A stretch of 64,000 bases of DNA from Bryum argenteum (lineage: Eukaryota; Streptophyta; Bryopsida; Bryales; Bryaceae): assembly GCA_037043015.1 (NCBI GenBank), contig CM073327.1, positions 14,676,727 through 14,740,726 on the forward strand. Direction: 5' to 3'. Of this stretch, positions 1 to 64,000 are shown piece by piece. The first letter of the stretch is position 1. Every line of letters begins with the position of its first letter. The position numbers and the translations under genes are program-made. Under the pieces are notes generated by a model. It was given only the letters and a program-made list of their open reading frames with translations. It made no database searches and was not told the origin of the DNA.

Positions 1-400
1 CATTCCATGGATCCCTACTTCCCAGCTGTCCTCTGTTCTATTTTGGTTCCCCATTCTCTTTTTCTTTACTAATCACTCCCAACTTCTAATTTCCCATTCG
101 TGGTTTCCATCCTTTGTTCCCGATTCCGGCTCCCCCATCCGGCCATCCCCCAATTTCCCTTCTTGGTTTCATCATTTGTTCCCGATTTCCATAATTTGTT
201 CCCAGTTCCTATCATACATTCATGGTTCTCATTATTTGTTTTTGTTCCCATTCTCCGTGCCCAATTCCTAGTTCTTGTTCCATGTTCCCTTGATCTCCTC
301 TTTACTCCTTACTTTGCTCCATTTTACATGTTCCACATTCCTTGTCCCTTCGACTCTTGTTATGTTAATGAGATTTAATAAATTCTTAATAACAATCAAG
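1..400. repeat. Degenerate pyrimidine-rich short tandem repeat
   Basis: C/T-rich sequence made of diverged copies of a motif like TTTGTTCCCGATTCC, roughly 30-40 bp apart. The open frames across it are low complexity and resemble no protein, so I treat it as non-coding. Confidence 0.5.
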
Positions 401-2271
401 TACCACCTACGGAAATCCTTCAAAATCTTTAAAACTCTTCATACCGTGTATATTCTCATGGGCAAACCACCCTACTACCGGGAAGGATCACCAAGGGCAA
501 ATAGAGAAAACCGGCTGCATCAGGTCGGGCAACCTGCAAAGGATCGCTAGCCGGTAATCGTGTTCTTTTATATATATATAGATCTTTGCAATGCCCATTG
601 TTTTTGATTCAAACCTAATTAAATCAATTCACAAAGGATGTCCGGTTTCATAAGTAAATGATGACAAGGCCAGTTTCCTCCACACTAAGGTGGGAAAAGT
701 GGTGAACAATGGCTTTGGCCCATCCACCGGACATTCTTGTATGGAACAATCCTCGGGTGTTTTTGGGAACATCGTATTTGGGAATTGGGTGCCTTAGGAC
801 ACTCTTGGTAGTAAAACACAACACCCGGGTGTCAATCTATGCCATAAATAACACATTTAAAATTTTGTTAGAAAAATTCTATATAGTGAGTGGCTAAGAA
901 ACCGCTCAAAATTTGAATTTGACGAACTCAATAAAAACTAAAATAGTGAATTAATGTTGGAAGCTGTGTAAAGTGTGTATGAGATTGGACCAATTGGAAC
1001 TATTGATTGGAGTGAAATGTGAATCAATTATGAATATTGGTTGTGGAACTCATAGGTGTCCCTAAAATTGTTCAACCTAAAATGTACACCATGAGTACCT
1101 TAAAATCTAAAATTGAAAAGTAGAAGGTATCTCCTGCGTGAAAAGTTCTAGTGAGTGGTTTGTGATGATGTATGGGTTTTGAGCCACCTACCATATAGCA
1201 TTTTAAAGTGATTGTGATCATCACTACAAAGTAACCATAATTATATTTTTCTCAGTGAGTGCCATAAAAACATTACATCGAGGTTAACTTAACTTGATAA
1301 TTGACAAGATTAACAAGATTGTTGTTTAGTGTTCCATCAAATGCATTTCTCATGTTCTTAGCAAGGTTCCATGCAACCATTGTATATTATTAAGGTTTTC
1401 ATCGAAAAGTTAGAATCAATATATCTTGATGATTGACTTCTATTCTTATTTAATGTAGAATCACATCACAATTCCTATCTTTTTTCTCAACAAGGTGTCC
1501 TAGAACTAATTTCCATCAGATTGAAACTATCATGACCAAGGCCGACATAGCTTATCAATCGATTAAATTATAAAATCTCTATAGGACAAGAATGAGTTCT
1601 TGAAGTGATACAAGCAATATTGTAAGAACTTCTTGGAATTACAGGTTAAATAACTTTATGGTATAGGGTGGGAACACATGATTTTCAAGACTCTCTTTTT
1701 CATGTTGTAGCTTATAACCAAGAAAAGAATCTTAAACCGCAATATGTATTGATCCGTAAAAGAAAGATCGGACAAGTGTAACATTTTTTATTTTCTTTTT
1801 CTTTTTTGAAATGGTATTGAAATGATAAATTTTATTGAATATAAATTTGATTTATTTTCTGGTTGAGATTTGACCCCTTTATTATAACTTTGTTTGTTTT
1901 ATATATATTTTGAATATGTTTTAATATAGCCCTTTACTTGATGTGGTTTCTACTCTTTGAAGGTTTTAGAAGATGCATCAAATGGTTCCAATTGTTCTAA
2001 GAGAATTTAAATTTCAATCACATAATGAAATAGTCAATGTGGAATTTTTGTGTGCTTGGGTTATTTAAGAAAGCTTCAACAGTTTTCATGTAACAAAAGT
2101 TGATATATTAATTGGTTTTCTAGACAGTTTTGTATGTGTAACTTAATTTCTCATAAGCTATTTGAAGAAGTATACATAGTTCAAAAGCTATGAAGGCACT
2201 CGTCGGATAATAGTGAGTGACTTTGAAGTGTTTGTTTACGAGCTTTTTGAGGTTTTATTAGCAGAAAAAAC
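401..2271. other. Intergenic stretch, nothing recognised
   Basis: AT-rich sequence with no convincing coding frame, no RNA gene and no clear repeat. The longest open frame is about 62 codons and looks random. Confidence 0.5.
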
Positions 2272-3187
2272 TTAACCCCTAAACGCGCCGAATGTTGAAA
2301 GACGACATTTTGGATGGAAGGCAACAACTTTGAATAGCCATATCTTCTTCATCCGAGGTCCGTTCTGGATGAAATCACTTAAGTTAGGTTCCAAATCAAG
2401 TCTAGTTTGTGTTACAAGATTTGCAAGCCCATACAATAAAGTATGAATTAATGGAATGCACTTTAGTGAAGAAAGCGCTTGTATTTGGGTTTCCAAGCAT
2501 GGGGCATGTATTACTATTGCAAGCCAATTATGTGATATTAAAAATAGTTTTTCATAATTTTTTTTCATGGTCATGATCTTAAGGTGATTCTTAACAACTT
2601 TGTAATGAGAAGTTTTTTGATCCAAATGATTTTGCTATTGGATATGCAATGATGTTTTGTCAACAGAAAAAGTGAGAAAATGGATGATATTTGAGGAGCT
2701 ATATCTCCTTCATCCACCGTTGGATTTCAACTTAATTTTTTGGGATGGCCCCCAATTAGAGTCTAGACTAAGCGGTAGAAACCTTAACAAGATTGAAGAT
2801 GTTTTGAAGATAAGGCATGAAATTGAATGCAAAGGGTCTAGTTTTGGACTATTTTTCCTTTGTAAACTTTTCAGCAGTTTTTACCTTTGCATGGCTTTTA
2901 TGTGAGCCAAGAAATTTTTTGATGAATTTTTGTTGGGTAAAGGACTTATTAAGGTGAAGGTGAACATCTTTCTAGTTGGTGATTTTTTCATTGCAATAGG
3001 TATATTGGTAGCATTTCCACCTCAAAGTGAAAATGATGAAATTTTGCAGTTTGTTTTTGATATTAATATGTTATGATCTCCCGATCTATAAGGCCTCATG
3101 ACTCAAATTTTGGTCCGGCTTCTCTTCATTTTCATCTATGACGATTTCTATGGAAATGTGCTTTTCTGCTAGGCGTTTAGGGGTTAA
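2272..3187. mobile_element. Non-autonomous TIR element, family X
   Basis: A 0.9-kb segment bounded by the inverted repeat TTAACCCCTAAACGC at the left end and its reverse complement at the right. It has no credible protein and looks like a non-autonomous DNA transposon. Related sequence, including the phrase for a GACATTTTGGATGG-like inner motif and an AAATCAAGTCTAGTTTGTGTT-like motif, recurs at about 24.6-25.0 kb, 44,398-45,694 and 55,173-56,463, so it is a dispersed family. The target duplication is unclear. Confidence 0.65.
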
Positions 3188-4300
3188 AAACCGTTTAAGA
3201 AACCTCCTAACAATTTCATCAACATCACGTCAAAATGTTCAATGTACAAAATTCAATGTATTATAGATAAAAATCTCTAAGTTGCTTTTAAGCACTTTAG
3301 GAACTTTTCAATTTTTTTTGGATAAAATATTATTGACAATTTGTGATGCACTTAATGAACCACAAAGAAGATTTTGAGAATTTGTATATTGCAACCTTGA
3401 AGGTTCTTGATGAATTTCCACAAGTCTCATGTCTTGTATTGCATAATTTAGCCTTATTGAATAATAGCTAATCATCCACGAAACCTTTTCTTCCGTCCTT
3501 TATGCAACAATCAAAGTGACAGAAACAAAATTGTTTTGCATGTGGGGATAAAAAATGTGTTCATTATCTATTGAAATACTTTCAAAAGCCATTACTTTAT
3601 GTACTAGCTAGCCAATCATTTTTTTGAAAATGGCAAGATTTTGTTAAAATGACGTGTTTTGCGGTGCTTAAAATAAAAAAATAACGTCAGTTTTTGTCAA
3701 TCTTCGACATCAGAGGGCAAATATTCCTAGACTGCCAATAAAAACAATAATGTTTTTAAACGGTTGTTCACATATCTTCCATTATACAAAATATTCCTAA
3801 ACGACCATTTATGAATATTTGCCAAGAATAATTTATCAACGAGCGTTCAAAAACAACAATGTTTCTCATCTGTAAAAATATTGTCCTTTGATCGCTTTTA
3901 AAGGTCAAAACCCATCAAAATGTGTGATATGAGATTTTGTTTTGTGGCAACATCATGATCTTCCTTTCTACAAGCAGCAATGTTTGCCTTTTCATATGTT
4001 TTTGCTTATCGTTTTTTGTTTGAAATTTCCAATGTGTAAAACAAAACTGGTTGGGAAACAACTTTGAGTTTTTTATTCGGATCTTGTTTAATTGAATATT
4101 TGAGAGTATGGTTACTAAGAAAACATAAGTTGTGTATTCTTTCTTCGATGGTGCGTTCTTAATGAAATCTAGTGAACCATTTTGTGAGCCATCTAAATGA
4201 CTCATTAACATAGATTTGCTTAACTTTGCAAATTTTGAGTAAAGGTTTTATAAAAAACTTCTAAAAACTCTAATTCATTTTACTTATGTCATTTGATTAT
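3188..4300. other. Intergenic stretch, nothing recognised
   Basis: AT-rich DNA without a coding frame or repeat I can support. Confidence 0.45.
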
Positions 4301-4319
4301 TTAAGCGACTCTAAATTCT

Positions 4320-4770
4320 AATCCTAGTTTCCATTTTAATTTAATTCCCCATACTAATTCTCTAATTTTAGTATTTGGTTATATAGCCATTTCAATTCAA
4401 TTCCCATACTAATTTTCTAATCTTATTATTTGGGTAAAAGCCATTTTAATTTAATTTCCCATACTAATTTTTTTTTATCGTAGTATTCGGTTAAATAACC
4501 ATTTCATTTTTATAGCCTCTACTAATTTTCTAACCATGTAATTAGTCTAATAGCCCATTTCTGTTTATTCGCCCATACTAATTTCTACTCGCAGTAATTA
4601 GTTAATAGCCATTTTCTCATAACCTCAACCCATACTAATTTCTGGCTACACTAATTAACTGCCGCACCCATTTAATCCCTGGCCACACTATTCAACCTCC
4701 GCCCACACTATACGGGCCGGTTACACTATTTAACATCCGACCACACTATACGGGCCGGCGACCGCACTAA
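4320..4770. repeat. Diverged tandem repeat, period about 60 bp then shorter
   Basis: Successive blocks share the order CCCATACTAATTT, then TAGTATTTGGTTA, then AGCCATTTCAATT. The first blocks are about 60-65 bp long. Towards the right they shorten to roughly 30 bp and turn GC-richer, with CACTATACGGGCCGG twice. The array ends about 110 bp before possible gene remnants, so it could lie in a former promoter region, but nothing proves that. Confidence 0.6.
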
Positions 4771-4919
4771 TTTCCATGATTCTTCTTCTGTAATAATTCT
4801 GCCGGCCGCCTCACTGATTGAGGTGACCGGGTCTCTAAATTTGAAGATATAAGGAAGAAAATCCTCCCTTCTTAGCATGTTAGTTTCAATGTGGTATTCA
4901 ATTTAGAGTTCTTTTTTGT

Positions 4920-5400
4920 GAAGTAGAAGTTTCACGATCAGGGAGCTGAAAGTTCCAGGAGTCGATGCTGCATGCCGATCGGTGTGTTTTCTTGAGACGG
5001 GTTTCACCGTGCAGCGTTGCTCAGCTGAAGGACAACGTGGTGAGCAAGGGTATGATCAAGTTCGTGACGAAATTGAACGAGAGCATCGTCGATGTAGAAG
5101 GCGCTGCTGAGGGAGTCGGCGCAGAAGGAGCTGCTGAGGGAGTCGGCGCAGCTGTTCGTACATTGGCTACGGAGTGCAGAGCCAGAACCCGGAGTGTCGC
5201 AGGTGGCCCGGCGCTGTTCAGGCTGACATCAAGGACTAGGTGCTGGAGAAGGGCTTCTGCATCGACCTGATCCAGAGCAAGTTCCGTATTTAAACGTTCA
5301 GCTTCAAATTTTGTTAAGGCGGATGCCACGCAGATGCATGGCTTGCCAGAGCTTCGTACTCTTTACATACTAGAATAAGTTCGGCAGTTAATATCGACAT
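4920..5400 (+). pseudogene. Unrecognised coding remnant with 27-bp internal duplication
   Basis: GC-richer block with overlapping frames of about 100 codons on both strands. Positions 5,101-5,155 contain a direct duplication of a 27-bp segment (GCTGCTGAGGGAGTCGGCGC core), which adds a repeated AAEGVG-type peptide in one frame. No domain is recognisable and no frame is intact. It may be the 5' part of the broken F-box gene that follows, or unrelated. Confidence 0.25.
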
Positions 5401-5686
5401 TTTGTAGCTAGCTAGCACTGGCAGCTTTTGTTGCTGTTGACAGAACCTAGACACTGTAACTAGAGTTCGTATTTGATTCTATTTGACGATGTTATGTGCC
5501 TAAAGCCAGAGACAGAGTTCTCACTGCTTTTTGAGTCATTGGCTTTCACCAAGGTGAATGTCTATTATATGGTCTAGACTGGATTGAGGCTTCCGTTCGA
5601 TTTTAGAATAGAGTTTTGCACTCTGGAGCCCGTGCAGTTTTTGGGCTCACACATTTCAAAGGATTTGTTGATCCTCGATTGTGACG

Positions 5687-6840
5687 ATGAGTTTTGATGA
5701 GGCATCCAAAGTGTCCAACAATGTCGCTATTGTGTTGTCCAACGACAACAAGGTGGAAGGGAGTGAGGTGACTATGGGAAATGACGGAGAAGTTATTATG
5801 GATTCGGAATTGTGAAAGGAATTCCCCTTTGAGTTACATGGTGTCCTCTGTTTCCTTTTAGTGCTCGAATTGTGCCGACTCCGACTCCGAGTCGTGTGCC
5901 ACGCATGGAACAAGCTCACACATAGAGATCATCGACTTCCTCGCCCTCCACGACAAGTGGGAGGTGATGGATCTAGCCAAGCCGGGTGTCTATCTGATGG
6001 GTGTCTATCGGATTGACGTGAGTTTCATGTACGATGGTGTGTGTGGTGCGAATGCCTCAATTGTTGGGATCTTAGGGACATCTTATGAATTGTTGGGGTA
6101 CAAGGGTTTTGTATGCGTCCTATGGAGGCCGTGCGGACCTTTTGTGTTCAATGTCGAGGTCATGCATGTGGTCAATCTGATCACCAAATCCATTCAGAGC
6201 TTCCGCCTTTTCCCAACAACATTGTGTATGATTATATAGGGGGTGATGATAGTCGCAACGATTACGCTTCCTTCACGGTGTACATCATCACCATGATCCA
6301 AGATCCGGAAAGGCCCTCTTTGACCTTGAGGTGGGCGAGTGGCGAGACGTTTCAGGGTTGCCATCCAGGAACCTCATCCCTCATACATGCTGAAACTCAA
6401 CGAGATTCTATACATTCCTTCTGCAACAATCGATTAGAGGTACCGACTATATGCCTTACACACCGATTAACGATGCATGAACCGACATGTGTGTGGAGCT
6501 TCCTAGAGTGATTGTCCCCCAACTTGCGACAAGGCTCGAATCGCTCTTCTTCAAGGGATTCAACGCACACGATGGCATTGTGATATTTGAGATTGACTTG
6601 AGCTCGCGTAAGACAAGGCTCTTGACCACGATAGAAGAGATGGACGACAACAAGCTTGGGAGTAGTGGATTGGTCACCGGTTGCATTGCCTACGACCTTG
6701 TGAATGAAGGTTGGAGTGAGTGGGACTTTGATAAATATCGCATTGTTGATGCTATGGACATGATGTCCGAGGAGCATTGTAAGTTATTTGCCATGGCTAT
6801 GCCTCTTACCATCAATCCTTCGAAGCCGCATCAAGATTAA
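5687..6840 (+). pseudogene. F-box protein gene, frameshifted
   Basis: Near 5,818-5,925 one frame reads like an F-box: FELHGVLCFLLVLELCRLR followed by VVCHAWNKL, matching the usual P-x-E-L...LCRLR-x-VC-x-AWN-x-L pattern. F-box proteins link substrates to SCF ubiquitin ligases through SKP1. Downstream, other frames give segments typical of F-box-associated or kelch-like regions: NLITKSIQSFRLFP (about 6,172-6,213) and DGIVIFEIDLSSRKTRLLTT (about 6,571-6,630). The last frame stays open to a stop at 6,838. At least two frame changes separate these pieces, so the gene is broken as written. Frame changes could be partly assembly error. No intron boundaries were assigned. Confidence 0.6.
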
Positions 6841-7202
6841 ACAACCACATTGTAGTTTACTAGCTTGTTGGAGATGATTTGGAGGATTTGGTTGAAGGAA
6901 TAAAAGTATGTTATGCATGTGATGACATTGATTTGCTTGTTGGTGATGACGACAATGATGATATAACATGTGAGTACTACCAATATATATAAAGTGAAGA
7001 CTCGTGCATGGAGCGTGGACAAAGGTCGAGGAACTATATTAATACTACATGGCATGAAAATCAACCACGGGAAAAATCCAACCCTTCATGATAGTCCATT
7101 CTTGAAAGTTTTTGGCTTGCAGCATTTAGCTTTCTTTCAATTGTTTTTTGGAGTAAAATCTTTCCCAACCTTCCATTTTATAGTACATTGATGATGCGAT
7201 TA

Positions 7203-7446
7203 CACTACTACAATTTGAGGGGTTTGCAACGTTTTCTTCTCAATTGTTGCTCAAGTTCAGCAACGTTTGGAACTTGCTTGAGCAACATTCTCAAGAAAAT
7301 ATGCAACGTTATCAAATCATCAAGCAATGTTATTTATAGTCTAGTTGAGAACGTTGCTTACTTTCTTGAGAACGTTGCTCAAGCAAGTTCCAAAACGTTG
7401 CTGGACTTTAGCAACGTTTGTAACGTTGCAAACCCCTAATTATGTG
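7203..7446. mobile_element. CACTA-like hairpin MITE, copy 1
   Basis: A 0.24-kb foldback element. The left half (CACTACTACAATTTGAGGGG, then TTTGCAACGTT) is mirrored by the right half (AACGTTGCAAACCCC). The internal motif GCAACGTT recurs in both orientations, so the transcript would fold into a long hairpin. CACTA termini suggest mobilisation by an En/Spm-type transposase. The 82-codon open frame inside is a by-product. Confidence 0.75.
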
Positions 7447-7765
7447 GCTGCTAAGTTATTGTTGAACTATTACATATGGAGTAATAATCATTAAACATTT
7501 GTATATATGTATTCATTGTTCATATACATCAATCTTTCATGATTCATAGAAAAGTGGTAGATTAATTATTTCTAAATGCCTATTTCTTAAAAAGTTTAAA
7601 GTTCATCCAAAATGTAGATCAACAAAATAGACTTGAAAATAAAAAATAATAATTATTTTGTTGGCAAAGATATAGTTCTAACAAATATCTCTCAAAGCTT
7701 GCAAACTCATATGGAAACACACAACACTCCGATGAGAGCATTTCTCATAGTTTAGCAATAACTAA

Positions 7766-8034
7766 CACTCTCAAAATTTGAGGGGGTTTGCAACGTTTCT
7801 TCTTAGTCGTTGCTCAACATTAGCAACGATTTAAAACTTGCTTGAGTAACTTTTCCAATAAAACAAGCAACGTTACCAAATCACCAAGTAACGTTATTTA
7901 TCATCTAGTTAAAACTGTTTCTTATTTTCTTGAGAACGTTGTTCAAGCAAGTTCCAAAATGTTGCTAGTCTTTAGCAACATTTACACAAAAGCAAGCAAC
8001 ATTTCTAACGTTGCAAAACCCCTCGTTTCTAGTG
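7766..8034. mobile_element. CACTA-like hairpin MITE, copy 2
   Basis: Second copy of the same foldback family, about 320 bp after the first and in the same orientation. It starts CACTCTCAAAATTTGAGG and ends TTTCTAGTG, the complement of CACTAGAAA. It is more diverged than copy 1. Confidence 0.75.
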
Positions 8035-8130
8035 TAAGGACCCAATAAATTCAAGAATGAATGTGTCGTCTATGTTACAATGCAAACACTTTAAGTAATT
8101 ACAGGGAGTCCATGTCTTCTTCATGGCGGA

Positions 8131-8373
8131 TCAATCGCATTTCCTAAAGAACAAGATGTAGTACTCCAGGTCGGAGATGTTGTCCAGCATCACATCCAAT
8201 GTCGATTGCAGCATTGATCGCTGCAAACTGCTTCTTTCAATCTTTGTCCTGGTCGAGGAGAATCAGGATGAGCGTCACAGCGTAACTTCGAATCATGGGT
8301 TGCCTCATGCTAGAAGGAGCATGGTCTAGGCATTCCTTCAAGCGGTCGACTAGTGCACTCTGGGGCTCGAAAA
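8131..8373 (-). pseudogene. Fragment of an unrecognised protein gene, disrupted by the copia insertion
   Basis: The - strand frame begins at the copia insertion site with FEPQSALVDRLKECLDHAP and continues as a plausible helical protein (SYAVTLILILLDQDKD). There is one in-frame TGA at 8,237-8,239 and a frame change near 8,170, then LDNISDLEYYILFFRKCD and a stop at 8,131. Joining the flank beyond the copia (from 32,983 onward) across the GAAAA target site extends the frame by a few codons (RFAAL), so copia landed inside this gene or its relic. Family unknown. Confidence 0.45.
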
Positions 8374-8646
8374 TGTTGTGATATATTACACATGTGATAG
8401 GTTATTTAGTAGTACGTCCTACGTTTTAGTCCACTAAGTGTGACTACTGTGACTCACGTCTCTTCATGACTATTTATCTGCACTATTTATGTGCATGTTT
8501 TGCCACTTTTTTTTTTTAATCTTTTTAGTGAAGTAAAGCATGTCCCTTTAAGATGATAACTTGTGTTCTTGATTGAGTGCGTTCAAGATGCGAAGCATTC
8601 TTAGATTCTGAAGATTCAGTAGTTGCATTTTCCCTCTTTTATTGTA
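8374..8646 (+). repeat. Copia 5' LTR
   Basis: Begins TGTTGTGATATATTA and aligns along its whole length with the 3' LTR, with numerous substitutions and short indels. Including the last bases up to ...TTGTA is required for the GAAAA target duplication to match exactly. Confidence 0.85.
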
Positions 8647-8966
8647 AGTTATGGGCACCCTACGTATTTATTAGTGTCGGTGAATGGCGGAGGCAATGTA
8701 TCCCTGTGCCTAGAGTGGAGATCATTGAGCAAACAAGTGGAGCGATCGAGTGGAGTGATCGAGTCGTGCTCTGCCTACCGTAGAAGTAATTGAGCGATCT
8801 AGTGGTGTTGTGCGAGCCATGTACGTCGTGCGAGTACTGTTGTTGTCTGTGTGGTACTGTCTAAGTAGTCTTGTGCAAGTCGTGTTGTTCGTAGAGCAAG
8901 CGATAGTGTAGTGAAGTACAAATTGTGCTTATAGTGTCTTGAGACATCATTTAGTAATTGCAAAAT

Positions 8967-11387
8967 ATGGATACAAATGTTGAGCTCCGAAATGTGAAGC
9001 AATACGATGGAAAAAACTTTCACATTTAGAAGTTTCAACTCCGTGCGATACGGTTGGGAAATGACGTAATGGTATACGTAGATGGTACAATTCCAAAGCC
9101 TGCTTTAGTTGATGATCAAGCTGATTCGACCCGGCATGATAGCATTGTGATTAATCTTCTTTGCGTTCAAGAAGACATTCTTGAAGAATTGATGAAGTGC
9201 ACCACCTCGAAGGAGATTTGGGACAAGCTCCACTTGCTCCATGATTGGCAAGCGCACTACTAAAAAGCGATTTTACGAATGCAAGATGGATTCTTCAGAC
9301 TCGATTGCCCAATACATACATCAGTACCTTGATAGTGCGTGTACTGAGCATATGACGAACAAGCTTGAGTTTTTCTCAACATACTGTGATGTTACAATTT
9401 AAGAGAATAAGAGCGTTGAAGGTGTTGGTGGTACATTTTTGCAAGTTGTAGAAACTGGTAATATCAACATTGAAGTAGACCTTGGCGACAACACATGCGT
9501 AGCAATTCTCACCGAATTATTGTATGTACCGTACTCTGGAACCAGTTTGTTTTTTTCCCAACGAGTTGCGGAGAGAAATCTTGATAGCATTACTTCAAGG
9601 TCGACCTGCAGACTTGTTACTCAAGATAGAGAGGTGGTGATGCGAGCTTTCTTAAGCATGGTAAGCTTTGTAAGCTACTCATTGATCAATCCCCTCGAGC
9701 CTCTTTACAACAATGCAATGCGAGCCGTAACATTTGGAGTTGACACAAAGGAGGCTACACAGGCACTTAATGTTTGGCACAAGCGGCTTGGTCACGTTCA
9801 TTACGACATGATAAAGAAGATGGTACGAGAGACGTTATTGATGGAATGACTATAATCAACCATGCGGAATCAGATTCGCATCCGATGTGCCTACGGAAAA
9901 AGTCATCGAACTGTTTTTTCAAAAAATGAAGGACGGACAAAGGCAATGCATGCTGGACAGCTCATACATTTGGATATATGTTGTCTGATGGCCACCCCAA
10001 CTGTTTAAAAGGCAAGGTACTTCTCCTTATTTAAGGACGATGCTACCAGATATAGAGTCATTTATTGCATGGAAAAGAAATCAGATGTCTTATATTGCTT
10101 CAAGCTATTTGTCAGTCAACTTGAACGAGAGACATGGAAGAAAGTGAATGTAATTCGGAGTGACCGGGGGGCAAATATACTGGAAAGGCGTTCGAGGATT
10201 TCAAGGTAGAGAAGGAGGTTTTTCATGAGTTTACTACTGCATAATGGAGTAGCTGAACACGACAAGAGAAACATAATGGAATCACATCGAAGCATGCTTT
10301 ATGCGGCAAATGTGCACCAGCGTTTTTGAGGGAGAAGAGCACATACGGCCGTATATTGCCTCAACCAAACTTTATCAAGAATGGTTACTCGAAAGACTTC
10401 ATTCAATTAAATCATGGCAGGGTAAACGACCATCTGTAAAACACATGAAGGAGTTTGGTGCAGATGTTTTTGTACACAGATGCATTCATGGGCTACAATT
10501 TGGTGAGCACGGCTTACCGCATATGGTTGAATGATAAGCAACGCATCACCAAGTGTCGTGATGTTCTTTTTCATGAGAGCGGTGCTATCAAAGGATCATT
10601 TGTAGAAGCCGATACGGAGAGGAAAAGTACGTCACATGCAACACAAAGTCCGCTTGTCTTGCCACCTGCTAGCGATTTCATAATACCAATGAGAGGAGGA
10701 GTCCAACTAGTCATTGTACCATAGAGGAAGTATTGTACCATATAGGTGCAGGAGGGAATGAAGTAGTGGGAGGTACACCACATGTTGAAGTAGTGGAAGC
10801 TATATCAATTAGCATAGCGGTGGGAGATGAATCAGATAAGCAACTGGTTGCTCACCATGAAAATGAGACAGTTAGAGAGGATCTCATGCAAGTCAATGTT
10901 TAACCGGAAGAACTGCTATCAGCAGATACATCTAAGGAGGGAGTATCAGAAGTGCAGCAACGAGATATTGACTCCACATGGTACGATGTAGTGGTTTCAA
11001 CTTCTCCAAATGGTACAAGATCCCTCCATTTGATAGTTGAAATTCCCCTTGAAGAAGCTATATTAGTACCAGCTCTGATTGCAGATAATATTGTTCAACC
11101 GGTTGACTCCCAAGAAGATGTTTTGAGCCCTGAAGATGGTGGCCCACGAGAGCGGATGGCACTAAGAAGATACGGTGGCCCACAAGAGCGGGGTGCACTA
11201 AGAAGATACCGCGAGTGGGTATATCCGAGAGGGAGAAATTTCTTTGCTGGTATGGTCGGGGTCAGCAGAAGTTAATCGAGCCAGATACGTATATATAAGC
11301 TATGCAATCTCAAGAAGTTGAACAGTGGCAACAGGCCATGGAACAAAGATTGATTCACTTAAGAAGAATGGTACTTGGAAACTCGTG
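8967..11387 (+). pseudogene. Copia gag-protease-integrase-5' RT region, degenerate
   Basis: Starts with ATG at 8,967, followed by a copia gag N-terminus (target YDGKNF-x-x-W-like motif with TAG at 9,027 in place of the Trp codon) and a UBN2-type gag region to about 9,260. The protease C-terminal part, with the ELLYVPYSG motif, lies near 9,430-9,560. The integrase zinc-binding region, with the HKRLGHVHYDMI motif, is near 9,779-9,815. The integrase core follows in several frames (9,950-10,530). A linker extends to about 11,300 and the first codons of the RT domain precede 11,387. Several stops and frame changes break it. The frame stops at the target site of the 19.8-kb element and resumes at 31,223. 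Confidence 0.85.
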
Positions 11388-11397
11388 GAGCTACCGC
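11388..11397. repeat. Target-site duplication, left copy
   Basis: GAGCTACCGC, repeated exactly at 31,213-31,222 directly outside the right TIR. Because adjoining bases are C and G on both sides, the real duplication could be 8 bp (AGCTACCG) with a 15-bp TIR, or 9 bp if the ends are slightly asymmetric. Confidence 0.9.
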
Positions 11398-11411
11398 CCG
11401 GGGAGATCACT
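11398..11411 (+). repeat. Left TIR of the 19.8-kb element
   Basis: CCGGGGAGATCACT, exact reverse complement of the right end. The next 250 bp are non-coding and contain a small inverted repeat (GATTTTGGTAATT near 11,462 against TTACCAAATCACC near 11,512). Confidence 0.9.
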
Positions 11412-11699
11412 CCTTGTAATTTAAGGTATAACACGTAATTCGTTATAATGGGAATATATACTGATTTTGGTAATTAGGGAGACTTCCATTTAGATCGATT
11501 CTGACCTGATTAGTTACCAAATCACCAGGTTTTTACTGATAACGATGAATTTTCTCAATATAAAAGACAATACTAGTAAAGATTTCAAAACGCAAGCTAA
11601 GAAATATGCTACCCCAAGAGTAAATTTTATTCATATGAAAGCACAAATACAATTTATTGGTGTAATTGTAGACCTCCAACAGGTAGGCACTAAATTAAT

Positions 11700-12350
11700 C
11701 TACCAATTACGACGTGGCGGAGAAGAGGTATCACCAGAAGTATCATTCTTAGTGAATCGAGGGTCGTCACTACGAGTGTATTTAGAGAAGGCAGGTTCGT
11801 CCATCTCCATAAGCCCACCACTTCTACGACGCTTGGTGCACGTCTCTCCGTAATAGACGGTGAGACTCGATCGAAAATCGTGTTGGATGAACGCGAGTGT
11901 TTGCCCCAAGAGATAAGGAGCAATGAGCCCCAGTATTTGGCAAGGAACTATTTAGCTCGAGACGAGCTAAATAGGCACGGGCGTCGACGACGGGGTTGCG
12001 GGATACAACATCACCTTGGGGTGCCGCTGCAACCGAGGTCATAACACCGATTCGATCATTGCCGTTGCAATAATCGGTTGAATCTCAATAGGGGACTCGT
12101 TGACTACACCATCATCGTCATTATCCATGTCCTCCTTCGTGTAGTCTACAGCCGACGCATCGTCCTGAGCAAAGTAGATAAGCCGTCCCCGCATTCGTTC
12201 TGAGAAAGTTCTGGAGTCGTCACTTGTAATGGAATCCTCTGAAACCGTCGAAGGACCAATTACAAGATTCGCTTGCAAAGCACATGATGCATGTGGAGAG
12301 AGCTGACGTCCAACAGCAGCAACCTGGTTCATAAACACAACCATATTAGC
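11700..12350 (-). CDS. 3' part of the - strand block, unrecognised acidic protein segment
   Basis: An exon starts after an acceptor-like ATGAACCAG at about 12,331 with VAAVGRQLSPHASCALQ. It continues through an acidic stretch (YTKEDMDNDDDGVVNESP) to a stop at 12,039. Beyond a diverged palindrome at 11,949-11,973, another - frame (11,909-11,700) reads YYGETCTKRRRSGG and ends at a stop at 11,700. Whether these belong to one transcript with the exons upstream is unknown. The apparent membrane segment encoded just upstream of 12,331 is better explained as a pyrimidine-rich intron end. No domain recognised. Confidence 0.4.
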
Positions 12351-12525
12351 AAGTGAGTCCAAGACGCTAAGTGCAATGAAAAAGGTACACAAAATAAGAA
12401 CGCATATAATCATGTATGTCGAGGGTGGATTCACCAATCGATCTACATTATATCTGGATCTAAGCAATCGTTAAACATAAGCGTTCCTAGGGTAAAAACC
12501 AGAACAATACCACTGATAAAAGAAT

Positions 12526-13357
12526 TTAAGGCAAATTCTTCCCACTGATTCGGTCCTGATTCCACATATATGGAAGATTACGGCTCAAGAGCATATACAA
12601 CTCTGAGTCCTTCGACAGTTCATTTTGCGTGGGTCTACGATGGCGCATAGTCTCGGCGAAATTTTCAGGACCGTTCAAATGCACGGAAAGACAGATCTCG
12701 CCTATCCTCTTCAAGAAGTCGGACTTTGGATCCTCGGGACAGGAATGGTTCCACGGAACAGTGAAAAGTGTGTTCTTTGTGGGAACCGCAATGCAAGTCT
12801 CGGGCTTCGAATCGACAATGAGCAAGTTGTCGTCATTGAAATTGGCACCCTTCCTAGGATACAACCGCCGTCGAGGATATTTTAAGAGGATGGGATTTGT
12901 CGTGCCGGGGTACTTGGCGAATGCGTAATTCTTCAACAACAGATTATCGCATTGGTTGGAAGCCAAGACAAGTCCAGGGGCAGCGTCTGACTTCGAGAAC
13001 AAAAAGGAACAGAGTCCATGTACAACCTTAGGATCTACGGTACTCCAGACGTGGACGTGGCAGAACAAATTAAGTAAGCGAAGGAACCTGTCAACCCGGG
13101 ACGACGATGAAGAAGCGACCCTCCCCAGCAACTAAGGTTGGGACGGTGGAGGAAAACACCGGAGGATTATTGGGATCCGGAAAAGACAGGCACTCGGCAG
13201 GCTTTGGGGTAGACACAGAGGCCATCGAACATAGAACCCCATCCAGCTCCAACATCACATTCAACCACTTGGGCTTGGACCGTAAAAGACTGCGGGAGAT
13301 ATGCGTAATGGGAAGCTCGGGCGAGATACGCTGTTTGGGATGTTTGGACGGACCTGC
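12526..13357 (-). CDS. FCP1/NIF phosphatase-like domain exon
   Basis: The exon begins at 13,357 after an acceptor (CTCAATGCAG). It shows the order of motifs of FCP1/SCP (NLI-interacting factor) HAD phosphatases: a beta strand with the active-site loop, here NVMLELDGVLCS instead of the usual LDLDGTL; then FFIV-PG; then CHVHVWSTVDPKVV, equivalent to the VWT-x-S motif; and finally NLLIVDSKPETCIAVPTKN, equivalent to the LIIDDSP motif. The usual first Asp nucleophile is Glu, and the second Asp-Asp is VDS, so it may be catalytically inactive. A one-base frame change lies near 13,095-13,100 (the PG-VDRFL join). The frame ends at a stop at 12,526. Family members act on the RNA polymerase II C-terminal repeat; a role here is not known. 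Confidence 0.6.
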
Positions 13358-13414
13358 CTGCATTGAGGGAACACGTAACAATGGCAAATGGTATTAAAAC
13401 AAGAGGGTGTGTAC

Positions 13415-13620
13415 CTTGCAAAATGCTGAAGTATGCAAAGAACTGGCAGCACTGATTGGGTACTGAACCGCCACACCCAGAGGTAACATGAGGTGGTTGG
13501 TGGGGGATTTTGAAGCAATCGGACGGAACAAGGTATTCAGAAGGGGGGCCTGATAGAAAAGGACGAAGTTTAGGGCCTTGTGATGAGAAGGACGCAGACT
13601 CACTGAAGATAAAAACTGAT
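13415..13620 (-). CDS. Exon upstream of the FCP1-like exon
   Basis: The - strand frame ending ...SSLHTSAFCK stops at a donor (CAAG/GTACAC) at 13,415, in phase with the FCP1-like exon (AGPSKHPKQ...) across a 57-bp intron. The intron is unusually short but has both GT and AG. The frame runs back to about 13,603. Another frame over the same DNA is also open, so the choice of frame rests on the splice phase. No domain recognised. Confidence 0.4.
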
Positions 13621-14059
13621 TTGAAAGAAAAGAGTCTCAATATTATTGAATGATGTTTCAATAAGTACAACGATAATAATTGTACTATGTACAAAAAGCG
13701 AAACAGCATCCAATAATTTGGAGACTACTCGTCGACCTACTCGCCGCCATCGGTGTCGGACTCCTGTCAAACAAGGAGCGCCGGCTTTAAGATTACTAAA
13801 TGCAAAAACTTCAAGAGATGAGGGAATAGCAGAGCAAGGAAAGGATAGTAACTAACCTCTGGATTTGCCGGTGAAGTTATAGCCGTCTCAGTAGCAGCCC
13901 CGGGAGAGTCAAGGGAAGGAAGAACATCGGTCGCAGTACACGGGAGAGTCAAGGGCGAAACAACTTCGGTAGCGACCCACGGGAGAGTGGGTCGGCGTCG
14001 CGCCGCCTCAATCGGGACATCACCTCTTTCGCCGGCTTCTCCGAAATCTCGAGGGTATG

Positions 14060-14270
14060 GGGCGGGGTGCGATCTCGGTTCAAAGCAACAATAGGAGGTC
14101 ATGCGGCGCGACGATGGTCAGTTGTGCGGCGCGACGATGGGAGGTTGTGGAGGCGCGACGATGGTCGGGCCGTGCAGCGCGACGATGGGAGGTTGTGGAG
14201 GCGCGACGATGGGCTGGTGGACTCGCGTCGCGAATCTTTGAGGCGAGGTTGATCGGGGTTGATGGAAGCA
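14060..14270 (-). repeat. Coding tandem repeat, proline-rich PPIVAP peptide
   Basis: Direct repeats of a GC-rich unit (core GCGCGACGATGGGAGG, alternating GTTGTGG) occur five to six times. On the - strand one frame gives PPIVAPPQPPIVA-type repeats and another gives HRRASTTSHRRAA-type repeats. The region joins the acidic/coiled frame (15,477-14,317) to the region further 3'. Length and phase could easily vary between copies of the element. Confidence 0.55.
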
Positions 14271-14316
14271 ATGGGGACGGAAAACTAGGCGGTTGGGATA
14301 AGATATTCCCGAATGA

Positions 14317-15803
14317 TCAAACATCTCGCTCCATCTTGCCTAGTGCCATGCGGGTCTCGGATCGAGAGCTCGGGAAAGTGGACTCCAATTTCTCCACTCG
14401 AGCGATGTCTTCTAACCTTTGCCTCTCTCTTGCCGCTTCTCTCTCTGCTTCTTTCTTTGCCTTGCGAGCCTTCTGAACCTCCTTCTCTTGCCGCTTCTGA
14501 GCTCGCTTCTGATCCTTCGTGAGCAAAGGGGCGACAACTTCCACTTTCACTGGTGGTTGTGAAGGCTCTCCTTCCTCCGTGAGCAGAGGCATGACAGGAA
14601 GAAGAGGATCATCCTCAGCCCTCAAAGGCTTTGGAGAACTAGGCTCTTCCGAGAAATCATAGAACCGGACTACTTTGGTATCCTCCGGCTCGTCCTCGTA
14701 CTTCCAAACACCTTTCACTAACCATTTGTCATACTTCCCCTTCTCAATCTGCCTCCTGGGAGGGCTCCGCGGGCGATGGGGAGAAGGGGCCAATGTAGTC
14801 TCCTGCTGGGATGGATCAGGAGCCACCTCGTCGTCTAAGGTCATGGCCGCGAGATCAGCATCATCACCTTGGTCATCGTCATCCCCGTCGCCATCGCCCG
14901 CACCCTCATTATCGTCATGGTCTGACGAGTCAGAGCTGTCGGATGATGATCCATCCCGTGGCACACGCTCTTGCCCAGGTTCTTCATCGTCTTCGCCAAA
15001 GAAATCCCGGTAGATCCCATCGTTCGAGTTCTTTGAACGAACCTCCCTTCGAAACCCCGGGGGTGGAACCGTGTGCTGAACCGGAGTCCCAGCGGCCCCA
15101 ATGTCGACGACCCCAGGAGACTGCTCGATTAGCTCGACTCGAGCTAAATCCTCCTCCGATGGAGGACCACGTCGCAAGCGCCGGAGGGGGGGGCTCTCAA
15201 TGTCCCCAACGACATCGCAGGCCCCAAAGTTGGCTTCGAGCGCCCTCCGTGCTTGAGGCACAGAAGCGCTTCTGGACCGAGAAGCCTCTCCAGCTCGCGC
15301 CTCAGAAGAAGAACGCTTGGTAGATTCGCGGGGAGGGGCGCGTGCGATCACGCCCATGTGATGCGAAGACCGAGCTCGACCGCTTCCACGACCACGAGAG
15401 GGGAGCACGAGCGATACCACGACCACGAGGGGGAGCACGAGCGGCACTAGACGGAATTGCCACCGCAGCCCAGTCAATTGCGGGAGGAGAAACCAGAGGA
15501 ACAGCTGAATCCATGGGGGAATTCATCCCAGCCGGAGAAGAAGGATCACCTTCATCTTCATCCTCGTGCTCAGAAGCGGAAGAGTCGTCGCTTGCAGGCT
15601 GGGTGCTCTTCTTCTTAGACATCCTCTTCTTCCCCTTCTTCGTCCCTTCAACAGAAGGCTTGGGACCGCGATTCGCTTCGGATTGACGTATCTTTGCGAC
15701 GTTGATATCGTTGTAGTCGAGATGTTGGTAATCCGACGCAAAGATTCGTATAAGCCTCCTTCTCAGTCTCGCTAATAACAACATATGTCTCAGCCTGGCA
15801 CAT
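14317..15803 (-). CDS. Large low-complexity acidic and coiled-coil protein segment
   Basis: The exon starts after an acceptor (CTTCTTACAG) at 15,803. Its early part (KPSVEGTKKGKKRMSKKKS, near 15,660) is basic and nuclear-localisation-like. A long open frame (15,477-14,317, 386 codons) follows, with Arg/Ser-rich, Pro-rich and strongly acidic tracts (GDGDGDDDDQGDDAD, near 14,890), then a charged helix (KRAQKRQEKEVQKARKAKKE) predicted to form a coiled coil. Frame changes occur near 15,740 and near 15,350. A copy of the element's palindrome at 15,129-15,149 is read in frame as LARVELIEQ. Function unknown; the composition suggests a nuclear scaffold or chromatin-associated protein. Confidence 0.5.
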
Positions 15804-15849
15804 CTGTAAGAAGGCGAGAGAAACATATAAGAAGAGTAAGAAGAAATAG

Positions 15850-16112
15850 CTCGACTCGAGCTAAAAGGCCATGAACAAATTACATTATGAAGAGATATAA
15901 GCATGGGAGTGTTTAGCTCGGGCGAGCTAAATAGGCATGAGAGTGTTTAGCTCGAGTCGAGCTAAACAGGCATGAGAGTGTTTAGCTCGACTCGAGCTAA
16001 ACAGCCATGAGAGTGTTCGGCTCGACCTGAGCTAAACGAGCATAAGATCGTTTAGCTCGAGTCGAGCTAAACGAGCGTGGGATCGTTTAGCTCGACTCGA
16101 GCTAAACGAGCT
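15850..16112. repeat. Intronic palindrome array (intron 4 of the - strand block)
   Basis: Seven copies of the AGCTCGA-C/G-TCGAGCT palindrome with TTT/AAA arms, spaced about 35 bp. Several have centre G and others centre C; two are degenerate. The array lies in the intron bounded by a donor at 16,151 (AATT/GTAAGTAC) and an acceptor before 15,803. Confidence 0.85.
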
Positions 16113-16151
16113 TGTGGAATTCAAATTAAAAGAAAGGAGCAATGTACTTAC

Positions 16152-17493
16152 AATTCCAAATAACATTGGCTTTGTGCCACCCATAATCGATAGAAACTTC
16201 CCTCCCGGAGATGAGAACATCTTGTGTGACACGACAAGAGAACTCCAATCGGAGCTCGGTATCACCGAGACTAAGGTGGTGTTCTCTGTGCGCGCCGGGC
16301 TTCGAGTCTGAGGGGGCAACTCTGGAGCGTAGAATACAGAGGGAATCGCATCCAACACACTCTGAGCATGGCTGCTTTTCTTGACAAGAAAGAGGAGGGG
16401 GAGCAAGTGCTTCTCTGAAGCTTTTCCCTCTGCGATGCCGTTAAAACGCTCGTTGCTGGCCGGCATGTAGTTGGCAGCCTTGTGAGAGTACCCGTCCTTC
16501 AACTTCTTGTCGACGTAAACCATTGCCTGGCAGTTACGGTCGACGTTGGAGGTGATGAACATCCAAACTTCGGGATTCTTGATGTGAGGATCGGTCACGG
16601 TGTCTGCCCACACATCAAGGAATTCCTGAAAGTATGGACTCTCTGTGTCGTCCACTCTACTTCCGCTCCCCGGGACAGCTCGCAAATCAATCAAGCCTAA
16701 ATCACACTTACTTGATTGGTTCCAGACGTAGTCCTTGTCCCAACTCCCGAATTTAAACTCGGAAGAGTGAAAGAGCCGCGTGTAAACAGTCGGTTCGGAG
16801 GTTGAAACGTCCTTTGACATCCGGGAACTTCTTGAAGAACTCACCAGCATATTCCGATATCTCACCGCACTCCTATTCTTCGTCTGCTTTTTGGCGGTAG
16901 AGGTGAAGAACGAGTCGCCCGGGACCGAGAGAAGCATGGACATAGTCTGACGAGTCAGATTGTATTCCACCTTAAACTTCCTCCAGTTGTCGACGTCGAA
17001 GTGCCACTCGGAGTCGAACAAACCGAGCGAGGGCTTGAGGTTGTGCAGTTCCCTCGCGACAGTGTTCTTCCTCTTCCGATTCTCCACCCACCGCTTTGCA
17101 CTCATGCACTGGAAGTATTTCTTCGCGCTTCCTCACGGCCACCTTGGGGTAGGGCAACGTTCGATCCGAGTCTCGTTCGGCAAGTCTTTGCGCCAACACC
17201 TCGAGGTTCTCCGCGTCCAATCGCCCCATCCCCTTGAAGAACTCCCTGTTCAAGGAGAACTTCTTTGAGGCGGTTTCCCAGTCTTTCGCCCGATTGAATG
17301 GGAGCTCGGTGTCGGGGTCGATCAGCTCTCCGAGACTGTAGCCAGTGATGAACCTCTTCCACAACTCGTAGACGTCGTCGGGAGATGTGATGATGAGGAG
17401 CTCGTTGCGAAGGTCGGACGGTCTGACGATCTTGTCCTTCACGTTATTGTTGTTGATGCTGATGAACCTCTTCACCATAGCGACCGCGAATGC
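16152..17493 (-). CDS. Central unrecognised exon of the - strand block
   Basis: The exon starts at 17,493 after TTTCCTGCAG. It encodes AVAMVKRFISINNNNVKDK and ELWKRFITGYSLGELIDPDTELPFNRAKDW-like sequence (segments seen separately in one frame) to about 17,130. After a frame change near 17,130 it continues as MSAKRWVENRKRKNTV through WHFDVDNWRKFKVEYNL and VWMFITSNVDRNCQAM to a donor at 16,152. Composition and codon use are clearly coding (about 440 codons). I recognise no family. The 16,100-16,152 extension of the long open frame is intron read-through. Confidence 0.6.
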
Positions 17494-17497
17494 CTGC

Positions 17498-17629
17498 AGG
17501 AAAGCCAAACTATTAAGAAACAACCTATGCTGTTTTAGCTCGAGTCGAGCTAAAACGACATCCCAAACACGTCGACAGAAAATGCAACCAAAGCCAACCA
17601 GGAAATGCAAGGATGAGGTAATGTCATAC
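17498..17629 (-). other. Short intron with a single palindrome
   Basis: A GT-AG intron of about 136 bp between the exons ending GAG at 17,630 and starting at 17,493. It contains one perfect palindrome (17,532-17,556; arm GTTTTAGCTCGA, centre G). Confidence 0.7.
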
Positions 17630-18957
17630 CTCATAACGCTTCCGGTTATCTAATTCAACCGGTGTTTCACGTCGATGTGGCTTCTTGAGCTTCTCAGGGC
17701 GGCCATAGTCTTCCCAGACCTTTCTAGCGCCCATGATGTTCGTTGCCCAGGAAGGTATGAACGTCCCAGCATTGTTCGTCTTGTTCGCCATGGCCGACAC
17801 GTCCAAAATCTTGTTGATGTTGGAATGCCACACAACGTGGGCTTTCCATGTCTGAAGGGCGAGGACCTTCGATTCGTCGACCTTCTTGTCCCGAATCAAC
17901 TGTTTCGCAGCCTCAACGTGGTCTTTGCCTGGTCGATAATTCGAACCGACAAGATTGGATCGAACGTCCCAATCCCAAACCTCAAAGCGCAGCGATTGTG
18001 ATCTTCGGCATTATGATGATGGTTTGTCCGGAAGAAACATCAAGAGAATTCATCAAGATGTTCTTGTAATGCGCGATCTTGGCTGGTTCGAGAGATCGCA
18101 CGATGAACCTTGGTTCGGAAGGGTCAAGGAGGTCGATCGACACGTCAAGGGGATTGTCACGACCGAATACATAACACTCTCCACAGCTGTCCCAGTAGTC
18201 CTCCAGAGACTTTGTCGCCTCCTCGTACTTGATGTCCTTCTCGAGAGATGACCCGTTCATGGTAGGGTTCATGAACGTCGAGCGCCGCGGAGGATTTGCT
18301 CCTCTTTGATCCAGAGAGCCGGAAGAATTCGGGTTAGGACGCTTCATACTCGAACGCCTAGACTTCCCTGGAGTGCCTAGACCCGACGGAGCATTCCCGG
18401 ATGGAGCCGGCAACGAGATTCCCGGGCCCTTTCATTGGAGCCTTGCCTTTCTTCTTCGCATTCTCGAAATCGAGAGAGCCTTCCGGATCTGCGCAGTGTA
18501 AGGAATGTAGGATCCGGCGAAGATTTTCGGAGAAGACCGATTGGGCGGCAATTTCGTGTCGATGTGATGAAGTTGATTGGCATCGACCTTCCCGACCATG
18601 AAGCTCCGGATGAAGTCGTGGGAGAAACGGACTTCATTAGGGGAAACACAAATGGTGAAGACGAATCCTTCGACCTCCACCTGCTTGAACTTGATCATGA
18701 GAAATTCATCCTCATAGGTAACAAGTTCGATGAAGGCATCGAGATCTGCGCAAAAACGCCCGTGAGATCCTCGATGTTGATAAAACAAGAAGTGGGTCTT
18801 GTTCAACGGACGAATCGACCAAGACTTGATGGAATGTTTCTTGGGGTCCACAATTTTCCCATTGCGCGTCCGGAAAAATAGCAGAAAGCGGATCGTCTGG
18901 TGATTCGATTTCAACTGGTGCAAGGAATCCCTCCAAGGCTTGCATATTATAAGTGAC
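17630..18957 (-). CDS. Exon 3 of the - strand block, unrecognised protein segment
   Basis: Starts at 18,957 after TTATTCACAG and continues the frame of exon 2 with VTYNMQALEGFLAPVEIESP. One or two frame changes follow between 18,720 and 18,860, the later one beside a CAG. It then reads DLDAFIELVTYEDEFLMIKF and, through further frames (18,413 onward), SSLEKDIKYEEATKSLEDYW, FIVRSLEPAKIAHYKNILMN and WKAHVVWHSNINKILDVSAM, to the donor TATGAG/GTATGA at 17,630. About 440 codons. There is a basic, Ser/Pro-rich patch near 18,300-18,400. No known domain seen. Frame changes may be decay or uncorrected base calls. Confidence 0.55.
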
Positions 18958-19049
18958 CTGTGAATAACAAAATAATAGAGGGCGAATTAGCTCGATTCGA
19001 GCTAAATGGGCACAATAAGGGGGAACATAGATCTGAAGTAGACTATTAC
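18958..19049 (-). other. Short intron 2 with one palindrome
   Basis: A GT-AG intron of 92 bp. It carries one palindrome copy with a mismatched centre (18,986-19,007, centre T). Confidence 0.7.
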
Positions 19050-19156
19050 CTCAGGAGCCGACTCTTGCTGCTCCACTTCCATGTTGATTTCAGACTCGGC
19101 AGGGGCATTTGTAGCCATCTGAACAATTCTGGCAGTTTGTTTGGTTCTCGGCATTA
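19050..19156 (-). CDS. First coding exon, histone H3-tail-like N-terminus
   Basis: Starts two bases after an acceptor (GTGAATGACAG/TA-ATG). ATG is at 19,154-19,152 with a purine at -3. The exon encodes 35 residues beginning MPRTKQTARIVQMATNAP and ending QQESAPE at the donor GAG/GTAATA. Residues 3-9 (RTKQTAR) equal histone H3 residues 2-8. H3 position 1 is Ala, here Pro; H3 Lys9 is Ile here. A weaker match to the H3 QLATKA segment follows (QMATNA). The rest of the protein is not a histone. Either a captured H3 exon remnant or a tail mimic for H3-reading proteins; both are inference. Confidence 0.7.
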
Positions 19157-19269
19157 CTGTCATTCACACAATGAGAAACAAACTGTAAGATTTACAGGGG
19201 CAGTGGCACGTCCTCATCATCTAGGCGATCAATCCAAGATAAACCATCAAACATGTTTAGATTTATTGC

Positions 19270-20590
19270 CAAGATTATTTAGCCCCAGTCGAGCTCAACT
19301 GGATTAACCTGCTACATATCAGGAAGGCCATTTAGCTCGACTCGAGCTAAATGGTCCCGGACCGCAAACAATGTCGGTCCCATTTAGGACGGGTCGAGCA
19401 AAATGGGCTATAAACCTGTACCAGAGCAGTAAGCTCATTTAGCTCGACTCGAGCTAAATGGACATACTACCCTATAGCAGGTTTCCTGCCTATTTAGGCC
19501 AACCCGGGCTAAATGGTCACGAACCTGGAACAAGGTCAGGCCCATTTAGCTCGAGTCGAGCTAAATGGGCGTACTGCTTCCTTGCAGGTCAATCCCGATT
19601 AGCTCGAATCGAGCTAAACGGGCCTCGCCACGTTCCAGATCCGTTACCATTTAGCCTATGTCTAGCCTAAATGGGATTGGACTACGGACAAGAAGTCAGC
19701 CCATTTAGCTCGACTCGAGCTAAATGGGCATGTCCCCATCCAAGGTCCAAGACCATTTAGCTCGAGTCGAGCTAAATGGGCTTGGACTACAGCCAAGTAG
19801 TGGGCCCGTTTAGCTCGACTCGAGCTAAATGGTCCCGGACCTTGTATGGGGTCATGCCCATTTAGCTCGAGTCGAGCTAAATAGGCTGACTACCTTGCCG
19901 TAGTCCAAGCCCATTTAGCTCGACTCGAGCTAAATGGGCACGACCCATACAGGTCGAGACCATTTAGCTCGAGTCGAGCTAAATGGGCTCACTACTGTCA
20001 GTAGTCAAGCCCATTTAGCTCGACTCGAGCTAAATGGTCTCGGACCTGTGTAAGTCGAGGCCCATTTAGCTCGAGTCGAGCTAAATGGGCTCACTACTTG
20101 GTCAGAGTCCATGCCCATTTAGCTCGACTCGAGCTAAATGAGCTCGGACCTTGTATGGGGTCAGGCCCTTTTAGCTCGAGTCGAGCTAAATGGGCTCACT
20201 ACTTGGCTGTAGTCCAAGCCCATTTAGCTCGACTCGAGCTAAATGGTCTCGGACCTCAGATGGGGTCGAGGCCCTTTCACTCGAGTCGAGCTAAATGGGC
20301 TCACTACTTGGTCAGTAGTCAAGCCCATTTAGCTCGACTCGAGCTAAATGGTCTCGGACCTGTGTAGTCGAGGCCCATTTAGCTCGAGTCGAGCTAAATG
20401 GGCTTGGCTGAACGAGTCGAGACCATTTAGCTCGATTCGAGCTAAATGGGCTTCGGTTGGCATGGAGAACTATGGCAAAGAATCGAATTAATTGGGCTAA
20501 AGTGGCATCGAGCTAAATGGGCATCGAGCTAAACGGGCATCGAGCTAAATGGACATCGAGCTAAATGGGCATCGAGCTAAATGAGCTGGA
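19270..20590. repeat. Main intronic palindrome array (first intron of the - strand block)
   Basis: About 19 copies of a 29-bp palindrome (arm CCCATTTAGCTCGA, centre C or G, mirrored arm), spaced about 52 bp from 19,331 to 20,450. Five half-palindrome copies (CATCGAGCTAAATGGGC type, about 17-18 bp period) follow to 20,586. Over 19,700-20,400 the centre base alternates C, G, C, G, and the spacers alternate between two types that are themselves hairpins (ACTAC...GTAGT and GGACC...GGTC), giving a higher-order repeat of about 105 bp. The array lies in the intron between the donor at 20,767 and the acceptor before 19,156. Confidence 0.95.
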
Positions 20591-20767
20591 AGTTCGAATG
20601 AGCGCATTCTAGCAGAAAAACACAAATTTTGAAGCAATGAACACAAATTTGCGTGAAGCCACTACACTTCGAGCAGGATTCGAAAACATTGTGCCCTGCA
20701 ACGTACAAAACAAGCTCCTAAAGCACAATCTCAATGCAAAACCTAAAATTCAGAGGTAAGAACTTAC

Positions 20768-21130
20768 ATGAACAAGCAGGAAACGAGGACGCCCAACAAC
20801 TTCGTAGAAGAATGCTGGAATGCTGAGAGCTCAAACAAGGCCGAAGATGGAAGAGCAAGCGCAAGAAAGTATGACCGCAGGAGCTCGCACGATGAGGAGC
20901 AAAACCTAAAACAAGAGCATAAAAAAGAGAGAAGCAAAAGCAAATTGCGCGCGAGTAGCACAAATCGGCAGAGGCGGAAGAGGAGGATGGCGGGAGAGCG
21001 CGAAGGAGGGCGAAGCGCGCGAGCAAGGAGCGAGAGAGAGAGCACGGCGGAGAGGAGAAGATTGAAGGAGCGCCGGCGGAGCTGCGTGCGGAGGAGCTGC
21101 GACGGAGGAGCGCGGAGGAGCTGCGATACA
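20768..21130 (-). promoter_or_regulatory. 5' untranslated exon and leader of the - strand block
   Basis: On the - strand this is C/T-rich sequence ending in a good donor (TTCAT/GTAAGTTC) at 20,768. It resembles the pyrimidine-rich leader of the + gene at 25.3-25.7 kb, which ends in a similar GTAAGTTC donor. Long Arg/Ser-rich open frames on both strands are by-products of the composition. The transcription start is not determined. Confidence 0.5.
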
Positions 21131-21139
21131 GCGAGAGCC

Positions 21140-21300
21140 CGAAATGGGGGGGGGCGGGGACCCTGTCGGCAGGGCGCTCCCGCCTGCGCGGGCTGCCCCG
21201 CCGCCGGTTTGCAGGCTGCCCGGCTGCCCGGGCTGCCCGGGCTGCCCCGCCGCCGATTTGCTGGCTGCCCAGCTGCCCGGGCTGCCCGGGTGGAAATTTC
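21140..21300. repeat. GC-rich island with GCTGCCCGG repeats
   Basis: Very GC-rich block with a run of eight G and repeated GGCTGCCCGGGCTGCCCGG-like units in about two larger direct copies (21,185-21,235 and 21,236-21,290). It sits at the upstream edge of the - strand leader and switches abruptly to AT-rich DNA at 21,300. It could be part of the promoter. Confidence 0.6.
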
Positions 21301-24300
21301 CAAAAAAATTTTTATTTTTTATTTTAAAAAAAAACAGAAGTTCTATTATTTGGGGCGGAGATGTATTTCAAAAAAATAAATGGAATCAAAGGAATTTTTG
21401 TATGTGAAGTAGGTAATAACGACTCTATAAAATTTAGAAATCACCAAAATAATTTCTAAGAAGTCGAAACTAATTTTCCCGATTTAGTTTAGATTACCTC
21501 TATGGACCTGAACTTTGAATAAGATGTAGAAAATATATAGAAGAGAAGAAAAAATATTTTTAAATTTTAGGTTAACTAATTATGACCCTAGAAAATAGAT
21601 GGTGTTATTTAGAAATTTGTGAGAAAGACACATATCTATGCTATGAGTTTCTTACAAAAGTTTTAACACATTGGCACTTTGAATAATAAGGTAAAAAATA
21701 AATAAAATGCAAAGGAAAAAAAAAGTTGTCCTGAGACTAGCTTATAATAACCTTATAAAAATTATAGTACCATAAAATAAATCATAGGAATAAAGTATCT
21801 ACGTGTCATCATTTAAGTGGAACTTTCCAGAATTTGAATAAGCAGGTCAATAAGAAAATGATGGAAAGAAGGTGATTTGAATACGTACAATAGCTTAATA
21901 GGACCATATGAATGTGTTGAAAGTGTGAAATATATCATAAGACAAATGAAACTATGTCTATAAATTTCATGAGGATTCAAGAACCCAGCATAATTTGAAG
22001 TACGAGACGAGTGCTAGTGTATGCGCAAAAAGTGAGGGAGAGTGGTTTTTATAACTTTAAATCATAATTCATGTCATATGATAATTAAAGACAAAATATT
22101 AGGATTTGCCAAGAAAGCAATGGAAGTATATTTTTTTCTTTTTTTTTTTTTTTTTACTTTAAAATTAAATATTTATTTTATTTGTTTTTGGTTAATTTTA
22201 TATGTTTTTGTTTTCACGCATTGAATTAAAATAGTTCATTTCTATTGTTAAAGCTTAAATTAATACGTAAGTAATCAAAATAAAGTGAATAAAGATATTT
22301 TTAAATCCTAGAGTAATTATCCTATAAAATGTTAGTTAAATATGTTTAATTGGTAGGAAAGGAAATTAAAGTTAAGAAACATAGAATAATTCGTGAAATG
22401 TAAATAAATAAAACACCAGATTATATTTGTAGTGATCGAGTTAAAAATATTATATGCTTGGAAAAACTATGTGTAGAAAGAAAATGACGATTGAAGTAAG
22501 TAAAAACATTTAATATAGTGGCAAATAGAGAGTGTAAGATGGTTTTTATAACTTGATTGCTTTACTTGTTTCCCCTGCGCAATTGCTTCCTCTATTGGAT
22601 CAATATGTTTGTGTCAAAGTAGCGCAACCAATTCTGACTGCGAGAAGGAAATAACTGAAGAATGCACCACTACTGTGATGTGAGCAGCGCCGTCATTCTT
22701 AAATGTCTTCTCGCAAACAAGCTTCTTATAGGGTCAATCTCATTTTAACGGAATGAGTCTCATTTTGATTGAAATTCTGATATACATAGTCGATATCCTA
22801 TACGTAAGTATTCTTTATTAAGTAAAGATAAAAGTGTTTAATTTCCCAATTGCATTCTAAAAGTAACTTCCTAAAAGTAACTAATTATGAAAGATTTCCA
22901 AATCAGCTTCCTTATAAATCATGAAGGTATAATGTTCAGTGTTGGAAAATAACTTTTTATTTGTTCTTGCATAGGCAAATCTTAGTTTCTTAAGATAGTA
23001 AGATACAAGATCACAAAAAAGATATTTTTGGTTCTAAATAATTAATTTTCATTAGTAAAACGTTAAATGATTTGACCTACATTAAGTACATTTGTAGGCA
23101 ATAAGCATACTGTTAGCACGGAATAAAATAAAGTATATACGCAGAATTAAAATTGCATTTAATTTATGTATGACGAATGCCCATGATTATTAATCTACAT
23201 ATCCTCGTTTAGTAGGGAAATATCCTATTGGAAGAAAACATTATTAATATTCACATTCAACTATTAGCACTGATAGACATTTTATATTATTAAAAATTTA
23301 AAAATACAGTAGATTAGTCTATTGATATAATAACTTTTATTTAAATATTAATTAATGTAGTAATATAGTGTATAATAGCATATTCAATAATACTGATATA
23401 CCTTATTATAATAAGAAATATATTTTCATATAGTACAATATGGTTGAACAAAACATATTAGTATATTAAACAGAAATTAATCTCAACTCCTTAATCTTTA
23501 ATCAAAAATTATTACTTAAGTAAAGAATATTTAAATAAAAAAGGTATGACGATTTCACATAAATATTGTGCTAGGGTAAACATGGCACATGTAAACAAAT
23601 AACGAAATTTTAAATTTAATGCAGAACCAACACATTTGATTCTCATAGCTTAATATACAAATCTCCTAAAAATGAATGTGCCATTTGCAACCATTTTACA
23701 ATAGCAATTATCAGATTGATTCAATGAGCGCGAGGATTAGCTAAAGTAGCATGAGCGAGGAGTAGCAGCAGAAAACAACGGCGGAATAGCGAAAAGACAT
23801 GTGCCCGGGGAAAGTGGGAGTGCGCCACGAGATTGAATGCGTTGCGAGAGTTCTCTATTAGAGTATAAAATTTAGGCTAACGATTTTAGGAATTAAGGTT
23901 TTGGTTATTGAGTTAAAGGTTTAGGTTTAAAGGTTGATCATTTTTGAACTTATAGAGTGAGGATTGAAAAGTAAACATAGAAGTTACTTATCAGCTTATA
24001 AAAAAAAGCGTAAATGCGGATACATTATAAAATTTTGAAAATAACTTTAGAATAGTGTAATATATAAAACATCCTAGCATAAGAATTGAAGTAAAATGTA
24101 ATATTATTATGTTTGAATATCACACATAGAATACTAAACTTCCAAAAAACATATAGTCGACACTCAATTTTAACAACACCGAATTTTAAATCAATAATAT
24201 AATACTTTAAATATAGTATACTTTAAGTATTATACTTTAAGTAATATACTTAAAATATCTTATTGGAAATAACATAGTTTAAGAAATACGTAATAAACTT

Positions 24301-25250
24301 ATGATTTCTCAACTTATTCACTTTGTCTAAATACTTATATGATATTATATCACATAAATATCTTGAATATTATGTTTATAATGGCCATTTGTAGAATATC
24401 ACATTCAACTTAATTGAATATCATACGTGATACACCACACCTAATTGACTAGAAACTAATCTTATAGAATCACATTTAAATAATTTGAATATAATATTTA
24501 CTATAACTGTTTCAACGTGTAAAGTATTTATCTTTTAATATTACATGTAATTTAGTAAATACAAATCTTACAGTTATACTTCACAACACCTATCGATTTT
24601 AATCAATTAAGCATAAACGCTAGGCTTAAAGACTATAAAGTTGTAAAGAATCACCTTGAGATCATGATTATGAAAAAGCGAATCATGAAAAACTCTTTTT
24701 AATTTCACGTAATTGGCTTGCAATCATAATACATGCTCCATGCTTGGAGTTCCAATAAAATAAAAGAGTTGTTTTCACTTAAGTGCATTTCATTATTTCA
24801 TACTTTTTGCAAAGTTTAGAATAGAAACTAGACTTGATTTGGAGCAAAACCTAAGTGATATCATTCAAAACGGACCTCGGACGAAGAAGATATGGCTATT
24901 CAAAGTTATGCTTTCTATTCAAAATGTCGTTTTTTGACATTCGGCGCATTAAGAGTTTAACATTCTAGTGCCCGATATGAGATTATTTTGTTCATTTGAG
25001 TTTGGGTTATCCATTGTCCTCCCGAATCCGGTTTTTATTATTACAATTATGTAATTTCTATTTTTAGAAGTATTACAAATTTCTCCGCGACTTAACTTCA
25101 AATGATTTTACTGGCCTAAGATGTCCTCGTTCCTCCCAAATTTCCGAAGATGTCCTCGTTCCTTGCGAAGTTCCCCGTTCCTTGTGAAGTTCCCCGTTTC
25201 CCCCCAAGTTCCCATCCACGTCGCTTTTACTCTATACCGTTACTGGCCGT
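21301..25250. other. AT-rich central spacer between divergent gene blocks
   Basis: About 4 kb with no plausible coding frame. It contains a poly-T tract (22,130-22,157) and short self-complementary ACTTTAAGTA-type runs near 24,200-24,250. A partial family-X relic (about 24,625-24,965) ends GACATTCGGCGCATTAAGAGTTTAAC. It presumably separates two outward-facing promoters. Confidence 0.6.
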
Positions 25251-25277
25251 ATTTGGCGCCCTTTCTATTTTGAGTTC

Positions 25278-25711
25278 GTGATCTTGTTTGGCGCCATTTC
25301 TCTTCCCGCTTGCTCTAGCTCTCTCCTCATTGGCGCACTATGCGCTTTCGGCTCCTCTCTTGCTCCGCTCCTGTGCTCTTTCCGCTCCTTTGCTCTTTCC
25401 GCTCCTTCGCTCCTGCCGCGCTCCTGTGCTCTTTCCGCTCCTCTCCGGCTCCGCTCCTGTGCTCTTTCCGCTCCTCTCCGGCGCCGCTCCTGTTGCCCTT
25501 CGCCTCACCTCCGCACCTTCGCATCTTTGCACTTCGTCTCTGTACACTACGTTTAGCCTAAACTACCTATTACCATCAGTGCTTCCGGTTTTGCAAATCT
25601 GGTTTAGGGTTTAAGACTCTCAGAAGCTCTGGAGTTGATGCGCGTGGTGCTTTTGAGGATGCCCAAGGCCTTCGTTGAAATACCGCAGCTGTCAAGCACG
25701 GCGTGAGGGTA
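25278..25711 (+). promoter_or_regulatory. 5' untranslated exon of the + gene, pyrimidine-rich
   Basis: Contains imperfect tandem copies of a unit like GCTCCTGTGCTCTTTCC followed by GCTCCTCTCCGG (25,340-25,500). The exon continues to a donor GAGG/GTAAGTTCGG near 25,710. Next comes a 1.29-kb first intron holding the palindrome array. Open frames in all registers are by-products of the CT repeat. Transcription start unknown. Confidence 0.5.
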
Positions 25712-25974
25712 AGTTCGGTCTATATCCTCAATGTCAATGTATAAGAAGAGATTGTTGTTAATTGGTCATATCTTGCGTTCATCGTGGTGCATTCCTGATA
25801 ACAATGTGGATATCGTCGGTTTAGTTGTGCACGGAAATCGAGGCAAAGATACTGTTTTACTTCTGCACAGTTCCCAAGAACGATTTATAGTATTTGCTGT
25901 GCACGAATATCGAGGCAGTCTCATATAACATATGCATGATATGCTCCTGAAGTCCTGTAATGAAGGACTCACTC

Positions 25975-26910
25975 GAAGACCATTTAGCTCGAGTCGAGCT
26001 AAATGGGCTTGATCTGCTACAGGGCAGTCCGCCCATTTAGCTCGAGTCGAGCTAAATGGGCTTGCACTGAGTTAAAACTGTACGCCCATTTAGCTCGACT
26101 CGAGCTAAATGGGCGTCAAACTGATCGATGCAAGCCCATTTAGCTCGACTCGAGCTAAATGGGCTTGCATTGATTCAGAGCTGTACGCCCATTTAGCTCG
26201 AGTCGAGCTAAATGGGCGTCTTCGTCTCAGATGTCGATTCAAGCCCATTTAGCTCGACTCGAGCTAAATGGGCTTGCATTGTATCAGAGCAGTTCAAGCC
26301 CATTTAGCTCGAGTCGAGCTAAATGGGCGTACGCTTTAACTTCGATAAAGCCCCCATTTAGCTCGACTCGAGCTAAATGGGCTTAACCTTCATCGGAGTG
26401 GTATGCCCATTTAGCTCGACTCGAGCTAAATGGTCATCCGGTTTTAACTGCGTCGTGGTGAGCGTTGAACAGTTATCTTGAAGACCATTTAGCTCGAGTC
26501 GAGCTAAATAGTCATTTAGATAACTGTTCATCACGCTTACCGCGAAGCTGTTGATCCTGGATGACTATTTAGCTCGACTCGAGCTAAATGGTCTTTCCTT
26601 CGACATGCTTCGGGGTAAACAAAATGTATTTAGATCTTCAAGAACATTTAGCTCGAGCCATGCTAAATTGTCATCCTGGTTTGACTGCTTCGCGGTGAAT
26701 GGTAAACAATTATCTCGAAGACCATTTAGCTCGAGTCGAGCTAAATGTTCATTCGTAAAAACGCTTCATCACGCTTACCTCGGCGTTAGCAGCGTGATGA
26801 CCATTTAGCTCGAATCGAGCTAAATGGTCGACGATATATACACTTGCATCGTGACTGAGTGGTGACTTCTGATCTTGAAGTCCATTCAGCTCGAGTCAAG
26901 TTTAATGGTC
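25975..26910. repeat. Intronic palindrome array (first intron of the + gene)
   Basis: Fifteen palindrome copies with the same CCCATTTAGCTCGA arm. The first nine, to about 26,430, are nearly perfect and spaced 51-56 bp. The later six are spaced 75-85 bp and some are degenerate (26,640; 26,882). In the right half the spacers are inverted copies of each other, so the symmetry extends well beyond 29 bp (see 26,450-26,560). The array ends about 95 bp before the acceptor at 27,003. Confidence 0.95.
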
Positions 26911-27008
26911 ATATATTCTTAATGGTAATAAGCATTTCTGACTGCACATAGATTTAGCTACCAGTGGTTTCTCATGATTGTTTATTTATTGCTGGCATTC
27001 AGGTTATC

Positions 27009-29953
27009 ATGGAATTGAGTGAGTCCGATGGCGAGGATGATTTGCGGTGTTTTTTTTCGGAGGTACTGGACTTACTTATTTTGCATAATACATCATTGTT
27101 CTGAGTTTATCCATTCGTACTAATTCGTCTATGTTTGTGGTCTTGTAGGACTTGGATGGTCCTTCTGAGCTTGTTCTTCCGGACCATTTAAAAGATTGCC
27201 CCGGACTACCCAGAAGTAAATGGGTTACGAAATTTGTGACACTTCTCAACGATGGTGGCGACGTTGTGGGTGAAGGCATTTGTCAGACTCTGGACGCTGA
27301 AAGAATGCTTGAGAGTAATGACGAGCCCTTATGTGAAGATCAAGTAGTTGTGCAGATCGTGAAGTGTTTGAATTTCGAGTTCATACCTGCTGAGACCATT
27401 TATGGAACTAGGAACTGGAAGCTCAGTCATGCTATGCATGAGGGTTGGTCACTACTTGATCATTTACGAGTTGATCAGTTTAACGTCGCTGTTTATGCCC
27501 GCGATCATCCAAAGAAGAAGGGGGTGCGACCGTATGATTTGGGAGAACGGAACCAACGGGTTGTGAGGACCAAGAGGGAGGAGGAACTCTTGACGTTAGA
27601 TTCAGTCAACTTAGTTGCAAGCAAGATTTGTTTGCGGCAAAGAATCATTGCCAACCTTTCCCCTCGTGAGAAAATTATGGCTCTCCAAAGCGGATGTACG
27701 AGGCGTCGGGTTTTAAATTTAAATCACATTTCAAGATCGATGTTCATAATCGTTTTCATCAGGCACCGGACGGCAAGATGATGGTGACCACTGAAGGCAT
27801 TGATGTTTGCGCGCGTGCATGGCAACATATTAGTGGAGTTCCGATTTCCACATTTTACAGGCGGAAGGCAGAAGCTGCAGCTGGACTACGTGCTCGGCAC
27901 CATGGGAATGTTGGTCAGAAGAAACCTCGATTGCACGTGAAGCAAGCTGTTGCTACTCTCAAGACATTCATTGACAATGTCTTCACGATCATATGCCCCA
28001 CCGGTCGAAGATGTTGACATCTGGTGAGAAGGTTGTCTCGCGGTCCTTGCCATCGTCCTTTAGATGGAAGGATGCCATACCAGGGATCAATGACATCAAT
28101 GAGAGGTTGGGCTTGAAGTCTATTTCTCAGAGCACACCGAAAGCGGGATTAGGAGGTCAAAATTTTCTGAGTATTCAAAGAAAGCGCCTGGGGACAACTT
28201 TGCTCGTTGCTCAACTTGTGACAGGATGGAGACAATGATCAAGTCTATGGTACCTGATTCATGTGAAGAGAATATGTGGATCAAGAAGCTAGAGGAGCAT
28301 TTGCATCATCAAGAAACGATCGTGAGTATTATTATTCAAATCGTTCTCTTTCTATTCATTGTAGAGAGATGTCCTCTATAATACATGACAAAATGGATCA
28401 TGCGAAGACCGCACATCTGTATTTTCACATAAAACGAAGGCAAATGATGCATTAATGAAGCTTCCAATTGCTGTAACTGGCATGATTGCTCACGGGCATA
28501 GCGATGTCCGATATGCTCATTATGGGCTCGATATTTATCCAAGTGATTGCAATCACACTGTTGGATCAATATTAAAGCTTTTACGAGATCTAGAAGGTGT
28601 TCCGATCTCATATTCGAAGTCATTATTCGCAAATTCGGGGTCGCTGCCTTTATTTGAAGCTGTACTGTTCGGAAAAGAAGTGTGTTTAAACTCTCTTCTA
28701 CCTGAAAGTGAAGTTTGTGGGGTGGCGGAGCCTCTACCTCCTGTCCTGCATGTGCAACTCGACAACGCAGACTTGATAACAAGAATAGATTTATGTTTTG
28801 CTTTTGGTCTCTTCTGGTACACATGGGTGTGTTCCGTGAAGTATACGTTAATTTCTTGTTAGTTGGACATACCCACGAAGACATTGACGCCCTCTTTGGA
28901 CGTTGGAGCATGACTCTCAAAGAGAACGACTTTCTCACACTTCCTCAGTTGATGAAGTCATTTATGGACGCGGAGGCTTTGCCCGTTATTCCTCATTTGA
29001 TAGAGGAAATACCTGACTTCAAGGGTTATATCAAAGACTACATTGGTTCCAGAGATGAAATTTTAGTTGGGCATTCGGAGGGTCGTGATTCAAGTTTTAC
29101 AAGCATGACAATGGATGGCCCATGATGCGAAGATAAGATGTTATGCACGGACAAGGAGTGGTTACCTTCTACTGATGGAGGTATAAAATTGTGGAAAGAG
29201 GACCGAAGTACGGGGAAACCAATGTTACCTACAGGTGACATGAAACCTTTGGCGCCCATTCCTATGAAGAACCGTGATGACATTGTAAAAGGCATTGGAG
29301 GGTTTATTAAGATGTGGGAGACTTCAAGTGCGGAGGACATATCGGGAGAATTTGGTCGGCGTCATGAATTTGTTATTCGCTATTGGCGAGTATGAAAGTC
29401 GGCGTTGGTTGAGCCTATAGAAGTGTCCTCATTTTTGAAGAACGGTTGTTGGCCTTTAACTCGAGTACCTGCGACACGAGAATTCTTAAATACTGGCGAA
29501 CTGCGAGAAGAATATGGGCGTGATCCGCACTTTATCGGACGGTTGTGTGATAGACCAAGGGAGTCCTTTCGGGTTGGTCGAGATGTTTTTGCTGGATACT
29601 TTGTAGCTCTACGGCCAGCTGATGGGGATACTCGTCCTTTCTGGATTGCTAGGGCCCTGACTGATTTCGATGTTGATCACAACTATCCAGGCTGTATTCA
29701 AATGCAATATTTTCAACCTGCATCGAGAAATAGTGTTGTTCAGGAAACCTATGCTGGTTGGGATACGAAGAAGACATTCAAATGGAAAGTTGAAGACACT
29801 CACATTCCGGAATGGCTTCATGCTGATGCAATTTTTACGTCATGGAAATCAAGTGCAAAACTTGGCTCTCGGCGTCCTATTATTTCATTATCGGAGCGTC
29901 AAATCGACATCATCAAACAAAGTATTGAGCGGTTCGACGGTGGAGAGGAGTAG
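27009..29953 (+). CDS. DUF7869-type protein, candidate transposase of the 19.8-kb element
   Basis: Exon 2 has ATG at 27,009 (MELSESDGEDDLRC), six bases after the acceptor GCATTCAG, and a donor at 27,063. Exon 3 runs 27,149-28,321 (DLDGPSELVLPDHLKD...). Exon 4 runs 28,365-29,953 and ends DGGEE stop. Recognisable parts are VCARAWQHISGVP and HHGNVGQKKPR (about 27,806-27,930), a CSTC motif (about 28,215), and then the DUF7869 core: LDN near 28,757, NKNRFMFCFW and FLLVGHTHEDIDALFG (28,780-28,900). The C-terminal RPFWIARAL motif is near 29,635. The spacing of acidic residues (LDN...HTHED) fits a possible RNase-H-like fold, which is inference. Frame changes near 27,690, 27,980, 28,150, 28,765 and 29,100, and TGA at 28,386 and 29,393, break it as written. 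The 28,765 break coincides with a scrambled CTGCAG-like site. Confidence 0.75.
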
Positions 29954-29978
29954 CCTGACATCCCTCTATTTGGGCATG

Positions 29979-30005
29979 CCCATTTAGCTCTAGTCGAGCT
30001 AAATG
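29979..30005. repeat. Palindrome copy in the 3' flank of the + gene
   Basis: One copy of the element's palindrome, with one mismatch (AGCTCTAGTCGAGCT), 26 bp after the stop codon. Confidence 0.8.
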
Positions 30006-30276
30006 ACCTCAGTGCAATTTGAGCTGTCAATTTATCGTGTGACTTTTTGTCAATACATTCATCTTTGAAATGGTCGTTCTAGAAGTCCTACCATTCGTAG
30101 TTAAGTATTGGTACGGTTTTTATGCCTTAAAGTTAACAATGGAAGTGTTTGTACATTTCCGGACTTGGTTGTCGATTCCCAGTTTAATTGACTTTATCGT
30201 TTTATTGTGCTCTTTTAGCAAATTGCTGTCAGGCTGCATTTTCTCTTGCTATTATCATCATCTTTTGTATTCAGTT

Positions 30277-30350
30277 TAGCTCTACTACATGCGCGTTTAG
30301 CTCTACATCACGCGCGGTTTGCTCTAAAACATGCACGTTTAGCTCGATAT
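30277..30350. repeat. Degenerate half-palindrome direct repeats
   Basis: Four tandem copies of a TTTAGCTCTACA-like half-palindrome alternating with ATGCGCG/ACGCGC motifs. They appear to be eroded array units near the right end of the element. Confidence 0.6.
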
Positions 30351-30799
30351 ATATGTTGGAATTTAGGTCGATTGGTTTTTGAGAGTTTGGATATTCCCAT
30401 TATAACGAATTACGTGTTGTATACACCTAAGTTAAGAGGGTATTTCATGTGGGGCTATTTACATTTGTTTTTGTGTTTTAGATGACCGTATATTCACATA
30501 AAAAGCTACTCGGGGCGTATTCTTGGTACCGTATGGTGTTTAATAAATTCATACATGTGTTGAATTACTTGAGGCTATATTACATACGAACAGTATGGGT
30601 GCATTTTTTCCAGCCTTGTACAAAAAATTTGCTCTCAAGGCCAAAGATTTTGTCTTACTTTGATTGTTGCAACATACCAAAACTTAAACATAGCACAAAA
30701 GGTCATATTCGTTAAATCGACACAAAATAAGGTTCTTGGGACTTAAAATGCTACTTAGTGCATATAACGCTTTGTTGTATTTTGCCTTCACTCCTCTGT

Positions 30800-30827
30800 G
30801 TGTCCAAAGGACACGCAAACATACTAG
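30800..30827 (+). mobile_element. Helitron-like 3' end, first copy
   Basis: Perfect hairpin GTGTCC-AAA-GGACAC (30,800-30,814), then nine bases, then CTAG followed by T. A hairpin shortly before CTRR is the hallmark of Helitron 3' termini. No matching 5' end was assigned, and it could instead be a subterminal motif of the large element. Confidence 0.45.
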
Positions 30828-30954
30828 TAACAGAATAAAAGGAGTTGAGAGGACAAGGGATATATGTGAATTTTATACCTACTTTATGATTTATAGCATA
30901 TATAATTATTCTTAAGTCACATTGATAAATACTATCTTTTATGTTTTTCTCCAT

Positions 30955-30982
30955 GTGTCCAAAGGACACGGGGACATACTAA
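30955..30982 (+). mobile_element. Helitron-like 3' end, second copy
   Basis: The same 15-bp hairpin followed after nine bases by CTAA, then T. The sequence directly after it, TCCTACTATAAAAA, resembles a Helitron 5' start. It lies 155 bp after the first copy. Confidence 0.45.
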
Positions 30983-31198
30983 TCCTACTATAAAAAAAAA
31001 TCAAGCCTCCTATTTGTGAAGGCTAACTTATAAATAAAATGTCATACTACACATTGTTTTTATATAGCCTAATTTATATATAATAGAGTATGTAGCATTA
31101 TATGGACCCTATAGTAGTCCTACACATTATATAAAAATTCTCCCCTTTGAATTAAATAGACCCTATATTTTAACTCACGTATATTTCTAAAAAACGAT

Positions 31199-31212
31199 AG
31201 TGATCTCCCCGG
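31199..31212 (-). repeat. Right TIR of the 19.8-kb element
   Basis: AGTGATCTCCCCGG, exact reverse complement of the left end. The 31,000-31,198 stretch inside it is AT-rich and non-coding. Confidence 0.9.
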
Positions 31213-31222
31213 GAGCTACCGC
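31213..31222. repeat. Target-site duplication, right copy
   Basis: GAGCTACCGC, identical to 11,388-11,397. The copia reading frame resumes immediately after it. Confidence 0.9.
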
Positions 31223-32610
31223 AAGGACGTCACACAATTAAGAACAAGTGGGTGTACAAGCTGAAGTTTGCAACAGATGAAAGAATTGCTCGCTTCAAAG
31301 CACGACTTGTAGCAAAGGGGTTCACTTAACGCGAAGGAGTCAATTATTTTGAGACCTCACAGGTTGTTAAATTTGATTCAATACGAGCTATACTGTCAAT
31401 TGCAGCAGCAGAAAACTTTCTTATTAAGCAGTTTGACGTGGAAACTGTATTCTTTTATGGAGGGATAGAAGAAGAGATATTCATGACTCAACCCACCGAA
31501 TTCATTCACCCTCAATATCCAAAATCTTGTTCGCAAAGTGCTCAAATCGATCTACAACTTGCACCAGTCTGCATGCAACTCGAATACTACATTTACAAAG
31601 AACCTACAGAGGCTTGGTCTTCAACCTACATGTGCAGCTCCGTGCATCTTTGTTGGTGAATTTGGCCCTTGTAAGATTGTATTAGCAATCTTTGTGTATG
31701 ACATCTGGCATTATTTGCTCTATGGAGCAAGTAAGTATCAATAAGGTTCTGCATCACATGCGCGACACATTCAAGCTTACGACAGGAGTACTAGAGGTCT
31801 ATGTTAGACTTCACATCAACAACAGAGATATGGAGCACCGCATACTCCAGTTAGATCAAACGAGGTACATTTCAAAGAAGTTTTGTGAGCTAGGATTCCA
31901 TCACTACATTCCACTTTCATTTCCTGCACACCTAGCTAGATTTTGTATCAGCAGCTGAGGAAGGAGCTAATCCTACCTTTCCGTATGGAGAGATTATCGG
32001 AATTATACACTATGGGAGCCATGGTACCAGGCCAGATGTGACTTATGCGACTTGCCATGCCTCAAAATTTACAAAGATCTGAAAACAAGCCACATCTCTA
32101 TCTTTGCAGTGAAAAGAATAGTGAAGTATCTTCAAGGATCGTCTACCTTGCGCCTCACATATTGTAGATCAAGCCGGCCCAATGTTCTCACAACATATTG
32201 TGATGCAGATTTTGCTAGCGACTAAGATGACCGAAAATAACGATCTCGATTCGTGTTGATGATGAATGGAGGAGCAAATGCATGGGGTAGTCAGAAACAA
32301 GGTTGTATCGCTTCTTCCACCACCAAACCGGAATATGTCGCAACTTATCTTGCAGGTAATGAGATCGTATGGATAAGAAGACTATTGAAAGAGCTCGGAT
32401 ATGCACAAAACTACTCCACTCTACAGTGACAATCAAGCTGCAAATAGGCTTACGCGGAATCCTAAGTTCCACAAGAGGACCAAGCACATCGACGTAAAAT
32501 ATAATATCATTCGCGGATATCAAGAAGATGGAGTGATCCACATTGTGTATGTTCCATCGTCACACAACATCGCAGACATTTCTACCAAGCCACTTCCTCA
32601 ACAGTTCTAG
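31223..32610 (+). pseudogene. Copia reverse transcriptase and RNase H region, degenerate
   Basis: Begins in the RT domain directly after the right target duplication (a KWVYKLKF-like motif at about 31,247). It passes through frameshifted RT (about 31,300-31,960) into RNase H: TYCDADFAS near 32,195, SSTTKPEYVA near 32,315 and the terminal HNIADISTKPLPQQF, with a stop at 32,608-32,610. Several stops interrupt it. Confidence 0.85.
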
Positions 32611-32701
32611 TGGATGGTCTCGTTACTCGGATTGACTAGTGTATCTTGTAGCAGTGACTAAATAAAACTTATGACTTTGTTATACCTATCATAAATAGGA
32701 G

Positions 32702-32977
32702 TGTTGTGATATATTAAATGATAGGTTTTTTAGTAATACGTCCTATGTTGTAGCCTACTAAGTGTGACTACGACGCAGTTTTCCATGACTCACGTCTCTT
32801 CATGAGTGAGATCCGCACTTTTTATATGCATGTTTTGCCGCTGTCTTTTTATCTTTCCAGTGAAGTAAAGCATGTCCCTTTAAGATGATAACTTGTGTTC
32901 TTAATTGAGTACTTCAAGATGCGAAGCATTCCTAGCTTCTTAAGATTCAGTAGTTGCATTTTTCCTCTTTCACTATA
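32702..32977 (+). repeat. Copia 3' LTR
   Basis: Begins TGTTGTGATATATTA and ends CACTATA. It aligns with the 5' LTR and is followed by the GAAAA target duplication. Confidence 0.85.
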
Positions 32978-33035
32978 GAAAAGGGCGGCGAACCTCGCCC
33001 TCTTTCACTAAAGAAAAGGGCGGCGAACCTCACCA
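32960..33035. repeat. Short tandem duplication across the LTR end and target site
   Basis: The last bases of the LTR plus flanking GAAAAGGGCGGCGAACCTC occur twice in tandem (period about 36 bp), so a small duplication happened after copia inserted. Beyond it, 33,036-33,550 holds GC-richer then AT-rich DNA with nothing recognised. Confidence 0.7.
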
Positions 33036-33754
33036 CTTAGGACTGGACACTGGAGGGGTCGCGTTTCCCTGCGCTCCATTTCCTGTGGCCCTGCGGTCCT
33101 ATCCCTGGGCCCCGTTCGACCCCTGCGAGCCTCGTGCGAGCTCGATACCCGCCCTCGATACCCAGGCAGACCGGGACCTGCCTCATGCACTTTGTACGGC
33201 CATTTGTTCGCTGCCATCGGTTTTAGTTTACTGTGAGCAAGCTTTTGGGGTGCATTTCGGCCTCCCTAATTTTTTCTAAGTCCTAGTGTCCTCTTTTAAT
33301 CAGTTTTTTTTGTGTTGTTCACATGTACGTAGGAAATTGAGAAGCTCATAAAAGGAAGTCATAATTGAGCATGCTGTTAGCATATTCATGCATTGTCTTT
33401 AGAAGATAAAGAGAAATACATTCAAAATAGAAACAAAGTAGTGTAAAAAATTCCAAACTCCAACTTTATTTCACAAAAATATCATGATCACAATTTTTGC
33501 AAAGTATGGAGTTTCTTCCTCCTTTTACCAAAGTTTTTGTAACACATATGTCAGAAGTCACCTTGGGTAGTTTCCAAAAAATAGCCTCTTTTGTTTTGAC
33601 TGTGACAAAAACATATGTCAAGATCTTTTCAAAGGTGGACGTGGAGTACTCCCTTCACCAACTTCAGAAATAATTTGTTTCCTCCCATGTCCCATCCCTG
33701 TACGTTTCACATTATCTTGAAGAGAAGTAATGAAACCTCGTTTGGGAAAGAATA

Positions 33755-36700
33755 TCATGTTTGGCCTCTCAAAACTTGAACGCTTTTGTAAAGAGATAAG
33801 ACAAGCTTGAAGAACTTTTGAATTCGTGTTGCATTTTCTTTATTGTGAACACTTAGAGATATCGTACATAGTGAATTGGATTCACCCAATGTCTTGAGCG
33901 CCTTCTCGTGCATCACACCGTATGAAAAAACCTCTTTTATTGGTATATCCACTTGAGATAGAATCGTGATGTGAATGTCTTCCGTCTCTGGGATCATTGA
34001 AAACGTATCTTCTACCGCTTTATTGAATTTGGGCCCTTCAAAAAACTCTTTGACAATAGATTGCAATCGAAAGATATGCTTGCATGTAGATATTTTCAAA
34101 GAAATATGTCATAAACTTCAAGTAAGGAAAATGTCACAGAATATTGGAACTTACCCGATCGTTGAGCCATTTTGAATTGACTCAACAATGTGAGTTGGCC
34201 CACACAAATGCCATGCTTGGCACTACCAACAATGGCCACAATAACCTCCCATAACGATCGATACACCTTCCTTTGAAAAACACTATATTTGATCAACTCC
34301 CAATGTCTTTCAAGATGGTTAGTTGTATCCATTCCTCTACAAGCAAAAAGCCCCCGAATCGAGGCCACAATCTTCTCCAATGTACATTAATTCTAGCCCA
34401 TCCAGAATTAATGTATGTACCAAATGCCGGAATGTGTTGAAACTCAACACAAAAATTCCTCAAGTTCTCATAAAAATGGGACTCGTTTGGACAAAATAAT
34501 AAAACATGCAATACTCTCCAAACACGATCTTTGTCCTCATTTAGAACACGTGTTAATAAGTTTTCACTCTATGCTTTTATAACATGAAAGTGCCACAACA
34601 AAACACGCCCACGTTCTTGTAATTTTTCACTCTCATTGTATGTCCAACACAAAACATCATTCTTAACAACATTTTGAATGACATTTAAAGTAGCTTTGTG
34701 CTTATCTATGACTATTGCCGATGGTCTAATATCTCCCACTCACTTAAAGACAGGGGTTAAAGTCAATTCAATAGCAACACCCTCATGTCCTTGTTTCACA
34801 TCAATATTACATAACATGTAAAAAATGGAAATATCGATTTCATCATGATTTGGCACAATGATCGCATAAAGAGATAAGTCATATTGATTTATTTTGAAGA
34901 TAGAATCAAATGCCCAAGAATTACTACTAGAGAACCTGTGAGCCGATTCCTGCATAAATTCATCTTAAATGACAACAACAAATGGCCTCGGCCTGGATTT
35001 TCATCCGCGGGTGCATAAGGTTGATAGAAAATAATTTTCCCTTGGGCTTGTAAACTCATAACATCAATTTAGGTTGCATCCCAATCATCCCAACGAAGTG
35101 CATCTATATACAAAAACATTTAGTTGACACCAATTCACAAACTCATATCTCAAAACTAATACTTTGTTGGTGATTTCAAAAATTGATGAAGTAGAATTAA
35201 TCATTATAGAAGACAGAAGAGCAATAAAAATGACATTCATTTACTTCAACAAACATGTTTTAAGTAAAAATAGAGGCATTACATTGTTTCAAAAATAGTT
35301 ATTAATTTTTTAATCAAAGCAAATAGTATTGTTATGAATCAAATAAGGCAATAGGTTGAAACACATACCATTTACTCGCAAAGAATATGCAAGAATTTAC
35401 ACTTTCTTTCTGATGATGAAGAATGGGTATATGACACGTTTCACCTCCGGCATACATTGAGAAAAAACTTCTTGAGATTCTACTGATTTGGCTTCTAAAG
35501 CCTTTGGAGAAAGCATGAGCTTCAAGTTCTCTATAACCCAACCAATCACTAACGGGTGCACAGGTAATAAAAATGTATTTGCATTGGATCCCGGGATATG
35601 TCCACTATGTTCACTATGAACATAGATAGTGGCTCAAAGTTTTTTTTGAGACACGGAACTTGAAGACATAGATGGATTGGATTCAACAACTTTGATTTGA
35701 AATCCACAATTACACAATCTAGAAGTCTTATCTCTTTTAGAATCTCTCTCCTCCTTGCGTTTTGCATCAACCGTTTTCCTATGTGGACGATTTTTGCTAG
35801 CAACCCAGTGACAATTATAGTATGTGACAGTTTTGCTTTGCCATACACAGCGTTCAAAACGCCTTTTTAGCACAATTTGTTTTGTGCAAATGGAATCCAA
35901 AGTTGCACTTAGATCCTCTAATAGAACAATGACAACCTCATCCCAAAACTTTTTACTCTTTTGGCACACTTCACAAGAGAATACACAATTTTGTATGAAT
36001 GAGTTATGAATTCCTCCCGCTTTGAGATCGATATTCCATTGCGTACAAATTGTATCTTTTGTCAAAAAGAATGACCCACGTTTCTCATTTTCATGAACAT
36101 GACCTCTCTGAACGATTATTCGCCAATACTCTATGGGCAGAATTTGTCTATTCTTTTCATCATATGAAATAGACAAGATAAATCCACCCAAACCCTCTAC
36201 AGCTTTGAGTTTGACTTGAAGCTTTTCTCCACCTCTCAATGGTAAAGTCTTCCAATTGTGTGTGTGTCAAAAACCGCCCATGACAAAACAATGAATGGCC
36301 CTCTTGAATTTGGAAAACTGATAGAAAGTATTCTCTCTTTATACAATCAATCATGAGTGTGATAAATGGAATGATGAAGTGTACTAATGTGGAAAAAGTC
36401 TCAATCGGAATGTCTTCAAATGATAAAGAAATCAAATCATGCGAATGTGTTGGAGTTCCAAGGTTGATGTGTTCAACTCTATTAACAATCAAATCCTCTC
36501 ATGGCTCCAAAATCTCATCACCTCCATCATCATCTTCAAATACGGAATCTCTATTAGAAGCCAAGAAATAGGTCTCTTGGAATGTTGAATCTTCAATACT
36601 TGCTACACCACCATCACGGACTCCTTGAAGAAATTCTTGCACTCCAACCAACTCACTTGCATCATCCTCAAAATCGAAAAGATAGAAGTTATCGTCCTCT

Positions 36701-36762
36701 ATGAAATCTCCATCTTCCACTATTTGCGACGCTAAAACTCCACGAAAGCCTTCCAACCTCAA
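33755..36762 (-). pseudogene. Mutator-like (MULE) transposase gene, decayed
   Basis: Read on the - strand from 36,762. An acidic N-terminus (FRGVLASQIVEDGDFIEDDN) is followed by a zinc-binding/DNA-binding part with CVWQSKTVTYYNCHW and CNCGFQIKV (35,870-35,690). The catalytic region follows: a YMLCNIDVKQGHEG-type strand (about 34,800), AIVIDKHKATLNVIQNVVKN (about 34,720), LLWHFHVIKA (about 34,595) and, after it, ACRGMDTTNHLERHWELIKY (about 34,330), typical of MULE transposases. Many stops and frame changes separate these segments, so it is a fossil. It is unrelated to the DUF7869-type gene. Terminal repeats were not identified. Confidence 0.7.
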
Positions 36763-37130
36763 ACCCTACACTCATGCACAAATTCCACTTTTTAGAATAA
36801 TGTGTGTCAATTATGTACGAACCCGAATTTCTCTACTACTACAGGGACAGGACTGCACACATCTACCAATCAGCCCTTAGTGGCGAGGGGCGGGGAATTA
36901 GTTCAGCTTCTTGCTTCTTGCCAGAGCATGTGATCCACACTGTTGAATAAAAACTCACTCTGCTTACATACTTTGATTTGCATCGAGGTTGACGTGTCGG
37001 TCAATGAACCAGCGTGCTGACCGCAGCTGAGTTTCGAGTAGGCTGATCGCAGCTGATTTTAATGCAAATATGGACCCTGGTTGAGCACGACGCATAAGGT
37101 ACTAACTTCTTCATGTTTCAAGGACACTAC
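36763..37130. other. Intergenic stretch, nothing recognised
   Basis: No coding frame or repeat that I can support. Confidence 0.4.
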
Positions 37131-37401
37131 CACTATTACAATTTGAGAGAGTATGCAACGTTTTCTTCTCAAACGTTGCTCAAGTTTAACAACGTTTTGG
37201 AACTTGCTTGAGCAACGTTCTTAAGAAAATAAGCAATGTTATCCGATCACCAAACAACGTTAATTATAATCTAATTGAAAATGTTGCTTAGTTTCTTGAG
37301 AACATCACTCAAGCAAGTTCTAAAACATTGCTAGACGTTAGCAACATTTACTCCAAAACAACATTTGTGGCGTTGCAAACCCCCCCTCCTTTCTAGTAGT
37401 G
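37131..37401. mobile_element. CACTA-like hairpin MITE, copy 3
   Basis: Third member of the family at 7.2 and 7.8 kb. It starts CACTATTACAATTTGAGAG and ends TTTCTAGTAGTG, with repeated GCAACGTT motifs in both orientations. Confidence 0.75.
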
Positions 37402-38170
37402 TACTTGCTTGCAAGATTCGCAAACCGGACGCGTTTAGGTGATTGGGCAGGCAAACCGGGTGGACTAGTTGTCCCGGACAGGCAAGCATACTTGTCTGCC
37501 TTGATTGTAGGGGGTGAGTAATTTTTTGTGGGTAACAAAATTTGAAGTAAAAAGCATGTGTGGCATTCCACATGGCCCGTATGTGGCGACCAAGTGGCTG
37601 AGTTTTTACCTAAACTCTTGCGACGTTGTCATTTTTTTTACCTAAACTAAAAGTCAACACCCGTTTGACTACACCGGGCGAGCGAGAGCTCAATAGGGCG
37701 GAGGGGCAAGTCGGGCGGGTAAGTCTGGCGGATCAGCGGCGTGCCTGTCCGGTTTGACAACCTTGCTTGCTTGGTGCAATGGGTGAGACGCTACTTGCTT
37801 GCTGCATGCGTAAGATGCAAAAAATGGCAAGTAGGTCGTTGCTCTTACTATGACATCGGAGGGTTCATTTTGTGTTGTGAGACACTTTTGCAGTAAAAAC
37901 TTGATTCATGTAGAATGCTCAACTATCGAAGCTAACCAAGTTAGGGCAGTTTTGACAGGGCACAATAGGCGAATGAACGAAGCGCGTCACGATGTAGTGA
38001 AGCCTCGCGGGGACAAGGATGGTGCAAAAGGAGGATAACTTTACAGTTCGTATCAGGAAATGCGGATCTTCACGCCCATTTCAGCAGGTATTTCAGCACA
38101 TACAACCTCTCACTTTCTCCCTTTAGAATTATATACTTATAACAATCTAATTCCCTTTAGACACGATTCT
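37402..38170. other. Unassigned spacer up to the tandem array
   Basis: Mixed-composition DNA with short open frames and no recognisable gene. It stops matching any unit of the tandem array exactly at 38,171. Confidence 0.45.
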
Positions 38171-39195
38171 TGGTGGTATCTGCAGGAATTGAAGCCGGAG
38201 TCTACAAAGTCTACAAAGGCTGTTAGAGAGCTCTATCTTTTGGATTGCTACACAAAGTGACACTCATGCTCCCTAAGCAGGCATACATAGATTACACTAC
38301 CTACCCCAACATCTTCTCCAGATGAAGATGAATAGGCTCACCTGAAGAACATTCAAGCAGATCTGGCCACATGTGCTAAGTAGATCCTCACGTGCTCTTT
38401 TTAAAAGAAAAATGAAATTGGACGGTGTACGTACCGCGAAAGATGATGGTTATTATTATTATTTTCTGCATGCCTCCATATGCCTCCATACCGACACAGC
38501 AATTGGGTCATCTCACATACAATGGAGCGACACTTGTAACTAATTGATTCAAATATGGTCCCTGAAATCATTGAACATTCCTACAAAACAGGAAAAAATA
38601 TGAATGTATGAAACAACAATGAAATGCTCCTCAGTCTCTGCATATTCCTGACTACTTACAACATAACACATGATCCACCCAGCCATCAAAGCAAATAAAG
38701 GGCTCCTGCAAGCACGTTAATCATACCTGCAAAGAGGAGACGCAAGATCAGAATTTAAGGCAACATTCAACATCATGCACTCGTGCAATCCGAGGGGTCA
38801 GTATGAACCCATTCACACTTTTGGAAAGAACAGAACAACCTGAAGCTAAGCTGCTCAAACCAACTTTGCACGAAAACTCCTACAAACATTCAAACAGAAA
38901 GGGGAAAACAAAGACCTGCAAAAGCAACAAAAATAGAGAACAGTGAAGGCCGGCCGGCAGAAATAAGATCAACCTACCATTGCAACCATTACCATCAACC
39001 TTCACAATCAATGACAGCCAAATTGTGGAACACAGACCTCGATCTCACCTTAATTGAGATACCCCATTGATGAGAGAATGATATAAAGCCTACACTAAAA
39101 AGCTTCCTTAAAAAAGCACCGCTTGCATTGCTTCACAACAAAGGGCACTCATCATGCTAACTTTTCATTCTCGTGCATATACGACTTTAGCTTAC

Positions 39196-39372
39196 CTACG
39201 AGTTCCAACATCCTCTCCGGGCATGATGAGTGCAAGCCCAGGCTCAATCGAGTCGGCGTTCCCGAGAATGAAATTTCTACGCCAAGAAGTCGCATAGGGT
39301 CTCACGTGCTTTCAAATTCTACACCAAATGGACGGGTACCGCGGGAATGATGATGATTTCGACATGCCTCCC
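39196..39372 (-). pseudogene. Possible exon remnant, unrecognised (unit A)
   Basis: In the cleaner copy of unit B, one - frame reads HVEIIIIPAGTRPFGVEF, then a TGA in place of one codon, then DPMQLLRRRNFIS and GLALIMPGEDVGTRR, ending at a donor-like CGTAG/GTAAGC. The composition looks like real protein but I do not recognise the family. In unit A the same stretch has indels at CTG/CAG-type sites that disturb the frame. Confidence 0.35.
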
Positions 39373-41449
39373 GCCTCGCAACTGAGCAATTGGGTTATCT
39401 CGCATATAATGGAGCCAATTGATGCAAACATGGTTGTTTGAAATCGATCCACAATCGGCTACAAAATCAGGATTCCAGTGAAGAATCGTGCTCTGCATGT
39501 TTCCAAGTACTTACAACAAAAGAAAGCATCAGTCACACTATGTACATTCTGAGCTGCCTCTCTAACACCCACCCATCAAAACATGAAAATCTTTCAGAGC
39601 ACAATTTGTACTCCTCCAAATAGTGCATATAGTGCATGGGAAAATGCCTTAAACTGGTAGAGCTCTACATGGTGCCCGCCCACTTACTTATCATACACCC
39701 TTACTCATCTCTATTTCGACTTTCAGACCTAATGCTACATCGAGTGAGAACCTCTCGCGGCCAGAAATCACTCCAAATGCAATCGCCATGGATACTAAGC
39801 CTTAGATTCCTAACCCAATTTCGATGATGAAGGATAGCCTTGCATTAATCATCTCAATAACCCTAAGCATGAACAGAAATATTACCATGCTCCGAAATGT
39901 GGAGATGAAGAAAAGTCACTTACACTGAAACTCTTTGATCGCTCGAGGAGATTTACTGTGGGCCTCAATTCAAAACCACTCCTCCCTGTTGCTTACGAGC
40001 TCACATGGCTAAAATCCTGCAACAAAAGTTTCAAAAATTCAAGAACCGTATCAATGCCTTGCTCTTCGGCAAAGAGATCACACTGAAAATCAAGAACAAG
40101 TTTCACATCACATTTGTTACACCCTCCTACCACATCTGCAACTCAAAACTCAACATTCAATCAGGGCTCACGTAACTTGTCACAAAACAAAAGACTCTCA
40201 AAATTCCAATTACTGCGGGTCTCTTGACCAAAAATTGACAATACACATGCTAGCTGCGTAGACAGATTCAGTTGATAAACCACGACATCGTATCTGAATG
40301 CACAGTCGCGATTGTAAAATCTATACTAAGAAATGGCTCTCTCTCTCTCTATTGTGAGGTACTAATCCACTCTATGTATCAAATCAACAAAGCATTTGGT
40401 TACAAACTGTACCTATATGCAACAATTGAGGAACTATTTCGTTGACAGCAGGAACCATTCAAGAAACAAAATGATTCTCGTACAGACTTACTTCTCAAGA
40501 TCAAAAAAGCCACAACAAATTATGAGAATAGTGCGAAAGCGAGGCAGACAGGGGACCTTTCCACAATTCTATGCCTTACAAAGAGACGGAGCACGTGAAT
40601 AGTCAAGATTTTGCTGAAGATAAGCAAAAACCTTGAGGTCTTTCGCTCCTATTCTTGATCTGAAAGCAGCAGTTGATATATTGTAACAACCGAATCAGCC
40701 AGGGGTAGATAAGCATTAGAACGGCATGGATTTATTTGTCACACACTCACAATCAAATGTCCTTAAACTGCTGCACCAAGCCACCCTTGTAACAACCCAC
40801 AAACCAAGGCTTCCTCTAAACTTCTCGAAAACAAAACCCTGAACCTCAATTTCATATCTCAATTTCGACGCATATCACACAAATTGTTTTACCAAGAGCA
40901 ATCATTCCAAGAGTGACTCCACAACTAAACATGGTGATTATGCATCTCCACACTCTTCCTCAAGTTCTTAGGAAACAAAAAAATTCACCTGCAAAAAGGT
41001 GGTTAACAAAGAATTAACGAAGCAATCGAGATTATTCATGCGTTGGTCACACCTCGCAACCTCAATCTCACAAATGATCTACAAACACATCATAACTCAA
41101 AGGTGCACCATACGACACATACCTTCCTTAAAATACAACCAAACAGAATGCAAGCAAAACAACTGGAATCAACTCGATGATCACAGGTGCACTTTCCAAG
41201 TATGACAACAAGTGCATACTACTTGTCTACACCACATTAGATTCAAGAATGCTATAATTTATTGAGCTAAAAACGCTTCCAACTCTAAGAAACAATATGA
41301 GTTTGGACAAGATAGATGTAACAAGAAGCTAATGGATCGAGAGTCGCCCTACCAACTCTGCAAAATCAACATAGCTGCAAGCCAAACAACTAATGAAGGA
41401 GGTAGCAATGAGTTATGAACTAACTAAGACGAGCTTGCAAATCCGCAAT

Positions 41450-42060
41450 ATATAAGCAAGCAATACAATAGAGGCACAACACGCACCCCGTCAACTCGAC
41501 TCAACTCTCACTATTCTCCACCACACCCATCTTTCGATGTAGCATACACCTCACTCTAAGAGAATCCCTTCCTGACAATCAAAGCCGTACCCACCCCCGC
41601 AGACACAACCCTAAAGCCTCGGATCCGATCGCGGTAAGGGACAACTCTCATTTGATCGCAATAGACAACCAACACCCAATCCGCAACGGCAACCGACACA
41701 CAATTAGCCGCCACACACAATCGGCAATAGACAGTCAATAGACCGTCGGCAACAACAGACAATCGTCGCAACAGATAAGCTTCCCAGCATAGACGTAACT
41801 CTTCCTTATTCTCTCACAACACAAGCGCTCGCAAACATCATAACAATCACCAGCATCCTGACAAATAAGTGCAAGTAAGGCAACAAGTGTGATGCCTCGG
41901 CAGGTCCGCCATGGTTGTAAATTCTAAGACGTCCCTTGCTTCCAACCCAAAAAGCAACACAAGAGGGCATCGAGGGAGGCAAGCGGCAACAAGAGAACAA
42001 GTAGAATGGCTCGACAACGGCGGAACGACTCAACTTCACTTCACATTGCCGCGCTTTTTG
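41450..42060. other. GC-richer block in the unit, unassigned (also 52,240-52,850 and 63,010-63,610)
   Basis: More GC-rich than its surroundings. It has short open frames on the - strand and TTTGGCTTGCAG-like acceptor and TATATA-like motifs nearby. It might be the 5' region of a - strand transcript, but no protein is recognisable. Confidence 0.25.
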
Positions 42061-44397
42061 TCGCGCGCTTATTTTTCAAATTTACATTAACTACATCCCA
42101 CATCCTAGATCTTTTAAATCTTTGTTGACAGCATGTTGAGTGATTATTGGAATCCCAATGTTTTCATCATAATTAGGTAGTTGTACTACAACACCCCAAT
42201 TCTAATGTTAAGGGGCTTTTGAGATAGCATGTTTTATTTCGTATGTATTGGAATCCAATGTTTTCACCATAATGAGGCAATTGCATAAGCAATATAAAAT
42301 AAATGTACTTAGTACCAAGACAATGATGGTAATAGTGTAATTCACCACGCCTCAATAATTAATTTTGGTTGTTGAACATAATTAAATATTGAGAAGCAAT
42401 ATGATTAATGGGTGAATCAAGGCCAATTGTAACATGTAATGCACTCCAAAATCAAATGTCCACAAGTACAATGATATTGACTACCCTTGTTTGAAATATG
42501 AAAGAGTCAAAAAAGGTCTACGAACCGTTGCGAGCTCTTATGCTCATGTATATGAATAACTAAAAAGATAACAAAAAGGTAACAAAAAGTCAAATAATAT
42601 ATGAACCAACAACGTCTCAAATAAAATCATTATGAGAAAGTTCTCATACTAGTAGTCTACAAGATCCTATGTTTTCAATTTTGCAAATAATCTCATAAAA
42701 ATCTAAAAAGACATTCATTGAATTGCTTCATTAGGAAGGAAGTTGAAACTAAGTTGCTACCCCCCTTGGCCTTAGGGGGTTAACTGCTCTCTTCAATTTT
42801 GGTTTGTTTCTTATTACAAGTTATAATACAAACTATATAATCTATGTGTTGTTTGTTCAACTCTAAGAGTCCCATAGTTTATACTCTTACGGTATTCAAA
42901 TTTCATGATATCCTTTTGCAACCCTCATTCAATAGAAAATATTACAGAAAGCACTTCATCTGTACTACCAAGAAGAGTTTACAACCTGTATCAAAATTGA
43001 AGTCATGCCTTGAAATTAAGAGTTTGTGATTTAATCATAACATGATGTGTTTGAGCTTTACCACATGCTGTGTTTGAACAACAAATATAGAAAATGCAAG
43101 TATTGCCTTCCTAACCTATTTATTTCTCTAATATTCTAATCCAATTCTTATGACTACCACAAGTTCATGTCTAAAATTCAAATGATCCCATTACCCATCG
43201 TAGTCATTGCCTAAGAATCAATGTACGATCTAATCTATTCATCCAAATCATTCAACTTCTTTGAATGGACACTGCAATTTCAATAACTTTACCCCCAACA
43301 CATCTCATTTATTTTAGCCTCTCGTGGAAATGCCTATTGTTATCAAAAAAAATCTACAACTAGTGAGCTACTTCCCTCCATGTAAAACAAACAAACAAAA
43401 ATAATAATAAATAAAAATTCAAAAATTCAAAAAACCCAAAAAAGAATTAAAAGAAAGAAAAAGTCAAAAAGGAAAAGTCCAAAACAAAGACCCCTTGCAT
43501 TGAAAATTTGAAATGCATGCAAGTGAATTGAACTAAATAATGTATTTACCTCGGAAAGTAAACTTGAATTGGAAGCTAACCCAAGAACTGAAGTAAAGAT
43601 CCACCCTGAATTTGAATAATTGACTTGCAATGATGCCCCCATGATGTTTCAAATACCCCAATACAGAAGTTGTTATTAAACTCAAAAAGAGATTATGAAA
43701 TGAAATAAATTAAAAAAATGATATTGGATGAATCCAGCAATTCTCAGGGCAGAATCTACACAGACTCAAAATAATTGGAACATTGAAATCTAACAATTAA
43801 AATTGAGACCCTTCAAACTTTCAATTATTTCAATCAACATTCAATCAGAATGAGCACATTCCAGGAATTCATAGCTGTGCCACAAAAAGTTTACTCCACC
43901 CCGGCCTTAACCCCTAAATGGTTTGACTAATTTTGTAGCAAAAAGAACACATTCTTAAATTTTAAAAATAAAAATAATTGTTATAAATGGAAACAAAAGT
44001 GAGTTACTCAAATCTCAACAGACGTACAACAATCCTGTAGTAGAAATATTGTACATCATGTGGTTTAAATTTTGAGTCATGAGGCCATGTAGATTGCAAG
44101 ATCGTAACGTTTTAGCACTCATAAATGATCACAAAAGTTTTAACATTTCCACTTTAGAGTGAATATGCTACCAATAGACTCATGGCAACAAAAGAAAATC
44201 ACCAACTACAAAGATTTTTTCATCTTTATCTCAATGACATAATAATACTAATAACATAATTAAGAAAGTCGTAAAAAAATCTAATCATCCTAAAAAAGTA
44301 ACAAAAAAACAAAATTTAATGTCTATATTTTCCAAGATAACAAAAATTCTAGGTTCAAAAATTTTAAGATGTTATTATACATAGAAAAATTCAAGAT

Positions 44398-45694
44398 CTT
44401 AAGCCCTAAACGCGTGGAATGTAGTAAAGCGATATTTTGGATGGCAAGCATCAACTCTCAAGATCCATAACTTTGTTACTCGAAGTCCGCTTTGGATGTA
44501 ATTACTTGCATTGGGTCCCGAATCAAGTCTAGTTTGTGTTTTGAAAATTGCAAGACTCATACAATGAAGAATTAATAGGAAGCATTTGTTTTGATGAAGG
44601 CAACTCTTGTTTTTGGGTTTTGAAACTTGAGGCATGTTTTACCGCTTCAAGCCAATTATGTGAAATCCAATATAGCTTTTCATGAAAAGAAATTACATTA
44701 TCATGATCTTAACTCCTAAACACAATTTTCAGCCAAAAAACACAATTTCAAAAATGTGTCATAGTTAATAATGAAGAATCTTAATCTTCTTCAAGCTAAT
44801 AAGATTTTAACAAAGACAAACTTGTTATAGACTTGTCTTTGTAGGTCACCGAGACCAAAAAAATTGAGTCATGGGGCCTCGGCGAATCATAATGTATTAG
44901 TAATAAAAACGTCTCGCAAAATTTTCATCATTTTCACTTTAAGGTGGAAATGCTACCGTATACTATTGCTATGAGAAATCAACAACTGGAAAGATGCTCA
45001 CCTTCATCTCAATAACACCTTTTCCCCAAAAAAATTCATCAAAGATTTTTCCTAACTCAAATAATAGCCTTGCAATGGTGAAAATTGCCAAAAATCTTCC
45101 AAAGGGAAAATAGTCCGAAACTAGACCCTTTGCATTCAAATTCGTGCCTTATCTTCAAGATATCTTCAATCTTGTCAAGGTTTCTACCACTATAACTAGA
45201 CTCTAAAAACAGGTTTCGATCCAAAAATTTAAGTTGAAATCCAACGGCGGATGAAGGAGATATAGCTCCTCAAATATCATCCAATTTTTCACTTTTTTCA
45301 TTTGACAAAACATCATTGCAAATTCAATAGCAAAATCATTTGGGTCAAAAACCTCCAACTAGAAAGTTGTTAAGGATCACCTTGAGATCATAATCATGAA
45401 AAAGAATTCATGGAAAACTATTTTATATTTCACATAATTCGCTTGCAATGGTTAAATATGCCCCATGCTTGGAAATTCAAAAACAAGAACTGTCTTCACC
45501 AAAACGCATGCCATTGATTTAAACTTTATTATATGGATCTGCAATTTTTGCTACACACACTAGAATTGCTTTGGAACCTAACCCAAGTGATTTCATCCAA
45601 AAGGGACCTTGGATGGAGAAGTTTTGGTTCTTCAAAGTTGTTGCCTACCATCCAAAATATAGTTTTTCTACATTCAGCCCGTTTAGGGGTTAAG
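44398..45694. mobile_element. Family-X TIR element inside unit A
   Basis: Left end CTTAAGCCCTAAACGCG, right end CCGTTTAGGGGTTAAG. Internal sequence is related to 2,272-3,187. Further CTTAACYCCTAAA motifs at 43,906 and 44,707 suggest nested or rearranged copies. Confidence 0.6.
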
Positions 45695-45784
45695 ATAAAA
45701 TCCAATAATTTTGTAGTTGGAAGAGTACTGATTTAAAGCAATTTTGGAATTGGATTTGCTATGATGTTTCTATTTTCTAAAATT

Positions 45785-45895
45785 GGAAAAACAAAAAAAA
45801 AATTAAAAATTAAAAATTTAAAATTAAAAATTTAAAATAAAATAAAAAATAAAAATTTTTAAAATAAAAACTAAAAAATTAAAAATTTTAAATAC
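45785..45895. repeat. A/T low-complexity tract (also 56,553-56,663)
   Basis: Built from AAAAATTTAAAATT-like runs with no C and no G over most of its length. Confidence 0.8.
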
Positions 45896-46434
45896 ATGGT
45901 TCTCCAAGAGATGTTTCTCCTTTCTCCACCATTGAAGTTCAACTTCGTTCGTTGAGTTCGATATGAAATTAGATCACAAGATACCATAACTGTAAATATA
46001 TGCATAGTTTAGGGTCAAATTTTGACCGTATCACTTAGAAGCGTATCCTGGTTAGAACCCTCGGCTGATAAGGCCCAACAAATGGTGACAGAAATGGGTG
46101 CAAATGCCATGACATGGAGTAATGGTACCATACTTCCATAACATAAAAATGCGAGATTGTCCAATAAGTGTTTATTGAGACAACCTCTTCATATGAAATT
46201 TGTAGACAGTCATATTCCATCTGGCACATTAACTGATCCATCCAACGACGTGTTAGACTACTACCTCGCTATCATTGGTATTAACATGAAAACGTCCCCA
46301 ACTCCATCCTTGCTTGTGTCTGCTTCTGAGCCTCCACAAAGAAGAGCATCCGGTACCCATCGTCGGAAGGTCGTCGAATCGGTTGCCTAAACAGGTATAG
46401 ATTACAATTTCGTAACTGAAAATTGCTCAGGAAA

Positions 46435-47531
46435 CTAAAGTGGAAACTCCTTCTGCAAAGCTTCCAGATCCCTCCTTTCACAAGCATCCAACATGTCGTT
46501 TCGTGCGGCAATGCTGCAAGAAGTGCGAACAATACGTTAAAAGTCTTTGTTACATGTTCCTGCTTAAACCCATGGTTTCATATGTACACATTATAAATGG
46601 TGCAAGATTCTAGCATGAGAAGCCGAAGAGGACATACCTGAGAGAAATGCGCAAGTATTGCCAAGCATTATCTGCTTTGGGATTCATTACCAATGCCCGA
46701 ACATAGTACTGAACCGACTCCTCATAGCGTCCCTGCACGAACCAATATGAACTTCACAGTAAGCAGCTTGCTAGACCAGAATCAGGATGTTGCTTAGCTA
46801 GCGATTGATGTGTACAAGAATCGCTGCTCTCATCCAGCAATAAAAAGTTAATGATTGCGAGCAGAACAGAGTAGAGTACCTGATTAGCATAGCCGATTCC
46901 CATATTTGACCACGCCCGAACATAGTTTGGTTTAAGGTCCAGTGCCTGCAGTAACACAATGTTCCGGATCAGCATGAGCCCCTTGGTTATCATCTCAATC
47001 TGTAAGCACCAGCAATTCAACAAATAGGATACTCACTCAAATCAAGAGCTCATAGTTGAAATAATGACTGACCTGTTGGTAGGCATAAATAGCTTCAGCA
47101 CTCCGTGAACTGTTTGCTTGAGTGGCGCCCAACTTATTCCACAAAGAGTAATCACGGGGCTTCAACTGCAAAGCCCTCTCAAAGGAACTGATGGCCTTGT
47201 CATAATTCCGTGAGAGGTTGAAAAGCACTCCCAAAACTGTGTGCAAGTCACTGTCCTCCGGGGACAATCGCGCAGCTTCTTGGAACAGACTTTCTACCTG
47301 TAAGTACATCAATGAAGGCATTCAGCAACATACTCCAAGATGGGAACAAGTACTAGTGAAGTACACTATTATCAAGCACAAATGAGTTCCTTATACAAAC
47401 TCCCATCGCTTGGAATCTTACCTCCGAAGGATTGAGAACATTGGTAGCTTCTCCTGGTACAAGTGTGCCATACTTGGGATGATGTTGCAACCATCCTCTA
47501 AGGTACCGTAAAGCTTCCTCTTGCTCCAACT
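46435..47531 (-). CDS. PEX5: PEX5 peroxisomal import receptor, last five exons only (unit A)
   Basis: PEX5 is the cycling cytosolic receptor whose TPR repeats bind the C-terminal SKL-type signal (PTS1) of peroxisomal enzymes. Five GT-AG exons in phase: 47,531-47,422 (LEQEEALRYLRGWLQHHPKY...), 47,297-47,073 (VESLFQEAARLSPED... to AIYAYQQ), 46,945-46,880 (ALDLKPNYVRAWSNMGIGYA), 46,732-46,638 (GRYEESVQYYVRAL...) and 46,513-46,435 (IAARNDMLDACE...LQKEFPL stop). Together they give about 191 codons: the last TPRs and the conserved C-terminus, with no stop or frameshift. The N-terminal half (PEX14-binding motifs, first TPRs) is absent: the 1.4 kb upstream to the unit end has no matching exons. It is thus a 5'-truncated duplicate, unless exons lie beyond the window. 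Confidence 0.9.
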
Positions 47532-48579
47532 CTACAAATGAGAAGACAATTGCATCGCTTACATTGACTTTACTTTCAAGGGCCTCACCGTTGAGTTTGC
47601 CCCTGTTCCTTGGTAATGTGGTTCCTTGGTAATGTCGTTCCACAAGCAAAACCCTCATATTTCTTTGTGAAGAAGCTCATAACTAAATTAAAGTGCTACT
47701 TAATATGCCTTGGTCCAATTGTTTACTCGATCGGTTTCTAGTGTGGAGGTGGGTTTCCAACCCAAGGGGTCGAGTTAGATTTTTGTGAGAGATCTAAGAG
47801 GGGTGGGGATTTGGGGAGCGAGATGTTGGGGTGTGGTAGAGGAGAGGGGGTGAGAATGTAGGGAAAAGGCGTAAGGATTTATTTTAGAGAGAGAAAGTGG
47901 TTTACCTAACTTATTCACTTATTTGCCATATATTGATTCATTCGATTGATTGATCGGTTATGTATATCCTCACCTCAAGTGTTATGTTGCTTGTAGTTTC
48001 ACACTCTCTAAATAGTCTCTAAATAAGTTGGGAGACAATGTTGCACTCAAAAAGCCTCAATCCCTCCCTTTGCCCTTTGGGGTTCAATTGAAATGCATAA
48101 CATTTTGAAAATAAAACAATCACATAACCATATGATTGCGAAAACTTAAGGAGGAGCCATGACAACAATGGGGGTCGAACCCATATATAGAGTCCATATA
48201 CTCTTGTTGTCTCAACATAATACACTCATCAAATAGAAACACTTAAGCTAGTCCTCATACAACACGGGACTTTAATAGAGTGTTTGTCATTTGTTTTTCC
48301 CATAATCATTCTCGCTTTTGACATATTTGCAACCCAAGAGCACAACAAAGCAAAACAACCATTTATGCAACAAAAAAACAAGTTCAAATTCTCCAAACTC
48401 TTCACATACCTGCTTTCGTGGCCTTCAACTTTTGGAGGAGCAAGCTACACCTGCAAAAGATATGTATCTCGAGTGACTGTATCAAAACATAACCTTTCAC
48501 ATTAATCAAGGCAAATATAGCTACTTGAAATCATATTCTCCGGGACACATATTCAAACAAGACCAGAAAAATGGCAGCG

Positions 48580-48935
48580 TAAAAAACTAATTTATGGGTC
48601 AGTATTAACCCATTCCCAGGTTTTCAAAAGAAAAGGGAAAAACCCGAAGCTAAGTTGCTGAAACGGACTCTACCTACGAATTCCGCCATTCTGGACGAAA
48701 TTAAACTATGTCCTTCAAACCACAGAAAGGAATCAGAAATACTAAGACCTTCATAATATCACACAGTTAACGATGAAAAAAAGCAGACTACCAATGCAAT
48801 TCTTCCAAACCCTTCCGCTGCTAAAGCAAACTCTTTCAACTCACAATTTGATCCTATGCAATTCTCATTTCTCTTTCATCTTAAATAATACAATGTACCA
48901 TTTCAGAATCACACTCACCGTAATTGAGAATTCTC
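48580..48935. repeat. Diverged copy of 38,785-39,070 within the unit
   Basis: Shared landmarks in the same order: GGGTCAGTAT-x-AACCCATTC, GAAGCTAAG-x-TGCT, CAAAC...CAGAAAGG, CTACCA-x-TGCAA, and CTCACC-x-TAATTGAGA. It is an older internal duplication, present again at 59,350-59,705. On the - strand both copies end in a donor-like GTGAG. Confidence 0.55.
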
Positions 48936-49980
48936 AATTGTGGTGGTATCTCAGCAGAAATTGAAGCCGGAGTCTACAAAGTCTACAAAGGTCATTAGAG
49001 AGCTCTATCTTTTGGATTGCTACACAAAGTGACACTCATGCTCCCTAAGCAGCATACATAGATTACACTACCTACCCCAACATCTTCTCCGTGATGAAGA
49101 TGAATAGGCTCACCAAAGAACATTCAAGCGATCCCGCCACATGTGCTAAGTAGATCCTCACGTGCTCTTTTTAAAAGAAAATGAAATTGGACGGTGTACG
49201 CATCACGAAAGATGATGGTTATTATTATTATTTTCTCGCATGCCTCCATATGCCTCCATACCGACACAAAAGAATTGGGTCATCTCACATACAATGGAGC
49301 GACACTTGTAACTAATTGATTCAAATATGGTCCCCGAAATCATTGAACATTCCTACAAAAAACAGAAAAAAATATGAATGTATGAAACAACAATGAAATG
49401 CTCCTCGCCGTCTCGCATATTCCTCGACTACTTACAACATAACACATGATCCACCCAGCCATCAAAGCAAATAAAGGGCTCCTGCAAGCACGTTAATCAT
49501 ACCTGCAAAGAGGAGACGCAAGATCAGAATTTAAGGCAACATTCAACATCATGCACTCGTGCAATCCGAGGGGTCAAGATGATGAACCCATTCACACTTT
49601 TGGAAAGAACAGAACAACCTCAAGCTAAGTCGCTCAAACCAACTTTGCACGAAAAACTCCTACAAACATTCAAACAGAAAGGGGAAAACAAAGACCTGCA
49701 AAAGCAACAAAAATAGAGAACTGTGAAGGCCGGCCGGCAGAAATAAGATCAACCTACCATTGCAACCATTACCATCAACCTTCACAATCAATGACAGCCA
49801 AATTGTGGAACACAGGACCTCCAGTCTCACCTTAATTGAGATACCCTTAGCTTGATGAGAGAATGATATAAAGCCTACACTAAAAAGCTTCCTTAAAAAA
49901 AGCACCGCTTGCATTGCTTCACAACAAAGGGCACTGTCATGCTAACTTTTCATTCTCAGGCATATACAGCTTTAGCTTAC

Positions 49981-50157
49981 CTACGAGTTCCAACATCCTC
50001 TCCAGGCATGATGAGTGCAAGCCCAGGCTCAATCGAGTCAGCGTTCCCAGAAATGAAATTTCTACGCCGAAGAAGCTGCATAGGGTCTCACGTGCTTTCA
50101 AATTCTACACCAAATGGACGGGTACCTGCGGGAATGATGATGATTTCGACATGCCTC
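49981..50157 (-). pseudogene. Possible exon remnant, unrecognised (unit B)
   Basis: The best-preserved copy of the segment described in unit A, with one in-frame TGA. The opposite strand is also open over about 100 codons, which makes the coding strand uncertain. Confidence 0.35.
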
Positions 50158-53100
50158 CCTGCCTGCAATCTGGAGCAATTGGGTTATCTCGCATATAATG
50201 GAGCCAATTGATGCAAACATGGTTGTTTGAAATCGATCCACAATCGGCTACAAAATCAGGATTCCAGTGAAGAATCGTGCTCTGCATGTTTCCAAGTACT
50301 TACAACAAAAGAAAGCATCAGTCACACTATGTACATTCTGAGCTGCCTCTCTAACACCCACCCATCAAAACATGAAAATCTTTCAGAGCACAATTTGTAC
50401 TCCTCCAAATAGTGCATATAGTGCATGGGAAAATGCCTTAAACTGGTAGAGCTCTACATGGTGCCCGCCCACTTACTTATCATACACCCTTACTCATCTC
50501 TATTTCGACTTTCAGACCTAATGCTACATCGAGTGAGAACCTCTCGCGCCGTAAATCACTCCAAATGCAATCGCCATGGATACTAAGCCTTAGATTCCTA
50601 ACCCAATTTCGATGATGAAGGATAGCCTTGCATTAATCATCTCAATAACCCTAAGCATGAACAAAATATTACCATGTCCAAAATGTGGAGATGAAGAAAA
50701 GTCACTTACACCGAAACTCTTTGATCGCCGAGGAGATTTACCATGGGCCTCAATTCAAAACCACTCCTCCCTCGTTGCTTACGAGCTCACATGGCTAAAA
50801 TCCCGCAACAAAAGTTTCAAAATTCAAGAACCGTATCAATGCCTTGCTCTTCGGCAAAGAGATCACACTCAAAATCAAGAACAAGTTTCACATCACATTT
50901 GTTACACCCTCCTACCACATCCGCAACTCAAAACTCAACATTCAATCAGGGGCTCACGTAATTTGTCACAAAACAAAAGACTCTCAAAATTCCAATTCTC
51001 ATGGGTCTCTTGACCAAAAATTGACAATACACATGCTAGTCACGTAGAGATGATTCAGCTTGATAAACCACGACATCGTATCTCAATGCACAATCGCGAT
51101 TGTAAAATCTATACTAAGAAATGGCTCTCTCTCTCTATTGTGAGGTACTAATCCACTCTATGTATCAAATCAACAAAGCATTTGGTTACAAACTCGTACC
51201 TATATGCAACAATTGAGGAACTATTTCGTTGACAAGCAGAACCATTCAAGAAACAAAATGATTCTCGCATGCACTTACTTCTCAAGATCAAAAAGCCACA
51301 ACAAATTATGAGAATAGTGCGAAAGCGAGGCGCATGGGGACCTTTCCACAATTCTATGCCTTACAAAGAGACGGAGCACGTGAATAGTCAAGATTTTGTC
51401 AAGATAAGCAAAACCTTGAGGTCTTTCGCTCCTATTCTTGATCCGAAAGCAAAGAGCTGATATATTGTAACAACCGAATCACCAGGGTAGATAAGCATTA
51501 GAACGGCATGGATTTATTTGTCACACACTCACAATCAAATGTCCTTAAACCGCCGCACCAAGCCACCCTTGTAACAACCCACAAACCAAGGCTTCCTCTA
51601 AACTTCTCGAAAACAAAACCCTGAACCTCAATTTCATATCTCAATTTCGACGCATATCACACAAATTGTTTTACCAAGAGCAATCATTCCAAGAGTGACT
51701 CCACAACTAAACATGGTGATTATGCATCTCCACACTCTTCCTCAAGTTCTTAGGAAACAAAAAAATTCACCTGCAAAAAGGTGGTTAACAAAGAATTAAC
51801 GAAGCAATCGAGATTATTCATGCGTTGGTCACACCTCGCAACCTCAATCTCACAAATGATCTACAAACACATCATAACTCAAAGGTGCACCATACGACAC
51901 ATACCTTCCTTAAAATACAACCAAACTGAATGCAAGCAAAACAACTGGAATCAACTCGATGATCACAGGTGCACTTTCCAAGTATGACAACAAGTGCATA
52001 CTACTTGTCTACACCACATTAGATTCAAGAATGCTATAATTTATTGAGCTAAAAACGCTTCCAACTCTAAGAAACAATATGAGTTTGGACAAGATAGATG
52101 TAACAAGAAGCTAATGGATCGAGAGTCGCCCTACCAACTCTGCAAAATCAACATAGCTGCAAGCCAAACAACTAATGAAGGAGGTAGCAATGAGTTATGA
52201 ACTAACTAAGACGAGCTTGCAAATCCGCAATATATAAGCAAGCAATACAATAGAGGCACAACACGCACTCCGCAACTCGACTCAACTCTCACTATTCTCC
52301 ACCACACCCATCTTTCGATGTAGCATACACCTCACTCTAAGAGAATCCCTTCCCGGACAATCAAAGCCGTACCCACCCTGCAGACACAACCCTAAAGCCT
52401 GTGGATCCGATCGCGGTAAGGGACAACTCTCATTTGATCGCAATAGACAACCAACACCCAATCCGCAACGGCAACCGACACACAATTAGCCGCCACACAC
52501 AATCGGGGTAATAGATAAATAATAGACCGTCGGCAACAACAGCATAATCGTCGCAATGATAAGCTTCCCAAAGATAGACGTAACTCTTCCTTATTCTCTC
52601 ACAACACAAGCGCCGCAAACATCATAACAATCACCAGCATCCTGACAAATAAGTGCAAGTAAGGCAACAAGTGTGATGCCTCGGCAGGTCCGCCATGGTT
52701 GTAAATTCTAAGACGTCCCTTGCTTCCAACCCAAAAGCAACACAAGAGGGCATCGAGGGAGGCAAGCGGCAACAAGAGAACAAGTAGAATGGCTCGACAA
52801 CGGCGGAACGACTCAACTTCACTTCACATTGCCGCGCTTTTTGTCGCGCGCTTATTTTTCAAATTTACATTAACTACATCCCACATCCTAGATCTTTTAA
52901 ATCTTTGTTGACAAAGATGTTGAGTGATTATTGAATCCCAATGTTTTCATCATAATTAGGTAGTTGTACTACAACACCCCAATTCTAATGTTAAGGGGCT
53001 TTTGAGATAGCATGTTTTATTTCGTATGTATTGGAATCCAATGTTTTCACCATAATGAGGTAATTGCATAAGCAATATAAAATAAATGTACTTAGTACCA

Positions 53101-55172
53101 AGACAATGATGGTAATAGTGTAATTCACCACGCCTCAATAATTAATTTTGGTTGTTGAACATAATTAAATATTGAGAAGCAATATGATTAATGGGTGAAT
53201 CAAGGCCAATTGTAACATGTAATGCACTCCAAAATCAAATGTCCACAAGTACAATGATATTGACTACCCTTGTTTGAAATATGAAAGAGTCAAAAAGGTC
53301 TACGAACCGCTATGAGCTCTTATGCTCATGTATATGAATAACTAAAAAGATAACAAAAAGGTAACAAAAAGTCAAATAATATATGAACCAACAACGTCTC
53401 AAATAAAATCATTATGAGAAAGTTCTCATACTAGTAGTCTACAAGATCCTATGTTTTCAATTTTGCAAATAATCTCATAAAAATCTAAAAAGACATTCAT
53501 TGAATTGCTTCATTAGGAAGGAAGTTGAAACTAAGTTGCTACCCCCTTGGCCTTAGGGGTTAATCGCTTCTCTTCAATTTTGGTTTGTTTCTTATTACAA
53601 GTTATAATACAAACTATATAATCTATGTGTTGTTTGTTCAACTCTAAGAGTCCCATAGTTTATACTCTTACGGTATTCAAATTTCATGATATCCTTTTGC
53701 AACCCTCATTCAATAGAAAATATTACGTAAAGCACTTCATCCGTACTACCAAGAAGAGTTTACAACCCGTATCAAAATTGAAGTCATGCCTTGAAATTAA
53801 GAGTTTGTGATTTAATCATAACATGATGTGTTTGAGCTTTACCACATGTCGTGTTTGAACAACAAATATAGAAAATGCAAGTATTGCCTTCCTAACCTAT
53901 TTATTTCTCTAATATTCTAATCCAATTCTTATGACTACCACAAGTTCATGTCTAAAATTCAAATGATCCCATTACCCATCGTAGTCATTGCCTAAGAATC
54001 AATGTACGATCTAATCTATTCATCCAAATCATTCAACTTCTTTGAATGGACACCGCAATTTCAATAACTTTACCCCAACACATCTCATTTATTTTAGCCT
54101 CTCGTGGAAATGCCTATTGTTATCAAAAAAATCTACAACTAGTGAGCTACTTCCCTCCATGTAAAACAAACAAACAAAAATAATAATAAATAAAAATTCA
54201 AAAATTCAAAAAACCAAAAAAGAATTAAAAGAAAGAAAAAGTCAAAAAGGAAAAGTCCAAAACAAAGACCCCTTGCATTGAAAATTTGAAATGCATGCAA
54301 GTGAATTGAACTAAATAATGTATTTACCTCGGAAAGTAAACTTGAATTGGAAGCTAACCCAAGAACTGAAGTAAAGATCCACCCTGAATTTGAATAATTG
54401 ACTTGCAATGATGCCCCCATGATGTTTCAAATACCCCAATACAGAAGTTGTTATTAAACTCAAAAAGAGATTATGAAATGAAATAAATTAAAAAAATGAT
54501 ATTGGATGAATCCAGCAATTCTCAGGGCAGAATCTACACAGACTCAAAATAATTGGAACATTGAAATCTAACAATTAAAATTGAGACCCTTCAAACTTTC
54601 AATTATTTCAATCAACATTCAATCAGCAATGAGCACATTCCAGGAATTCATAGCTGTGCCACAAAAGTTTACTCCACCCCGGCCTTAACCCCTAAATGGT
54701 TTGACTAATTTTGTAGCAAAAAGAACACATTCTTAAATTTTAAAAATAAAAATAATTGTTATAAATGGAAACAAAAGTGAGTTACTCAAATCTCAACAGA
54801 CGTACAAATCCCCCGTAGTAGAAATATTGTACATCATGTGGTTTAAATTTTGAGTCATGAGGCCATGTAGATTGCAAGATCGTAACGTTTTAGCACTCAT
54901 AAATGATCACAAAAGTTTTAACATTTCCACTTTAGAGTGAATATGCTACCAATAGACTCATGGCAACAAAAGAAAATCACCAACTACAAAGATTTTTTCA
55001 TCTTTATCTCAATGACATAATAATACTAATAACATAATTAAGAAAGTCGTAAAAAATCTAATCATCCTAAAAAGTAACAAAAAAAAAAATTTAATGTCTA
55101 TATTTTCCAAGATAACAAAAATTCTAGGTTCAAAAATTTTAAGATGTTATTATACATAGAAAAATTCAAGAT

Positions 55173-56463
55173 CTTAAGCCCTAAACGCGTGGAATGTAGT
55201 AAAGCGATATTTTGGATGGCAAGCATCAACTCTCAAGATCCATAACTTTGTTACTCGAAGTCCGCTTTGGATGTAATTACTTGCATTGGGTCCCGAATCA
55301 AGTCTAGTTTGTGTTTTGAAAATTGCAAGACTCATACAATGAAGAATTAATAGGAAGCATTTGTTTTGATGAAGGCAACTCTTGTTTTTGGGTTTTGAAA
55401 CTTGAGGCATGTTTTACCGCTTCAAGCCAATTATGTGAAATCCAATATAGCTTTTCATGAAAAGAAATTACATTATCATGATCTTAACTCCTAAACACAA
55501 TTTTCAGCCAAAAAACACAATTTCAAAAATGTGTCATAGTTAATAATGAAGAATCTTAATCTTCTTCAAGCTAATAAGATTTTAACAGCACAAACTTGTT
55601 ATAGACTTGCTGTAGGTCACCGAGACCAAAAATTGAGTCATGGGGCCTCGGCGAATCATAATGTATTAGTAATAAAAACGTACTGCAAAATTTCATCATT
55701 TTCACTTTAAGGTGGAAATGCTACCGGTATACTATTGCTATGAGAAATCAACAACTGGAAAGATGCTCACCTTCATCTCAATAACACCTTTTCCCCAAAA
55801 AAATTCATCAAAGATTTTTCCTAACTCAAATAATAGCCTTGCAATGGTGAAAATTGCCAAAAATCTTCCAAAGGGAAAATAGTCCGAAACTAGACCCTTT
55901 GCATTCAAATTCGTGCCTTATCTTCAAGATATCTTCAATCTTGTCAAGGTTTCTACCACTATAACTAGACTCTAAACAGTGTTTCGATCCAAAAATTTAA
56001 GTTGAAATCCAACGGCGGATGAAGGAGATATAGCTCCTCAAATATCATCCAATTTTTCACTTTTTTCATTTGACAAAACATCATTGCAAATTCAATAGCA
56101 AAATCATTTGGGTCAAAAAACCTCCAACTAGAAAGTTGTTAAGGATCACCTTGAGATCATAATCATGAAAAAGAATTCATGGAAAACTATTTTATATTTC
56201 ACATAATTCGCTTGCAATGGTTAAATATGCCCCATGCTTGGAAATTCAAAAACAAGAACTGTCTTCACCAAAACGCATGCCATTGATTTAAACTTTATTA
56301 TATGGATCTGCAATTTTTGCTACACACACTAGAATTGCTTTGGAACCTAACCCAAGTGATTTCATCCAAAAGGGACCTTGGATGGAGAAGTTTTGGTTCT
56401 TCAAAGTTGTTGCCTACCATCCAAAATATAGTTTTTCTACATTCAGCCCGTTTAGGGGTTAAG
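55173..56463. mobile_element. Family-X TIR element inside unit B
   Basis: The duplicated counterpart of the element in unit A, at the same place in the unit, so it was present before the tandem duplication. Confidence 0.6.
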
Positions 56464-57202
56464 ATAAAATCCAATAATTTTGTAGTTGGAAGAGTACTGA
56501 TTAAAGCAATTTTGGAATTGGATTTGCTATGATGTTTCTATTTTCTAAAATTGGAAAAACAAAAAAAAAATTAAAAATTAAAAATTTAAAATTAAAAATT
56601 TAAAATAAAATAAAAAATAAAAATTTTTAAAATAAAAACTAAAAAATTAAAAATTTTAAATACATGGTTCTCCAAGAGATGTTTCTCCTTTCTCCACCAT
56701 TGAAGTTCAACTTCGTTCGTTGAGTTCGATATGAAATTAGATCACAAGATACCATAACTGTAAATATATGCATAGTTTAGGGTCAAATTTTGACCGTATC
56801 ACTTAGAAGCGTATCCTGGTTAGAACCCTCGGCTGATAAGGCCCAACAAATGGTGACAGAAATGGGTGCAAATGCCATGACATGGAGTAATGGTACCATA
56901 CTTCCATAACATAAAAATGCGAGATTGTCCAATAAGTGTTTATTGAGACAACCTCTTCATATGAAATTTGTAGACAGTCATATTCCATCTGGCACATTAA
57001 CTGATCCATCCAACGACGTGTTAGACTACTACCTCGCTATCATTGGTATTAACATGAAAACGTCCCCAACTCCATCCTTGCTTGTGTCTGCTTCTGAGCC
57101 TCCACAAAGAAGAGCATCCGGTACCCATCGTCGGAAGGTCGTCGAATCGGTTGCCTAAACAGGTATAGATTACAATTTCGTAACTGAAAATTGCTCAGGA
57201 AA

Positions 57203-58300
57203 CTAAAGTGGAAACTCCTTCTGCAAAGCTTCCAGATCCCTCCTTTCACAAGCATCCAACATGTCGTTTCGTGCGGCAATGCTGCAAGAAGTGCGAACAA
57301 TACGTTAAAAGTCTTTGTTACATGTTCCTGCTTAAACCCATGGTTTCATATGTACACATTATAAATGGTGCAAGATTCTAGCATGAGAAGCCGAAGAGGA
57401 CATACCTGAGAGAAATGCGCAAGTATTGCCAAGCATTATCTGCTTTGGGATTCATTACCAATGCCCGAACATAGTACTGAACCGACTCCTCATAGCGTCC
57501 CTGCACGAACCAATATGAACTTCACAGTAAGCAGCTTGCTAGACCAGAATCAGGATGTTGCTTAGCTAGCGATTGATGTGTACAAGAATCGCTGCTCTCA
57601 TCCAGCAATAAAAAAGTTAATGATTGCGAGCAGAACAGAGTAGAGTACCTGATTAGCATAGCCGATTCCCATATTTGACCACGCCCGAACATAGTTTGGT
57701 TTAAGGTCCAGTGCCTGCAGTAACACAATGTTCCGGATCAGCATGAGCCCCTTGGTTATCATCTCAATCTGTAAGCACCAGCAATTCAACAAATAGGATA
57801 CTCACTCAAATCAAGAGCTCATAGTTGAAATAATGACTGACCTGTTGGTAGGCATAAATAGCTTCAGCACTCCGTGAACTGTTTGCTTGAGTGGCGCCCA
57901 ACTTATTCCACAAAGAGTAATCACGGGGCTTCAACTGCAAAGCCCTCTCAAAGGAACTGATGGCCTTGTCATAATTCCGTGAGAGGTTGAAAAGCACTCC
58001 CAAAACTGTGTGCAAGTCACTGTCCTCCGGGGACAATCGCGCAGCTTCTTGGAACAGACTTTCTACCTGTAAGTACATCAATGAAGGCATTCAGCAACAT
58101 ACTCCAAGATGGGAACAAGTACTAGTGAAGTACACTATTATCAAGCACAAATGAGTTCCTTATACAAACTCCCATCAGTTGGAATCTTACCTCCGAAGGA
58201 TTGAGAACATTGGTAGCTTCTCCTGGTACAAGTGTGCCATACTTGGGATGATGTTGCAACCATCCTCTAAGGTACCGTAAAGCTTCCTCTTGCTCCAACT
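57203..58300 (-). CDS. PEX5: PEX5 peroxisomal import receptor, last five exons only (unit B)
   Basis: Exons at 58,300-58,191, 58,066-57,842, 57,714-57,649, 57,500-57,406 and 57,281-57,203. Exon lengths, phases and encoded residues match unit A; the differences I noticed are in introns. The intact frame in both copies fits recent duplication, or an assembly duplicate. Like copy A it has no upstream exons before unit C begins. A third copy would lie beyond the window, and there the full gene might be found. Confidence 0.9.
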
Positions 58301-59711
58301 CTACAAATGAGAAGACAATTGCATCGATTACATTGACTTTACTTTCAAGGGCCTCACCGTTGAGTTTGCCCCTGTTCCTTGGTAATGTGGTTCCTTGGTA
58401 ATGTCGTTCCACAAGCAAAACCCTCATATTTCTTTGTGAAGAAGCTCATAACTAAATTAAAGTGCTACTTAATATGCCTTGGTCCAATTGTTTACTCGAT
58501 CGGTTTCTAGTGTGGAGGTGGGTTTCAACCCAAGGGGTCGAGTTAGATTTTTGTGAGAGATCTAAGAGGGGTGGGGATTTGGGGGAGCGAGATGTTGGGG
58601 TGTGGTAGAGGAGAGGGGGTGAGAATGTAGGGAAAAAGGCGTAAGGATTTATTTTAGAGAGAGAAAGTGGTTTACCTAACTTATTCACTTATTTGCCATA
58701 TATTGATTCATTCGATTGATTGATCGGTTATGTATATCCTCACCTCAAGTGTTATGTTGCTTGTAGTTTCACACTCTCTAAATAGTCTCTAAATAAGTTG
58801 GGAGACAATGTTGCACTCAAAAAGCCTCAATCCCTCCCTTTGCCCTTTGGGGTTCAATTGAAATGCATAACATTTTGAAAATAAAACAATCACATAACCA
58901 TATGATTGCGAAAACTTAAGGAGGAGCCATGACAACAATGGGGGTCGAACCCATATATAGAGTCCATATACTCTTGTTGTCTCAACATAATACACTCATC
59001 AAATAGAAACACTTAAGCTAGTCCTCATACAACACGGGACTTTAATAGAGTGTTTGTCATTTGTTTTTCCCATAATCATTCTCAGTTTTGACATATTTGC
59101 AACCCAAGAGCACAACAAAGCAAAACAACCATTTATGCAACAAAAAAACAAGTTCAAATTCTCCAAACTCTTCACATACCTGCTTTCGTGGCCTTCAACT
59201 TTTGGAGGAGCAAGCTACACCTGCAAAAGATATGTATCTCAGAGTGACTGTATCAAAACATAACCTTTCACATTAATCAAGGCAAATATAGCTACTTGAA
59301 ATCATATTCTCCGGGACACATATTCAAACAAGACCAGAAAAATGGCAGCGTAAAAAACTAATTTATGGGTCAGTATTAACCCATTCCCAGGTTTTCAAAA
59401 GAAAAGGGAAAAACCCGAAGCTAAGCTGCTGAAACGGACTCTACCTACGAATTCCGCCATTCTGGACGAAATTAAACTATGTCCTTCAAACCACAGAAAG
59501 GAATCAGAAATACTAAGACCTTCATAATATCACACAGTTAACGATGAAAAAAAGCAGACTACCAATGCAATTCTTCCAAACCCTTCCGCTGCCAAAGCAG
59601 CTCTTTCAACTCACAATTTGATCCTATGCAATTCTCATTTCTTTCATCTTAAATAATACAATGTACCCATTTCAGAATCGCACACTCACTGTAATTGAGA
59701 ATTCTCAATTG

Positions 59712-62700
59712 TGGTGGTATCTGCAGGAATTGAAGCCGGAGTCTACAAAGTCTACAAAGGCTGTTAGAGAGCTCTATCTTTTGGATTGCTACACAAAGTG
59801 ACACTCATGCTCCCTAAGCAGGCATACATAGATTACACTACCTACCCCAACATCTTCTCCAGATGAAGATGAATAGGCTCACCTGAAGAACATTCAAGCA
59901 GATCTGGCCACATGTGCTAAGTAGATCCTCACGTGCTCTTTTTAAAAGAAAAATGAAATTGGACGGTGTACGTACCGCGAAAGATGATGGTTATTATTAT
60001 TATTTTCTGCATGCCTCCATATGCCTCCATACCGACACAGCAATTGGGTCATCTCACATACAATGGAGCGACACTTGTAACTAATTGATTCAAATATGGT
60101 CCCTGAAATCATTGAACATTCCTACAAAACAGGAAAAAATATGAATGTATGAAACAACAATGAAATGCTCCTCAGTCTCTGCATATTCCTGACTACTTAC
60201 AACATAACACATGATCCACCCAGCCATCAAAGCAAATAAAGGGCTCCTGCAAGCACGTTAATCATACCTGCAAAGAGGAGACGCAAGATCAGAATTTAAG
60301 GCAACATTCAACATCATGCACTCGTGCAATCCGAGGGGTCAGTATGAACCCATTCACACTTTTGGAAAGAACAGAACAACCTGAAGCTAAGCTGCTCAAA
60401 CCAACTTTGCACGAAAACTCCTACAAACATTCAAACAGAAAGGGGAAAACAAAGACCTGCAAAAGCAACAAAAATAGAGAACTGTGAAGGCCGGCCGGCA
60501 GAAATAAGATCAACCTACCATTGCAACCATTACCATCAACCTTCACAATCAATGACAGCCAAATTGTGGAACACAGGACCTCCAGTCTCACCTTAATTGA
60601 GATACCCCAGTTGATGAGAGAATGATATAAAGCCTACACTAAAAAGCTTCCTTAAAAAAAGCACCGCTTGCATTGCTTCACAACAAAGGGCACTGTCATG
60701 CTAACTTTTCATTCTCAGGCATATACAGCTTTAGCTTACCTACGAGTTCCAACATCCTCTCCAGGCATGATGAGTGCAAGCCCAGGCTCAATCGAGTCAG
60801 CGTTCCCAGAAATGAAATTTCTACTGTTGAGAAGAAGCATAGGGTCTCACGTGCTTTCAAATTCTACACCAAATGGACGGGTACCTGCGGGAATGATGAT
60901 GATTTCGACATGCCTCCCTGCCTGCAATCTGGAGCAATTGGGTTATCTCGCATATAATGGAGCCAATTGATGCAAACATGGTTGTTTGAAATCGATCCAC
61001 AATCGGCTACAAAATCAGGATTCCAGTGAAGAATCGTGCTCGCATGTTTCAAGTACTTACAACAAAAAAGAAAGCATCACACACTATGTACATTCCGAGA
61101 ATGCCTCTCTAACACCCACCCATCAAAACATGAAAATCTTTTCGTAGCACAATTTGTACTCCTCCAAATAGTGCATATAGTGCATGGGAAAATGCCTTAA
61201 ACTGGTAGAGCTCTACATGGTGCCCGCCCACTTACTTATCATACACCCTTACTCATCTCTATTTCGACTTTCAGACCTAATGCTACATCGAGTGAGAACC
61301 TCTCGCGGCCAGAAATCACTCCAAATGCAATCGCCATGGATACTAAGCCTTAGATTCCTAACCCAATTTCGATGATGAAGGATAGCCTTGCATTAATCAT
61401 CTCAATAACCCTAAGCATGAACAGAAATATTACCATGCTCCGAAATGTGGAGATGAAGAAAAGTCACTTACACTGAAACTCTTTGATCGCTCGAGGAGAT
61501 TTACTGTGGGCCTCAATTCAAAACCACTCCTCCCTGTTGCTTACGAGCTCACATGGCTAAAATCCTGCAACAAAAGTTTCAAAAATTCAAGAACCGTATC
61601 AATGCCTTGCTCTTCGGCAAAGAGATCACACTGAAAATCAAGAACAAGTTTCACATCACATTTGTTACACCCTCCTACCACATCTGCAACTCAAAACTCA
61701 ACATTCAATCAGGGCTCACGTAACTTGTCACAAAACAAAAGACTCTCAAAATTCCAATTACTGCGGGTCTCTTGACCAAAAATTGACAATACACATGCTA
61801 GCTGCGTAGACAGATTCAGTTGATAAACCACGACATCGTATCTGAATGCACAGTCGCGATTGTAAAATCTATACTAAGAAATGGCTCTCTCTCTCTCTAT
61901 TGTGAGGTACTAATCCACTCTATGTATCAAATCAACAAAGCATTTGGTTACAAACTGTACCTATATGCAACAATTGAGGAACTATTTCGTTGACAGCAGG
62001 AACCATTCAAGAAACAAAATGATTCTCGTACAGACTTACTTCTCAAGATCAAAAAAGCCACAACAAATTATGAGAATAGTGCGAAAGCGAGGCAGACAGG
62101 GGACCTTTCCACAATTCTATGCCTTACAAAGAGACGGAGCACGTGAATAGTCAAGATTTTGCTGAAGATAAGCAAAAACCTTGAGGTCTTTCGCTCCTAT
62201 TCTTGATCTGAAAGCAGCAGTTGATATATTGTAACAACCGAATCAGCCAGGGTAGATAAGCATTAGAACGGCATGGATTTATTTGTCACACACTCACAAT
62301 CAAATGTCCTTAAACTGCTGCACCAAGCCACCCTTGTAACAACCCACAAACCAAGGCTTCCTCTAAACTTCTCGAAAACAAAACCCTGAACCTCAATTTC
62401 ATATCTCAATTTCGACGCATATCACACAAATTGTTTTACCAAGAGCAATCATTCCAAGAGTGACTCCACAACTAAACATGGTGATTATGCATCTCCACAC
62501 TCTTCCTCAAGTTCTTAGGAAACAAAAAAATTCACCCAAAAAAGGTGGTTAACAAAGAATTAACGAAGCAATCGAGATTATTCATGCGTTGGTCACACCT
62601 CGCAAACCTCAATCTCACAACAGATCTACAAACACATCATAACTCAAAGGTGCACCATACGACACATACCTTCCTTAAAATACAACCAAACTGAATGCAA

Positions 62701-64000
62701 GCAAAACAACTGGAATCAACTCGATGATCACAGGTGCACTTTCCAAGTATGACAACAAGTGCATACTACTTGTCTACACCACATTAGATTCAAGAATGCT
62801 ATAATTTATTGAGCTAAAAACGCTTCCAACTCTAAGAAACAATATGAGTTTGGACAAGATAGATGTAACAAGAAGCTAATGGATCGAGAGTCGCCCTACC
62901 AACTCTGCAAAATCAACATAGCTGCAAGCCAAACAACTAATGAAGGAGGTAGCAATGAGTTATGAACTAACTAAGACGAGCTTGCAAATCCGCAATATAT
63001 AAGCAAGCAATACAATAGAGGCACAACACGTACCCGTCAACTCGACTCAACTCTCACTATTCTCCACCACACCCATCTTTCGATGTAGCATACACCTCAC
63101 TCTAAGAGAATCCCTTCCTGGACAATCAAAGCCGTACCCACCCTGCAGACACAACCCTAAAGCCTGTGGATCCGATCGCGGTAAGGGACAACTCTCATTT
63201 GATCGCAATAGACAACCAACACCCAATCCGCAACGGCAACCGACACACAATTAGCCGCCACACACAATCGGCAATAGATATCAATAGACCGTCGGCAACA
63301 ACATAATCAATCGTCGCAATGGATAAGCTTCCCGGCAGATAGACGTAACTCTTCCTTATTCTCTCACAACACAAGCGCTCGCAAACATCATAACAATCAC
63401 CAGCATCCTGACAAATAAGTGCAAGTAAGGCAACAAGTGTGATGCCTCGGCAGGTCCGCCATGGTTGTAAATTCTAAGACGTCCCTTGCTTCCAACCCAA
63501 AAGCAACACAAGAGGGCATCGAGGGAGGCAAGCGGCAACAAGAGAACAAGTAGAATGGCTCGACAACGGCGGAACGACTCAACTTCACTTCACATTGCCG
63601 CTTTTTTGTCGCGCTTATTTTTCAAATTTACATTAACTACATCCCACATCCTAGATCTTTTAAATCTTTGTTGACAGCATGTTGAGTGATTATTGGAATC
63701 CCAATGTTTTCATCATAATTAGGTAGTTGTACTACAACACCCCAATTCTAATGTTAAGGGGCTTTTGAGATAGCATGTTTTATTTCGTATGTATTGGAAT
63801 CCAATGTTTTCACCATAATGAGGTAATTGCATAAGCAATATAAAATAAATGTACTTAGTACCAAGACAATGATGGTAATAGTGTAATTCACCACGCCTCA
63901 ATAATTAATTTTGGTTGTTGAACATAATTAAATATTGAGAAGCAATATGATTAATGGGTGAATCGAAGGCCAATTGTAACATGTAATGCACTCCAAAAAT
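59712..64000. repeat. Tandem unit C (start only, cut by window end)
   Basis: Third copy, corresponding to about 38,171-42,440 of unit A. It agrees with A where B is aberrant, and has its own aberrant patches (61,040-61,150; 62,530-62,630). Confidence 0.95.
60740..60916 (-). pseudogene. Possible exon remnant, unrecognised (unit C)
   Basis: Third copy. It differs from B by a short scrambled patch at 60,824-60,836 only. Confidence 0.35.

Follow-up and report, generated by a model that had tools for sequence, protein, structure and literature searches.

A giant DUF7869 transposon with an apparent histone H3-like protein start, nested inside a small TIR element of Bryum argenteum

The window (the whole stretch of 64,000 nucleotides of Bryum argenteum contig CM073327.1 that was analysed) harbours two nested transposons: an inner element of 18,989 bp with terminal inverted repeats (TIRs) and two divergent genes, one on the + and one on the − strand, inserted 33 bp into a small outer TIR element of 824 bp (Table 1). 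The 824-bp element first entered a degenerate copia element and the 18,989-bp transposon subsequently entered the 824-bp element. The first-pass annotation had described the 19.8 kb as a single TIR transposon with 14-bp ends, and the ends and duplication are indeed exact at 11397/31213; nevertheless, this view is practically excluded by the second TIR pair with its own target-site duplication (TSD) and, above all, by the empty sites, as the inner insertion point is intact in 11/11 of the further outer copies extracted (L010-L020, 817-892 bp). Furthermore, the outer left end is absent within the 1.5 kb cut out at seven other inner copies (L002-L008), and the left end begins to resemble other loci sharply at ~11426-11430, not at 11398. 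The two divergent gene blocks reported earlier are present, but only in the inner element and not in a CCGGGGAGATCACT-ended one.

Table 1. Features of the nested locus (positions in the window)
Feature	Positions	Strand	Basis or remark
Outer TSD, left, AGCTACCG	11389..11396	.	TSD in other copies
Outer element, left part; starts with the 15-bp TIR CCCGGGGAGATCACT (11397-11411), last 4 bases GTAT = inner TSD	11397..11429	+	
Inner transposon, 18,989 bp	11430..30418	+	homology start, TIRs, TSD
Inner left TIR AACACGTAATTCGTTATAATGGGAATAT	11430..11457	+	
Left gene block, multi-exon, encoding the accessory protein; frames interrupted here	12526..19154	-	
Third short array, 4 palindromes, 35-bp register, inside left gene block	15946..16106	+	
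First coding exon of left gene MPRTKQTARIVQMATNAPAESEINMEVEQQESAPE, then GT; H3 tail-like start	19050..19154	-	
Array of 19 palindromes TTTAGCTCGANTCGAGCTAAA, upstream of left gene	19331..20446	+	mean spacing 51.6 bp over 19704-20426
Array of 13 palindromes TTTAGCTCGANTCGAGCTAAA, upstream of right gene	25983..26824	+	mean spacing 53.4 bp over 25983-26410
Right gene: short first exon (start by eye), large exon from 27149; DUF7869; broken here	27009..29953	+	
Open DUF7869 domain piece	28389..28862	+	Pfam 2e-8, 34.5 bits
Inner right TIR, perfect 28-bp inverted copy	30391..30418	-	
Outer element, right part; starts with second GTAT, ends with 15-bp TIR (31199-31213)	30419..31213	+	
Outer TSD, right, AGCTACCG	31214..31221	.	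TSD in other copies

The outer boundaries, with CCGGGGAGATCACT at 11398, its reverse complement ending at 31212 and GAGCTACCGC on both sides, are base-exact as first described. Comparison with other copies extends the inverted ends from 14 to 15 bp (CCCGGGGAGATCACT) and settles the C/G ambiguity of the duplication (previously given as 8, 9 or 10 bp) at 8 bp; this TSD is perfect in 9/11 other copies, while L010 keeps 7/8 and L020 2/8 of the bases. Joining the copia flanks with one TSD yields an open frame (...NGTWKLVELPQGRHTIKNKWVYKLKF...), in line with the earlier proposal that the empty site restores the copia frame. Three of the five copia-flank ORFs scanned against Pfam have a match and two have none; RVT_2 (3.2e-11) and gag_pre-integrs (2.7e-7) pass the cut-off, and rve (5.6e-4) and Pol_BBD (8.4e-4, alongside gag_pre-integrs) stay below it. 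Other copies with the same ends, on whose existence the first-pass annotation had made its claim depend, are present in the genome, where the right 513 bp of the outer element has 60 matches (the window's own included). The outer element is non-coding, no gene being seen in its 824 bp, and no partner was found for it. Elements of the hAT superfamily are characterised by an 8-bp TSD and a TIR beginning with (C/T)A(A/G)NG; the outer element shares the 8-bp TSD, but its TIR begins with CCCGG. MULEs usually have a TSD of 9-10 bp together with a related transposase; the outer TSD is 8 bp and no gene is visible in the element. The label ‘unrecognised family’ holds for the outer element, but not for the inner one, which is recognisable as a DUF7869 element and is probably Sola-like.

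The inner TIRs form a perfect 28-bp inverted pair (AACACGTAATTCGTTATAATGGGAATAT) with AACACG ends, flanked in the window by a 4-bp TSD, GTAT. Out of 20 inner left ends fetched, one was without a left TIR and one without a right-end locus; the 18 other copies read at both ends all carry 4-bp TSDs which are perfect and different from one another. The TIR pattern has 340 + 328 = 668 matches in the genome at ≤1 mismatch, and the reversed-pattern control has none (0 + 0), so that the count exceeds chance. No Rfam match was obtained over the whole window at gathering thresholds.

The right (+ strand) gene encodes a clear member of DUF7869 (PF25273), a Pfam name which gives no function but which is here found within TIR elements with TSDs. 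With the curated cut-off at 26 bits, both the window piece and the uninterrupted 374-aa frame (P0001) of copy L062 (1.7e-41, 142.4 bits) pass, and DUF7869 is the only family above the Pfam cut-off among the window and relative ORFs scanned. This agrees with the earlier opinion that the proteins are not of the hAT, MULE, CACTA, PIF or Tc1 type, as no such domain occurs among these ORFs. DUF7869 has at least 151 matches in the genome (from 150 scored of 1811 first-look candidates) and was detected in none of 14 control genomes; on bacterial and archaeal contigs, 24 pattern places for relatives of the protein were obtained, none of which was confirmed. Two other DUF7869 families in the genome share the ...GTGTT/AACAC ends, and one family pair ends in ...CAGGTG instead. 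The frames are broken in 6/6 right parts and 3/3 left parts read, and frames of 717-776 aa occur in other family-A copies (family A being that of the window element). Recent selection on the transposase exon was considered, and the signal is weak (44/63/69 changes by codon position among six recent family-A copies, a weak third-position excess). The literature search found no paper on DUF7869 or on the motif GHTHEDID/VGHTHED.

Conserved motifs in the DUF7869 protein are IIxDxMD, (A/L)DNxxx(E/D)NKN and GHTHEDID, the second Asp being replaced by Tyr in one family member (L074). An AlphaFold model from 15 sequences, of low confidence (mean pLDDT 50.9), predicts strands at 86-93, 103-107, 114-127, 136-139, 211-217 and 243-249 and helices at 146-159, 224-237 and 256-271. 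In this model D92 would fall within the first strand, D217 would close strand 211-217 and E256/D257/D259 would open helix 256-271. Among the top 20 Foldseek PDB chains, 19 belong to RNase H-fold proteins (several chains per protein), namely Argonaute, Mos1, P element, Metnase, Tn5, Mu and Hermes, with no hit reaching E 0.001 and TM-scores <0.4; the two matches of a PDB sequence search with alignment A1 (E 0.1 and 0.91) are not meaningful. Both the acidic pattern and the topology, though the latter is weakly modelled, are compatible with an RNase H-fold transposase. It is strongly suggested that the + gene product would be a D-D-(E/D) transposase of this fold, cutting at the AACAC... ends with a 4-bp stagger, and, as strongly, that the inner element would be one of a group of DUF7869 transposons that is very abundant. 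Movement of the inner element by this predicted transposase is considered highly probable.

Regarding superfamily placement, CACTA elements have CACTA/CACTG ends and a 3-bp TSD; the AACACG ends and 4-bp TSD of the inner element led to rejection of this identity. Sola elements are described as having a 4-bp TSD and an acidic-triad (DDD) transposase, most being 2-9 kb and some >15 kb, and have been reported in the moss Physcomitrella patens (PMC10741241), with Sola1 listed for Physcomitrella in a table of PMC9033089. In comparison with the parts of these sources consulted, the inner element shares the 4-bp TSD (18/18 other copies and GTAT) and the large size, a likeness judged from descriptions; its D...D...E/D pattern, with an RNase H-like topology in a low-confidence model, may have E or D as the third residue, and those parts mention neither palindrome arrays nor an accessory protein with a histone-like tail for Sola. 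Membership in Sola, judged by TSD, size and predicted fold, is slightly favoured, and the account of the whole as a giant Sola-like transposon with an accessory protein that would imitate the H3 tail to act on chromatin, its structure observed directly and its functions deduced, is considered reasonably probable. A literature search on giant moss, Sola and bryophyte transposases found no description of the inner element among the papers listed.

The window contains 42 copies of a 21-bp palindrome (TTTAGCTCGANTCGAGCTAAA), all inside the inner element, as against none in 100 shuffles, and 32/42 are in the arrays upstream of the two genes. These arrays are putative binding sites of an element-encoded protein, a proposal held at about even confidence; lying before both genes, they would serve as docking sites for such a DNA-binding protein.

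The left gene encodes the accessory protein, which has no Pfam domain above cut-off; minus-strand open frames continue to ~11.7 kb and may belong to it, and a first look at the genome gives 639 candidates for its exon at 12526-13131. A NIF phosphatase identity was rejected (E 0.048 on one exon, absent on a longer piece), as were geminivirus AL2, RIC3 and PFF1_TM matches on window ORFs (all below cut-off). Histone H3 packages DNA, and cells modify its tail to turn DNA activity on or off; the first coding exon reads MPRTKQTARIV, which matches this tail except that Lys9 is Ile and the first residue after Met is Pro. The sister family B, 57-62% identical to family A in another exon, has MARTKQTATIV, with Thr at residue 8 (Arg in H3), and one piece of an unplaced repeat class (L116) reads ARTKQTARI, again with Ile at the Lys9 position. 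In the single family-B copy checked, the start codon of MARTK is clear, with a stop four codons before it. Family A has an in-frame ATG three codons ahead of MPRTK, and its start is inferred from a splice acceptor, on which the free H3-like N-terminus consequently depends.

The H3-like start might be the remnant of a histone H3 gene whose beginning was captured, or might resemble H3 by chance, and would then have no chromatin function. Capture is plausible because the codons of family B (ATGGCTCGNACCAAGCAGAC...) are similar to stretches that read ATGGCNCGTACNAARCARACNGCNCG and presumably belong to host H3 genes; many accessory-exon copies have diverged or hold stops, and 9/40 family-A places found by DNA are absent from the zero-mismatch tail list, as are 2/22 in family B. 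Of the 12 checkable B accessory exons, only 4 lie at the expected distance from a listed tail. Against this explanation, 5 synonymous changes and no amino-acid change separate families A and B in codons 3-8, whereas the remainder of the exon has diverged (P 8e-4, a value that loses force as the pattern used to find the B class itself required the tail). A DNA-similarity search of C1 below 26.147 Mb, with a query that included the tail, gave 22 B exons, of which 20 keep MARTKQTA. Furthermore, within the family-A exon the tail varies least, the 19 copies read having informative sites at 0/36 tail bases vs 14/69 of the remaining bases (Fisher p 0.002, only a guide because the copies are related). 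A functionless leftover or chance likeness is therefore considered unlikely, and selection on the tail for its protein sequence appears probable, at a confidence lowered because the start of the sister family was itself found with the tail pattern.

Whether the tail acts as a chromatin mimic is, on these sequence comparisons, an evenly balanced proposal. The free N-terminus (A/P)RTKQTA-x-I of the accessory protein would imitate the first residues of H3, with Lys9 changed to Ile, and would engage proteins reading or modifying the H3 tail, most likely keeping the element from silencing. Histones with lysine-to-methionine or lysine-to-isoleucine changes trap methyltransferases, and a Lys9-to-Ile tail could similarly trap the H3K9 methyltransferases silencing transposons. 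The Ile at this position in both families and in the L116 piece speaks for such a trap, but family B has Thr in place of Arg8, a residue on which H3K9 enzymes depend strongly, and the best-kept residues (1-7) surround Lys4 and not Lys9, making it distinctly improbable; a literature search on K9M with K27I and other terms found nothing. Alternatively, the tail could be an H3K4 decoy or bait resembling the SNAG motif MPRSFLV, which occupies LSD1, and would then block H3K4 demethylation or attract H3K4 readers. Both families keep A/P-R-T-K-Q-T-A and differ at position 8, and Met-Pro and Met-Ala starts, which both normally lose Met, would yield a free residue 1 as in H3; the in-frame upstream ATG of family A, however, could add three residues, and this alternative is rather doubtful. 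The boldest reading, judged somewhat less likely than not, is that this DNA transposon encodes an H3 mimic of its own, which selection has preserved as the families diverged and which is carried by a protein working at the palindrome arrays before both genes; the tail would then be a decoy, blocking or redirecting the silencing machinery.

Histone mimicry is known in viruses, and influenza NS1 and the SNAG motifs of SNAIL/GFI1 are examples of histone mimics. Among host proteins, G9a/GLP and ATF7IP copy the K9 region of H3 (PMC9768651, as excerpted). A short H3-tail-like stretch is common to all of these and the accessory protein; as far as that excerpt describes them, G9a/GLP and ATF7IP copy the K9 region, whereas the accessory protein has its copy at the inferred N-terminus of a transposon protein, with residues 1-7 kept (Pro or Ala first) and Ile at position 9. 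The literature search found no description of histone mimicry in a transposon in the material consulted.

Transposons survive by evading host silencing, and VANDAL/VANC and En/Spm with TnpA combine an accessory protein with dense short-motif arrays linked to escape from silencing. The inner element shares with them an accessory protein and non-coding motif arrays, but differs in transposase, TSD and motif, and its array-binding protein is putative; to our knowledge, no H3-like tail exists in VANDAL/VANC or En/Spm, and we know of few element-encoded anti-silencing factors in plants.

The inner element links DUF7869 to mobile DNA whose ends are defined and whose target duplications are 4 bp long, and proteins annotated only as DUF7869 elsewhere may therefore be transposases. 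Moreover, a transposon protein starting with the H3 tail would offer a candidate decoy for the H3K4 or H3K9 machinery that can be tested directly, and, if true, such a decoy tail would help to account for the hundreds of ends that a 19-kb transposon and its sister family have in one genome.

The DNA that the first-pass annotation had described as a single 19.8-kb TIR transposon inside a copia element (11398..31212, 14-bp ends) comprises two elements: an inner transposon of 18,989 bp (11430-30418) nested in an outer 824-bp TIR element (11397-31213 including the insert), which in turn lies in copia. The inverted ends at the claimed boundaries and the direct duplication flanking them are real in the window sequence, as is the copia host. 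When the left 303 bases were used as a genome query (299 first-look candidates, 40 scored), a high-copy repeat emerged whose start, in nearly every other row, falls some 29-33 bases inward of the claimed boundary, and the sequence preceding this start is unrelated among the aligned copies. The inner left end reads AACACGTAATTCGTTATAATGGGAATAT, its exact reverse complement terminates at 30418, and GTAT flanks the inner element on both sides. Therefore, with a second end pair carrying its own duplication and with homology starting inside the claimed end, the single element is replaced by two.

Search of the same assembly with the right 513 bases of the claimed element yielded further copies (60 matches, 40 of 133 candidates scored), and 12 of them were extracted as loci L009 to L020, the first being the window copy. 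Both outer ends are present in all 11 other copies, 817-892 bp apart. Once the outer TIR is read as CCCGGGGAGATCACT, the duplication, earlier put at 8, 9 or 10 bp, is 8 bp, and not 9 or 10; it is perfect in 9 of the 11 copies, with 7/8 bases matching in L010 and 2/8 in L020. L010 and L015 may represent one insertion that was copied, because their flanks are nearly identical. All 11 copies carry the empty inner site TTTAAGGTATACACC, or a variant 1-2 bases off, with a single 4-base word and the inner element absent. No gene was seen in the sequence read of the outer element, and a mobilising partner was not found.

The inner element represents a multicopy family (family A). Among 20 other left ends fetched, 18 were readable together with the right end, and all 18 show a perfect 4-bp duplication, each of a different word; of the remaining two, one is without a left TIR and the other without a right-end locus. 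The TIR pattern (≤1 mismatch) occurs 340 + 328 times in the genome, a count that takes in the sister family B as well, against 0 for the reversed-pattern control. Pairwise identity among five right parts and the window copy is 96-98%. A repeat of roughly 330 bp in the AT-rich middle (24632-24963), which recurs at 2272-2604 (80%) and near 44.4, 45.4, 55.2 and 56.1 kb, is probably another small transposon inserted into the inner element. Elsewhere in the window, 38171-63998 forms a direct repeat with a period of about 10.77 kb (38171-53234 versus 48941-63998, 97.5% identity), and an ORF within it (47037-47321, minus strand) resembles, by eye, the TPR repeats of a PEX5-type gene; because of this period and ORF, the region is probably a tandemly duplicated gene segment.

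Gene blocks of the inner element (window coordinates)
Feature	Position	Strand	Basis or product
Left (accessory) gene, multi-exon	19154 to at least 12526	minus	accessory protein
Right gene, short exon	ATG at 27009	+	start by eye
Right gene, large exon	27149 to stop at 29953	+	DUF7869 protein

The right gene is broken by small indels in the window copy and in five other right parts read. Copy L062 retains an uninterrupted 374-aa stretch spanning the DUF7869 domain (Pfam 1.7e-41; frame P0001), and frames of 717-776 aa are listed for other family-A copies, as listing entries. Across family-A copies L061-L067 and the window, the same genes are broken in the copies read by small indels that vary from copy to copy and may reflect decay or assembly errors. 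Thirty sequences can be aligned on three acidic positions: P0001 and all 30 family loci but L071, for which the motif filter found no frame. L074 departs from the pattern, with Tyr at the second position; in an alignment of 15 chosen sequences, the last two positions do not vary, and the first is almost constant. A weak AlphaFold model (mean pLDDT 50.9) has an RNase H-like strand/helix order with the acidic residues where expected, and 19 of the best 20 Foldseek chains, all at E > 0.03 and with low TM-scores, are what we take to be RNase H-fold nucleases or transposases. By end sequence, AACAC ends (...GTGTT) recur in two other DUF7869 families, and a further pair, L068/L070, terminates in ...CAGGTG. 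Since the acidic positions, the RNase H-like model and matches, and the shared AACAC ends agree, the DUF7869 protein is likely the transposase of the inner element.

Eukaryotic relatives were searched within this genome, where at least 151 DUF7869 matches arose from 150 scored of 1811 first-look candidates, many with frames near 1000 aa; none of the 14 control genomes, screened for DUF7869, had a match (0/14). As DUF7869 proteins are so numerous and frames of about 1000 aa occur in several families (L068-L097 and the genome listing), related elements may have been recently active. No paper naming DUF7869 was found in the literature searched. In its 4-bp duplications, probable acidic-triad transposase and large size the inner element fits Sola (PMC10741241, PMC9033089), of which it is a candidate member. 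Sola is among the superfamilies listed in PMC9587614 and PMC10294476. PMC7466625 includes two Mariner elements among transcribed transposons of Physcomitrium, and its main text does not contain the word Sola.

The first coding exon of the accessory gene reads MPRTKQTARIVQMATNAPAESEINMEVEQQESAPE, ending at GT, and its predicted product starts like the histone H3 tail, ARTKQTARKS. Places reading ATGGCNCGTACNAARCARACNGCNCG in a pattern scan of the genome are presumably host H3 genes. The DNA pattern for the H3-like start occurs once in the window and in 0 of 100 shuffles. Nineteen family-A tails were read (16 of 40 DNA-search places, all from rank 18 downward, plus L066, L067 and the window), and M-P-R-T-K-Q-T-A-R-I is kept in 16, with L098, L102 and L108 differing by one residue each; the zero-mismatch tail list contains 31 of the 40 places and misses nine. 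Sites shared by two or more variants number 0 in 36 tail bases versus 14 in the other 69 exon bases (Fisher p 0.002), and any variation affects 6/36 versus 28/69 (p 0.016). The tail is conserved in the accessory gene.

Accessory exon 12526-13131 has 639 first-look candidates and at least 150 scored matches in the genome, and 31 of 150 (57-62% identity, our count) form family B. By our count, 113 of the 150 are listed on C1 (44.09 Mb, 17% of the genome), as are most of the more diverged rows; such an excess is what a non-recombining chromosome, e.g. a sex chromosome, would show. A genome-wide tail-pattern scan (66 + 71 places, reversed control 0) revealed a second class, ATGGCTCGNACNAARCARACNGCTAC, four members of which lie 6.3-6.4 kb from family-B exons (C1: 45759, 5974111, 21610490, 25164029); 12 B exons were checkable in the same listed range, and for the other eight the list contains no tail at this spacing. 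The B starts read from two copies are MARTKQTATIVPAF... and MARTKQTATIVPAP..., and in the one copy checked upstream a stop precedes the ATG by four codons. A B-exon DNA query, tail included, was used to lessen the bias of a tail-requiring pattern (40 places scored of 84 candidates); on C1 below 26.147 Mb, where the pattern list is complete, 20 of 22 matches are in the tail list. Between A and B, codons 3-8 show five synonymous and no amino-acid changes (P ~8e-4 under random changes, the B class itself having been found through the tail), and the likeness falls off directly after IV. The 21 listed B tails vary at synonymous third positions only, as the scan pattern itself enforces. For family B one left end was read; it agrees with the A TIR at 96.9% over 32 bases, and no match in the 261 bases covered extends further. 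A separate repeat (L116; C1:6585533-6585564 and 16 further places; 17 in all at ≤2 mismatches) reads ...VLARTKQTARIRGRRPDLVQKVFEK..., an H3-tail word followed by Ile, in the one copy read, a piece that lacks an ATG at the tail.

By analogy, the tail fits an H3K4 decoy or bait, as residues 1-7 are those kept; SNAG motifs are an analogous bait for LSD1. Trapping of H3K9 enzymes by Lys9-to-Ile is known from histone mutants, and a trap of this kind fits in part, since Ile at the Lys9 position agrees but Arg8 is lost in family B. A relic without function is possible. Histone mimics occur in host proteins (PMC9768651), PMC10135481 adds only citation of a G9a paper, and a transposon protein paired with an H3 mimic was not found in the portions of the literature searched.

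In the window the 21-bp palindrome TTTAGCTCGANTCGAGCTAAA has 42 occurrences at ≤2 mismatches, every one inside the inner element, and it appears in none of 100 shuffles. The upstream region of the left gene holds 19 copies and that of the right gene 13, with 10 elsewhere; mean spacings are 51.6 bp (left run) and 53.4 bp (right run), near five helical turns. Each array sits between the low-GC middle and the start of its gene, where a regulator would bind, making these candidate binding arrays. They may extend into the subterminal region, because a 21-bp tandem repeat near the inner right end (GTTTAGCTCTACAACATGCGC, 30274-30345) includes a sequence close to one half of the palindrome. In the mechanism proposed, the DUF7869 protein would cut at the AACAC ends and join with a 4-bp stagger, the H3-like N-terminus of the accessory protein would be offered to H3-tail proteins, and binding to the arrays would bring this tail to the element's own promoters.
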